Positions 1-64,000 of a DNA stretch of 64,000 bases are shown in pieces; position 1 is the first letter of the stretch, and each line of letters starts with the position of its first letter. The notes beneath the pieces were generated by a model. It worked only from the letters and a program-made list of their open reading frames with translations, was not told the origin of the DNA and searched no databases. A program made the position numbers and the translations under genes. This DNA is from Toxonevra muliebris (lineage: Eukaryota; Arthropoda; Insecta; Diptera; Pallopteridae). Location: the NCBI GenBank assembly GCA_963691655.1, contig OY829329.1, positions 58,231,408-58,295,407 of the forward strand, in the 5' to 3' direction.

Positions 1-1445
1 TCATTAGAATTATGGTGTACGATGACTGATAAAGTTAACATTTCTTTATATTTGGCTTATCATTAATAAAAATATACGACAGAAATGCATATGTATTAGA
101 CTAATTTATATGAAGCCCGTGAAATATAATACATTTAAACTATTTAATGTTTCTTCATAAAGAATTGCATGCAAATTGAAATAATAATTTATTATTTATA
201 ATTTTAACTGCAATCAGCTCATAATAATATAAGCCAGTGACGGACTCAGGAAATCTCTTTGGAGGAGGAAAAATAAATATAAGTAGAATTTTTATATAAG
301 TTATTACTGTTTGAAAAAAAGAATTTGTTTGTGATTTTCGATCGAATTCCCCGCATTGGTATAATTTCATATTATAACAGCGATACACGCACTTTCCATA
401 TAAACATTTGACAAAAACGAACGAAATCAACCTCAGTGAGTGTTATTTTAAGGCGACCCTGAACTTTCTCGGGCCAAAACTTAACAAATTTTTATGGGAC
501 TGGTAGATTAATAGAAACGTACTTTCTGACTCTTGAATTTTTAACATATAAGCTTCAGCCAACTTTTGGACATAAAAGTTATCAAAGGATAAGACATCGG
601 GTTTCTTTTGACTCAAATAAAAAATAGCAAAACTTTGTTTTGAGAAAAACGGGTTCAAAGTTTTGACTATCGGTTTTTAACATATAAAATGTACTTCATC
701 TTCTTTATGACGGTTTAACGTAATTTGTTAGTTTACAGATTAGTCAACAATGATTAAGAGCTATTAATCAGGAGGTGGTGGACGAAGGCATAGCTAAGCC
801 TTTCTAAACGGCCGAAAGGGAAGTCGAAGCGCCGCGCGTCTGTTTTGGCCTGAATAACACTCGCCGTTATAATCGTCTATATATACGAAAGCACTCTTCG
901 TTCTCTAAAATCTAAAATACTTTCGAAATATAACACTTTCAAAAAGCACACTTTTTTAAAAATCGATTTCTCCAAACCAATAAATTGCAGGGCCTGCTTA
1001 AGAAAAGATGAAGATTTTAAGACCCAAAATATGAAATATTTCATAAGTTAATGGTTTTTATTACATACAATTTGACAAAAAATATTCTACAGACTTTAAT
1101 TACTAAAAGCTGAACGACTTCAAATTCCCCGCAAAAAACAGCTCATTCCCCGATTTCCCGCACCAAGTAAAATTTAAGTAAAATCCACGCGAGTTGGCAT
1201 CGCTGGTGTGGGGTGAACTTTTTCCTCCCCCCTTATATCCGCTACTGTGATAAGCAAGTAATTCCTGTTGTTAATACTAAACTTTGTTATTCATCAGAGT
1301 AGCAAGGAATTCCCACAATGACTGATAGCTCAAACACTTATTTATATTTGGCTTATCATGAATAAATATATATAAATTAAGCTCGTGAAATATATTGTAC
1401 ATAATTCATTTAAATTCTTTAATGTTTCTTTATAAAAAATTCAAA
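1..1445. repeat. Direct repeat pair flanking a hAT-like element
   Basis: Two related stretches, about 20-175 and 1290-1440, share a segment with ATTTGGCTTATCATKAATAA and then ATTTAAAYT.TTTAATGTTTCTT. A third, inverted copy of the first part (CATTTGGCTTATCATTA with a nearby GACAGAAAT) lies near 10105-10165. The pair brackets the element at 234-1247, so this looks like a dispersed repeat interrupted or duplicated around an insertion. I see no gene here; the short open frames at 155-658 (minus) resemble no family I know. Confidence 0.5.
234..1247. mobile_element. hAT-like non-autonomous element
   Basis: The ends are inverted: CAGTGACGGACTCAGG with GGAGGAGGAAAAA on the left, and the complement of TTTTTCCTCCCCCC...CCGCTACTG on the right. 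The flanks ATATAAGC and TGATAAGC match over six of eight bases, in keeping with a worn 8-bp target duplication. The CAGTRRCGGAT terminus recurs elsewhere in the window (near 10332, 48255 and 58970). There is no transposase inside. Confidence 0.5.
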
Positions 1446-2092
1446 ATATATGAATATATTTTAATTCTAAAAAGTGTCATACAATCTCACAAAAATAAAA
1501 ATATAACATTTCCTCATAAATTTCAATAATTGCTTTAGTTATTTCGAAAGATAACCTATCAAAGATACTGAGAAACTGCAGTTAATTTTACACTTATCAT
1601 TCTTAGAACAATGAGAAAGCGTACAGTAATTCAACATCTCAGTTACTTATATTTATTCGGAATATTCCTTGTAAAAAAATATATTTGAATTGAGATATTT
1701 GATACACTGCAATCTCAATATTCGATTGTTCTCATCTATTAAATTTCTTTCCCAGTCTTTGCCCCAAACTTGATTCACTCAGTAAAGCAAGGAGGTAAGG
1801 TGCGAGATAAACAATACCCCAATAAAAAATTTCCGAACTTGCAAAATTAATATTTTATTATAGTTCTTGACTACGCACTTGAAGTTTTCTGAAGAGGCCT
1901 TATCATATCATACTTACAATTAAAAATTTAAATAACCCAAACATTTTTTAATTCAAACAAAAAAATACGAGTTGATTTATTTTGTATCCGATACATGAAA
2001 AAAAAATGTTTGGGGTGATTAAAATTTTTAATTGTATATATGATATGGAATGACCCATATACAGCTGCAAAGGGATAACAAATTATACTCAC

Positions 2093-2346
2093 TTTGAATG
2101 TATAGTGAATTTTAAAAAATTCTCACTAATTCCAATAAATTGAGGCGCATCAATTTTTACTTCAAATTTAGGCAACACATATTTCTCCACACGAAAAGTT
2201 TTATTCTTAACTGATTCACCGTTAATTTTTACACTAATCTGCCATTCGCCGATTTTGGTAAATTCGCTCAATTGCACTTGTTCCTTGAAAACGCCCGACG
2301 TTAGCTTGATATTCGTAAATTGTTTAATGCGAATTTTCTCAGAATT
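2093..2346 (-). CDS. TEP gene (minus strand) exon 3: MG2/MG3; last exon in the window
   Basis: 84 codons plus 2 nt (NSEKIRIKQF...[10 protein letters not shown]...FTIHS) follow a TTTTTGCAATAG acceptor and end at a GTGAGT donor. YVLPKFEV is a strong TEP/alpha-2-macroglobulin motif. The plus-strand gene reads through this point without an intron. No later TEP exon is visible on the minus strand in 1-2086, so the gene either continues past the left edge after an intron over 2 kb long or is a 5' fragment. No stop or frameshift appears in these three exons. Confidence 0.8.
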
Positions 2347-2430
2347 CTATTGCAAAAATGAAAAAACCAAAAAAAACTAAGTTATTTCAAATTCAAACAA
2401 AAATTGTGTTCTCCATCGTACAATACTAAC

Positions 2431-2661
2431 CTCAACATTTATTTCAATCGGTTTTTTAATCACAGCTGGCTTCATATGCTCATTCAAAAATATAACACGA
2501 AATTGTAACAAGTCACCAGGTTTATACATAGCTTTATCAGTTTGCACATAGATTCCTGCACTCTGAACTTCCATAAAATTGAGTATGGTTCTATTTTTGA
2601 AATTTATACCTGAGACCCCTTCAGCTATTAAGCTATAATCACCCTTTACGATATCGGGTAT
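2431..2661 (-). CDS. TEP gene (minus strand) exon 2: MG1/MG2
   Basis: The 77 codons start after a TTTTTTTTTTAG acceptor (IPDIVKGDYSLIAEG...) and include the family hallmark IYVQTDKAMYKPGDLLQFRV. In the plus-strand TEP the equivalent reads [20 protein letters not shown]. The exon ends ..INVE at a GTTAGT donor in phase 0, the same phase as the other gene at this point. Confidence 0.85.
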
Positions 2662-2722
2662 CTAAAAAAAAAATAATTTGTATTTTGGAAAGCATTTTTC
2701 TATTATTACTAAAGAAACGTAC

Positions 2723-2959
2723 CCATAAATCTACTTTCTTGACTGACAGCGGCTGCACAGTCACTTCTTCTTTTTTATCGAATTGTGGTCCTTCTATACC
2801 AAGTTTAATTTTACATGCTTGTTTTAGATCATGTACGGTTACAACAATACTGTAATTTGAATTTGGCCGTATAGTACCAGGTCCAACGATTGAGTAATAC
2901 TCCTTAGCTTGTACTTGCAGCTGCAACATTAAAAGTGCTGCTATAATTAGGCGTAACAT
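2723..2959 (-). CDS. TEP gene (minus strand) exon 1: signal peptide and MG1 start
   Basis: The 79 codons begin with a hydrophobic signal peptide (MLRLIIAALLMLQLQVQA) directly joined to the mature TEP start, [17 protein letters not shown]. This matches [17 protein letters not shown] of the plus-strand TEP in this window. The exon ends ..VDLW in phase 0 at a GTACGT donor. In the other TEP the signal peptide has its own exon 8 kb away; here signal and first macroglobulin strands share one exon. TEPs are secreted complement-like opsonins of the alpha-2-macroglobulin family. Confidence 0.85.
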
Positions 2960-3069
2960 TTTTGTCTTACTGAAAAATTAATCTTTTTTTTATTATTTTA
3001 TTAATTTATTTATTTCCATTAATCCCAACTATGCAAAGATGTGATCTGCTGAGCAAATGTTTCAACAAT

Positions 3070-3102
3070 GACTGAATGAGCGGCGCTCATATGAAATATA
3101 TA
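3070..3102 (-). promoter_or_regulatory. TATA + Inr core promoter of minus-strand TEP gene
   Basis: Reading the minus strand, TATATATTT starts at 3102 and a perfect Drosophila-type initiator TCAGTC has its +1 A at 3073, 29 bases downstream, which is the standard TATA-to-start spacing. The implied 5' UTR is 113 nt and leads to the ATG at 2959. Confidence 0.7.
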
Positions 3103-3535
3103 CCCGCTTAAATGGCGGAATTAACTAATATTGATTGACCTATCACATTGCCGGAGCGATATGATTTAGCTCAGAGCGATAAAAATTTAAAATGTTTCTG
3201 TATAATCTGAGTTCTAGCGAATTTCTTGCTCACAATATTGTATTTTTGCTGAAAAATTGCATATGTATAATTAAATAATACTGTATAGGTAGTAGAGATG
3301 CCAATCCCGAGATCCCAGGTTTTCTTAAATCCCATGTGCAATTAAAAAAATCAAGCAGCGTAGAACAACGCTCCGACATGTTTTCCTTTTTAATTAATCC
3401 AAATAACGTTCATGATTTTAATTACGAATTTGTGAAGTTCGATCTTTTGTTATTATTAAACAAAACCTGGAGAATATCCTCTTTAAATTAGAAAATGTGC
3501 CTTATTGTGAAATCGACAATCGATAATAACCCAGT

Positions 3536-3883
3536 GTCTATACCTGCCAGTGCTGGCATGCCAGCACTAACACACCCCTCCACTTTTTCACTAATACACT
3601 CACATTATTTTCATTGGCAGAGTCACTGGCAAGCATATTTCGATGCCAATGATTTGACGTTAGCAGACAATATTTGACGTTTCTGCAAATTTGTGAAAGA
3701 AAACAAAAAGAAAGTAGAGCAGATCGAGCAAACTGTTAGAAATGAAGGGCCTGACATTTTGTTGGAAATTAATTGGCATGATAATTGGCAGGAGGCCTAC
3801 GTCACAAAGACAATTTTTCTGTTTTTTTTTTTTAAAGTTAATACGTATTCTCAATTGGCATGCCAGCACTGGCAGGTGTAGAC
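3536..3883. mobile_element. MITE with about 28-bp inverted ends
   Basis: GTCTATACCTGCCAGTGCTG...ATGCCA at the left is inverted as TGGCATGCCAGCACTGGCAG...GTAGAC at the right. The 348-bp unit has no convincing coding frame; the short frames in both directions are by-products of the palindrome. Confidence 0.7.
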
Positions 3884-3988
3884 GCAGTGTAAAGCATTTG
3901 AGATAAATGAAGCGTAAACTTAAAATAAAATTTCTAGTTTTAGCTAACAGCTTTCAAAATTCGTTTAACAGTTTATCCGATGTATTAA

Positions 3989-5561
3989 GGTACTAGTCCA
4001 CTGTGAAAAAAAAAAATTGATTGTTTTATATTATATTAGCTGGACCCGGCTGCACGTTGCACGTTGGAATAAAAGAGAAAGCAATTTTTTCATTGTCTCG
4101 CTTCTCTCCTTCATTTCTTTCATACCATTCCCACCAACAGATGGCGTTGTTTAACGCGGTTTTACCTATTTATATTTTTATTTATGTAGATTTATTAGGT
4201 ATATAAAAATACGCTCGTATTCGATTGCAATGTTGTGTTAAAAGTTCAAAGCGCTCGGTGAAGAACTTTCGGAGATTTGCGGTTTTGGACAAACGGATTT
4301 TTATTTATAAAGATTATGACTCCTTAACATCTTAAAAATATGTGTACAAAATTTTTTACAAAACTAATAAATAGAAAAAATAGTATTTTATATATTATAA
4401 TTAAGATTTCCGCAAGCGTCCACTGTATTACATACAAAAAAAAAAATTTAAATGCATTTTTCTCAAAATCGGTTTACTCAAATCGGCTTCCAACATAACT
4501 TAAGTTTTACTCGACCGATTTTCATAAACCTTGGTTCACTTTTTTGACTATTGCCATTCCCCCTGCCCCAAAGAAGTAAACAAAAAATGGCGGTTTTTTT
4601 TAATTTTTGAAGGGAAACTTCTATTCTCTTGTCCTAGAGTAAAACCAACCGGATGTGACGTCGCACGTAAGTTTGCAATGCGACATAATTTTGTCGAGCA
4701 ATGCGCATGAAGGGCTAAATATCAATATTCTGTAACTGAATTCACGAGCAAACTATATATTAAACGATTCATAAATAGTTTTAATTCAATATAACATATT
4801 AATTAAACACACACACACACACGCCTATGGCAGGAAGAACAATGTGTAGCGTCGCCATCTTAAAGTTTATGACAGTTATACATTTCACATACAGATGGCG
4901 CAAATGTCCAAGGAATTACATAAGGATGTCGCACACAAAAAGAATTCGCTACAATTGTCATCGACATTACCGGTACAGAGTTGCAATTTTTTTTCTAGCA
5001 TTAATCCCAAAAAAAAAAATTGGTTGTGTATTAACGAACACAAGGCAGAAGTGAAATTTCTTGTGAACTAAACGAAACACAAGCAAATGAAATTAAAAAA
5101 CACAAGCCAATGAAGTAAAAAATTTAGCGATTGAAAAATTTCATTTGCTTGTTATTTGCTTGTGTTTCGTTTAGTTTACAAGAAGTTTCACTTCTGCCTT
5201 GTGTTCGTTAATACACAATTTAGTTTTTTTTTTTTTAAAGGTGCGCCATTTTCTCTACTTTTTTTTCATGGTCTGCTTAGAGGAGATGCACAACTACAAC
5301 TGTAAGATAAAACATCCTCTTTGATTTTTTTATTTGCGATGCTGCAAAAAGGAGGGAGAATGGTAACCGATTAAAGTATTTTTTTTAATACGCTCTCTAG
5401 CAGACAACCACCAAAGATTTTTGATAAAATTTTTTTTTTTCTTAAATTTTAAATTATAAACATTTAATTAACACCTATATAAAAAAATTCAATTAAATAT
5501 TATATGTAAAAAAAAATATTTGAAAAGGGTGTTTTTTATAGCAACACAGTTGACTAGTACC
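3989..5561. mobile_element. TTAA-flanked non-autonomous DNA element
   Basis: The ends GGTACTAGTCCACTGTG and CACAGTTGACTAGTACC are inverted copies, each directly bordered by TTAA (3985-3988 and 5562-5565). TTAA duplication is the signature of the piggyBac superfamily, though these termini do not begin with the usual CCC. Length 1573 bp, with no transposase frame. It carries a large hairpin (5022-5220) and a short (CA)n run near 4806. Confidence 0.7.
5022..5220. repeat. Long near-perfect hairpin
   Basis: The arm at about 5022-5095 (GTGTATTAACGAACACAAGG..., TTCTTGTGAACTAAACGAAA...) is repeated in inverse at about 5141-5220, separated by about 45 bp. It sits inside the TTAA-flanked element and is probably a foldback insertion or internal palindrome of it. 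Confidence 0.75.
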
Positions 5562-5565
5562 TTAA

Positions 5566-7229
5566 CCCATTAAGGATGAGCGAGAACCAAAGTAGATAGA
5601 TCAAGAAAGTAACTTGGGAAAAAAATTGTTTTTGAACCTGGCTTAAAAACGGCTTAGCGATAAGATGCCATATAGCACCGCTAGGCATTACTGGGCTAAT
5701 CAAAGGATTTGATGTATTTTCCTATGAGGCAATAGGAGATACATATTACCTCCAAAAAGCTTTCAACCACATTTCAGCAATTCAACTAAAAAGTGTTGTG
5801 GCGAAAAGGTGCCCCTCGTCTGCAGGCTTTATATGCAATAAGCTTAGGTCAGGATTATAGGACACAACCTTAAATGCTTTAATTTTTTTAATATCATATT
5901 ATAACAATAATAAAATGTAATATGCAGGTTGATTCTTTCTACCTCAACGCTTTTAGCCTTGCATTTCAATATTGTAACTTGATCTCAAAACAAGTGATAT
6001 ATAAATATTTTTTTTAAAAAGTTGTGTGCATTTTCGTTCAATTAATTATTAATTTCAAGCACGAACAAATCTGATTTCAGACTTTTAACGCTTCTATTAC
6101 ATTAAGGTCATCCCGTGACCTTTTTTTGTTTCATTTACCAATATTTTTGAAAAGAAACACAATTTTGGGATTTCCCTTTATGAATTTCCTGCGTCGAGAG
6201 GAAACCCTCCGGAAAAGTATAAAAAGAAGCCTTTTGTTTTATAAAGTAAGTGGTAATATTAAAACTTACGTGTGTGCACCATAAGGTCATTCAGTGATCA
6301 TCACCGGTTTTATACGTCAAGTGTGTAGCTCCCGTCTTTTTTTTGTGTGTTTTTAGTTTGTGTGAATAAGCAGATAATTATTTTTTATAAAATGCAATAA
6401 AAACTACTTTCAGTAAGTATTTCAAATTTGTTATTAGATTTTTTTGTTTAGGATTTGCGTACTGATTGTATTTTGTCGCAGCGGTCTCATTCTCTGACAG
6501 AAAGACAGATACAAGATATTATTAAAGATATTGATGAGTGTAGTGTCGTTTGGAGATGAAGCCCACGTAGTAGAAAAGTTTGCGGACAACGAATTTTCTG
6601 ACGAATATATTGAGAGTGGGGAAGAGGAAAGTGTTGTTGGAGCACCATTGGTGCTATTCGAAGGAGTGGTCACACGGAACCGACTGGACCCGTTAATACT
6701 AGGCTTAGGGCCATGGCAGAAAATCTAGTCCGAGAACAGCCACGAGTTATTACATATGTAGTACATCGCATATCTATGTAATATAAAAAAAATCATTTGA
6801 TCTGTTTCACAGCTCACATGAAAAAATTGTCAATTGGCCCGTAGCTAATTATGGATATTGGATACCTATGTTTTATGGATAGAAATTAATCTCACTTAAC
6901 GCGTCAAACACATTCAAGCGCCGAGTTTCCTTCGAAAATCTGGGCACGGAACTCAATCGTGGGATATAGCTAAGTACTTCGGCAAGTAGTGGTCTCGTGT
7001 AAAAAAATTTTTAATTTCTATTTTTGGTTTTTTGAGCGTGCCGAAATTCCCGGGACTAGTAAAATCCGAAAATTGATATCCCTAATATGTAGATAAGGGT
7101 GTTTTTAATTTTATCCCCTGTATCATCTGTGTGAAGGTCGAAAATATTATCGTTGAAAGTTTTCTACATGTATGTATGCAAATGTTTTTCTCCGTAAAAT
7201 CCACAGAGATTTAAATGCATATAACTCAA
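5566..7229. other. Intergenic stretch with no supported gene
   Basis: AT-rich sequence. An open frame at 6531-6728 is acidic (ESGEEESVV) but matches no family I recognise and has no convincing start context. It could be debris of a transposase N-terminus, but I cannot support that. Confidence 0.4.
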
Positions 7230-7908
7230 TATATGGGGCGTTCCAGGCCAAGTCAACAGCAATTCACACCACATGTCTCCGATAAGCTTCAAATTTGGAG
7301 GGTCGATAGAGAAACATGAATAATAAAAAGATGCAAAATTTCAGTTGTTTTTATACATTTTTGCGAATATTGCAGTACAAAAACACAAAAAATACGTTTT
7401 TTTATTTTTGATTTTTTCAAAACTGAGACAAGGAAAAATTTTGAAAAATTTCACATATGTGTAACATTGGATTGTCTATCTAAAAAAAAAAAAATTAAAA
7501 AATTTTTAATCAAAAATTAACAACAAAAACAAAATTTTTTTAAACATATTATTAATTCAAAAACTCAAAAAAGATACAAAAAGCAATTTTTTGATATGGA
7601 AATATTCCGAAAAGTTATTTTAATACTTTGGCTACATTTCTGTTGAAGGAAGAAATTTGAAAAAGCCAATAGTTTTGGGAGTTGTGATGAAAAAAGTTTG
7701 AAAAATGGAATTTTTCGTCATTTTGGAGAAATGTGGGGGTTAGGGGGGGTAGATGGAAGGTCAGTTACTTAGGTTGAAATATTTCCTATACTTTTCTGTA
7801 CAATTCGTCCTATGGCACTGAAAACGAAATCCGGCGTTTTGAGGATCAAATGTTCACTTATTAGTATGTGGCATACCCCCACAACTTGGTCATAACACGG
7901 AAACTATA

Positions 7909-9158
7909 CAGGGTGACAATTGTAAAGTGACGCAAGTTTAATACTCTGCAGCAAGCTTTGCCATTTACCGTTACTTTAATTTAAAAAGCAAATTCATTCA
8001 TCATTGGCTTTGCTTTTAATTTCATTTGAATTTTTGTTATTACATTTTAAAATTTCCATAAAAATGGACAAGGAAAATATTCGTCGTGAAATTATGAAAT
8101 TTCATTTGGCAAATTATAGTAGCCGTCAAATTGCAAAGGCTTTAAATTTGTCAAGTCGTACGGTAGACCGAGCTATTATTCGATATAATGAAACTGGAGA
8201 TAGAGACCGGGGAAAATTTTCAACAGTTGCCACTACTGGTTTAACAGAAAAAATTCGTAAACGAATCAAGCGAAATCCAAGGCGCTCAATGAGAAAAATC
8301 GATAAGGATGTGGGAGTAAACCGTGAAACAGTGCGAATCATTGCAAAATCAAAGCTTAATCTTAAGCCGTACAAGCTCCGAAAAGCTCAAGATCTGACAC
8401 AAAAAAAGAAAGATTTGCGACTGCAAAGATGCAAGCGTACTCCGTGTTAAAAAATGTTGAAAATATCTTGTTTACAGATGAAAAAATTTTCACGGTTGAA
8501 CAACATTTCAATGCGCAAAATGACCAATGTGGCTAACATCATCATCGCAACAAAATAGGACTGTTGGCCGAGTTCAAAAGCCAGCTTCCGTTATGGTATG
8601 GGCTGGAGTTTCCGCTAATGTCAGAACCCCTCTAATATTCGTTGAAGAGGGTGTTAAAATTGACCAGGTTGTTTATCGGAGCATTTTAAATGAACATGTT
8701 CTTCCCTGGGCCCAAGATACATTTGGAAATGAAAACTGGACTTTCCAGCACCTTCCCACATGGCAAAATTAACGCAAACATGGATAAAAGACAATTTTTC
8801 TGGATTCATAACATCTCAATAATGGCTCCCCAGACTTGAATCCAATGGACTACTCTATTTGGAGTATTTTAGAGAGTAAGGCTTGTGCATCTCAACACCA
8901 CAGTCTGGAGTCGCTGACAAATTCATTAGAGAAAGCCTGGACTGGAATTGATCAGGAAGTCCTGCGGCGAACAGTCCTACGATTTCCGGATCGATTGAAG
9001 GCATGTGTGCAGGCTAAAGTAGGTTATATGGAATGAGGTGGGGTTCAAATGAATGCTTATATATTCAGCAATGTTAACACTTAATTGTACTTAATGGAAG
9101 TACGTCCTTTTGAAAATAACTGCTGAAATGTGTGCGTCACTTTACGATTGTCACCCTG
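7909..9158 (+). mobile_element. Tc1/mariner-superfamily element (TA target site)
   Basis: 1250 bp with inverted ends CAGGGTGACAATTGTAAAGT / ACTTTACGATTGTCACCCTG flanked by TA (7907-7908, 9159-9160). It encodes a broken transposase (8064-9036) in the same orientation as its 5' end. It sits between the arms of the 7230-9910 element and is therefore younger than that element. Confidence 0.85.
8064..9036 (+). pseudogene. Broken Tc1/mariner transposase
   Basis: The start ATG at 8064 gives MDKENIRREIMKFHLANYSS, a helix-turn-helix N-terminus (SRQIAKALNLSSRTVDRAI). Later pieces in shifted frames carry FTDEKIFTVE (first catalytic Asp), KPASVMVWAGV and PDLNPMDYSIW (third acidic site). Frame is lost near 8440-8530 and again after WTFQ near 8750, where the expected QDSAPAH segment with the second catalytic Asp is missing. 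A dead copy. Confidence 0.85.
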
Positions 9159-10104
9159 TATAATAGTGGGTTGTATGGAAAAAAGTACACTCCCATAGAA
9201 ATGCTGAGACACGTATGTCATAATTTTCAATCCGATTTCGGAAACCTAGGGATTATAAAATTTTTTTGATTTTGTTGCACAGTGTAATTTTTAATGAACT
9301 TTCTACTGAAAAGTACAGTGTTAAATAATTAAATGATGTTGTTTTCATTATATTATGTGTATTTTATTTGAGAGTAATATAGCCAAAATTACGTTTGGGG
9401 CTTTTACGTGTCTATGGCGAGACGAAAAAGTCACTTGTGGACAGCGATTTCACGCGTATCATTTCACAAAAATCTGTATAACTTCTAAAATTACCGAGTG
9501 CACCCAAAAGTTAATTAAATACTTAAAATTTGCGCAAAACTTAGGGCTATTTTTGTGAATATTTTTTTAAATTTTTAAAAAATTTTATTTTTTCAAAAAA
9601 TCAATTTTTTTTAAAAATTTTGTTTTTGTTGTTAATTTTTGAGTAAAAATGTTTGAAATTTTTTTTTTAGATAGACAATCCAATACATATGTGTGAAATT
9701 TTTCCTTGTCTCAGTTTTGAAAAAAAAAAAAATAATAAAAAAAACGTATATTTTGTGTTTTTGTACTGTAAAATTCGCAGAAATGTATAAAAACAACTGA
9801 AATTTTGCATTTCTTTATTATTCATGTTTCTCTATCGACCCTCCAATTTGAAGCTTATCGGAGACATGTAGTGTGAATTGCTGCTGACTTGGCCTGGAAC
9901 GCCCCATATACTTAAAATCATGTAGCTTTTTCTATAGCTCACACTAGTTGCGGGTTTTGTGATTTGGAATAATGAAGACAGGGGCGAGTTAAAGATTTTT
10001 TTTAGCTGAATTAAAAAAACGCATTAAACATTGAATATAAATTTTGTGATATACTCTGAAGAATAATAGAAAAGGTAGCCCGGAGTCGATTTCATTCATG
10101 GTGA

Positions 10105-10260
10105 ATCTAAAATATACACATATTTCTGTCGTCTGTTTTTTTTTAATGATAAGCCAAATGTACATCAATGTTTCCGTTATCAGGGGGGAGGGGGGGGGGG
10201 GGGAGAGGTGTAGGGTTTGGGCTTAAGATCTTCATAGCGATGAATATCTCAAACATTTTG
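10105..10260. repeat. Inverted copy of the left-end dispersed repeat, followed by a poly-G tract
   Basis: The segment near 10105-10165 is the reverse complement of the segment at 45-105. It is followed by a run of nearly pure G (about 10180-10206). The nearby TCTGGATCCGCCAATG (10330-10345) resembles the CAGTRRCGGAT end of the element at 234-1247. Confidence 0.5.
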
Positions 10261-10497
10261 ATCGCTGATCATGAGTCAAAAAAAAAAATTTTATAGGAAC
10301 AAAAAATTTTGAAGCACTCTCCGTGAAAATGTCTGGATCCGCCAATGTTTGCACAGATGAACAACAATATTTAATATTAAGAACAGAAAATACTTGCTCA
10401 TAATATTTATAAAATTATGAGCTAATTGCAAACTCTGAATCCACTTGTGTTCATATTTAAATATATTTTTTAATTTTTCTTTAATTCATCTCTACAG

Positions 10498-10600
10498 CCC
10501 ATTGGCAAGAACAGTGTATCAGTTCAAAGAAATGTCAAGAATCATCTAGCAACTGGCTATCAAAGCCAATTGAGGAATAGAAACAATACATCAACTGACA
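10498..10600 (+). CDS. Possible internal exon of an unknown gene
   Basis: A good acceptor (TTCATCTCTACAG) and consensus donor (ACA|GTAAGT) bound a 103-nt stretch open in one frame: PIGKNSVSVQRNVKNHLATG..NRNNTSTD. It splices in phase to the short terminal exon at 10674. I do not recognise the protein and found no upstream exon, so this may be a stray 3' end or a chance open frame. Confidence 0.3.
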
Positions 10601-10673
10601 GTAAGTGAACTTAATTTGCTTCAAATTTCTTTACTAAATTCAATTTAATCATTTCTTTTTTTTCAACAACAAG

Positions 10674-10705
10674 CTGGACAACAATATACGCAATTTAGAA
10701 TTTAA
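10674..10705 (+). CDS. Possible terminal exon paired with 10498-10600
   Basis: After a pyrimidine-rich tract and CAACAAG acceptor, the phase left by the previous exon gives TGQQYTQFRI and then TAA at 10703-10705. The matching phase and immediate stop are the only support. Confidence 0.27.
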
Positions 10706-11939
10706 AGCTTAATAATATTTTAAAAGATGTTACGAATTCTGGATTAAAAATTTGTGTTAAACCAATTAAAGAGGGTTCGAAATTGCATATGCTAAATAAT
10801 TTCGTATCAGTGACAAATCTGTGGTCACAAGGCATAACAACACAACTCGAGTTTTGTCAAATTCGAGTTATTATTATAATTGAAATCTTCATATCCGATT
10901 TCATATTGTGCCAAATTTTATGAATATCGGTTCAGTGGTTTACGAGATATTAAAGGAAAAATAGCACAGCTTAAATTGATTTCTATTAGCATTTGAATCT
11001 TCTGAAGTGCTCTCTTGTAAAACTCAAATAACTGACTTATGCTGTTATGCCTTGTGACCACAGAAATATGGTGTTCATGGAAGTATATTTTTCTACAAGC
11101 TATACAATACTTGAATGATATTCTATGAATCGCGGTTGTGGATAAATGATTAACCCTCCCAGACACAAAAATCAGCCGCTTGAATTAAAAATTTAAAAAT
11201 TGCACGTATACTAATATGTTGGCACTAAAATCGAATCTGGTATAAAATCATATTTCCGTCAGGTGATTCCCAATATAAGGGATACCGTTACTGTGTGTAT
11301 CACAATTTTCGTCACATGCTTTTGAGTTATGACTTACACTCGGATATATTTATACTGAATTTTCAAAATGTACTTTCAGCACTTCGATCTACAAAATCTC
11401 CATACAAAAATCAATATCTACTACATTAAGGGTTTTGTAGCTTTTAATAACATACAGATTCAGACTAAAGCCGTCCGCTTGCTTGAAATAGCTGAGCTGA
11501 AAGCATCACCAAAAACGTGGCAATCATTATTATGAAATTTCATCATCGCTTTATGAAATTTACGCTTATAATAAATGTTCCACCAAGGGTAATTTAATAT
11601 TTTGCTGATAGGATATTTAGTTTCAGCAAAGTGCCAAAATGTACTTCCTGGCTCTATATTTTTATCAGATTTATATGCTCCTATCGAGCTAACAAATCTG
11701 TACCCTCCTAAATCATCCTATATATACAGTATGTAACAAAATTGAGCAAATAAAGGAGAATTTTCGAGATAAGAAAAATAGCCAAAAATGGCGTCAAATT
11801 AAAAAATAACAGCCCAAGAGTGGAATCAAATTTTTGAAATCAAATAACTCCTTCAGGTTCAAAAAGGGTCTTGAAAGTAGCGAAATTTCGGCAATAAATT
11901 ATGATTTTTCAAAATTTTTTTTTATATAAATTTTGGGCT

Positions 11940-12115
11940 GATTTTAGTAGTATTTTTTATGACAATTTTTGCCTAAATTTTAAATTAAATTTTAGTCTAA
12001 TTTCTGGTTTAAATTTCGTCTGAGGTTTAGTCCAAATTTAGCTGTGGTGTCAATTTTGATTTGATTGGTTGACTGGTTTTTAGTCTGATTATTGGCCTGA
12101 TTTTCGGGGTTGTAT
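11940..12115. repeat. Degenerate short repeat (TTTAGTCTRAWTTT)
   Basis: Words such as TTTTAGTCTAATTTCTGG and GTTTAGTCCAAATTTAG recur. The reverse complement of the same word family (AGACCAAAATTCAG) fills about 61380-61830 at the other end of the window. Confidence 0.45.
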
Positions 12116-13559
12116 ATATTCTGGTCTTATCTGCTCTGAATTATCGTAAACACATTTTGTGTGTGATTCTTTGTGATTCCATTGTAATGCCACTGCTATT
12201 ATCATGAACACAACTGTATATGCAATGTTTAATGCATTTCTTTAATTAAATAACAAAATTTTCCTACCCGGATAAGGATCAACTTGTGGGCGCCAACAAA
12301 CAAAAACCTGCTTTTTATTCTTTCCTTCAGCTGTTAGATCTTTCAATTACCGCCATGTTTTATCCAGAAATTGTGTTTATGTCGTCCTTTGCTCTCTCGC
12401 ACTCCATCACCGTGTTATAAATAGAAAACATTGAGTGTCACCTGACCAGAAATCAAGCGCCATTAACCAGTGTTTACTGTATTATATATATTCATTTCAA
12501 ATTATATGCATGTGAACTACAAAAATCACTTAAAAATTAAAATTACATTAAGAGACAGATATTTTTATCTATAAATGTAAGTTGTGATCGAAACAAATAT
12601 TAACAACAACAAAACCAATATTCTTAGAAATCACAAATGTAAACAATAAACAAAAACAAAAAAGAGCAAAACCTTAAGAGATAAGCAAACTCAGAACATG
12701 TTATTCTCATGAGCACAAAACAAAATTACAACTTTTAGCTAACACTAAAGTAACTCTCGAACCAAAACAAAAAAAAAACCAACAACAAAATATATGCTAT
12801 CAACACACACCCAAAATGCTTGACTAATGACGTCATTAATATTGAGAGGGACTTAAAACGAAACGAAATAAGATTAAAAAAACAAAAACAAACCACATCT
12901 AAAAAACCGGCATGTTACAAAAACTAGTAAATACAAAATATACCTATCCAACCAAAGCACGTACAACTCACCAACACAAAACAATACGTAGTCATATATA
13001 CGAAAATGATCAACAAAACGGAGAAGGAGAATGAAGGAACGAATAACAACAACAACGAAGAGTACGAAGCAAACATACATACTTGCATATATACACGTAT
13101 GTATATTCGGAGATCGTCGTAAGATTGAGATCCCTGTGGTTTCAACAACGTACCCATTATATATGTATATACAGTTACGGACATTAAAATAAGATCAGTT
13201 TCGAAGTTTTGTTTAAAAATCTCTTTTCTTCACTGAATTCCGGTAAATTTTAAAATTCTCCCAAAATATTTCTGAAATAAATTTAAAATAATTTTAACCC
13301 ATTTATGCCAACTCAAATGAATTGAGGGAAAAAAGACCATAAACAAAACTGCAATTTTTTGAGTTAGAACTGTCGAAACTTAGAATGATTTCGTAATTTC
13401 TAGCTACCTGGCATACTGTATATTGTGATAGCTAAAACACTCGTGGGTTGAGAAAAAAAGTTACATTAAAAAAAAAAACATAAAAATAAAAAAAAAATAA
13501 TTGCAAGAATTTAAATATTTGTTTTTTAGCCTTTATCCGTGCAACTTTTTAATTCTGAA

Positions 13560-13870
13560 ACACTTTAGTGTTTTGCAGGACCCACTTTGAATTTCTTTAT
13601 TTTACACAAATTTATAAGATATTCAATTTCTAAACCAGTTTCAAGTTTAATTCTTTATTCAATTTCTAGTTAATTTTTTACTTCAATTTCTAGTTCAGTT
13701 CGTAATTCTATTCCTAGTTAGTTTTCTAGTTCAACTCAAACCTTAATTCAATTCAAGTTCAATCAAAAATTTTAATTTCGTTTAAATTTCTAGTAAATTT
13801 CAAGTTCAATTTCTAATTCAATATTTAGTTCAATATTAAATTCTATTTTTATTGTTGTATTTCTTCTTCA
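13560..13870. repeat. Degenerate tandem repeat of AATTTCTAGTTCA
   Basis: A 13-15 bp word (CAATTTCTAGTTCAATT and variants) recurs many times. Simple-sequence expansion without coding signal. Confidence 0.55.
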
Positions 13871-13878
13871 TTATCCAG

Positions 13879-14103
13879 TTAATTTTCAAATTTTTGCTGC
13901 ACATCGCGCTCATGCATATTTGTTCTTATAATAGCAGAAATATTTTGCATTTCCAATGATACAAGACCATTTGCACCAAATCGTGAATAGAGCTGTTCAC
14001 GGGTAGATGCAACATGCCCTTGCGACGTTGCGAAAGTGCGGATTGCGGAAGTTTGACACCTTTCTGAATTTAAATTTGTAAGAAGAATCCAAAATATTTT
14101 CAT
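13879..14103 (-). CDS. Hypothetical small ORF, 74 aa
   Basis: The frame runs MKIFWILLTNLNSERCQTSA and later QGHVASTREQLYSRFGANG, ending ..QQKFEN. Its base composition is less AT-rich than the flanks and it reads more like protein than the other short frames here. It has no recognised domain, no obvious promoter, and could be a fragment of an inserted sequence. It lies just upstream of the Tep2 promoter on the opposite strand. Confidence 0.25.
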   Translation of the reverse strand: MKIFWILLTNLNSERCQTSAIRTFATSQGHVASTREQLYSRFGANGLVSLEMQNISAIIRTNMHERDVQQKFEN

Positions 14104-14396
14104 TATTTTTCAATGAGATGGTAATATTTTGACAGTTAAACTATTTCTCATCTCCAATATTTGAATTGAACGCTTACATCTTAGTGCTTGAAGCCGCACA
14201 TTTGCATCAACGCGTGAATACCCATATTATAGTATCAACTAACCCTTTTTAGTGGTAATTTCTTCTCTTTTTGGTAATGGAAGGGATGGCTAAAGAATTT
14301 AACAATTCATAACCCTATTTTGTTGCCCGTTACTGTGCTTACATATATACATATAAATATGCATATATGTACATGAAACTTTATATACATACATTG

Positions 14397-14430
14397 TATA
14401 AAAAACAACAACAACATCCCTATTCACTCC
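14397..14430 (+). promoter_or_regulatory. Candidate Tep2 core promoter
   Basis: TATAAAAA at 14397 lies 29 bases before the +1 A (14426) of TTCACTC, a near-consensus initiator and the same spacing as in the minus-strand TEP promoter. The 5' UTR would be about 307 nt. A second, TATA-less initiator-like CGATCAGTTGG near 14489 is an alternative start. Confidence 0.45.
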
Positions 14431-14732
14431 AACAAAATACCTCGCTCTCGTTAAGCTCAACTCATTCACAGTCCAACTGTCAGCGCGATCAGTTGGTGGT
14501 CAAATTCGAGAGCAAGAAAACGGTGCTTAAAAAGTGGAGCTCTAGTGGAAATAATTTAAAACTGTGTTTAAAACAAAAAGTGCAAAGTGAAAAATAAATA
14601 AAACAAAAAATTTATCAATTTTTATTAACACTATATAAAAAATAAATTTGTGTTCGCACAAATTAAAATCTTTAATTGATTTTGTTTTTTTTTTTTTTTT
14701 TTCTTGTATATAATTTGTGTGGTGCTGTAAAA

Positions 14733-14800
14733 ATGTCGCGAAATTTATATTTCGCATTTTTTTGCATTTTTCAAAGTATAATTTTTGTGCACGGAACTGG
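14733..14800 (+). CDS. Tep2: Tep2 exon 1: signal peptide
   Basis: [22 protein letters not shown] plus two bases of a Gly codon, then a GTTAGT donor. The split codon is completed as GG|T by the exon at 22806, giving [12 protein letters not shown], the expected TEP mature start. An upstream in-frame poly-Phe stretch from the T-rich 5' sequence is not taken as coding because this ATG gives a clean signal peptide. Confidence 0.88.
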
Positions 14801-17800
14801 GTTAGTATATAAAAGTTGTTGGATTTTGGAAAGTTTATTCGTTTTAAATTTCTTATTAGTTTTTTTCTGGTATCTGGAAGCATCTTGTTATTTCACCAAT
14901 ATATTATTTTTTTATATATATGAATTGTGTATATTTGCATATCTGATTTATGAAGATTAGGATGATAATGTGAAAAGGAATATGTGTGTATATTTATGCA
15001 TATATTGTTCAAGCCAAGATGCTAATTTGTATGCAAACTAATTTTATTTTCTTCTTTTTATTTCTTAAAATATATTAAGAATAAACTTGCGAAAATTTCT
15101 CTGTAAATCTTAAATTATATTTCTCGCAATAACTATTTAATAATCCCTTATCGTACTTTCAATGAATAAACTTGCATTGTATTAAGCGTTTAATTAACTG
15201 ACATAAATACGCAGCTATCAATGATTTGGGCAAAAGGATATATTTTTAAAGGGATCTTTGTTTTTGGCGATTTATTTTAGTAACTTTACTATTAAATCTA
15301 ATGCTGATTATAAATAAATAAAAATAAATTTATTATCTAGTTGAAAACTAATTAAACTAGGTTTCCATCTGTTTTCTACTGTTGAACGGCTAAAATTCAA
15401 TGTTCTGGATGAAATACTGAAAATTCAAATTTTGAAGTCATTGTACTTTCAACCTTCTATAGAATGAGCTCAAAGTGAATCATTAACACTCCTAGGACAC
15501 TATTAATAAATTTTAATTAAAATCGGAATTTTGGAGCACCAGCTTCGGAAATTAAGAATTAGTTTAGAAAAAAGTTTTTAATTTAAAAATTTTGGATTAA
15601 AAATTTCTTCAAACTAAGTTTTACTAATATTTTCTGTGATTAGAAATTCTAAAATGATTTAGATTTTATTTCTGTTCAGTCTCCCAAAATTACCCTCAGG
15701 CAAACCGGAACGTAGAATAGACTCTATGTGCTATGAAGATTTCGTATCTAAAACTGTACAATTTTTCATTTGACGAACATGAATACAAATCGGACCTACC
15801 ATTTATGACCTAACAAAAATCAAACTGAACATTCACCAATACATTCTCCTTTGTCTTCCACTTTCTTTCCAACTACAACATGTATGTTAAATGTTCGTGA
15901 AATTTTGGGTTAGTTGGGACGTGGGTGTCATTATTATTTTGAGTATTGAATTACGAATGCTAATATTCTCGATCTCGATGATTTGCGGTAGATGAGTATG
16001 AAAATATGAAAGCTGATCGTGATCACATTTGTGCGCGAAAAGATCAAGAATGTTTTAAGCTTGTATATTTAAATACGACCTCTGATGTTTTTGAACATGC
16101 ACATTTGCGAAAATATCAAGAATGCTCAGTACATGAGTGTTCAAATTTGAGCCTTCATGGTTTTGAACACGTACATACATATAACAAAAAAAAAGCCGTT
16201 AATGTTCAACTACTCTAATAGAAACCTGATATTTTTAATCTCGTACATGTTCGAAAATATCAAGAATATTCTACGCATGAGTGATCAAATTCAACCCCTT
16301 TTGTTCTTGAACATATTCATGTGCGAGAAAAGAGTACTGCACATGACGAGTACTTGCTCATATTTGAACAGAAAAGATCACGGATTCTTTGACCATGAAC
16401 TTTCATACGCTGATGTTCTTGAACATGTAAAAAAGATTTCAAGTTTTCAGTACATGCCGTAAATTTCATAAATTTTTTTTGAATTTGATTCAAATACTTT
16501 TTGTGAAATTGCTCTTTCAAAGATACTGTGGACAATGGGCGTGGTCGTCAAAAACAGTCGTTATCTGAAATCAGTATAATCTTTTTGCAGCGAATAAAGG
16601 TACAAAAAATGGCGATGGGAATGTGTGACAGTTATACAAATATGTTATGCAAATTTAATAATAAACACACAAACGTACCCGTTAAAAATTACGCAAATCA
16701 TATAAATATTTAATTAAGACTAATGGGGTTATGTTCAGTTAAAATATACACAAATAAATTATGTATTAATAAAATAAAATTTGGAATTTAATTACGAGAT
16801 GTTGAGATAGTTAACTATAATGAAGATGGTGGTTAAACAAAAAATTATAATGTAATATATTTTCTAAATATAAATTATTGACTTATATTCCTTATGCTAA
16901 TTAAATTTTTAGTTTCTATTTAACTAATTAGTTATATTTTAATTAATTCCTAAACGATATTTAAATTAATATTTTGCAAATATACTTAGAATTAACTCAA
17001 AGCGTGACGCTTACCAATTTAAAATATTCAGACACGTATTTCTAAAATTGAATTTACATTGTAAATTTTCAAGTTGCGCTTAAATTTTATACATAATTAA
17101 AAAAAAAAACAAAACCTTTAATATTTTTATATTTCGTTGTATTACAATTTTAATTTATGCACAATTTGTGTCAGAATTTATTGTTATATTTTATTATTAT
17201 TATTTTTTTTAATTAGCTTTTAGACCGTTATTGAATTCTGCTACTTTACGATTAATCGTTTCTGTTTTTTTGTGTTTCCCGCAAAGTACCCAGCTGATTC
17301 TTGGTAAAATCAGCAAGTAAAAATTAATTTTTTAACACGATTCATAAATTAAGTAACCAACGTCAATAATATTCAATGATAATTGTCAAATCACCAATGT
17401 TTGCGTGTGTATGTGTGTACAGGGAATTCCCCCAATGTGTAATGCAAAAATAAACAAAAAATAATTAAAATCAAAATGAATTATATGCAAATAACTTAAT
17501 GAGCATAGTAGAGAGGTCTCGTCGTTATTTTCTTAACAATATAATGTTATATTTGTTGCTTTTCTTATGACAACAAATCAATTCACTCACTATAGTCACG
17601 TAACATAAACACTCAAATACATTAAATAAAAACAAAACAAAAAAATATAAAAAATAGGTAAAATGTAAAATAAAATTCACAAAACTGATCTGACCAACAC
17701 ATACTAAAATAAATTAAGAAATTAAATAAAACAAAATCCATTAGTAGGAAAAAAAATTTGCAATTTTTTTTAACTGGAATTTTTGTTATTAATTGTTATT

Positions 17801-20800
17801 CTACAATTAAAATGAGTTATTAAAACACTGACTTAATATAAAAAATATTAAAATATCCAAAAAGAAACTATTAGTAAAATGAAAACCACATACACTATAA
17901 ACATGTATAGTACGTACACATCAACAACAACACAATTAATCAAATTAAAATAAAAACATTAAAAAACAAAAATATTCTTCAATTGAAAATAAATATACCT
18001 ACATACATATATGCCATATGCATAGTCTCTGAAGTCTTGTATAAGATTAGAATATTATAGATTATTATAGAAATTATATTACTTGAAAAGAATTAACCTC
18101 ACGTCTAGAAGTTCAAAGATTAATTTGGAATTGTAGCTGATATGTGTTTGCTGCCAAATAGGAACTATAGCTGAGTTGGAAGTTAATTTTGTAAAAACGT
18201 TACTTACGTTAGGTGGGGAAATATGTACATGATTTTTCATGATATGATATTAAACCAATATTTTTGTATTTTTAAAGTTATTTTTTCATATATTTTAAAA
18301 AATCAAAATTAATTTTTTGGAGCGTGAAAAATTAATTGATCTCTGTGTTTTTTCACAAAAATTAAATTTACAACTAATCTGAAATATTTCACGCATGTTT
18401 TGTTTTTATCATAATATTTCAATATTGAAATGACTTTAAATTGTATACAATAATCTACATCACCGCACAGTAATCCAATTCGCTGAACTAGGCAACAAAA
18501 AATCTTCTACAAAGTGAATACTGATTTGCAAACACATGTTTAGACATATAACTAGTGTACGACCGAAGGTAATTTTTTGGCCGAAACTGAAGTCGAACTT
18601 CGGCCATTCATCTAACCTTCGGCCGAAGCCGAAGGCCGAAGGATTTTTAAAATATAAAAAATAAAAATCTGAAAGTAAATTTTTTTGTACCTATATATTT
18701 ACAAACATATACAGAAAAATATAAATAGTGGATACTCCAAATAAAAAACTGACCAGTAACACTAAATAACTGTTCACTGTCGAAGGAGCTGACAAATATT
18801 ATTTATTTCAAGAATCATTTAAAAATTTGTTTACCTCAAAATATACAGTTACATCAACTATATATCTGTAGAACGACTGTCGTTCAACGACACCTGTGTC
18901 AAAAAAAAAAAGTTGGCCGATTGCTGCCATGATTCTGCTTATCTAAAATCAAAGATTGAATCAGCGTATTAATTGATAGACCTGTAGCCGGAACCAGAAT
19001 TAACTCTCTAGTTCGCAAATTTTTGATTGATTAAAAAAAAATTGGGATTGATAAATTTTAATATAAAAAGCATAAATCTGACCTCAAAACCCTAAAAAAT
19101 TTAGTGGGCATGGTTTTATGAAGCTGGAAAAGTTGAATGCCTAAAAGTATTTGTTGTTGAATAAACTTCTTAGCATTTTTTTTTTTTAATAACTAAATAT
19201 TTTGTATAAAAAATTTAAACCCCCAGCTACTCAAAACTAGTTTTTTTATCTGGCTAGTATGACGGGAAGTATTTTATTTATATTTTTTATTTTTATCTCA
19301 AATTCAAACAAAATAACTAATTTTTTTGTTTTTGACAAATTTTGACTTTGACTGTCGCTAGGATCATAATAACACATAACTAATGCATTTTTTTAAAAGC
19401 TTGGAAATTCCATATTGGTGGTTATTAAACCCGTTTTGATGATGGCTGTCTAGAGACACGCTTGGGAGCTAGAAGGTTAGGTAAAAATATTGGAAATTCA
19501 ATTTTTGGGATAATTTTATTGTACTTATGTTCTTTTAGTTAAGTCATTAAAAGTTTGTATTTTTATCTATCTAGTTTTGAAGTATTTGATTTTTGTCGTT
19601 TTTTTTTTAAACTATTTCAATTTAAATAAAACACATTGAGAGATATCGCAATGATCCTGATTCGGACGGAGTAGAACTACAGATGCATTGAAGATACTAT
19701 AAAAATTTAAGCGCAATCAGTTCATTAGTTTTGGAGATGTTGTGGCAGCCATTTCGAAAAATGCTGTTTTGAGAAAAACTAGTTTCAAAGTTCAAATATG
19801 GATGGCTGCTGTATAAGGGCCTGCAAATAAACATCTGTAACTTTCAATTGAATGTGAATTTTAAAGAATCCCTTTACACATATATTCTTCTTTTCGATTT
19901 TTGTCTTCGATACGCTTCAAGTCTTCCTTATAAAGTAAAAAAGTTTGGCTTGCTTCTGCTGCCTCTAATTGTATTAGCTCTAGCAGGTTGTTCGTTAAAA
20001 AAAAATCGCTGATTACTGTTTGTACGGTTGTAAATCTGTGGGTTACTTCAAAAGTAAAAATGGAACAGGCAAACGGAGAAAGCATAACACAGAAATTGTA
20101 ATGGAAATATTTTATACAACCACTTCACATATACTTATTTGTTTAAATTTTTACTGCCAATCAATAGTAAAAATTATTGTAAAATAAAATGTTTATAATC
20201 TCGGCCAAAACTTCGGCCATTTTTTGCCGAAGCCGAAGGTGCAATTTTAGGACGAATAGCCGAAGAACCGAAGCCGATTATTCGGTCGGACACTACATAT
20301 AACACACACACACACGAACACAAAATATGTATATTTTGATATTATTGCGTATAATAAAAAATTCTATCCAAAGGCTTTAAAGCACCAAAACGAAATTTTC
20401 TTGAAATCGTCAAAAATTATACATTGTTTTTTTTTTTTCGTTTTACTCACCGCTTAACTACTCCATGTCTTATATTCTTAGAACAAGCTTTGGTTTCGAG
20501 TAAACATGGTTTGAAGTAAATGTAATTGATTGCCACTCTAAGTAAGCAATTATTTCTTTTCTCATAATTTTTGTCTTAAAAAGTTAGAAATTAAAGTTTT
20601 TTCATACATGTTAAGTGCTGTAAGGAAGCATTTATAATTCAATACTGTTTAAAATCAACTTAAGCGATAATTGTTTTTGACCTCAAAATTACAGATATTC
20701 TTATAGACGAGTCCTAGGAATGTTATCACGATATTTGCGCAAAACTTGGTTGATCCTTCATTTTTCTCTTTGTATGTCATACTAGAGTGTTACAGTGTTG

Positions 20801-23800
20801 TATACCACAAATCAGAACCTTAGATTTTGTTCGTTGAAAATATTCATAGTACCATAGTAGTAACGTAGTCACTGATTTATGAAGTTTTGAAATGCCTATA
20901 TGTTCGGTGCAGCTCCATTTCATATTTCCCAGCTGTAAAGTAATGTTAATTTGATATTGAGATTGAAGATTTTTAATTTCGTATATGTTATTCAATCAAT
21001 TTCAATCGGAAAGCAAGATTCTTTTGTTTAACTTCTATGAGTTTCTTATTATTTTGAGAATCAGAATAATTTTCTTGTTTAATCTATTCTTAGGATTCTA
21101 AGTCATGTTTATTTAAGTGTAGAAATTAATTAGAAACATTTCCGGTTTTTTTCTAATGGCAGTACACAAATTTCTTAGAACTGTGATTATTCTAGTTGTT
21201 TTAATTAAAGCATTTTAATGAAATTTAAATTATTTTTTTGAAACATTAACTGTACTTTTTGCATCTGTCATTATGTTCCAGTGTCGGAATCAAATCAAAC
21301 GTGATGAAAAAATTAAAAAATCTATTCAACAATAAAATTAATAAAAACAAACCCCAACCAACAAATTTAAACTTGATAACCCACCTTTAAATACTAAACT
21401 TTGTATGGCATTCAGAGAAAAGATTAAAAACTTAAAGTGGTTTTCAAAAAAAAAAAAAAAAAAAAAAATTAAACAAAAACAAATCTTACAACAAAAATGT
21501 TTTTTTTTTTTTACTTTTTCAAAGGTACTTTAGAAAAGAATCGTTCGGTATGGATAACCTCAAGCAAAAGGTTATCAGAATTTTATAAAAATTACTTGCA
21601 CTTCAGTATAACATATAAATAGATGTATGTATGTACAATGTATACATTAAATAAAACATTTGTACGAGTGAATATTCACATATAATTTTAAATAATAAAT
21701 TTTTAATTATTCACATGAGCTCTTCAGTAATACTAACAAATAACTGGAATAACCCAAGTAACTGCTAGATATTTTATAGTCACAACTGCGACTGCAGCAG
21801 CTGAAGTTATCATCACAAAATATAGAAATACAAAATTAAAAAAAAAATAATAATAATAATAATAAGAAAACAAAAACAACAACCATAAAAAGTATCTAGA
21901 CACTGATTAGTCATATGCGACAAAAGAGTCGGCATTTCAATCATTATCATATACGAGTATGTGATGTACTTTCATTTTTTCATATACTTATATATTTCTA
22001 TTTAAGCATATTAATTATAATTATAAAAGATTAATATCATTTGATGTTGTTTTAGGCCAGTTTATTTTTAATATTAACCCTCTAGTTCTCAAATTTTTGA
22101 TTAATTAAAAAAACATTGGAATTGATTAATATTGGCGTAAAAATCATAAAATGATTTAAAAACCCAAAAAAAAACTAATGTGAGTGGTTTTATTAAGTAA
22201 GAAAGGTTGAATGCCTAAAATTATTTGTTTTTGAAGGAGCTTTTTATCAATTTGTTTTAAGTAATTAAATATATTATATAAAAAATTCATATTCCCAGCT
22301 ATACACAGCTAGTTTTTTTTTATCTGGATAGTACGACGGGAAGTATTTAATTTGATTATTTTTTTATTTTCTTCACTTTTATCTCAAATACAATCAAAAT
22401 AATTGATTTTCCTATTTTTCACAAATTTTTGACTTCAACTGTCGCTAGCTTCTGTAATACGCATCATAACTGATGCATTTTTTAAAAGCTTGGGGAATTC
22501 CCTGAACGATATGATAAAATGTAGCACCAGAAAACTGTTATGGTGGCAATTCCATCCCTTTTGATAAAGGCCATCTAGAGGCGGGCTTGGGAACTAGAGG
22601 TTTAAGTATATTTTTTTTGTACTTTGTAGGCACATTTACGAATTGAATACTGACTAGTTTGATTCAAAAAGATGTTCGGTTTGTATTACTGTAAATATAA
22701 ATTAAACGCAAAAATTCTACATTTATCTACTTAATTATAATTACTTTTAAAATTTATCTTCATTAATATTCCAATTAATAAATTTCTACTTTCTTTTTTT
22801 TTCAGTCTCTATTCAATTGTTGGTCCCGGCACTATACGCTCTAATTTCAAATACAATGTTGCTGTTTCACTACATAAAGCCGATGGACCATGCCAAATGA
22901 AAATTGGTATTACCGGCCCGGCATTTAATGAAACCAAAACTGTTGATGTTCAACCAATGTCAACTGAAAATGTTGAATTTGATATTCCGAAATTGACGGA
23001 TGGTGATTATAATTTAACTGCTGTTGGTTTAACGGGCGTAACATTTGAAAATTCTACGAAATTAAATTATGCTGATTATAAACCATCGATTTACTTGCAA
23101 ACCGATAAGGCAACATATAAACCTGGTGACTTAGTGCAATTTCGTGTTCTGTTTTTGGATGCCAATACACGTCCAGCAAAAGTTGACAAACCTATAACGA
23201 TATTGATTAATGTAAGTATTGATAAAATAATTAGGGTATTTAGGTGTAAAAATTAGTAAATTTTGTCTGTATGTTGTACTGACAAATTGTTTTTATGTCT
23301 TTGTGCTGTGCTGTGCTGTGCTGATAAGTGGTGGTCTTGTGTCTAGCAATGCTGAGAAAGAATGCTCCTGTCTCTAAACTCTGCTGACAAGAGATATTTT
23401 TGTTTCTATGTTACCATGAAATGCCCTTTTTTCTATGATGTTCTGGCAGGAATACTTTAGCGTCTTTATTGTGCTGACAAGGATTCTTCTTGTTCTTATT
23501 GTGTGCTGACATGAAACGCTCTTATTCCTATGTGGTGCTGACAAATAATGCTCTTGGGTTTGTTATGTACTGACAAGGAATGCTTTCATTCCTTTGTGCT
23601 GACAAAGAATTTCCTTATTCCTATGTTCTATTAAAAAATGCGTTTCTTTCTGAACATTGCAAATAAGAATGAAATTGGTTTACTTAAGTATTTCTTGCTA
23701 AAATTATGAAAAACAGTCGGGGAAAATATCAAAAAAATATTCACATTTAGGTTTTGAAGATAACTTTAAATAAAAAAATCTGGAGACTTAACTTTAAATT

Positions 23801-26800
23801 TGACAGTAAAGTCTGATCGGTAAATGAACAGAAAAATATCCAAAGTCAAAAGCAAACCCAGGGAACTCAAAACAGGGTATTCCGGTAAACCCCACCCTTT
23901 GAATTTTTACATCAATTAAGGCGTGACAAATGTATGATTGAAAAGTTAAAAATCTTCAAGGCTTCTGCGGCGTCATTCAGAACTTTGTAGCTCTTGTATT
24001 AAAGATTATGTTGCATTTAAAAATTAAATGAAATAAGATTGCGATTTGTAGAGTTCTATATACCACTAAGTTTTCCAATTCTATACTACTAAGTATATCT
24101 AGTTATGTTAAACTAAATACTAATTTCTCTTTTTTTTAATTTAATAGGATGGCGCACAAAATCGCATCAAACAGTTAAAGGACATTGAATTAACTAAAGG
24201 CGTTTACACCGGACAATTTCAACTATCCGAACAGCCCGTTCTCGGCAATTGGAATATTGAAGTTAATGTAGGTGGAGAAAATCCTGAAATCAAATCCTTT
24301 GAAGTAGCCAAATATGTTCTGCCGAAATTTGAAGTTTCCATTGAAACACCAAAAGATGTTGCCATTCCTGATGGTAAACTCAAAATGACTATCCGATCGA
24401 AATATACTTATGGTAAATCGGTTAAAGGCAAAGCAACAGTTTCTGTCAAACCATCATATCATTATTATGGCAGTAGTGATATGAATTTAGAAGCTGAAAA
24501 AACTATTGATGTCGATGGAAAGGGTCATGTTGAATTTGATTTTAATAAAGATCTGCGATTGTCAACCGAGCAAACTTATGTACCGCCATTGAAAATTTTC
24601 GTTATTATGGAAGAAGAATTGACGGGAAATAAACAAAATGCTACCGCTCAGGTACAATTGCATGCAGAACGTTTTCGTATTGAGGGCATTGATACACCAT
24701 ACACTTACCATCCTGGAAAACCGGTGCAATTTAAAGTGGTTGTAAAGAATTTAGATGGTTCTCCAGTACAAGATACTAAAAATAAAATTAAATTAATTGT
24801 GGATCCACCAAGAAATTACTTTTATCGTGGTGTTCCGCTATCAGCAACAGGAGTACCAGTGGAAAAACCAGAAGAAAACACTTTAGAATTTGAATCGAAT
24901 TTAGATGAGCATGGCATGGCAACATTTGATTTTAGCCTCCCAGAAAGTAATAATAGTTTTTATTCGATAAAATGTAAATTCTTAGATACAACTGCATATT
25001 TATCATCATTATCGAAGTTTGTACCAACCATTGATACACCAGAATTATTAAAATTGTCGGTAAATACTAAAAAGTGAGTATGTTTTATTAAAAAAATTTT
25101 AAAAAGCCACCTTTAGGCAAGCCTTTTTAGTTTAAATATAAAATAAATATATATTTTTTCTTGCAATATATTTTCGCTTACAATTTAACAATTTCAACAA
25201 ATATGAAAGTTTATAAAAATTTCCCTAAATGGATAATTTTCTTAATTTTGTGTCCTCTTATGCACTGAATATTTTTGATAATTCTCGCACATTAGTGTGT
25301 ATGTTTTTGCACTATGCATTATATATTTTCACATATTTTTGGATTTTTATTCACACACCTAATATGGAAATTCCTCTATTTTGTGTATTTTACACTATTT
25401 CACATCCAATGTGTAATTTTCTTTATTACACATCGTATAAGAAAATATCTTCATTAACTATAGTAAATATTTTTATATAAAAATATTTTATAATTTGATT
25501 GTTTTTCGCATTTTTTCACAGACCTCAACTCGGCAAGGATGTTTCTGTCGACGTTAAATCTAGTGAGGCGATACCATATTTTGTCTATACAATTGTTGCA
25601 CGTGGTAATATCTTGAAAATGGAACATGTTGATGTGCCCGAAGGGCGTAAAGAGCATACTATCAAATTTACGCCAACTTTTGAAATGATACCGAAGGCTT
25701 CAATATTTATACATTACATTTTCGATAATAATTTACGTTTCGAAGAGCAAACAATCAATTTCGAAAAAGATTTTGAAAACTCGGTAAGTTTTAATATACC
25801 CATTTAAACTATTAAAAATTTATTATTATTGAAATTGTATTTCTAGATTGATATCACCACACAACCTCAAGCCAAACCAGGTGAGGATGTGAAACTTAAA
25901 ATAAACACCGACCCCGATTCATTTGTTGGTCTCTTGGGTGTTGATCAAAGTGTGCTGCTTTTAAAATCTGGCAATGACTTTGATAAGGAGAAAATTTTCA
26001 GTGGTTTAAATAATTTTGATACGAACACACCATGGACACGCGGTTATGGTCGTTATCCAGGACAAACTTCAGGCTTGATAACAATGACAAACGCAAATTA
26101 TCCATACAATGACGGTAAGTTAATCTTGTATAAATATTTAACGTACATATATATATTTCTTGAATATTTCAGTACCATACTAACTAACAGCGAATTGTTA
26201 GTAGGTATTATAAAAAAACAAAAATTACACAGAAAAGATCTCTGCCTTTCTTTCAATAATGTTTCCAATTTGACTTTCCCTCCCCTTCATGAATTATGCA
26301 CTTATGTTGAATATGGTATGTCTGTGGTCAATTCTAAGAGTTGCATCCTATACCACTTGCCCTGGCAGATGGTGTTTTAAATGATGAGCTCATTGAAGTT
26401 GCATTAAATGATGAACCCATACATTATGATATAACTGATAGAACAATTGATAATTCGATGTATACAACACCAAGAGTACGCATAGATTTTGTTGAATCTT
26501 GGATTTGGCATATCGTCGATAGGTTTGTGCCCATCCTCTATTTGAATTTGTTTGCTTCTTGCTTTTATTCAAAAATAAAACAACAAAAAATGCTTGTTTT
26601 TTTTTTCTTAAAGCATGAGAAAGCTGTAATATATTTCTTATCTAACTTATGCTGTTCAATGAATAAACACCAAGAATCGTTTTTTTTACCTTACTACCTT
26701 ACCCTACTAAACTAATAATTAAAATAATATTTATGAACACTGCAGCAAGGTGATGGACAAAATTTTAATAATTTTTGTGCTATACTTATACAAAAATGTA

Positions 26801-29800
26801 AGCAAGGAAAGTGAAATTTAGTTAAAGTTATTGATTAAAATTTGCGAAATTTCTGAAAATTGACGGAAACCCTTAAAAAACTTTTTTCGGCATTATTTCT
26901 CAATCTCCAGTCTCTTTATTTCTCTCCAATTCCTGATTTGAGCTGATTCTTTAGTTTTTCTATATGGTTTTTGAGTTATGAACAAAATATAGAAATTAGT
27001 GTACGCATCATTTTCAAATTTCATCCCTAACAATTTCCAGAGTTTTAATTATGCAAGTCCTGAAAATGAACTTGAAAAATACCTCAACAAACAGAAACAT
27101 CATTCTGATTTAAATTTACCTTAATTTCTTCTGTTTCCTCCTTAACAGCTCAGCAGAACTGATCTCATAATTTTATCTTCAAGTTTTTGGAGTTAATAGA
27201 TTTTAGAAAAATAATATATCTATATAGAAAAGCAATATTTTTCCCGATCTAAAAACTAATTTTCAACATAGATCCGTGGTTTCTGAATTTTAAACTTTTA
27301 TGTTTGAAACTAGTATAATTCACTAAACATTTAGCCATAAAAAAATAATAGGAAAATTAAGTTCAGCTGCTGGAGTGATGGTATGCTCTATTCCTTCCTT
27401 CGAAGACGACCTGGTAACCATCTGCTTGCAGCTCTACTCGTCGCAGTGTGTAATCACAGGGTCGCCTGATGCTTTGCAAATATGTATACTCCTGCCTTTA
27501 TAGAAAGTTCCTCTTGGATCTCAAAAATATCCTGAGCGTTCATAAGGTTTCACCGTGACAGAAACAACTGAAATTCTAACCGAAGATCCAATTCATCTGA
27601 CCACACTCCACAGTTGTTAGCCGAGGATTCATTTACTTGAATTCCGTATTTTATTATGTCAAGACCCATCTTATAAAATCCAGACCCTGACGCCCACAAT
27701 CGATATAGAAATTTACCTACCCACTATGTTATCTTCAGCTCCTAGAATTGCCATAGTGTCACGCCCGAGAAAGGCCTTTTCGTATTTTCGACGAATCTAG
27801 GGACATTTTCAGCCACATCCTCCACGTCGTAATCACAACAAGCAAACCTTTCCTCGGATATATTGTAGCCTCTATTTCACAGGACCAAGAGGTTTACCTG
27901 TTGATCTGGTGTATAGTCAACACAAGTATGTTAATTCTTTTAGAACACAGTCAAAATTTAACCCTGCCAACTTATGAGTCTCTTGTCCGACAGTGCGTGC
28001 GGCTAGAATGTTGCCTTAAGCTATAACTTTAGCTAGTTGATTGCATGGACAGTCTGAAAACGTACCGATTTGAGTCGGTGCAGTTTGCTTCTAGCACATA
28101 TGAGTATAAATAATTTTTTTATATATCTTCAATCGATTTATCATTCTCTGACGTTACAATATCATCCTTCTCGCTTCGCTCGTTCAACCTGATGCTTCTA
28201 CCTCTCGTCAAAACTGAATTAAAATTGCTTAAACTTTCGAAATTTTGCGCAACAGCATTCAAAACACACAGTTTTCTCTATTATTCAAATCAAACTTATT
28301 TCAGCATACGATGATATTTTGAAAACAGTTGAAGATGACGATGGATTAGTCTTAGAGTCTGCAATCGATGATGCGTCGTCTTCGATCGACGAAACTGATT
28401 CTATTGATCGTTTCGATAGTGACACATCATCTTCTTCAATGGATTCAAATGGAGAAAAAATAAAAACATTTAGAATACGTAAAGATTTTGCTGAAACATG
28501 GATTTGGTACCAACAGCAAGAATTCTTGCCTAATTCGAATAGGTTAGTTTCCAAAATGTAAAATACAATCAGGTCTGCAATAATTAATTTGAGTTATAGC
28601 TTTTCGTATTTATAATTTTGTGCACTAAGCACAGTTTTAGTTCTTTTTTATTCTTTCTTTTTCACTAAACTATATAATTTAAGTAGCTTTGAAAAAATGA
28701 ATTAAACATTGATAACTAAATTCTTACTAAATATGTATATCTATTTATGTATATACAATAATTCACTAACAAACAAAAAATATTTTCGATATAGATGCAG
28801 GGTAAAAAAAACAAAAAAATTTTTTTAAACTAATTCAAAAAAAAATTTTTTTAAACTAAAAAAAAAAAATTTTTTTTGAATTACTAAAAAAAATTTTTTT
28901 TTAGAACTAAAAAAAAAACTGTTTTTTGAACTAAAAAAAAAAATTTGAACTAAAAAATTTTTTTTTTAACTAAAAAAAAAAATGTTTTTTTCAACTAAAA
29001 AATTTCTTTTTTGAACTAAAAAATTTTTTTTTTTTCAGGAGTTACGCATTTTTATTGTAATAGATCTTAGAATTTATATCCTGAAAGTTTTTTAGAATAG
29101 AATGAGTTTAGATTGCAATACCCTGGTGCTAAAAGTGTACATGCGAGGCCCTGGACTAATTATTTTAAAAATAAATACATGAATCCCTAAATCGTGAGTC
29201 TTCGATGTAACTCTGAAAAGCTCTCAACATAACTATGTTAGCTTTTGATGTACCATAGATTAAATATTTTTATATTCTCAGTTTTTCTCTCAACCCTTAA
29301 GGGTTTCTTTAGTTATTTTCATATTTTTTTTTCTTTTGTTTGCTTGCATGTAAATAAAATCGACCTACTATATTTTTTTTTTCTTTTTTTGTAATATTGA
29401 AAATTAATAGAGTTTATTCTAATACTTATGAATATGTACATATGTATTTTTCTACATATTTTATAGTCCATAGACTTCCAATATTTAGAGCACGTAGTGG
29501 CGGTGATTTTAATTTCGCTTTCAATCGAGCCATATTACAAAGTTCTATTCCGAGAACCTTTTCGGATGCTTCGTCCTCATCTACTTCATCTACTACTGCG
29601 AATAATAAAATGCCACAAATTCGTAAAGATTTTTCCGAAACATGGATTTTTAATAATTTGAACAGCACTGCTGAAGAAAAGTTAGTGTTAAAAATAATAA
29701 TTATAAATATGTATAATAATTTCCCAAATCCTTTTCATAAGTCCAATACATTTTTAGTACCTACTTACGTATATAACAATAACAATTTTCATCAAAACTC

Positions 29801-32800
29801 AAAATGATCCATGAATGTGCCTTTCCCAAATTCATTTTAAAATTGGCCAATCATACTTAAATATTTTAATGCATTGTTGTTTTTAGCACAAAAAATTGTT
29901 AAACTATTTGCCAAATTTATGTAAAATCAAAATTTCGACACAAAAATGACAAGTCTACAGAAATCCACGAAGGATAATTCAATCCAATAATTGCAATCCC
30001 AAATCAGGAGAAATTGAAATAATTCAAATTTCTTGAAACATTTTAATCAAAGAAGTGAGTAACCCAATTTCAATGATTCGATAGAAAATATTACTGTGTT
30101 TCAATCAAACACTATATATTTAGCTAAGAAGCAGAGATCGTTTCAATTATGGAAGTGAAGAAAAAACTTGTCGAAATGTGGGAAATGCTTGCCAAAAATG
30201 GGGAAATACTTGTCAAAATTAAGGAAAGGTTTGTCAAAGTTTTCAATTTCCTTTATTTTTTCTTAATTTTAAATATTTTCTAAACTTCCAGCAAGGACCT
30301 TTAAAATCTATGAATTTAGGTTCGTTTAGTAATAAAGTCTGAACTTGTATGAGAATGATTGTGATGGAAGAATTCAATGATAATCATGATTAAAAATAAT
30401 AAAATATTCGAATAAAAGTGAAAAATTTATGAAAACAAGTTTAAGAAGCATTTCCTATTTTCTACAAGCATTTCACCACTTTTTGACAAACATTTTCCCT
30501 TTTTTGACAAACTTTTATTATTTTTGACAAGTGTTTTTCCAAACAACTTAAGCATAATCAATTTTTCTGTTCAAAATATGTTGAAAAATAAAAATATATT
30601 TTTCTTAAAAAAAACTTTAATAAAAATTAAAAATTATAGTTCAAATATAATACAAAAACGTTTAAGATAAAAGTCATTAATTTAAAAATTTTATCATATT
30701 AGTAAAATTTGAGTCGTAAACAGCAAATTGGCAGTTTTTAAAATTATGCAGAGGGAGTGTCGTCAGGGTTGGAGCATATTTTGACTTTTGCTCATAACTT
30801 CCGTTGAATGCCAAATTAATTAATGTTGCATATCGTTGGCAAGATTTCACAAATTGCAATGTTTTTGCTGAACATTAAAATATAATTGTATTAATAGTTC
30901 AGGAGTTATGGACATTTACAAAAAACAAAAATTGTAGTCAGGATTGAGACACTGCTGTCAGGGTCGAATCACAGTAGAAAATCAATAAAAAATGAAGGAA
31001 ACTGATTGAAAATAACTTGAAAATAAAAAAAAAAAAAAAAATTTAAAATTACACTTGAAAACCGGAAAAAATACCTGAAATCAAAATAAAAATCTGAATT
31101 TTAAGGAAAATTTGATTTTTTTTATACACACACGATACGATACGATAAAGACACGAAAAACACGCACGAGTGAAAAAGATTCCGGAGTCAAAACGCATCA
31201 TTACAACAACATTTTCAGGTGTTCCGACCTTGATTACAAGCACTGCTCCGACCCTGACAACACACGTCATTTAGCGCCGCATAATTTGCAGCATATTCGC
31301 GTGATGCAAACTCCATGAAATGCTACATATTTCCACTTCTTAAACCTTATCGAACAATTTAAGTTAAATTACTTCGATGTTTTCATGTAATTTTTTTAAT
31401 TTATCCATTTTTTTTGGAACTGTTAATAAGTTTTTTTATTCTTCTTTTAACACGCAGTCACGTAACACTTATATACACTTCACGCTCTTAACTCGAAATG
31501 ACATGAAAAGTTTGCTTTCGTCATGACAAACCATACTGTATATTAACTTGACGCACGCCAGTGAGATATAACGGAGAAAAGTCACTGTCCTGACCCTGAC
31601 AGCGCTCCGACCATAACAACGCTCCCCTACCTTCTTATGGGCTCATTTGATTGAAAAAAAAACAAAAAACAACCGTTATTTCTCAATGAAAAATTTAGAA
31701 TTATTTTTTATTCTTCCGAAAGCCCAGAACTATACTTTGTAGCTGGTGACTGCACATAAATCAATTGTTCTTTTGATCTATCAATACTCAACTAGGTATA
31801 ATCAAACTTTGTAAAAATTCGTTAAAAATTTCTTTCCTAATTCTGATAATATTTCTCATCTCTAGCATTTTAAAGTTCACAAATCATAGTAAAAAAATAT
31901 GTATAGCTCACTTGCTCTTAGTAGTATTAGTAGAATATAATTTTTTAACAAACTTTATTCCTTATTTAGCTCCACTACAGTATTTTTCACCATGTCTTCC
32001 AGTTTTAGAAATTTCAACAGATATGCTACAACGTTTACCAGGTATACCGGGTCCACCGATGCCACAAGCTTCACCAGGTCGAATTCCAGAACCAATTCAG
32101 CCAATAGTACGAAAAGAATTTCCAGAAAATTGGATATTCTACAATGAAAATAAGTAAATTATTATTATTGTTATTGTCGGATAGATTTGTGCTGCAATGG
32201 AGTTAATGGGACATCAACAGTTTTTTTAAAACTGTTTCTGTTAATGCAATCACTCACTCTGCTTGATGTCTAAGTATTTTCATACCCCTTTTCTGCATAC
32301 CATATAACTATTATATACAAATAGCCAAATGTCGATTATGTTTATGAAATATTTTTTTATACGATTACTATTTTAAATTATTTGGAGGGGTTCTTTCTCA
32401 TTATGAAAATATGCATACATAAGTGGGTATAAAAATAAGTATCCTAAACCATTACTGCGTACCTGCAATTTCTATACATTCATACATATATCAAACGTTT
32501 AAATGCATATATAATTTCAACAGAATTTGCATTCTTTTTTATTATTTCCGATAGGCAATGACTATATAATTGTACCATTGATAAACAATTTCGCTGAGAC
32601 CACAGGTTTTCAAATTACATCCGTCGCCTTTGATACTGCATCTATCTATAATCAAAATATATTGCAGTTAGAAAATGCCATCAAAATACGTAAACAATTT
32701 GAAGAAAATTGGATTTTTATAAATATTATAAAGTATGTAGCTAACAAGGCTAAAGGATTCAATTCAGTTCACACCAAAATATGTACAAAAGTTCATAACA

Positions 32801-35800
32801 TATTTTTAGTAAAATGAATTAAATCCCACTATTATGTACTTGTTTAAAATTCTTGTCTTGTTGCTGATATTTTGTCCCAGTTATATGAATTAATTTAAAT
32901 AAATTATATCACACACCACATATGTGCATTCAAAAATTTCAATTCCATTGTATACTTTTAGATGGATTAGTATACTATTTAGAAAGCGACATAGTCCGTG
33001 AAGAGGAGGTTGCCAATGTATTATTAACAGATGCCGCTAACAATGATCAAAATGTAAAAATACGTAAAAATTTTAATGAAAATTGGATATACTCTGATCA
33101 TCAAAAGTAAACTTCTTACTTAATTTTTATTTACAAAATTTTAAAACTTTATTATTTTTTTGTTCATATTTCTGCTTTTTACATTTTGGTATTTTCACTT
33201 CTCATATATATATATATTTTTTTTTTCAACAAACCTGTAAATATATTATTTTACTTTTTTTTCTACATTCAAATTCTCTGCATTTCATTTTGTAGATAAT
33301 GAAGACATTATTGACATACGATTAGTAGTTGATGATGATGAGGATATAATAGTATGGAGTCAAGCTGTTGAAGCTACCACTGTTTTATCTGAAATCGAGG
33401 CAATTTCCAATACAATTGTGCCAGTAAAAATACGCAAAGAGTTTTTAGAAACTTTTGTATTTGATAATAATATCAAGTAATTATATTTAAATATTTGTTT
33501 TGCTTTATATAATTGCATACATATTATAGTAGCTGACTTTATCAAATGACTTGTCTTCTAACTTAAGTTGATAGACAAAATTGATAATATTAATACATAC
33601 ATATTTTTCAGTTGGCATTGTTTACTAACAAGTTGAAAATAGAAATGCTTCGGATTTTGCCATTTTATTGTGTCAGCGGATAAACCTGATAGATTATTTC
33701 CAAGTCGTCTGACTAAATCAGCTGGTGTAAAGGCACTATTTTATGTATTAGTCTTTTATTTCTTAAAATATTTATATATTCATTGAAATATCTTGAACCC
33801 AGGAATTTAAGTATATTTGAGAAAAAATTTTGAAAATTCGCGAAAAATAAGTAGTAAGAAAAATGAGTTTTCAAAGCATTTGATTTGAATTAAAGTGCCT
33901 AATATATAAATCCATTCATCATAAGTATTTATACTTGGAGAAAATCTCAAGAAATTTTCGTCATAAAGACGAAGACATTTTTAAAATTTTATTGCGCATG
34001 GTGACCTTGAATTATATAGCAAATTTACTTACTACTCAAAAATATTTGTTGTATAATTTCACATCTATATTTTGCATCATTCCACCGTTTTAAACATGAC
34101 GATAGAAATTTCAAATCAGATATCCCATTTTTCAAAAGTCAAAACTTTCAAAATTTAGCCCCGAAATCCGAAATAATAAAATCAAATTAAAAAAAATGTC
34201 TAGTTCTAAATTTTGGGAGTAAACCTTTCTCTGCACTATTAACGGATTAAAAGGACAATTATTTTTAGGAGAAATATAAGTCCCTGAAAATGGTCCAAAA
34301 ATCGCATATCTTAACCATGTTTAAAGTATAAATTAGATGTAAACATTTGAAACACCAAAACAGAATAGAGTAATATTTTAGCTCTATAACGATTCTCATT
34401 TGAAATCTTGTTATTTTCGGAAAAAAACGTTGATTTTTGTCATACAATTTAATCATTCCAAATTTCTACGAGTTTCATTATGAATTTTGTTCAACCTGCT
34501 TCTAGTTCTGAGGAAAAATAATCGAGCCAACAACCGACGCATAATCAATTTTATAATCAAAAGATTGTCGGCGTTTGATGTTTACTGTTGCTGCAGAAGG
34601 AATGCCAATAAATCGTGGGGTCGTTTATCACGGTCCTTCTTTTTATCCCTTATATTTCTCAGGGGTTACTTCATTTAGCCTAATATCATCAAAACTAAAA
34701 ATATATATTTGTGAACATTTTTTGAAAAGTTGGATTTTTCAAAACATTGAGCAATTAAAGTTTTTTCTAACTACTCAACATTGAGTAATTGTTTCATTTT
34801 TTGTTGTTGTTATTATCTATGTACGTTCAAGTTACATAGTATGTACCAAGGCCGTATTTAGAGGAGAGGTTTTGGGGCTTCTGACCCCCTCCCCCACCGA
34901 AATGTAAAAACTTTATTTTAATTTTTGATATTAATTGCCAGTGAATTGGGGAAAAAAGTCAAAATAAAATCTATTAAACGATTTTTAAATATGTTTTACT
35001 TTAATCGGTTTCTTTCTAAAAAGTCAAATATAAAAAATATTGGAAAAATAAATTTGAATTGAAATCGTAGCACATTATGGCCAAAAATGGTATTTTTAGG
35101 AGTTTAAAACTAATTTTTTCTAAAACGTGCCGTGATGGGAAGTTTTTGACCTTAGCTTCATGTTCAGCATGAAAAATTCATTCGCTAACACTAGGAACCA
35201 TTTTATTCGCCAAACGCATGCAGGCAGTGTTATTGGATCAGCTCCAAAGTTTTAAGGCACAATCTTAAAATGTAATTTATTTTTTAACCCCTTATTGCTC
35301 AGAGCACCCCAACTCGGATGATCTCTTTCAATGCTGTGACTGCACGAATTTAGGGAATATATGCCAACCTCATCCGGGCGCATTGGCAAGACAATGAGTT
35401 GTTATCGAAATGATGTCTTTTATGATAAAAAATGTAATAGAAACCACATTGAATAATATATATTCTTCTGTTCAGTTGTCGAATAAATCTTTCGCCTTTT
35501 ACTGTGATTATTCTGTGAATTTTTGTTGTCATTTTCGGCAATTTTTTTAGATTAAGAATAAGAAAACTCTGAAGCGAAAATTTTTCCTAAAGCTTTAAAA
35601 TATTTATCCACTGTCTCTAGTCTGATAGGGCTACATCAAATGCATCATCGTATTAAATTTATTGTATTTAAACATCAGTTTCATAAAAATTTGATATGAA
35701 TATTTTTTTCGAATGAAAACACCGCCCCCCCCCCGCCGTCCCCCCCAAAAATATTCTTTTGTTACCATTGAAAATAACGAAATTTTTGCATACATTTAGA

Positions 35801-38800
35801 TGTATATTACACTGATGTAGAAGAGGGTTTCCCAGAAAATGCTGCAGAAGAATACGAATCAGAAGAATCGGAATCAGAGAAAGACGTCGAACTAATATCC
35901 ATTAAAAATAATAATAAACAAGACATAAAAATACGCAAAAATTTTAACGAAATTTGGATATACTTCGATCGTGAAAAGTAAACTTATTTCTTGCCATTTT
36001 CATATATATCTCTGTGCAAACAAAATATATCTAAAAGCATGCATTGGCTACATACTTACATATAATTTTCTTCTTACCTACTTATAAATAATTTTCTACA
36101 TTTTCCACACACTATGTAAATAAGTACTACAAATTCTACATTACATTATTGTAGATTATCGCTTTCGCATTTGGGATTCTGATAATGAAATCACTCCATT
36201 TTCAATTAGTGGTTGGGGTGAAACTGATGCTGTTTTTCTTTCCACCTACGAAAAAGATGAATTAACCGAAAATCCAAATGAGCAAATTGAAAATATTGCA
36301 TCGCAATTGATAATACGCAGAAATTTTAGCGAAAGTTTCATTATTGATGTTGAAAAGTAATTAAAATATTTCTTTCCTACCTAGTAAACAATATTTATTA
36401 TTTTTTAGTTTTTATAAGGGAAGTGAGTGTAAGTGGGACATAGTTTTAAATCTCTATTTGGCCTGAAATCGATAGTAAAATAATTATTTGTTTAATAAGA
36501 GCTAAAAATTATTAAATTCGATTGACATAAAATGAAGGAAGCAAATTAATATTTTATAGTATTTTTTCAATCAAACGTTATAGTAAAAAGCACAAAAACG
36601 ATAACAAAAAAATGTTAATGCATGAAAGCGTCCATCCAATCGTAAACGCAATTGAATTCAGGTAATTCTTTCAACAACTTTTCATATCAGTATTAAAAAC
36701 TCGTTCTCAGAATTCTATAAGCGTTTCTGGCGTTTAATTTTTTATAGGATATGCTTTTGACGGCTTTGTAGGAATACACCAAAATCAACATTGCTTCCTT
36801 TTGGTTTCTTTTTACGCCAATATGCTCTAAAATACTGCAAAAAAACTAAACAAAATTATTTCCACGAGCTTTCCAAATTTAAAGTGACTACGTTTTCAGA
36901 GTTTTCTCATGCTACCCAACTTGTACTCTACCGAATGACCTAAATTACAAATTTACAAAGTTATCGAAGCGCAAAAAAAAAAAAAAAGAAAAAAATGCAA
37001 TCAGCCGAAAAGAAATGGCAAATTAAAGAAATTCCATCGATTCACAAAATTACATTGAAATGCTACAAAAAAAAAAAAAGATAAAAACAAAATTTAACTA
37101 CATAGCTCTAATTTATCCGGAATTATTATTTTTTAAATAGCCTCGACTTTCATTAATATACTGAAAAATCTGTGGCCCTACTTACACGCACTTCTGCTAT
37201 TTATTTTAATCCCAGCTAGTATACCATCTCATGCTCTTGTCTCTTAGCATTTCAACATCTTTGTTTTACATATTTATTTATTATGCATTTACCTACATTT
37301 ACTTACGTAATGTTTGAACCCATAAAATTCCCTCCCTTTGCATATCTTAAGCTCTCATCCCTCAACCTTATCCCTTCCAACGATTTTTTCTTAAACAAGA
37401 AAACAATTTTAAATTCTTAACACGTTGACGACGAGTGTATCACCGGTGATCACAAACAAATATACTCTCAGAGACAACGGTTAATTCAAGTACTTTAAAA
37501 ATGTTTTACCAGTGATGCATTTGTCCCTGAGGAGTAATTTTTATTTGTGATCACTGGTGATACACTCGCTCCTGAAAAGCGTTTTTTTTTTGTGTTTGTC
37601 GGTGTTAAAAAAAAAACCTTTTTCATTTCATTTGAGTAATTTAATAATTCATTTGATTATTTTTCATAATAAGCAACTTTCTTTTAGAGTTAAAATGAAA
37701 ACAAGCTTAAATTTGAACCGCATATACCCAAATTGTCTAGTAGTTTTTATACCAAAAGTATCAAACGTGTTAAAGAAAATCTGTGTACAGGGTTAGAAGC
37801 GGCGATCACAAAAAGTAAATCATTCCCAAAACTGTTGCACTGAGTAATAAAGCTTGATTTTCTATAGGTTACATTACGAATTTTAAGCAACGCTTAAGAG
37901 AAATTGTTTTTTTCCAGTTTTTCCCATATCTTACTTCCGCCCTTTGATGGTTAATCGTGGTGGCTTTCTTGGACTACAAGGAATGCCAAGTGGAGGGCCT
38001 ACATTATACGCTGGAATTGCTTCGTCTTATTCACCATATTCATCTTCACCGAGCGTAATGCCATTAAAACCAAAAATACGTAAAAACTTTTTAGAAAATT
38101 GGATTTTTCAAAACATTAAGTAATTAAACTTTTTCTATATGGTCTATAGTTTTTAAAATATTCAACATTGAGTGATTGTCTCGTTTATTTTTTTTTTTTT
38201 GTTCTTGTCTATGTACGCTCAAATTACATATACCATACATTTATATTCATTATATTTTCACATACATATATTACTTAGTTGTAAAATTATTCAAACACAT
38301 ATGGAAGTTCTATAAAGTAGAGCACGTGCACAAATTGTTATAGATGTACTTCAGAATCGAATTTTAATCCATAGGAAAGTAATAGAGATTTTGACATTAG
38401 CCCACGAAAATATATTTTCAAAGATCTATTACTTAAATCTATGTAGATCATAGTTCGTGCAGGGACACGAACTTTTAATTACACGTGTACTTTGTGTTTG
38501 AGATGCACGTGTATTTAATATTCTTGTTTTTAAAATAAATCTGCACGAATATCGAACGTTCGTGTGCACACGTGCAGGGCGAAACGCGTTTAAATGCGAA
38601 AGCTCTACTATTAATGTCATTTTAAGTTTCGTAAGCAATTTAAAATTACAATTTTACGAAACATTTACAAAGTTAAATGAATACCGCTTTTATATATAAA
38701 CAACAAAAGTTCGCACAATTTTTGTGTCAGAAATTCGTGGGCGCTCATGATATACCAAGTTCTTGATTTCGGAAAATTATCTACAATTTTATTTTCTAAG

Positions 38801-41800
38801 AAAAAAAATATTTTTTCTTCTAAATGGCATACTACTATGGACTCTGTTCATTTTTGTATACATTGCAAAATTATGATATATTATATATGTATATATATAT
38901 TATGATATATGATTATAAACTTTTAGATTGGCTAATGGCAGATATTTTGTGAACATATGAGTAAAAGGAATTTTTTTTGGTTCATTTAGTTTCAGATAAT
39001 ATATCTGAAGGCCAAAATGTCCTAAATACTAACCCTAATTTTTTCAGAGGCTGTTTGGCTCAACAAGACATAAATTAGAATTTAGGACATTGTTGTTCTT
39101 CTTCTGCTTCGCTAGGATAACAATCCTTAGATAATAAGTCAATTATCGAAATCTTGCTCTCTCATAAAATCTAAATAAAATCGATATCCAAAAACTAACT
39201 TTAAGCAACAGACCTGAACTTTTTTGACTACATATGGGATAATATAGATAAACAGCTTTTAGACTTATATCAACTATTTTGCAGGGTCTTTGACCGACAG
39301 CGATAACAAAATAGTAGAAAACTTCTGCAAAAATATGCGGAAGTTTGGTCGTCTATAAATATGCTTTTCCCGGTAAGGTAAAAAAACATAATAGTTGTTT
39401 TTTTTTTTCTCCAAAATAATGCTCTTATCCCTATTTTCATACCAATCAAACGGTCAAAAAATCTATAGCCCTTATTATGAATTGCGTTCGATCTTCGACT
39501 GTAGTCGAAGGCCCTGATCGAACGAACGAATTTGAGACGATCAAAAAACGGTAGATTTTTTTTAACATGTCGTTACCTGAGAATTGATTTAGCGTATGTG
39601 TATAAGTATTCCTATGCCTATACGCCAAATCAATTCTCAGGCGACGATGTGACTACTATTATTTTGGCCGTAACTGCACATCTATGTATAAAATAAAACT
39701 GTGCATAAATTTATATCTACATTATCGAAGACGAGATTAATCCAGAATATGTTGTAGAGAACAAAGTAGAAGATTTTGATTCAATATCAAATAAAAATGA
39801 TGATAAAAAAGACAAAGAAATACGTAAAAATTTTAATGAAATTTGGATATTCTTCGACCGTGAAAAGTAAACTAATTTCTTTGGTTTTTGTCATTTGTCA
39901 TTTTCATCTAAACAAACAAATATCTATGCACTTACATATAATTTTCTACATACTTATAAATAATTTTCTACATTTACTACCTACTATGCAAATAGGTACT
40001 ACAAATTCTACTTTACATTTTTGTAGATGATTACTTTCGCATTTGGGATTCTGATAATGAAATTGTACCACTTGCTCTAAGTGGTTGGGGTGAATCTGAT
40101 GCTGTTTTTCATTCTACCTATGAAAAATCTGAATTAACCACAAATCGAAAAGAACAAATTGAAAATATTGCATCGCATTTGATAATACGCAGAAATTTTA
40201 ACGAAAATTTCATTTTTATTGATGTTGAAAAGTAATTAAATCTAAAAAAATATTTATTTTCAATGCATGTTTCAAATTTTTTTTTTTATAAAAATAGATT
40301 TGTTGTTAAGAGTTAAGATGTCTTTACACTAGCTGACTAATTTCTTGACCGGAATCAATCAACAAATGAGTTTCATAATGTGCGCTTTTTGATAGCAGCT
40401 GATAGGTTTGTAGATTAAGCCAGCTATTGTAAAGGCATTTTTGGTAGGTTCTTTCTGTTGCCAGAATTATTAATTATTTGTGTTTGTCTGTTTGTAATTG
40501 TGTACTTTTTTTTAATCACAAATCATAGTAAGCCAATATTTATAGCTCACTTGCTCTTAGTAGTATTTGTAGAATATAATTTTTTAACAAAACTTTATTT
40601 CTTATTTAGCTCCACTACAGTATTTTTCACCAGGTCTTCCAGTTTTAGAAATTTCAACAGATAGGCTACAATTTTTACCAGGTATACCAGGTCCACCAAT
40701 GCCACAAACTTCAGCAGGTCGAATTCCAGAATCGATTCAGCCAGTAGTACGAAAAGATTTCCCAGAAAATTGGATATTCTACAATGAAAATAAGTAAATT
40801 ATTATTATTGTTATTGTCGGATAGATTTGTGCAATTATTAATATAATATATACCTACATATATTAAGTGCTGCAATGGAGTTAATGGAACATAAACGGTT
40901 TTTTTTAAAACTGTTTCTGTTAATGCAATCACTCAGTCTGCTTGATGTCTAAGTATTTTCATACCCCTTTATGCATACCATATAATAGTTATATAAATAG
41001 CTAAATGTCGATTATGTTTATGAAATATTTTATTATACTATTATTTACTTTAAATTATTTGAAGGGATTCTTTCTCATTATGATAATATGCACACATAGG
41101 TGGGTATAAAAATAAGTATCCTAAACCATGACTGCGTACCTGCAATTTCTATACATTCATACATATACATTCTGTCAAATAAGTACCCGGAAATTTGAAA
41201 TAAAACACAAACAACTTATCAATCATCTAAATTTATTATATCCCCTTCAAAATAGGCCTCTTCTGAGGCAATACACTTCTTCCAACGAACAATCTAATCA
41301 TCGAAACACTTTTTAAAGCTATATTCCGGGATGGCCTTCAGTTCTCGTTGCGAATTAGTTTTGATGTCTTCAATGCTCTCAAAACGGGTTCCACGAAGTG
41401 GTAATTTGAGTTTTGGAAACAGGAAAAAGTCACACGGGGCCATATCTGGAGAGTACGGTGGTTGTTCGATGATATTTGTTGAATTTTTGTTCAAAAACTC
41501 GTTCACAATGATCGCTTTGTGCGCTGGTGCATTATCGTGGTGCAAAATCCAACTGTTGTTCCGCCACAAATCTGGTCTTTTGCGACGAACATTCTCTCTC
41601 AAACGCCTCATAACGCCAAGATAATATTCTTTATTGACGGTTTGGCCCTCCGGTAAGAATTCCGAAAGAACAACACCACGAATATCGAAGAAAACGGTCA
41701 GCATCACCTTGATTTTCGATTTGCTTTGGCGCGGTTTTTTCGGTTTCGGCTCATTTTTGGCGCGCCATTCCGATGATTGTTGACTTGTTTGCATGTCGTA

Positions 41801-44800
41801 CTCGAAAACCCATGTCTCGTCACCAGTTATGATGCGTTCGATGAACGTTGGATCGGAATTTACGCGTTCAAGCATGTCTTCAGCCACCTTACTGCGATTC
41901 ACTTTTTGAAGAAAAACTCTTTGTTCGATATTTTTATCCATAGTAAAAATCGCAACGCACACAAAAGGTTGACTTGTTCTTAATGACGCCGTAACCAAAC
42001 TAAATGACACATAGCAATAAAAATTCACAGAATAGTGGTTGACAGTTGTGCCAACCTGGGAAAATTTAAAATGAGAATTTCCGGGTACTTATTTGACAGA
42101 ATGTATCAAACATTTAAATGTATATATAATTTCAACAAAATTTGCATTATTTTTTATTATTTCCGATAGGCAATGACTATATAATTGTACCATTGATAAG
42201 CAATTTCGCTGAGACCACAGGTTTTCAAATTACATCCGTCGCCTTTGATACTGCATCTATCCATAATTAAAACATATTACAGTTAGAAAATGCCATCAAA
42301 ATACGTAAACAATTTGAAGAAAATTGGATTTTTATAAATATTATAAAGTATGTAGCCTACAAGGCTAAAGGATTCAATTCAGTTCACACCAAAATATGTA
42401 CAAAAGTTCATAACATATTTTTAGTAAAATGAATTCAATCCCACTATTATGTACTTGTTTGAAATTTTTGTCTTGTTGCTGTTATTTTGTCTCAGTTATA
42501 TGAATTATTTATATTTTATCACACACCACAAATGTGCATTCAAAAATTTGAATTCCATTGTATACTTTTAGATGGATTAGTATAGTATTTTGGAAGCGAC
42601 ATAGTCCGTGAAGAGGAGGTTGCCAATGTATTATTAACAGATGCCGCTAACAATGATCAAAATGTAAAAATACGTAAAAATTTTAATGAAAATTGGATAT
42701 ACTCTGATCATCAAAAGTAAACTTCTTACTTAATTTTTATTTCCAAAATTTTAAGACTTTATTATTTTTTTGTTCATATTTCGGCTTTTTACATTTTGGA
42801 ATTTTCACTTCTTATATATACTTTTTTTTTCTTTCAACAAACATGTATATTAGACCGTACCGCCTTACAGGTAAAAAAAAAGTGCGCCGCATACCTTCGA
42901 ATCTAATTTATTTTTGCAAAGCGATTTTGATAATTTTTTTTTTTTTTTTTTACCGAACGTAGGGGTCGCCTTTTTGAATTTCTCGTTATATCTTTGACAT
43001 TTACAGTCGGATCTTAAAGTATGATATATCGATGTTTTTGTCTCAGGGAGACCTATTCTTTGCTTTAGAAGTCATTGACCTCAAGTACCCCGTTTTAGTA
43101 TTTACCCATCAGATCTCATTTCTTACTACCCTAATGTCAGAAAATTAAGGCTCCCAAATAATCATTAAACTTTTGCTAAGAAAGTTTTTCGATATTTTCA
43201 GCAGAAGTATTTTAAATAAATTTTTTTATTTATTTTTTACCGAATGTTGGGGTCGCCTTTTTAAAATTTTCATTATATCTTCGGAATTTATAGTTGGATC
43301 TTAAAGTAAGATATATCGATGTTTTTGTCTCAAGAAGACCAATTTTTTTGCTTCAAAAGTCATTGACCTCAAGTACCCTCTTCTAGTACTTGCCCGTCAT
43401 ATCTCAGCTTCTACAACATTAATTAAAAAAATAAAAGTAAAATCAAATAATTGAAATTTGAATCGATCATATTTCGACGTGATTCAAGTTTTGGCTGTAT
43501 TTCTGGTGGCTCTCAATCCCTATTGTCATACCAATCAACCGATCAAAAATCTATTAGATACGGATGGTCAATTCAATAAATTTTTTTTTGATCTTGTGAC
43601 TACTATTATTTTGGCCGTAACTGCTCATCTATGTATAAACTAAAACTGTGCGTCAATTTATATATACATTGTAGAAAACGAAATTATTCCAGAATATGCT
43701 GTAAAGAATAAAGTGGAAGATTTTGATTCAATATCAAATAATTTCCTTCAACCGTGAAAAGTAAACTAATTTCTCTGGTTTTTGTCATTTGTCATTTTCA
43801 TCTGAATAAACAAATATCTATGCACTTACATATAATTTTCTACATACTTATAAATAATTTTCTACATTTTCTACCTACTACAAATTCTACTTTACATTCT
43901 TGTAGATGATTACCTTCGCATTTTGGATTCTGAGAATAGAATCCAAAATCACAACCAGGTGGGAAGGTGGTCCTGTTTTTTATTCCACCTATAAAAATCT
44001 AAATTAACCACAAATCGAAAAGAACAAATTGAAAATATTGCATCGCAGAAATTTTAAAGAAAATTTAATTTATATTGATGTTAATTGATGTAATTAAATC
44101 TAAAAAAATATTTATTTTTGATGCATGCTTGTTTTATAAAAATAGATTTGTTGTTAAGAGTTAAGATGTCTTTACACTAGCTGACTAGTTTCTTGACCGG
44201 AATCAACAAATAAGTTTGATAATGTTCGGTGATCACATTTTTTGATAGCAGCAGGTTTGTAGATTAAGTCAGCTATTGTAAAAGTATTCTTGGCAGTATC
44301 TTTCTGTTGCCATATTGTGTTTTTGTGTTAGTACACTTAAATAGTTCCCTAATTTACTCAACTTTCTTTAATCATTGTCTGTTCCTAGTGAGAGATTTTT
44401 TAAGTATAGATGCTAGTAATTATATTAAAAGAAGTTAAGAAAATGTGGTGCTTATAGAGTGAATAAGGAGAGTAATGAAGGGGAGTTTATAAGAGAAGTT
44501 GAAAGGATGTAGACAAGTGGAATGGTAAAGGGGAGCTGCGATGGGAATAGCCGAAAAGGAATGAAGGTGGGGAGTGAAAATAGGGAGTGGTAAAATGAAG
44601 TGGGGAAGAAGAGTGAAGAAGGGGGCTGCAGAAAAAAAGTGAAAAGGGGTGTGGAAACAGGGGTAAAAAAGGAAAGTAGAGACTGAAAATGAGGATAAGA
44701 GTGGAGTGATTGGAAAGAATAAGGAAAGGAAGCTGATAAAGAGAAAAGAGAGGGTAGTAGTAAAGGTAAGTAGGGAAGAAAGGGTGGTAAAGGAGAGTAA

Positions 44801-47800
44801 TGAAGAATAGCGGGAAAGGAAAGTGGAGAGTGAGGAGAAAGAGTGGAGAAGTGAAGTGGGGAAATAAGTGGGAAAGAAAGGTGAGTCAGAGAAGTGGAAA
44901 CGGGAAAGAGAGTAAAGAAGAAAAGTGAGAAATTGAAGCGAAAGAGGAGATTTTTTCAAGAGAAGTGAAGAAAGGAAATGAAAAAAGATAAAGTGGATGA
45001 AAGTAATAAACAACTTAAAAAAAAAATTAAAATTAAAAGTACCTACAAGACTGCAACTGCTGTAGGTCAATATTTAAATAACAGATAATAATTTTGAACA
45101 AATATACATACATATATCGAAACAAAATCTGCTTAACAAATAAATAAATGAAATTAAATAATATTTTATTGTTAATTAAAAGCAGATGTTCAACGTTTAT
45201 TAACCTTATTTAATTGTGATAAGGTTAACATATTTAAGTAAGTATAAGGAAACCTAAAAAATGCAACAAAACTCACAACAAAAACCATTTTGTAAGCATA
45301 AAGCTTACCACAATAGAACTCTTAATTGTTGGATCTTCTTTTTTCGATTTTTGGTATGGAAACCTTGGCAGCCTCTGCCCATTAATTTAGGTACAGCTTA
45401 TTGAATCATTAAGTAAATCTATTAATATTTTTTTCCTTTTTTGTCAAATCAAATATTTTTTGGCTCCCATTGAAATATGTATGTGGCAATATTTTCTTGC
45501 ATTGTTTCTTTTCTATCTAAATCAGTGATGTCGAAAATTTCAAATTTTCGCACTTTTTTTTCCAAATCATAAATAATTTATACAAAAATTTATACATTTC
45601 CCGCTATTTTTACCCATCAAGATGCTGAACTGATATATTTTACACCAGCACCCTTTCCCGAGGAAGAGCTTATTATACGTGATCTAGATCAAATCGCAGC
45701 AACAAATATAATAAACGAACAGTATTTCCTTGATATTGAATATTTCGCCGAACATTTAATACCGAATTTTGTGAAACCGAAACCAAAACCTTATGCAGAT
45801 TACGTAAATGCATGGATGTGTTTGGATACTGAGATGTAATTGAATAATATGTAGTAGCAACTGAATTCTTCTCTAAAAGCTTATACCGAATCTTTTGCTT
45901 ACATTTTTCCGGAAAAAGATAAAGTAATCAAAGCAAACAAAAAAATAAATAAATAAAAAGAACAAAAGCTTATCTTCCGCGGCCACACATTCTTTACATT
46001 CATAATTTTTTTCTTTTTTCTTTTTTTTCTGTCTACACCCTGTGGGCGTGAGAAGCTTTAACTAAATTTCAGCTTTTTGTAAGCTTAAAACTTTACATAG
46101 AATTCATCATCAGTCAGCCTTGCATGCTTTTATTTCTTTTTCCTTTTCGTGTTTATGATTTTATTTATTTTTTTTTTCTTATTCACTCTTTGTATATTCA
46201 AAAGTTTTAAACCATAAGTGCTCTTAAAAGTTCAATTGCTTCTTTTTTTTAAGAAAATATAAAATTTAGTAAATTTTGTATCTCTTCCTTCAGATAGAAT
46301 GAGAAACGTTGTAAAAGCTTTACAGTGGCATTTAAAACCAAAATAATTTATTATAAAATTATTTAAAGTTTAATTCAATTTTTCTTAATAAAACTTATAG
46401 TTCTAAGTCGTTCTATTATACAACGTTGGCAATACTGGAACATACCTTATCCAGATCTTATGCCTCATTTACGAGATTTTCCTGTTGGTCAAATGCACTC
46501 ATTGTACGACGAATACAATCCATCTATTGTATCGTATTATTCATCACGTCCAGTTTCACATCGAGATCAAAGCTCTGCCCCTCATCCACCAATCTTTCCA
46601 GCAAACATACCAAAAATACGCAAACTATTTTTGGAAACTTGGATTTTTAAAAATATTGAGTAATGAATCTTGTCTAACTATTTATGTTTAATCTATGGCT
46701 TATAGATTATTTATTTGTCAATTGTATTGCTTACTGTTTTTGTCCGTGCACTTATTTACCTGCATACATATATAGATTTATTCATTATAGTACATATACA
46801 TACGTACATGAGTAGCACATTGTTTGTGTTGCCGTCGATTGGCTTGATGATGTTAGTAAGTTAGGGACATATTTTGAATAGAGGCCCAAGTTTTTTCGTC
46901 TTATGTCGTCTTCAGGCACCTATTTCCGATACCTTTTTCTGAAGAAAATTCAGTAATCACAAAACAGACCGTACCACGACGTATTTCATGCCCAAAACAT
47001 CCACTAAAGTAGTTCGAACCGAATTGTGAGACATTTCCAGGCCCCGTGCCATCTCTCTGAAGTTTCAATGATGATTTTCTATAACCATTTCCTTCAGTCT
47101 CTCGTTATTTTCGTCAGTTGAAAACAGTGAAGGTCAGCCGAAGCAATCAAAGTTTGTCAACCACTTCTCATCCTCCTTTGAATGCTTTGTACCACTCGTA
47201 TGCTCGTATTTCAATAAAGCTAACACGCCGAATGCCTACGACAACATGTTCAACAATTTAATACAAATTTTATTTGCCAATACAATATTTTAAAATTCAC
47301 AACAGTTGTATACAAACCGATGGACAGATGGTGTCAAAACTTTTTGTGACAGCTTATAACTACTTGTTTCTTTTTTTCATAAACAAGTAACGAAAAAAAA
47401 TAAATCAAACGCGGCTACTTTGGCCGTTAATTTAAAATTATAAGTATATATTTTTTAAAACGAAAATTCTACATTTCTACTATGTATTAAGGCTGAGAAG
47501 CTTAGCCAGTATGTCAACAAAACCAATAATTCGCAAACAATTTTTGGAAACTTGGATTTTTTACAATATTAAGTAATAATCATTTTTACAACATAGTTAC
47601 ATACCTACATACATCGGGTGATCGATTTATTTTGTGGACAGTTAAATATTTTGAAAATTCTGAGTGTTCTGGAAAAAATGCTACTGATAAAAATGATTTG
47701 ATGATTTCAAATGCTATCTCATTCTCCTTTAGACAATAAAGTCGAGCCTAAAGCAGTTTTTTTAAACCACAGAATTTTCGAGTTGTTTTCCTATCTCGAG

Positions 47801-50800
47801 TTAAATGAACCACCCAATTCATATGATCTATAGTTTTTGTTAGACAGTGACAGTCTTGTTTTTTGTTTCTTTCACGTAAATATATTCGTTATATATTTTG
47901 GGGCTTTATTTGGCCTAAAAATGCATTAAGTTCAGAAATTAATTCCATCCTCAAAATTTGCCACTGAATTCAAATTCTATTCGTATTAGAAGTAGGCGTG
48001 GTATTGGCACGATTTAAATAAACTCATAAACTAGCGAGTTCAAAAGAGGGGACTCTATTTTTCATTCACCAACAACTGCTAAACTCTTTGAAATGAAAAT
48101 ATGGGGAGTGGGCGGAGAGGTTCTCTTGTTTTCGCTAGTGGTCTGGGAGATCTTGAAGTTGTAGATGTTCGGAAATTAATATCTTAACAGTTTCTATCGT
48201 TGTTATTGAGTTAAAAAATGTTTTGAAGAAAAAAATGTAACCAAAAACCCCTCCCTTGAATCCGCTAGTGCTCTCATATATTTATACACACTGTCCAGGA
48301 TTATGGATATAATTGAAATTCAAAAAACTGGAGATTTTGTCAGTTTTAAGCTTCAGAATTTTATGCATCAAAATTTTTTAATTTTAATCTTAATACTAAC
48401 TATTAATCTATAAAACATTATAATAACTCTATATACTTTTGCTCAGACATATTTGATCTAATAAGACCTATCTCTGCTGTGGGCGGCTTCGGCGGCGGCG
48501 GCGGCATCGTGGCGTTTGCTAGTGTCGGTTCATTCAGTGCCAGCGGTAATGAAATTCAGCTGCAACATCACGGTGCTAGTCCAGCATCAGCAGAACCCAT
48601 ACAATTACGTAAAGAATTTCCCGAAAATTGGATTTTTCAGAATATTGAAAAGTAAAATGAATTTTTTTTTTCTTAATTTTGTTTAAAAATATTTTTTTTG
48701 TGTACTTTATCACGGTGTATTGGTAAATCTAGGTACTAGAGCCACTACTTCTTCTTTTTCTTTATAATAACTGCAAAACTAACAAAATTTAAACTTTTTT
48801 CTTTTTTATTCTTATTTCAAACCTAAAGTTTCAATAAAACTTAAACCCGTTGCTTCGCATTCAGATGGTGTGCCTATAAAAGGTGCCTCAGGTCAAAAGA
48901 TTTCATCTTCTTCTACCTCGGATAACGATGTAACGCCACAATATCCTTACACTGCCACAGACCCTGCCACCGCATTAAATGAAATTTCTAGCAATATATT
49001 CTATTTACGTCAGAATTTTGTGGAAAATTGGATTTTTATACAACATTAGTATGAAGAAAATTCTTTGTTTTGTGTTTCTTGATTGCATTTGAAACAAAAA
49101 TTTATAGTTACTAAAATAAATGTTATTAAGTGTTTATAAATTATGCTAAAGTGCTTTGAATTTAAAACGCATCGATTTAATTTAATTTTTGTTGGAACCA
49201 TTTTTTTAATAATTTTGTTTTTTCATTTCAAGCAAATGCGATTAATTCGAAATGAACTGTTCGCTTGGAATCGCTGATTTTATGCTAGTAAAATGAGATC
49301 TTGCCATAAATGTAACCTAAACCTTTTAATAACTGTACTATGTCTTAACATTCGTCACTTCTTTTTCCTACTTTTGAGTCACTTATTTTTGTATGAGTGT
49401 GAGTAGCATGCGTATCTAAATTTCCTGCATTTTAATTGCATCTTTTCGTTATCTCGAGAGTTTTAAAATCGCTCTTTATTCTTCTTTATTTCGTGAACGC
49501 GGGTAACTTTTCCCTCTGATTACACTGTTCAACACACAAAAAAATAACAAGGTTCTGAAAGTGGATTCTGATAGAACTCGGGAAAAAAAATTATACGTGT
49601 CTCGGCGTTTTAAAAGTTTACGTCTAATTTTCTTTTTACGCTGGCCTAAAGTTTTCCCATTTCTAACAGATTAAGTATAACAAATCATAGGACAACTTGT
49701 TAGTATTGCGTCAAAGCTTATTGGTATGTTCAGCAACTTATAATAGAATTTTCTGTAGCATATTTTCTTTTAACATATTAACCCTTTAGCGCCCACCTTT
49801 ATGGGTCTTTTTTGCCCTTTTAAAAAAAAATACATTTTTGACCCATTACGAGGGTTGATGGAAGGTTAATATGTTCAAAAAATATGTTGCCCATGAAATT
49901 CTATATAGGTCACTGAACAACAAAAAACTGTAAACATGATTTTTGGAAAAATAAACCCAAATTCAAAAATTGTTTCAAATTTTCACCTTTTATAAGCAAT
50001 GAGCTGGTGTGTCTTCTAAAGTATTTTCTAAACTAAAAATATATTTATATAGCAAAACAAACATTAATTAATTAAATTCATTCAACAACAAATACCTTTT
50101 TTCTTATACCTGTGAGAAAAGCAACCACTTTCAAGTCACAACAAATGCGCCATTTATTATTCGTATTTAATTCTTTTCTTTCATGCCATTTCCATATGCT
50201 ATCGGAATCAATAGCAATTTTTTTTTTCTCAAGTTCTATCAGAATCGACTTTCAGAACCTTGTTATTTTTGAAAAAATTGATTTTTTGAAGTTATATATA
50301 AACAGGTTAATGAGCAAATAACTTCAAATAACGAAATTGACATTAACTTAAGTCATGACTTTGAAAATTAACCTCTAGATATATAATTAACCTCTAGATT
50401 TAATTTTCAAAGTCTCCTAAAAAACTATCATGAACTGATCGAATGGGGACCGTTCAGAAAAAATGACACCTAGAATCATTTTCTCACAAACATATACACA
50501 CACACTCTCATGTGCTAGACTTTCAAATAACGAACTGTTATGCAGACTAGCTACAATGGGAAAAAACAACAACATAAGTGTATAGAACGGTAGTGGTAGT
50601 TTCTTTCAATATCTCTATTCAGTGAAGATATTTGGAATCAAATCTGTAGCTTATATGGGATATTGAAGGATTAAGAACTATCACTAAGATCACAGATGAG
50701 GAATTGTGGCGGATTCCGAAACGGCCGTCTGATTTGCCCGTTTCTATATACATTGTTGTTGTGATGACTACATTTGTTCATTAACCTGTTTATATATAAC

Positions 50801-53164
50801 TTCAAGTAACGAAATTGACATGAACTTAAGTCATGACTTTGAAAATTAACCTCTAGATTTAATTTTCATAGTCTCCTAAAAAACTAAATTGATTTTTGTC
50901 GGACAGTGTTATCAGTTGAGTCACTTAGCATAGCATTTTGATAGAATTTCAGAGTGAGTGGATAAAATAGTTTCAGGTTAATGCATTAGTTTCTTCTTTT
51001 CATCATCGTGATCACTTTTTCCGGCAATTACTAATAATGAGTCACTTATTTTAATACGAGTTTCAGTATGAATAACTAGTGAAAATAGTTTCAAGTTAAG
51101 ACATTGTAAACTTCCTTAACCACCATAAATCACTTTTTTGCGGAAATTTTCAATAATGAGTCACTTTTTTTTTTGAAAGATTTTCGGTGTGGTTTGTAAA
51201 ACTATATTTAAGTTAAAGCATTAGCTTTTTTCTTTCAAAATCATAAAACACATTTTTTCGGCAATTTTTTTAATTTTCGGTGTAAGTATTCAAAATAGTT
51301 TAAAGTTGAAGCGTTAACTTCTTCTTTTGACCATCGTGAATTACTTTATTCGATTAATATTTGCGGCTTTTCACAATCGCAAGTTACTTCTTTTGATACA
51401 GTATCATATTGAGCGTTCTTAAATCGTCAAATTATGATACTGGGTTTACACGTTCGTTGTTTTAATTGTCGTTTGATGAACCTTTAAATGCAAACGCAGA
51501 ATAATGAGCATAGAAAAATAAAGCGTTTACATACAGATTATTGGTTATTCGTTTTATGCATCAGGTCTGTTCTAATTTCTAGCAATCATGGTCCATTTGT
51601 TGTTGAAATATTGCCACTTTTTTCATTTGCATCATCGTTGAACTATGATACCTGCTATTAAGGGGGCACTCCCAGTTGTGGACCGAAAAAATAGGCATTT
51701 TCAAGAACTTGTTTTCCATGTAAACCACTGGTTTTTATAAAAAATATTTATTGTCTGAAAGTAAATATATTTACTATACTTAAATTTTTATTAAAAAATA
51801 TTTACAACTTCGTAAGTAATGAACGATCCCGCCGATGCCTCTCTGGAAAATATGTTTTGCTATAACCAACATTTTGCGAATCGATTTTCACTAAAAAAAA
51901 CGATTGCTTTTCAGTTGTATAAAAAATAGTTTTGCATAAAAAAAATCCTTCGATTAACCACTAGATTATTATGTATTGAAAAAGCATATTAAATTTAAAA
52001 ATAATCGGTTCAGTAGTTGTTGAGTAATCCTGGGCACCGGCTTCAAAAATGTCATTTTGAGAAAAACGCGTTTAAGGTTTCAAATCACTGTAATGTCTAG
52101 AAGAACATTTTTTGTTTGGCAATCAAACAGATTCATAAATTTTCACCATTTCAACTTAAAAATTTGTAGACACATTTTTGAAATTATAATTTTAAAGTGA
52201 TTTCTGACTTGTGCTTTTGAAAACAAGATTTTGAATCTTGTAGCACAGGGGTTTTAATAAATAAATAAGTAAATGGAAAAAATAGAGTTTTTGAAAGTTA
52301 CAACTGGAGGTGCCCCCTTAATTTTAAACCACTAGTTCCTTTGAGTTCTCTTATTTTATGGTTTTAAACCGCTGCTCTCATTAATTGTCAACCACTTCTT
52401 TTGGATACATTTTTTTATACTTATGTGGCCAAAAATAGAATCATGCATTGGCCGACACTTTTTTATTTTTACTTTTTTCAATTTACGAAATTCGTTCTTT
52501 TTAGTGTGTTCAATGTGTTGCTTTTTTTCAGTACCTAGATAAAATATCATTGAATCGAGGTTTTTGACTTGAAAATGAGCTTATCTAAAGAAACTTTGCG
52601 TATAATTTAAAAAAAATATTAATATTATTAAATGAACAAAGTTATCAACTCGATTTTTCTGTGTTCTCTTTCTATTATAATCTTCATAATATTTCAGATT
52701 ATCCTGTCGTATATTTCAATCGTAGGCCAGTTCCAGTTTCACTCGAATATGATGGTTATATTTCTACTACTATAGCTTCTACCTCTATAGTTTATACTAC
52801 TATAGCTCCACAAACTAATAATAATAACGTTATGAATTCAAGTCCAACAATAATACGCAAAAACTTTTTAGAAAATTGGATTTTCGAAAATATTTCCAAG
52901 TAAATAACATTTATAATCGCCTACAAAACAATTAGATATTTCGTTTAACCCTAAACCTAACAATTAAAAATACACATTGCTCCGATGAGGAAAATCACTA
53001 CATATATTTCAAATTTCAGTTTCCTTGTTCTTTACTATGCTATCAGTACAAAGAATACTAAACTTTATAGAAAATTATACTGCAGTTCGCAAAATGTATG
53101 ACCACATAACTTTTTTTTTCTTTAAACTATCAGACTCTCTTGTGAGCTTTAGGGTTAAATTTTA

Positions 53165-53196
<32 letters not shown>

Positions 53197-56100
53197 ATAC
53201 ACACTCTCTCTCTCTCTTTCTTTCGCCATCTCTTATACTTTAATTACTTTTCATTAATTTTATTAATCAAATTGCTGCACGTAAATAATTAATTTTGAAC
53301 ACGTTCTCTAAGAGTAAACCTTGTATCTTATGTGAAAATTTTTAAAATTTCTCCTATAATTTTTAGTAAAAAATTTGTATATAAATATTTAATATTGTTT
53401 TCTATGCTTTTCTTTTGTTTGTTGCCTAAATCTTTATTCTCATAATTCTAGTGACAAATTATGTAGTAAAAATTAAAAGGAAAGGAGCCAAACCACTTTC
53501 CGGCGTTTTTGATGCACCAAAAGAATATGCTGCCGATTCATTGGCAGAAGCATCACAGTCTAAATTTACTGTAGTTAGTAGCGTGAGAAAAGATTTTCGT
53601 GATGTCTGGATTTGGTACAATCAAGAAGATATGAAGTAAATTTTTTTAAACATCGTTTGTTTTTCTCTTGAATAGTTTTAATTAAACCTATGACTTTTCT
53701 GTATATATTATTGTACAGTTTACTTTTATATACTTTCTTATTGCATTACGTTACAACAAATTTAATTATTTTTTTTACCAGCAATTTTTTTTTTTTGCTT
53801 TCTTTTTTTTTTTTTTGATTTTTGTAAAATTTCTCAATTAAATTGCAATGCCTAGGAATTGAACAAAATATTAAAATTTATAGTTTATATGAAAAAAAAC
53901 TTTATTATTTATATACTAATCCCCGTTTGATTGCGTCCATAAAAATGCACAATTTTTTAGTTCAGTTAACCGGGGAATGGAATTAACAGAGAAATTTAAA
54001 TACATTTTGAACTATAAAATATAACATTTCCGACTCAATTAAGCAAGAAACGCAATTAATTGATGTTCAATTAACCGGGGACTACTGTAATTGCAATTAA
54101 TCAATATATTCAATATCCATGAAAAGATTTCAATCTTTCAGTCAAATCGCAGTAATTTTTATAAAATAGATTGCAATTATTTTATTTCAAGATTGCAATT
54201 CAATTATTTTTCTGAAATATTTCCATTTTTAGATAAATCAGAAAGATATGTATTTAAACAATCAACCCTATGAAAGTAAGTGAGTGTAACCTATCAATCA
54301 AATCAAAAGATTTCAATTCCTTTATTTTATTCATTTATATAATAAACATTGCAGATTTTTTAATAAATCCCAAAGATTGCAACATTACAATCAAAAAACA
54401 AATCAGTTTAATAGGAAAGATTCTAATTCCCCAAATGTAATCAATTTATACAAAAAAATATTGCAATTTTTTAATCAAATCACATATTGGGAGTATGAAT
54501 GTATAAACTCGTATTTTTTTCGTAAATTGGACATTTATTGTGAAAAAGTGATTATAAATTTATTCTTTAAAGTATTGTCCATCGTTAGCCACAACCTTCT
54601 CCCATCTTTCTGGTAGCATACGGTAGCATTCCGCGTCGAAAGAACTCCTCATCTTTTGAGGCTATCCACGAATCGACCCATTTTTTGAGTTCTTCGAAGG
54701 AACGGAAGTGCTGTTCAGCCAGGCCATGTGTCATCGATCGGAACAAATGGTAATCAGAAGGAGCAATGTCTGGAGAATTCGGCGGGTGGGGTAGCACTTC
54801 CCATTTCAGCGTTTCCAAGTATGTTTTTACTTGCCTTGCAACATGCGGCCGAGCATTGTCGTGCTGAAGAATAACTTCGTCGTGTCTATTCTCATATTCT
54901 GGCCTCTTATCCTTTAATGCTCGACTCAAACGCATCAATTGTAGTCAGTAGCGGTCGCCAGTGATCGTTTCATTCGGTTTCAACAGCTCATAATACACGA
55001 CACCTTTCATATCCCACCAAATACACAGCATAAGCTTGGATCCATGGATGTTCGGCTTTGCCGTTGATGTTGATGCATGTCCGGGCGGTCCCCATGATTT
55101 TTTACGCTTTGGGTTATCGTAACGTATCCACTTTTCATCACCAGTCACAATACGATGCAGAAAACCCTGTCGTTCAATCAGCAGTTCATATGTAAAAAAT
55201 CGTCGTTCGACGTCTCTCGGCTTCAATTCGTACGGCACCCAATTTCCTTGCTTTTGAATCATTCCCAATGCTTTTAATCGTTTAGAAATGGTTGATTGAT
55301 CAACTCCTATAGATTCTGCAAGTTCTTGTTGCGTTTGACATGAATCTTCGAGTAATGCCTTCAATTCTTCATCTTCGAACTTTTTCGGGCCGCCTGAACG
55401 TTCTCTGTCTTCAACATCAAAATCACCACTTTTGAAACGGGCATACCACACCTGACACATTCTAACGTCTATAGCACATTCAGGATAAGCTTCAGTGAGT
55501 AAACGATGTGCTTCAGTTGCGTTTTTCTTTAAATGGAAGAAGCAAATTAAAACTTCCCGCCCTCCCCTAATGTTGTTTTGTTGGCACGAAATTCGACATT
55601 TTCAGCTATAGTAAAACACTTTTATAAAATTATGAAAATTATTTGACAGATCAATCCATATAGTATTTTTGGCGCTCTTCGAGATAGAATAGCTGTCAAT
55701 GTCAAAAAAATGGCGCGTATGATAGATATGAAGTTAGTCACAATTACGAGTTTATACATTCATACTCCCAATAATTATGTAATTAAACTACTACTCCTGT
55801 CAAGAGACTACAATCTTTCTATCTAATCGCTATGATTTCAATAAAAAATGTTGCAATCCCCCAAACTCAAACATTTATATGAAAAATATTGCAATTTTTA
55901 GTCACATCACAAAGAATGGTAATGGTGATTGTGTATTACTTTTACGAAAAAGAGTTCATGCTTTCAATTAAATCACAATTATATACATAAAAAAGATTCT
56001 AATTCCCCTACAAAGCAAATCACAATAATTTTTTTAAAAAATGTATGTAATTCTTTGAATTCAATCATTTATATAAAAATAATGGAATTTTGTGAAATCA

Positions 56101-59100
56101 CAAAGATTGGCAATAAACAATCATTTTTACAAGAAGACAAAAATCTCAAGAATTCAATCTAATGATGGAGAAAAAAATAAATGGGGAAAATCTTTCAGTG
56201 AAATTGAACCATTATGTGTTTTACTATCTTGTTATCAAAATTAATAACATTCCTCGTAATCATTAAAAATTGTGAATTATTTTTCTTCTTTTTTTTTTTT
56301 GAGAATTCGAAATCTAAAATAATTCCTTAACAGTTAACAGATACTTTAAAATACTTAGGTAACCCACAAAACCCTGTTAAGAAATTTACTTATGTGGTAA
56401 AATATTTCGAGTCAGAACTGTAAAAGAATATATTAAATTTTTTTCTATTTTATTTCAAGGAAATTCAATCTCTTTTTGATATGATACTAATAATGATTTT
56501 AGATACATTAACAGAAATTTTGCAAAGTTAGTACAACTTCAATACAAATTAAAAAAAAAAAAAAAACTATATGCTGGAGAAAAAAAAAGAATAAAACTTT
56601 GTTTGTAGTTGATACTTGCTAACATGCGCAGAGAGAGAATTTTCTACACATTGCTTTTAAGTGGCCAATCAGAGTCGGTAGTCGGTAGCAATTGAGTAAG
56701 CGTAAAATCCTCTCAATACGCGTAATAGAAATATCAACGCAATTAAAATGATCTGTATATTATTAAGGTTTGAAATGTTTGCATTCTTACTCTCTTCTCT
56801 CTCTCTCTCTCTTTATTTAAAAAAAAAAAACTGCTATACCTAAATATACAGTTTTTGTACATATGAAGCTGAATTTTGGGTTTACGTCTCGAGAAAATAA
56901 CTACTGAAGAAAGTGGTTTGTGGTTTGGCAGTTTTGAATCTCTCTCATGTTTAGTATCTAGCTTTGTATATACAAACTTTTCGTACTCGTAAATTTAATA
57001 GCTATCGCACTTTTGATTGCATTTTACATTTTGCTCATTATTTTTTTTTCTATGTTTTTTTTTTATTCATTGGTGTTAAAGTTTTTATAAATTTTATGTT
57101 TTCAAATCACTACTGTGTACTAACATTTTTGCATTGCATGCTTTACTAAATACTAATACTCATTATTGTACATTACGCCCATAATTAATTACATTTTTTT
57201 AAATGCTTTATGTTTTCGAGCTTGTTTTATGTTTTAAGTTTTTCATATATAGTTTATTAATTTTTATTTTCTCTTTTCTAATTTTTCAACTATCCAAACT
57301 TATAAAAAACCTTAAATATATAGCACTGATGCTGATGGCTTTACTTTGGCAAAGAAAATCCCAGATACCATTACATCATGGGTTATTACCGGATTCTCTT
57401 TGAATCCTAAAACTGGTTTTGCTTTAACCTCAAGCCCCACAAAGATTCAAGTATTCCAACCATTCTTTGTGTCCACCAACTTGCCGTATTCAGTGAAGAG
57501 AGGTAAGTATCCAAGCTCTATTGATTTACCATTTCAGAATGTAAAATTTGCTAACAAAAATTGCTCATTTGAAAGGAATTGTTATTTCGTAATATGCGCA
57601 AACAGAAAAGCTCTCTGGTTTCAATTGACCAATCATAAACGCTGGTTTCCATTGAGTAACATCAACAGTTTCATAATGTGCGCACCAGAAATATCAACTC
57701 TTTTGAAAGGAATTTGATTGATATAAATTCATATCTACACGTAACTTACTGCAAATATTATTCTTTATTTTTATCACCTGCCTGCGTATATTAGGTGAAG
57801 TAATTGCCGTACCTGTCATAATTTTCAACTATATGGATAAGACGTTAGACGCTGAAATTACTATGGATAATGCTGACAAGGAATATGAATTCACTGAAGC
57901 CACCAATGAAGTCGATGAAAAGTCAATTGATGAAGTGAAACGCATCAAACGTGTCACTATCCCCTCAAATACCGGCAAGAGCGTTTCATTTATGATACGC
58001 CCCAAGAAAGTTGGTGAAACTACATTGAAAATCACTGCTGTTACACCATTAGCCGGTGATGCTATACATCAAATGCTTAAAGTTGAACCGGAAGGTGTTA
58101 CGCAATTTGAAAATCGTGCTGTATTTGTGAATCTTAACGATAAACCTGAACATAGCGAAAAGATTCCCGTCGATATACCAGCAGAAGCTGTACCCGATTC
58201 TGAATATATTGAATTTTCAGTTGTTGGTGATTTACTTGGACCAACTGTTAAAAATCTTGATAAATTAGTGCGTATGCCATATGGTTGTGGTGAACAGAAT
58301 ATGGTTAATTTTGTACCGAATATTTTGGTTTTAAGATATTTGGAAGCAATTAAACAAAATATGCCTACAATTACGGAGAAGGCTAAAAAATTCTTGGAAA
58401 TCGGTTATCAACGTGAACTAACCTACAAACATGATGATGGATCTTATAGTGCATTCGGTAAATCCGATAAATCTGGCAGTACTTGGCTTACTGCGTATGT
58501 TGTACGTTCATTCCATCAGGCCATCAAATACACTGATATCGATCCGAAAGTTATTGTTGAAGGTTTAGACTTTTTGGCCGCAAAACAAGCTGAGAATGGT
58601 AGTTTCCCCGAGTATGGTAAACTTTTCGATTCAGCACATCAAAATGAACTGGGACTAACTGCTTTTGTATTGCTGGCATTTTTGGAAAATGTGGTAAGCA
58701 TTTAAAAAAAAAAAAACAAAATTACTAAATCTGTATCTGTTTGTTATCTCGAAAAGAAATTTTTGTGCATTCCTTTGGCAAAAATAACTTTCTTCCTTTT
58801 CATTATCATTATCGCAATATTGTTCCCTGTAATCGGTTAAATTTTTATCGATAACGTAGAGCTGCAGAATTTCTGATTTCTGGTCAAGTGAAATATCATT
58901 TGAAAAATGTCTTTAAAATTTCAACAATCAAGGTTATAATTCAAAAAGCACAGACAGTAGAGTCTTAGCACTAGCGGATCCAGAACTTTTCAAAGAGCGA
59001 TTTTCGCCCCTTTAAGTTTAGCGATTCAAATGTATAGGACTTTCACCGTTTCAACCAAAAACACACCCTTTTTTTTGGGCAGTCTAGACTGTCAAGGTTT

Positions 59101-60712
59101 GGCATCATCTTCATAAATACTTTGAGTCGAGACGTGAGTCCACCTTCGTACTTCGAAAACTTAAGCCGTGTAGATAATAGATAGCCTAAATAGTCGAAGA
59201 CTGAGTTCGAAGTCCTAGCTTCAAAAAAATAAGTCAGTGGTATCAAAATAATTACAAAAACATCAGTAGGATGTACGGTGAAGATCTGATTGACCTGAGT
59301 CAATTCAATCGACTCAATTCAGTCTATTCAAAATAGTCAAAGTACATTGAATTATTTCATATGGATAGCCTAGACTGGATTGAAATCTAAGCGCATCTTT
59401 GTGCTTTAAATATCAGAATCGGTTCATTCAAAAAAATTGAAGTTTCTATTTTCATCAAATTCAAATCTCATCAACCAATCTAATCTTAAGTGATATTCAT
59501 TACTTAATTCAATTCAATAATTAAATCGAAATTTCCTTTAATTCATTCTTACCATTAGGAACACATTCCGAAATATCAAGCTCAAATCGATAAGGGTATG
59601 AAGTATTTGCTTGAAAATGTCGATAAATCCGATGATCAATATTCACTTGCTATTGCTGCTTCGGTCCTTCAATTGGCCCAAAATCCTGCAGCCGATAAAA
59701 TCCTAGCTAAATTGCAAACACTTGCCCATCAAGAGAACGATCGCAAATGGTGGTCTAAGAAACCTGACGAAAACACCTCGTTATATCGTCCACGTAGCAA
59801 TGACGTTGAAATTACTTCGTATATGCTGTTAGCACTGCTCGAAAAAGATTCCGCTGAGAGTGTATTGCCAATTATTAAATGGCTCATCTCGCAACGTAAT
59901 AGCAACGGTGGTTTTTCATCCACACAAGACACGGTCGTTGGCTTACAAGCGCTGATTAAATTTGCCGAAAAAACCGGATCCGGTAGTGGTCAAATGGAAA
60001 TTGATTTTACGTCAAGTGGTGGTGTTGAAAACAAGGGCAACATTAAGGTGAATCCGGAGAATTCATTAGTGCTGCAAACACATGTGGTAAGTATTTATAA
60101 CTTATGTAAATTTCTAGTTTACTAAATTTTTTAATCTAATTTTCTGATTAGCTCCCCAAAACAACACGTCAAGTTGATTTCACCGCCAAGGGTAAAGGTG
60201 CATGCATGGTCCAGCTATCATATCGTTACAATCTTGCTGAAAAGGATAAAAAACCCAGTTTCCAAATTAAGGCCAACGTCAAGCCAAATACACCACCACA
60301 ACAGCTCATCGTTGAAGTATGCGCTGAGTATATACCAGTCGAGGAAGGCGCCGCCAAAGAAAAGAAAGAATCAAATATGGCTGTCATGGAAATAGCACTA
60401 CCCTCGGGCTATACTGCCGAGCCAGAAAGTTTCGATAAAATTGAAGCTGTTGATCGTGTTAAACGCACCGAAACGAAAAATTCCGACTCAACTGTGATTG
60501 TTTATTTCGATGGCTTGACAGCGGGTGATATCAAGTGTATACCCGTCGAGGCTTCAAAAACGCATGCTGTAGCGAAACAAAAACCTGCCGCTGTCACTAT
60601 GTATGATTATTATGATACACAAAAACGTGCCACAGAATACTATGAAGTGAAATCATCGCTGTGTGATATTTGCGAGGGCGACGATTGCGGCGCCGGCTGC
60701 AAGAAAGAGTAA
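14733..60712 (+). CDS. Tep2: Thioester-containing protein, Tep2-like, with a multi-exon bait cassette (gene span)
   Basis: A secreted complement-like protein of the alpha-2-macroglobulin family; TEPs bind microbes and promote phagocytosis, and the bait region is what proteases cut to trigger the thioester. Constant exons: 14733-14800, 22806-23211, 24148-25073, 25522-25783, 25847-26114, then one of about 20 alternative exons (26369-53635), then 57324-57502, 57795-58693, 59559-60086 and 60152-60712. With the 184-nt exon at 31970 the product is about 1426 aa, the normal size for insect TEPs. Order: signal peptide, macroglobulin domains, bait, RKxFPExWIF, CUB/thioester domain with GCGEQN at about residue 928, and a Cys-containing tail ([19 protein letters not shown]). 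All splice phases agree. The alternative bait exons point to Tep2 among fly TEPs; orthology was not tested. Confidence 0.9.
16010..16460. repeat. Degenerate tandem repeat, about 100-bp unit, about four copies
   Basis: Copies share GAACATGCACATTTGCGAAA-type starts, AATATCAAGAATGYTC and a following ATGAGTGTTCAAATTT segment. The open frames across it (16006-16535, both strands) are repeat by-products. Confidence 0.6.
17422..17431 (+). promoter_or_regulatory. Perfect palindromic kappaB site GGGAATTCCC in intron 1
   Basis: It matches the insect NF-kappaB (Dif/Relish/Dorsal) consensus GGGRNYYYCC exactly and is palindromic. It lies 2.6 kb inside intron 1 of an immune gene. A second GGGAATTCCC is at 22493-22502 within a MITE. 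A single 10-mer can occur by chance. Confidence 0.4.
18553..20295. mobile_element. hAT-superfamily non-autonomous element with 8-bp target duplication
   Basis: Ends TAGTGTACGACCGAA and TTCGGTCGGACACTA are inverted, and CATATAAC is repeated exactly on both sides (18545-18552, 20296-20303). Both subterminal regions are packed with GGCCGAAG/CTTCGGCC words, typical of hAT transposase binding arrays. 1743 bp; no transposase. A TTAA-type MITE (19004-19475) is nested inside. Confidence 0.8.
19004..19475. mobile_element. TTAA-type MITE copy nested in the hAT element
   Basis: It starts after TTAA with CTCTCTAGTTCGCAAAT and ends CTTGGGAGCTAGAAGG. It is colinear over its length with the copy at 22078-22601 (shared GTTGAATGCCTAAAA, GTACGACGGGAAGTATTT-like and TGACTTYRACTGTCGCTAG stretches). 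Diverged at its right end (TTAG instead of TTAA). Confidence 0.65.
22078..22601. mobile_element. TTAA-type MITE, fuller copy
   Basis: TTAA|CCCTCTAGTTCTCAAA at the left and TTGGGAACTAGAGGT|TTAA at the right: inverted ends beginning with CCC and a TTAA target, as in piggyBac-derived MITEs. 524 bp, non-coding. It sits about 200 bp before Tep2 exon 2 and carries a GGGAATTCCC at 22493-22502. Confidence 0.7.
22806..23211 (+). CDS. Tep2: Tep2 exon 2: MG1/MG2
   Basis: Begins [17 protein letters not shown] and contains [20 protein letters not shown], a diagnostic TEP motif. It ends TILIN in phase 0 at GTAAGT. The acceptor is TTTCTTTTTTTTCAG. About residues 23-158. Confidence 0.92.
23287..23636. repeat. 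Minisatellite in intron 2, unit about 38 bp
   Basis: GTGCTGACAAGGAATGCTCT followed by a TGTTCCTAT-like tail recurs about eight times with variation, preceded by a short TGCTG run. Confidence 0.7.
24148..25073 (+). CDS. Tep2: Tep2 exon 3: MG2-MG4
   Basis: 308 codons plus 2 nt from [15 protein letters not shown] to ..SVNTKK. It includes [15 protein letters not shown], shared with exon 3 of the minus-strand TEP, and continues through [18 protein letters not shown] without the intron found there. The phase is resolved by the exon at 25522. Confidence 0.93.
25522..25783 (+). CDS. Tep2: Tep2 exon 4: MG5
   Basis: [20 protein letters not shown] to FEKDFENS. The acceptor CATTTTTTCACAG and donor GTAAGT keep phase 2 in and 0 out. 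The motif YTIVARGNI is typical of the fifth macroglobulin domain of TEPs. Confidence 0.92.
25847..26114 (+). CDS. Tep2: Tep2 exon 5: MG6 up to the bait junction
   Basis: [20 protein letters not shown] through [17 protein letters not shown] (matches the VDKSVLLLKP strand of alpha-2-macroglobulin) to ANYPYNDG. It ends in phase 1 (GAC G|GTAAGT), so any following exon must supply two bases to complete a GNN codon. This is the 5' splice partner of the whole alternative cassette. Confidence 0.92.
26369..26522 (+). CDS. Tep2: Tep2 alternative bait exon 1
   Basis: 154 nt, phase 1 in and 2 out. [21 protein letters not shown]... closing [15 protein letters not shown]. Acceptor CCTGGCAG, donor GTTTGT. 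The closing motif aligns with VRKYFPETWIW of alpha-2-macroglobulin. An acidic and Asn-rich bait. Confidence 0.85.
26523..28304 (+). other. Cassette intron with a retroelement-like relic
   Basis: No further bait exon found. Its less AT-rich part (27340-27950) is described separately. Confidence 0.55.
27340..27950 (-). mobile_element. Possible non-LTR retrotransposon relic
   Basis: GC-richer than its surroundings. On the minus strand one frame reads [20 protein letters not shown], resembling the VEDVxHVxxxCPRF-type C-terminal zinc-knuckle region of Jockey/R1-clade elements. Other frames are broken by stops. The resemblance is weak and only by eye. Confidence 0.3.
28305..28542 (+). CDS. Tep2: Tep2 alternative bait exon 2 (acidic Ser/Asp-rich)
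   Basis: 238 nt, phase 1/2. [20 protein letters not shown], an Asp/Ser run ([19 protein letters not shown]), then [16 protein letters not shown]. It is one of the longest variants and strongly negative. Acceptor TTATTTCAG, donor GTTAGT. Confidence 0.9.
28800..29036. repeat. Low-complexity palindromic A/T repeat
   Basis: The unit AACTAAAAAAAAATTTTTTT recurs about ten times. Each unit is self-complementary, so the tract can fold in many registers. It lies in the intron between alternative exons 2 and 3. Confidence 0.75.
29467..29680 (+). CDS. Tep2: Tep2 alternative bait exon 3
   Basis: 214 nt, phase 1/2. [20 protein letters not shown], then a Ser/Thr run, then [21 protein letters not shown]. 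Basic at the start and Ser-rich in the middle. Acceptor TACATATTTTATAG, donor GTTAGT. Confidence 0.9.
29681..31876. other. Cassette intron with foldback-like repeat
   Basis: No bait exon seen. GTCAGGGTTGGAGCA near 30755 is met in inverse by GCTCCGACCCTGACA near 31242 and again near 31590-31610, suggesting a foldback element of about 0.9 kb. The short frames at 31049-31318 are by-products of it. Confidence 0.45.
31970..32153 (+). CDS. Tep2: Tep2 alternative bait exon 4 (Pro/Gly-rich)
   Basis: 184 nt, phase 1/2. [21 protein letters not shown], then a collagen-like [20 protein letters not shown], closing [15 protein letters not shown]. It has a near-identical copy at 40610 (alternative exon 14). 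Donor GTAAAT. Confidence 0.92.
32555..32732 (+). CDS. Tep2: Tep2 alternative bait exon 5
   Basis: 178 nt, phase 1/2. [21 protein letters not shown]... closing [17 protein letters not shown]. Acceptor TTATTTCCGATAG, donor GTATGT. Intact here, while its duplicate at 42168 is frame-broken. Confidence 0.9.
32962..33106 (+). CDS. Tep2: Tep2 alternative bait exon 6 (alpha type)
   Basis: 145 nt, one of the shortest full variants. [21 protein letters not shown]... closing [16 protein letters not shown]. Related to alternative exons 9, 12, 16 and 17 (IRKNFNExWI). It is 189 bp upstream of exon 7, and the pair forms the repeating two-exon unit. Confidence 0.9.
33296..33476 (+). CDS. Tep2: Tep2 alternative bait exon 7 (beta type)
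   Basis: 181 nt, phase 1/2. [21 protein letters not shown]... closing [16 protein letters not shown]. The usually invariant Trp of WIF is Phe here. Resembles alternative exons 10 and 13. Very acidic. Confidence 0.87.
34597..34750 (+). pseudogene. Tep2 alternative exon 8, decaying
   Basis: An open 154-nt frame, [20 protein letters not shown]... closing [10 protein letters not shown], is clearly related to alternative exon 11 ([20 protein letters not shown]). But IRKN has become IYICEH, and the AA|GTAATT donor is now GA|GCAATT. A GC donor is possible but rare. The length still fits phase 1/2, so it may be barely usable or newly dead. Confidence 0.6.
35800..35977 (+). CDS. Tep2: Tep2 alternative bait exon 9 (alpha type, Glu-rich)
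   Basis: 178 nt, phase 1/2. [21 protein letters not shown] then [12 protein letters not shown], closing [16 protein letters not shown]. Acceptor TACATTTAG, donor GTAAAC. It is 177 bp upstream of exon 10, its partner in the unit. Confidence 0.9.
36155..36356 (+). CDS. Tep2: Tep2 alternative bait exon 10 (beta type)
   Basis: 202 nt, phase 1/2. [21 protein letters not shown]... closing [17 protein letters not shown] instead of RK, and Phe in place of the conserved Trp. Alternative exon 13 is its close copy and exon 18 a degraded one. Confidence 0.9.
37419..37606. repeat. Hairpin-forming MITE
   Basis: CGAGTGTATCACCGGTGATC (about 37432-37451) is inverted as GATCACTGGTGATACACTCG (to about 37568). 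TTAACAC and GTGTTAA-like ends suggest another TTAA-type insertion in the intron before exon 11. Confidence 0.55.
37918..38119 (+). CDS. Tep2: Tep2 alternative bait exon 11 (epsilon type)
   Basis: 202 nt, phase 1/2. [21 protein letters not shown]... closing [17 protein letters not shown]. Acceptor TTTTTTTCCAG, donor GTAATT. Shares its closing segment with exons 8, 20, 21 and 24. Its downstream intron also resembles that of exon 8. Confidence 0.9.
39475..39640. repeat. Insertion with internal palindrome upstream of alternative exon 12
   Basis: The corresponding flank of exon 17 (43520-43600) lacks most of this segment. It holds GTCGTTACCTGAGAATTGAT inverted as ATCAATTCTCAGGCGAC, and GTTCGATCTTCGACTG facing a TCGAAGGCCCTGATCGAAC-like arm. 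Confidence 0.45.
39731..39866 (+). CDS. Tep2: Tep2 alternative bait exon 12 (alpha type), shifted acceptor
   Basis: 136 nt, phase 1/2. [21 protein letters not shown]... closing [16 protein letters not shown]. In its copy (exon 17) the acceptor is TTGTAG|AA; here that AG reads CG (TTATCG). The next AG is exactly three bases on, which keeps phase. If used, this exon is one codon shorter; the pyrimidine tract is poor, so usage is uncertain. Confidence 0.65.
40027..40231 (+). CDS. Tep2: Tep2 alternative bait exon 13 (beta type)
   Basis: 205 nt, phase 1/2. [21 protein letters not shown]... closing [16 protein letters not shown]. Close copy of exon 10; Trp of the closing motif is again Phe. It is 160 bp downstream of exon 12. 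Confidence 0.9.
40610..40793 (+). CDS. Tep2: Tep2 alternative bait exon 14 (Pro/Gly-rich)
   Basis: 184 nt, phase 1/2. [21 protein letters not shown] ... closing [15 protein letters not shown]. It differs from exon 4 at about ten residues, including the loss of its lone Cys (CLP to GLP), a change that keeps a free thiol out of the bait. Confidence 0.92.
41168..42103 (-). mobile_element. Truncated mariner element inside the exon cassette
   Basis: Ends CATTCTGTCAAATAAGTACC and GGTACTTATTTGACAGAATG are inverted and flanked by TA (41166-41167, 42104-42105). The unoccupied site is preserved in block A near 32489 (CATACATATATCAAAC), which proves insertion after the block duplication. 936 bp, shorter than the usual 1.3 kb because the N-terminal part of the transposase is missing. 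Confidence 0.93.
41294..41941 (-). pseudogene. Mariner transposase, N-terminally deleted
   Basis: On the minus strand the frame starting [20 protein letters not shown] retains the DDE core: [23 protein letters not shown] and [18 protein letters not shown], i.e. D, D and D with mariner spacing. The frame is open to the end, but the DNA-binding helix-turn-helix region is absent, so the copy cannot be autonomous. Confidence 0.9.
42168..42347 (+). pseudogene. Tep2 alternative exon 15, frame-broken copy of exon 5
   Basis: Identical splice sites to exon 5, but an extra TA in GACTATATATAATTG makes it 180 nt (multiple of 3 instead of 3n+1) and brings an immediate TAA. A second lesion turns the CAA codon of YNQ into TAA. 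If spliced in, it would end the protein. Confidence 0.9.
42572..42716 (+). pseudogene. Tep2 alternative exon 16, nonsense copy of exon 6
   Basis: The length (145) and both splice sites equal those of exon 6, but TAC has become TAG at the fourth codon (GLVY to GLV-stop), with a nearby TTA GAA to TTT GGA change. The rest, including [16 protein letters not shown], is unchanged. Confidence 0.9.
42952..43415. repeat. Direct repeat, two units of about 175 bp
   Basis: Units at about 42952-43125 and 43239-43415 share TACCGAAYGTWGGGGTCGCC, ATATATCGATGTTTTTGTCT and GTCATTGACCTCAAGTACCC. No coding signal; probably part of an inserted element. Confidence 0.75.
43675..43760 (+). pseudogene. Tep2 alternative exon 17, internally deleted alpha type
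   Basis: It starts [21 protein letters not shown] like exon 12, then jumps to the last dozen bases (CAACCGTGAAAA). The segment coding IRKNFNEIW is gone. Length 86 nt breaks frame. Both splice sites remain. Confidence 0.88.
43906..44095 (+). pseudogene. Tep2 alternative exon 18, degraded beta type
   Basis: It begins [14 protein letters not shown] like exon 13 but has frameshifts and stops from the middle on, and the donor is lost (GATGTTAATTGATGTAATT). Flanks still match those of exons 10 and 13. End position approximate. Confidence 0.8.
44435..44990 (+). repeat. Long purine (GA)-rich tract
   Basis: About 550 bp in which nearly every base on this strand is A or G with scattered T (GGAGAGTAATGAAGGGGAGT...). 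The 211-aa minus-strand open frame over it (Ser/Phe/Leu-rich) is a composition artefact. It lies between the decayed exon 18 and exon 19. Confidence 0.8.
45622..45835 (+). CDS. Tep2: Tep2 alternative bait exon 19, divergent
   Basis: 214 nt, phase 1/2, fully open. [21 protein letters not shown]... closing [18 protein letters not shown]. IRKxFxE is replaced and only the Trp and its spacing recall the common motif. The good frame, correct length class and splice sites (CATCAAG acceptor, GAT|GTAATT donor) argue for a real but far-diverged member. Confidence 0.72.
46401..46659 (+). CDS. Tep2: Tep2 alternative bait exon 20 (longest, aromatic/His-rich)
   Basis: 259 nt, phase 1/2. [21 protein letters not shown]..., [17 protein letters not shown], closing [16 protein letters not shown]. 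Epsilon type. Acceptor AAACTTATAG, donor GTAATG. Confidence 0.9.
46840..47290 (-). pseudogene. Mariner-family transposase relic
   Basis: On the minus strand: [20 protein letters not shown], then a segment like [10 protein letters not shown], and [14 protein letters not shown], matching the N-terminal and linker parts of mariner transposases (WYKAFKxGRExVxD...). Several stops and shifts. No intact ends seen, although TTTTTGTGACAGCTTATAA near 47340 may be one. Confidence 0.65.
47506..47572 (+). CDS. Tep2: Tep2 alternative exon 21, minimal
   Basis: 67 nt, still 3n+1 and in phase: [21 protein letters not shown]. It is almost only the closing motif with hardly any bait. The only acceptor in the right phase is CTTAG at 47501-47505, with a weak pyrimidine tract. 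It could be a functional bait-less variant or the truncated end of an epsilon-type exon. Confidence 0.55.
48447..48651 (+). CDS. Tep2: Tep2 alternative bait exon 22 (Gly-rich)
   Basis: 205 nt, phase 1/2. [21 protein letters not shown], then a small-residue stretch ([13 protein letters not shown]), closing [16 protein letters not shown]. Its GC-rich codons (GGCGGCTTCGGCGGC) stand out in this AT-rich gene. Confidence 0.9.
48865..49048 (+). CDS. Tep2: Tep2 alternative bait exon 23
   Basis: 184 nt, phase 1/2. [21 protein letters not shown]..., [15 protein letters not shown], closing [15 protein letters not shown]. Acceptor CTTCGCATTCAG, donor GTATGA. 213 bp after exon 22. Confidence 0.88.
49541..50270. 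mobile_element. MITE with about 35-bp inverted ends
   Basis: AATAACAAGGTTCTGAAAGT then GGATTCTGATAGAACT at the left is inverted as AGTTCTATCAGAATCG then ACTTTCAGAACCTTGTTATT at the right. A small TTAA-bounded palindrome (about 49770-49875) is nested within it. Confidence 0.7.
51662..52317. mobile_element. TTAA-flanked MITE
   Basis: GGGGGCACTCCCAGTTGT and ACAACTGGAGGTGCCCCC are inverted ends, each bordered by TTAA (51658-51661 and 52318-52321). 656 bp, non-coding, and a different family from the other TTAA elements in this window. Confidence 0.85.
52698..52899 (+). CDS. Tep2: Tep2 alternative bait exon 24
   Basis: 202 nt, phase 1/2. [21 protein letters not shown], a Thr/Ile/Ser repeat ([16 protein letters not shown]), closing [17 protein letters not shown]. 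Acceptor ATATTTCAG, donor GTAAAT. Confidence 0.9.
53163..53222. repeat. (CT)n microsatellite
   Basis: CTCTCTCTCT runs in the intron between alternative exons 24 and 25; a shorter run lies at about 56790-56812. Confidence 0.9.
53452..53635 (+). CDS. Tep2: Tep2 alternative bait exon 25 (last, basic)
   Basis: 184 nt, phase 1/2. [21 protein letters not shown]..., closing [18 protein letters not shown]. Lys-rich start, unlike the acidic variants. Its WIW ending matches exons 1 and 2, so the outermost members of the array share the ancestral-type ending of alpha-2-macroglobulin. Confidence 0.9.
54487..55771 (-). mobile_element. Full-length mariner element, inactive
   Basis: Ends TTGGGAGTATGAATGTATAA and TTATACATTCATACTCCCAA are inverted and flanked by TA (54485-54486, 55772-55773). 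1285 bp is the normal mariner size. It lies in the intron between the last bait exon and the constant exon at 57324. Confidence 0.93.
54585..55602 (-). pseudogene. Mariner transposase with one frameshift and one nonsense codon
   Basis: The ATG near 55602 gives [10 protein letters not shown] before a frameshift. The frame is regained as [20 protein letters not shown], then [23 protein letters not shown] residues are intact: [23 protein letters not shown] and [16 protein letters not shown] at the [12 protein letters not shown] junction (near 54942) is probably a CGA to TGA change. Relatively young. Confidence 0.9.
57324..57502 (+). CDS. Tep2: Tep2 constant exon after the bait: MG6/MG7
   Basis: The first base completes the split codon left by each bait exon (usually AA|C, Asn), then [20 protein letters not shown] and [12 protein letters not shown], a strong match to TVPDTITEW..AFCL of alpha-2-macroglobulin. 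It is the shared 3' partner of the cassette and ends in phase 1 at GTAAGT. Confidence 0.93.
57795..58693 (+). CDS. Tep2: Tep2 constant exon: CUB and thioester domain with GCGEQ
   Basis: 299 codons after a TATATTAG acceptor. [20 protein letters not shown] at about 58271-58330 carries the intact thioester (Cys and Gln of GCGEQ), so the protein can form a covalent bond with targets. [19 protein letters not shown] and [13 protein letters not shown] are the following family motifs. A furin-like RIKR is encoded at 57941-57952. Confidence 0.95.
58694..59558 (+). other. Intron with hAT-like terminus
   Basis: AGCACTAGCGGATCCAGAAC at about 58969 resembles the CAGTRRCGGAT ends seen elsewhere. No exon is seen; the minus-strand 86-aa frame at 59043-59303 has no support. 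Confidence 0.5.
59559..60086 (+). CDS. Tep2: Tep2 constant exon: end of thioester domain and CUB
   Basis: 176 codons, phase 0 both sides: [20 protein letters not shown] ... [20 protein letters not shown], a highly conserved segment of the alpha-alpha toroid of TEPs and alpha-2-macroglobulins. Confidence 0.95.
60152..60712 (+). CDS. Tep2: Tep2 terminal exon: MG8 and Cys tail
   Basis: [20 protein letters not shown] to a TAA at 60710-60712. It contains the receptor-binding-domain-like stretch [18 protein letters not shown] and ends [19 protein letters not shown], a C-terminal cysteine cluster as in other insect TEPs. A second furin-like RVKR is encoded at 60455-60466. Confidence 0.95.
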   Translation, partial: LPKTTRQVDFTAKGKGACMVQLSYRYNLAEKDKKPSFQIKANVKPNTPPQQLIVEVCAEYIPVEEGAAKEKKESNMAVMEIALPSGYTAEPESFDKIEAVDRVKRTETKNSDSTVIVYFDGLTAGDIKCIPVEASKTHAVAKQKPAAVTMYDYYDTQKRATEYYEVKSSLCDICEGDDCGAGCKKE

Positions 60713-60815
60713 AGGACCGATGATTTTCTACTAGTAGTTCTCATGCACACAAAAGCATATCTTTAACAAATGACAAAAACAAAAAGTAATTGTCGTACTT
60801 TTACCATAATTACTA

Positions 60816-60821
60816 AATAAA
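60816..60821 (+). terminator. Tep2 polyadenylation signal AATAAA
   Basis: First AATAAA after the stop codon, 104 bases downstream, in an AT-rich 3' UTR. More AATAAA-like words follow at about 60885-60915. Confidence 0.55.
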
Positions 60822-60899
60822 TGCAAGTACTTTAAATATGCAATATTTATGAAAAGATTTTTCATTTAATTTACGTACTATTTAATAAAATAAAATAAA

Positions 60900-62306
60900 A
60901 AAAAAAAAATAAAAAAAAATACTTTAATAACTTATTTATCGGTTATCGATGAGTAAGTTTGAAATGTTGACAAATGTTAGTTCTGTTTATTAAGAAATTT
61001 CAAACTTTCTCTACCCCAAAACCTTAAATGATCATTTGTTATGCACGTTTAAACAATGAATCTGAAACAGGCCTCAATAATTATTTTATCCTTTTAACTT
61101 TATTCCAGATATTCTAAAATAAAAATTATAAAAATTATGGTTTTGACAATTTTCGATGGAACCCATCAAATCAATTTTTTTCATTTATCAAACGTTTTTT
61201 AACCAACAAGCAGTAGCCGACATTATGAGCAATGGCTACTTATAAAAATAAGAAAAATCTATTTGATGTAGAGCGAAAATAGTGCAGCAGAACATATACA
61301 ATGTATATTATACATACACTGTGTTTATGATAGTGTAGAGTAGACTAAACCATATTCAAGGCAAGACCGAAAATGCGGCCACAAATCAGACAAAAAACAA
61401 ATAAAAAAAAAAATTAAATTTTGACCAAATCGCAACATTCAGAATAAATTAGACTAAAACTCGGAGGAGCTTCAGATCAAAAATAAGTCTCAAATTATGA
61501 GCAAAGTCAGATCACAACTCAAACAAAAACAGTTCAAAATAAAACTAAAAATCAGGCCGATATCAGACCCAATCTCAAATCCAAATTCAGACCAAAATTA
61601 GACACTAAAATTAGACCGGAATTCAGTCAAACTTTCGACCAAAATTGAGTCCCAAATTCAGACCACAACTCAAACCAATTCAATTCAGACTAAAAATTCA
61701 AACTAAAACTTAAAATCGGAGCAAAATAGCAGGATAAAAACAAAACAAAAGCAAAAAAACCAATATCAGGCAAAGTGTTAAACCGAAACTCAGACCAATT
61801 CAGACAAAAACGCTTACCAAAAGTAGACCAAAATTCTAAAAATAAACTACCGTAACGAGATTTGAAAACTTGTTGTTTAGACTACAACACTGAGTTTCAA
61901 GCTTTTGTGCATCGGCCAAGCAGCTAAGTGATCTGTGTCTAATCACCTGTTCGCTTGGGTCTATCGTCTTTTATCTCATCAGGTTTTATAAAGATTGCTG
62001 CTTATTTTCATGAATAAGTTTTTCGTGATAGTCACCCTGAATTTTCGATGATTCCCTCGACCAGCATTATTGACCGCATTTATATCGTGATTGTCTTGTA
62101 TTTTCGCAACCATTTGTGTTAGTCATCATGTATCTTATTTATATTGATGTTGATCGATTAGTATCTAGTCAATGTTGATGTTGGTTCATACCATATAATC
62201 GTTTTCATTTGGGGCGCTCTCTGTATTCTCTTTGGAATTGATATTCATCGCGTTTTTACTGGCAAACAAAGAAAACGAAGTTCAAATGCCCAATCATCTG
62301 AAAAGT
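60900..62306. other. Tail-to-tail intergenic region
   Basis: No gene seen. About 61380-61830 is a degenerate repeat of AGACCAAAATTCAGACC words, whose reverse complement is the repeat at 11940-12115. Confidence 0.6.
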
Positions 62307-62509
62307 TCAATCATTCGTAGTAAGACCCAGCAAACCAATTCCAGGGCACCTAAGCGAAACTTCAACCAGGGTCTCCTCACAATGGGGAATAATTTGTACG
62401 GGTGGTAAGACAAAACCAAAACGTCCCTTATCGCGAAATTCAATTGTGTAGGATAATTTTATGCCCTGCTCGTTATAGGCCCAATCATTTGTGGCACCAG
62501 ATGCGACAT
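62307..62509 (-). CDS. Carboxypeptidase exon 5: catalytic Glu and C-terminus
   Basis: YVASGATNDWAYNEQGIKLS, then YTIEFRDKGRFGFVLPP with the catalytic Glu, then a C-terminal helix ending GLTTND-stop. Confidence 0.92.
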
Positions 62510-64000
62510 CTATTAATGTAAATAGGGAAAAAGAGAATATTTTAGAGTGCGCAAAACGAATAATATAAAAATTAACCGAACTACACACATAAAGCTCCCG
62601 CTGTTGTACCATATTCATATCCCGTTGCATATGGCAGGCTCTCTACACCATTAGCATAAGCTTTGGCCACTTGCATGAGGTCATCATAGTTTAGAGGTAA
62701 CTCAACACTCGTATGACCATAAGGTGATAACAATAATTGACTGTATGAATGAAGAGCCAACATGACATTCAGTTTTTCTTTTATGCCTGCAACGTAATCA
62801 GCTAAAGCTTTAACTTCAGGCTCAGAAAATGCATGCGGGCCACCATATGTTTCATCGCATGGATAATCAGAAGCGCCACCATTTTCCATCCAGTGTGAAT
62901 CGTAATTACGATTGGGATCGGTACCAATGCATGAAGAGTGCGAGACGGGCTGTCGAGTTTTACGCCACAGTCGATCCTAGATATATTTTTAATGTGATAA
63001 AATTTAAATAGAACAACTTTCCAGAAAGCTTTAACTAGTTATCTGATATGCCGCACTTACCTTTTCGTGCGTGTAAGCAAACCCATCCACATTTAATACA
63101 GGCACAATATACCAATCATGGTTTTCTGCCAATTGACGTACATCAGTTTGGGTGGATGACAACAATTTATTAATGAGCCATGTCGCTGTAGCTGATGTTA
63201 TCCATTCCCGTGCATGTATATTTGATTCAATAAATATTCCAGGATTACCAGATTTATAAGAAATTTTAATGCCACGTATTGAACGTCCCTCATATGATTT
63301 TCCAATTACGAAACCTTCAGTAATTCGAGGATAATTTGCTAGTATTTCATTAAGCCAGGCTTCAATAGAAGACAATGGATAATACCGGGTCCAGTCTAGA
63401 GTTACACCGTTATCTAATTTACCAGTGACTTGTTCTTCATCAATTAAGCTAAAAAGTATAATTTTTGTTGGTAAATCCACTCATAAATTTAATTTATTTC
63501 AAATGTCAACCAACCTTTGTACATTCGGTATTATTATTTCAGAATTTATGGCGGCAGAACGTGTAAAGTTTTCAAAATAATTCACTACACTTGGACTTAT
63601 CATGAGATGTATTTCTTTACCAGCGCTATGCCACAGATTGAACTATAATGGTATGTACATTTTGACATCTGTCACTTTAACTAGTTTTGAGATTTATAAT
63701 AGAGAAGGGCGTGTTCCGTCTTGAGCGTAAGTAAAAGTCCAAAACTCAGGAAAGATCTTAACTGAAATAAGAGGAAACTGGAACACACGCCCATCTCTAG
63801 TTTATAACTCATTAATAAAAAAAAAACTTACATTTTCTCTATTTTTTATTAATTTATCCAATAACTCGCGCTGTTTCTCATTTTTTAATGTAATTTTATA
63901 GACACTAAAGTTATCGTAACGTTTTTTAATAGAGGTATTATCTGGATTTGATAACTTCAAACTGGCTGCACTTGCTAATGCCATCAAAGTTAAAATTATT
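62307..64000 (-). CDS. Zinc carboxypeptidase A-like (M14), 5' end outside the window (gene span)
   Basis: Five exons: 63832-64000 (partial), 63515-63642, 63061-63448, 62589-62976 and 62307-62509, all phases consistent. A secreted M14 metallo-carboxypeptidase, in insects usually digestive: hydrophobic signal (IILTLMALASAASLK), activation propeptide (SVYKITLKNEKQRELLDKL), then the catalytic domain. Zinc ligands are HxxE in ESNIHAREW and the His of ALHSYSQ. The substrate-binding DPNRNYDSHW and the catalytic Glu in SYTIEFRDKGRF are also present. Ile in EQGIK at the specificity-pocket position suggests carboxypeptidase A-type preference for hydrophobic C-termini. It ends GLTTND-stop at 62307. The initiator ATG is beyond position 64000. 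Convergent with Tep2 and not obviously connected to it. Confidence 0.92.
62589..62976 (-). CDS. Carboxypeptidase exon 4: catalytic domain middle
   Basis: DRLWRKTRQPVSHSSCIGTD, PNRNYDSHW, SDYPCDETYGGPHAFSEPE and MLALHSYSQ with the third zinc ligand, to YEYGTTAGAL. Phase 1 out at GTGTGT; the split Tyr codon joins exon 5. Confidence 0.92.
63061..63448 (-). CDS. Carboxypeptidase exon 3: catalytic domain N-half
   Basis: Propeptide end, then TRYYPLSSIEAWLNEIL, IGKSYEGRSIRGIKIS, IFIESNIHAREWITSATATW with the HxxE zinc ligands, and HDWYIVPVLNVDGFAYTHEK. Phase 0 out at GTAAGT. Confidence 0.93.
63515..63642 (-). CDS. Carboxypeptidase exon 2: propeptide
   Basis: FNLWHSAGKEIHLMISPSVV ... SEIIIPNVQ: a propeptide with the typical DxW-like NLWH and L-M-V-P pattern of procarboxypeptidases. 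Acceptor CATTATAG; donor GTTGGT, phase 2. Confidence 0.85.
63832..64000 (-). CDS. Carboxypeptidase exon 1 (partial): signal and propeptide
   Basis: Reads IILTLMALASAASLKLSNPD ... KLIKNREN, ending in phase 0 at GTAAGT. The in-frame ATG at 63984 is probably internal to the signal peptide, since hydrophobic codons continue upstream to the window edge. Confidence 0.85.

Follow-up and report, generated by a model that had tools for sequence, protein, structure and literature searches.

An array of about 19 putative alternative bait exons in a Tep2-like thioester-protein gene of the fly Toxonevra muliebris

Results

The stretch of DNA analysed here (64,000 nucleotides from Toxonevra muliebris, hereafter the window) comes from a 491-Mb genome, where its contig is 81.7 Mb long, and carries, on its + strand, a Tep2-like gene coding for a thioester-containing protein (TEP), for which we were able to find eight constant coding exons (Table 1). 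The fourth and fifth of these are separated by an interval of 31.2 kb (26115-57323). With one bait exon included, the predicted product is 1401 aa long and possesses the expected Pfam series of insect TEPs, in the order macroglobulin, bait-region, A2M, thioester and receptor-binding, together with two TEP hallmarks: a GCGEQ thioester motif and a cysteine-rich C-terminal tail. Its matches among solved structures include CD109 and mosquito TEP1. A preliminary description of this DNA had called the gene a TEP, an identification upheld by the Pfam series, the structure matches and the database relatives, and had correctly placed both constant exons that flank the interval. Simple scanning of the sequence further upstream turned up no convincing candidate for a signal-peptide exon.

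Table 1. Constant exons of the TEP gene and the 25 copies of its bait exon, in positions of the window.
Feature	Position	Strand	Remarks
Constant exon, first found	22806..23211	+	phase 2 start
Constant exon	24148..25073	+	
Constant exon	25522..25783	+	
Constant exon preceding cassette	25847..26114	+	phase 1 end, donor GTAAGT
Alternative bait exon e1	26339..26522	+	orthologue of a tephritid bait
Alternative bait exon e2	28305..28542	+	
Alternative bait exon e3	29467..29680	+	
Alternative bait exon e4	31970..32153	+	acceptor picked from several in-frame options
Alternative bait exon e5	32555..32732	+	
Alternative bait exon e6	32962..33106	+	
Alternative bait exon e7	33296..33476	+	F for W in motif
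Decayed copy e8	34597..34750 (approximate limits)	+	donor GT replaced by GC
Alternative bait exon e9	35800..35977	+	
Alternative bait exon e10	36155..36356	+	
Alternative bait exon e11	37918..38119	+	
Alternative bait exon e12	39731..39866	+	acceptor weak
Alternative bait exon e13	40027..40231	+	e10 paralogue
Alternative bait exon e14	40610..40793	+	e4 paralogue
Decayed copy e15, derived from e5	42170..42347	+	in-frame stop
Decayed copy e16, derived from e6	42572..42716	+	in-frame stop
Decayed (broken) copy e17	43690..43760 (approximate limits)	+	
Decayed (broken) copy e18	43990..44086 (approximate limits)	+	
Alternative bait exon e19, uncertain	45622..45835	+	divergent motif NAWMC; profile match not significant
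Alternative bait exon e20	46401..46659	+	acceptor 46401 or later in-frame AG
Doubtful copy e21	47506..47572	+	5' side truncated
Alternative bait exon e22	48447..48651	+	
Alternative bait exon e23	48865..49048	+	
Alternative bait exon e24	52698..52899	+	
Alternative bait exon e25	53452..53635	+	
Constant exon following cassette	57324..57502	+	phase 2 start
Constant exon	57795..58693	+	thioester motif GCGEQ
Constant exon	59559..60086	+	
Last coding exon	60152..60712	+	receptor-binding domain, cysteine-rich tail

Within this interval, frames and splice sites divide 25 copies of one exon class into 19 that are intact (e1-e7, e9-e14, e19, e20 and e22-e25), one that is doubtful (e21) and five that have decayed. 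The same totals of 25 copies and five decayed had been given before, while the earlier figure of 20 usable exons comes down to 18 or 19, the doubt over e21 (motif at 47529) arising from a stop 31 codons upstream and from the absence of a phase-1 acceptor at least 40 nt upstream. The array itself, previously delimited as 26369..53635, is real, though it starts at 26339, since a Bactrocera tryoni isoform aligns from 26338 and the baits of Rhagoletis and other tephritids share this first residue; a stronger AG lies within e1 at 26369, in the same frame.

The alternative exons each encode 46 to 87 residues, and their baits are very unlike one another in charge and composition. When 15 of the 19 exons were aligned, conservation was limited to the hinge motif, in which R and F are invariant and E and I nearly so. 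This motif is similar to VRKHFPETWIW of CD109 and YRTNFQESWLW of mosquito TEP1, and the claim that variation falls in the region cut by proteases holds, in that the array aligns with the bait position. As in cassettes of the Tep2 type, each alternative exon consists of a bait and a hinge motif, lying between the bait-region and A2M domains.

We made a DNA profile of the motif region from 17 of the copies, for which it is circular. It gave 21 matches with E < 0.01, every one of them on the + strand and within 26471-53646, including four beyond the seeds (at 26471, 33426, 34714 and 40183). Weaker scores were obtained for e10 (E 0.25), e17 (0.11), e18 (11) and e19 (8.9), the first three of which are backed by block homology to other copies. 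Clear homology was thereby found for 18 of the 19 intact exons, all except e19, whose intact status would depend mainly on its position, open frame and fitting splice sites. It may be non-functional, as may e12 and the motifs of e7, e10 and e13, which have F instead of W.

As a control for chance, we searched for the combination of an open frame of at least 130 nt, a phase-1 AG and at least 10 pyrimidines among the preceding 18 nt, which was present at 19/19 intact exons versus 3/231 decoy donors drawn from the same introns. Of these three, 29710 sits in the frame of e3 itself; the decoys comprised GTAA and GTAT donors only, e1-e3 of the intact exons having GTT donors. All 19 intact exons have a length of 1 mod 3. 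A G at donor position +5 was found in 5/19 alternative versus 7/7 of the gene's constant donors (Fisher p 0.0012), indicating that alternative donors are generally weaker, and several alternative acceptors are weak when scored with generic splice-site weights.

All 19 intact exons run from phase 1 to phase 2, the upstream constant exon ending in phase 1 and the downstream one starting in phase 2. Joins through a single exon gave a full-length protein in 19/19 cases, whereas two-exon joins in genomic order broke the frame in 171 of 171 pairs, as did skipping every bait exon; the phases thus leave only single-exon mRNAs in frame. The tandem exons have the homology (not significant for e19), equal phases and compatible splice sites of a mutually exclusive cluster, and one exon per transcript is likely here, judging from the frame, from this known kind of arrangement and from relatives, since nearly all of the relatives' proteins listed (see below) carry one bait each.

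How a single exon might be selected was considered from several angles. Steric exclusion by short introns was rejected, the smallest spacing being 160 nt. All 19 exons have AG acceptors and GT donors, which is relevant to U2/U12 incompatibility, a mechanism that available sections of PMC6071210 describe for two-exon clusters. For docking/selector RNA pairing we analysed 16 of the 19 exons (15 flanks). Against 8 shuffles, three of the six geometries initially scored a little beyond every null; with more shuffles, pairing of a 5' dock with upstream flanks was still unusual (reached by 1/60 nulls), and the other two geometries were not (7/40 and 9/25). The best candidate dock is an AU run at 26143. 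Its pairing with exon flanks exceeds that with cassette intron sequence distant from exons (0.036) but is equalled by its pairing with DNA that precedes the gene (fraction 0.59). Across these 16 exons, no docking/selector signal survived the shuffles and the upstream-DNA control; we do not take the 26143 site as evidence of such pairing, although it may yet take part in it.

The array also carries traces of turnover. A tandem block at 31.9-33.2 kb has a second copy, 92-95% identical, at 40.5-42.8 kb, and this second block is interrupted by a mariner-like element; e15 and e16 within it have stops and e14 is intact. Recent exon pairs appear to be under little constraint, with dN/dS, calculated from few changes, of about 0.7 for e4/e14, 0.65 for e10/e13 and 0.33 for part of e9/e12. 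The mariner-like element itself (41167-42101) has 31-bp inverted ends and a 264-aa stop-to-stop frame (- strand) matching transposase. A second mariner-type transposase frame lies at 54945-55601 (- strand), in the intron before 57324, and a short frame with transposase-like helix-turn-helix domains at 7980-8450 (+ strand).

A thioester-domain search points to at least 10 TEP genes in the genome, the array gene included, these counts being lower bounds. We examined the DNA adjacent to the bait position in the nine others, where the aligned pieces flanking the bait are separated by about 0-644 nt, leaving no room for a large array; a bait-type motif was in place once in 6/9, and the pattern gave none in 3/9. 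In five single-bait paralogues (L009 was excluded from this phase test), one base is left over at the upstream donor and two at the bait donor (5/5), and the next exon supplies one base to the codon in the four paralogues where it fell in the scanned stretch. Because single-bait paralogues share these phases, the frame lock is probably ancestral. In pairwise matches, a B. tryoni protein was 66-84% identical to the window exons, as against mostly 22-61% to the paralogues of the same genome, by which measure the array gene appears nearest to other flies' multi-bait TEP genes and not to the other TEPs of its own genome. With respect to their location, at least nine further TEP genes are clustered on the same contig, at 29.43-29.93 Mb, 38.51 Mb and 58.20-59.50 Mb. 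The 5' exons of one neighbour lie at 2092-2953 on the - strand, with its thioester domain just outside the window (contig 58227978-58229168); being on the opposite strand, it is divergent from the array gene.

A database search gave 882 hits, the best 120 of which were listed, 119 with fly names, and baits in these relatives were located by anchor alignment. Among the best 120 of 882, the bait region contains one motif match in 116; three others, all hypothetical-protein models, have two in series, and in the last the strict pattern missed the single motif present. Drosophila albomicans is represented by 15 distinct baits in 16 records, one bait per record. Over the constant part, identity was 78.0% for Rhagoletis, 74.9-77.1% for seven other tephritids, 71.2% for the relative P0031, 66.3-69.9% for ten drosophilids and 56.0% for Lucilia, and a quick tree of 21 rows placed the window gene outside the eight tephritids sampled. 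The fly is probably an acalyptrate allied to the fruit flies. By alignment, e1 is the orthologue of a tephritid bait; a region search of the protein database with the e1 bait gave no match at E 1e-3.

Discussion

Taken together, we read the locus as a mutually exclusive bait-exon cassette in a fly thioester-containing protein, with one protease-exposed bait per mature mRNA, a reading to which we assign a probability of roughly 0.85. Each mRNA would take one exon, providing a differing protease-exposed bait and then the common hinge motif, while the rest of the protein stays constant. A protease cut in the bait would trigger the thioester, and each isoform would therefore respond to a different range of proteases. 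The phases of the single-bait paralogues suggest that the 1-to-2 arrangement preceded the expansion, in which case tandem duplicates would have been exclusive automatically, the array growing by tandem duplication and losing members by decay. We infer that most of the exons are used and that protease preference differs among the baits. Several observations tell against this reading: two motifs in series in three of the 120 relatives, the fused Lucilia model, weak acceptors and possibly non-functional members of the array, the little constraint on recent pairs, and the empty outcome of the e1 bait search and of the docking/selector analysis.

Use might instead be confined to e1 and a handful of other exons, the remainder being young or dying duplicates of a birth-and-death process whose frames are still unbroken. 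The five decayed copies and one truncated copy among the 25, the close resemblance of decayed e15 and e16 to intact e5 and e6, the dN/dS ratios near 0.7 for e4/e14 and e10/e13 and the weak acceptors are all in keeping with this. Yet the motif, both phases and open frames have been kept in 19/19 exons despite baits that are no longer alike, and in records from relatives a single gene can have as many as 15 distinct baits, so that we regard such restricted use as rather unlikely. We are similarly doubtful that the bait variants alter folding, secretion, partner binding or tissue-specific roles in place of protease recognition: strong differences in charge and composition would suit such roles, but in alignments this segment coincides with the superfamily's bait, or protease-sensitive, region, and smaller forms of TEP2 in haemolymph are, in available text of PMC5584532, probably cleavage products. 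Inflation of the array by assembly error, from unmerged haplotypes, is very improbable; the repeated block with its high identity might point that way, but 11 of the 19 intact exons lie outside any duplicated block, the second block has its own mariner insert and stops, and the contig spans 81.7 Mb.

A mutually exclusive cassette of bait exons is an arrangement already known, and what is new is its size, with about 19 exons as compared with published counts of 5 (fly) and 12 (snail). Excerpts of PMC6071210 describe five mutually exclusive exons in Drosophila melanogaster TepII (Tep2), and excerpts of PMC5489563 and PMC2685406 five Tep2 isoforms with a suggested wider protease repertoire; the figure of five in the preliminary description agrees with PMC6071210 and PMC5489563. 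That gene resembles the present one in its family, its hypervariable bait position and exons annotated as mutually exclusive, and differs in having 5 exons (PMC6071210, PMC5489563) versus 19 intact ones here. Portions of other papers report four TEP4 isoforms differing mainly in the bait (PMC5584532) and a shift in Tep2 exon choice upon treatment in flies (PMC11765297); PMC3923563 and PMC5969219, the latter on tsetse TEPs, yielded no bait-cassette passage. In the snail Biomphalaria glabrata, BgTEP2 has 12 tandem mutually exclusive exons over 30 kb, variable with a conserved C-terminal part (PMC7016707, in part); it has fewer exons and its transcripts have been observed, whereas the present array is known from genomic sequence alone. 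The same portion of PMC7016707 cites challenge-responsive bait-region variants in Chlamys farreri CfTEP (seven isoforms from six exons) and Fenneropenaeus chinensis A2M-2 (six). We recognised no larger TEP array in the literature searched. Dscam1 shares with this locus tandem exons of which one is picked per cluster, but has several multiplying clusters, with docking/selector pairing reported in parts of PMC6071210. To call the present gene a "Dscam-like" diversity generator, as had been done, was an overstatement, because the gene model contains one cluster, whose output of about 19 forms is not multiplied combinatorially.

More tentatively, and at somewhat less than even odds, we propose that this is the largest thioester-protein bait repertoire yet described and that bait exons form a hot spot pre-adapted to expansion, since the asymmetric 1-to-2 phase that even single-bait TEPs possess forces tandem duplicates into alternative use. 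If so, fly lineages would have repeatedly grown repertoires of protease traps, in which a long-kept e1-type bait is joined by many fast-turning ones, as an innate counterpart to the diversity of pathogen proteases. The array raises the exon count of a little-studied mechanism of invertebrate immune diversity to about 19, suggests exon phase as a simple reason for the repeated rise of such arrays, offers an internal control in the nine array-less TEP genes of the same genome, and opens isoform-specific protease cleavage to direct testing. Tep2-type proteins of D. albomicans and tephritids, many of them named CD109 antigen isoforms, are represented here by database proteins, with one distinct bait per record. 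Among the database relatives, the Lucilia cuprina model P0001 (2153 aa) apparently fuses two TEP genes, and the blowfly annotation of this locus therefore looks merged.
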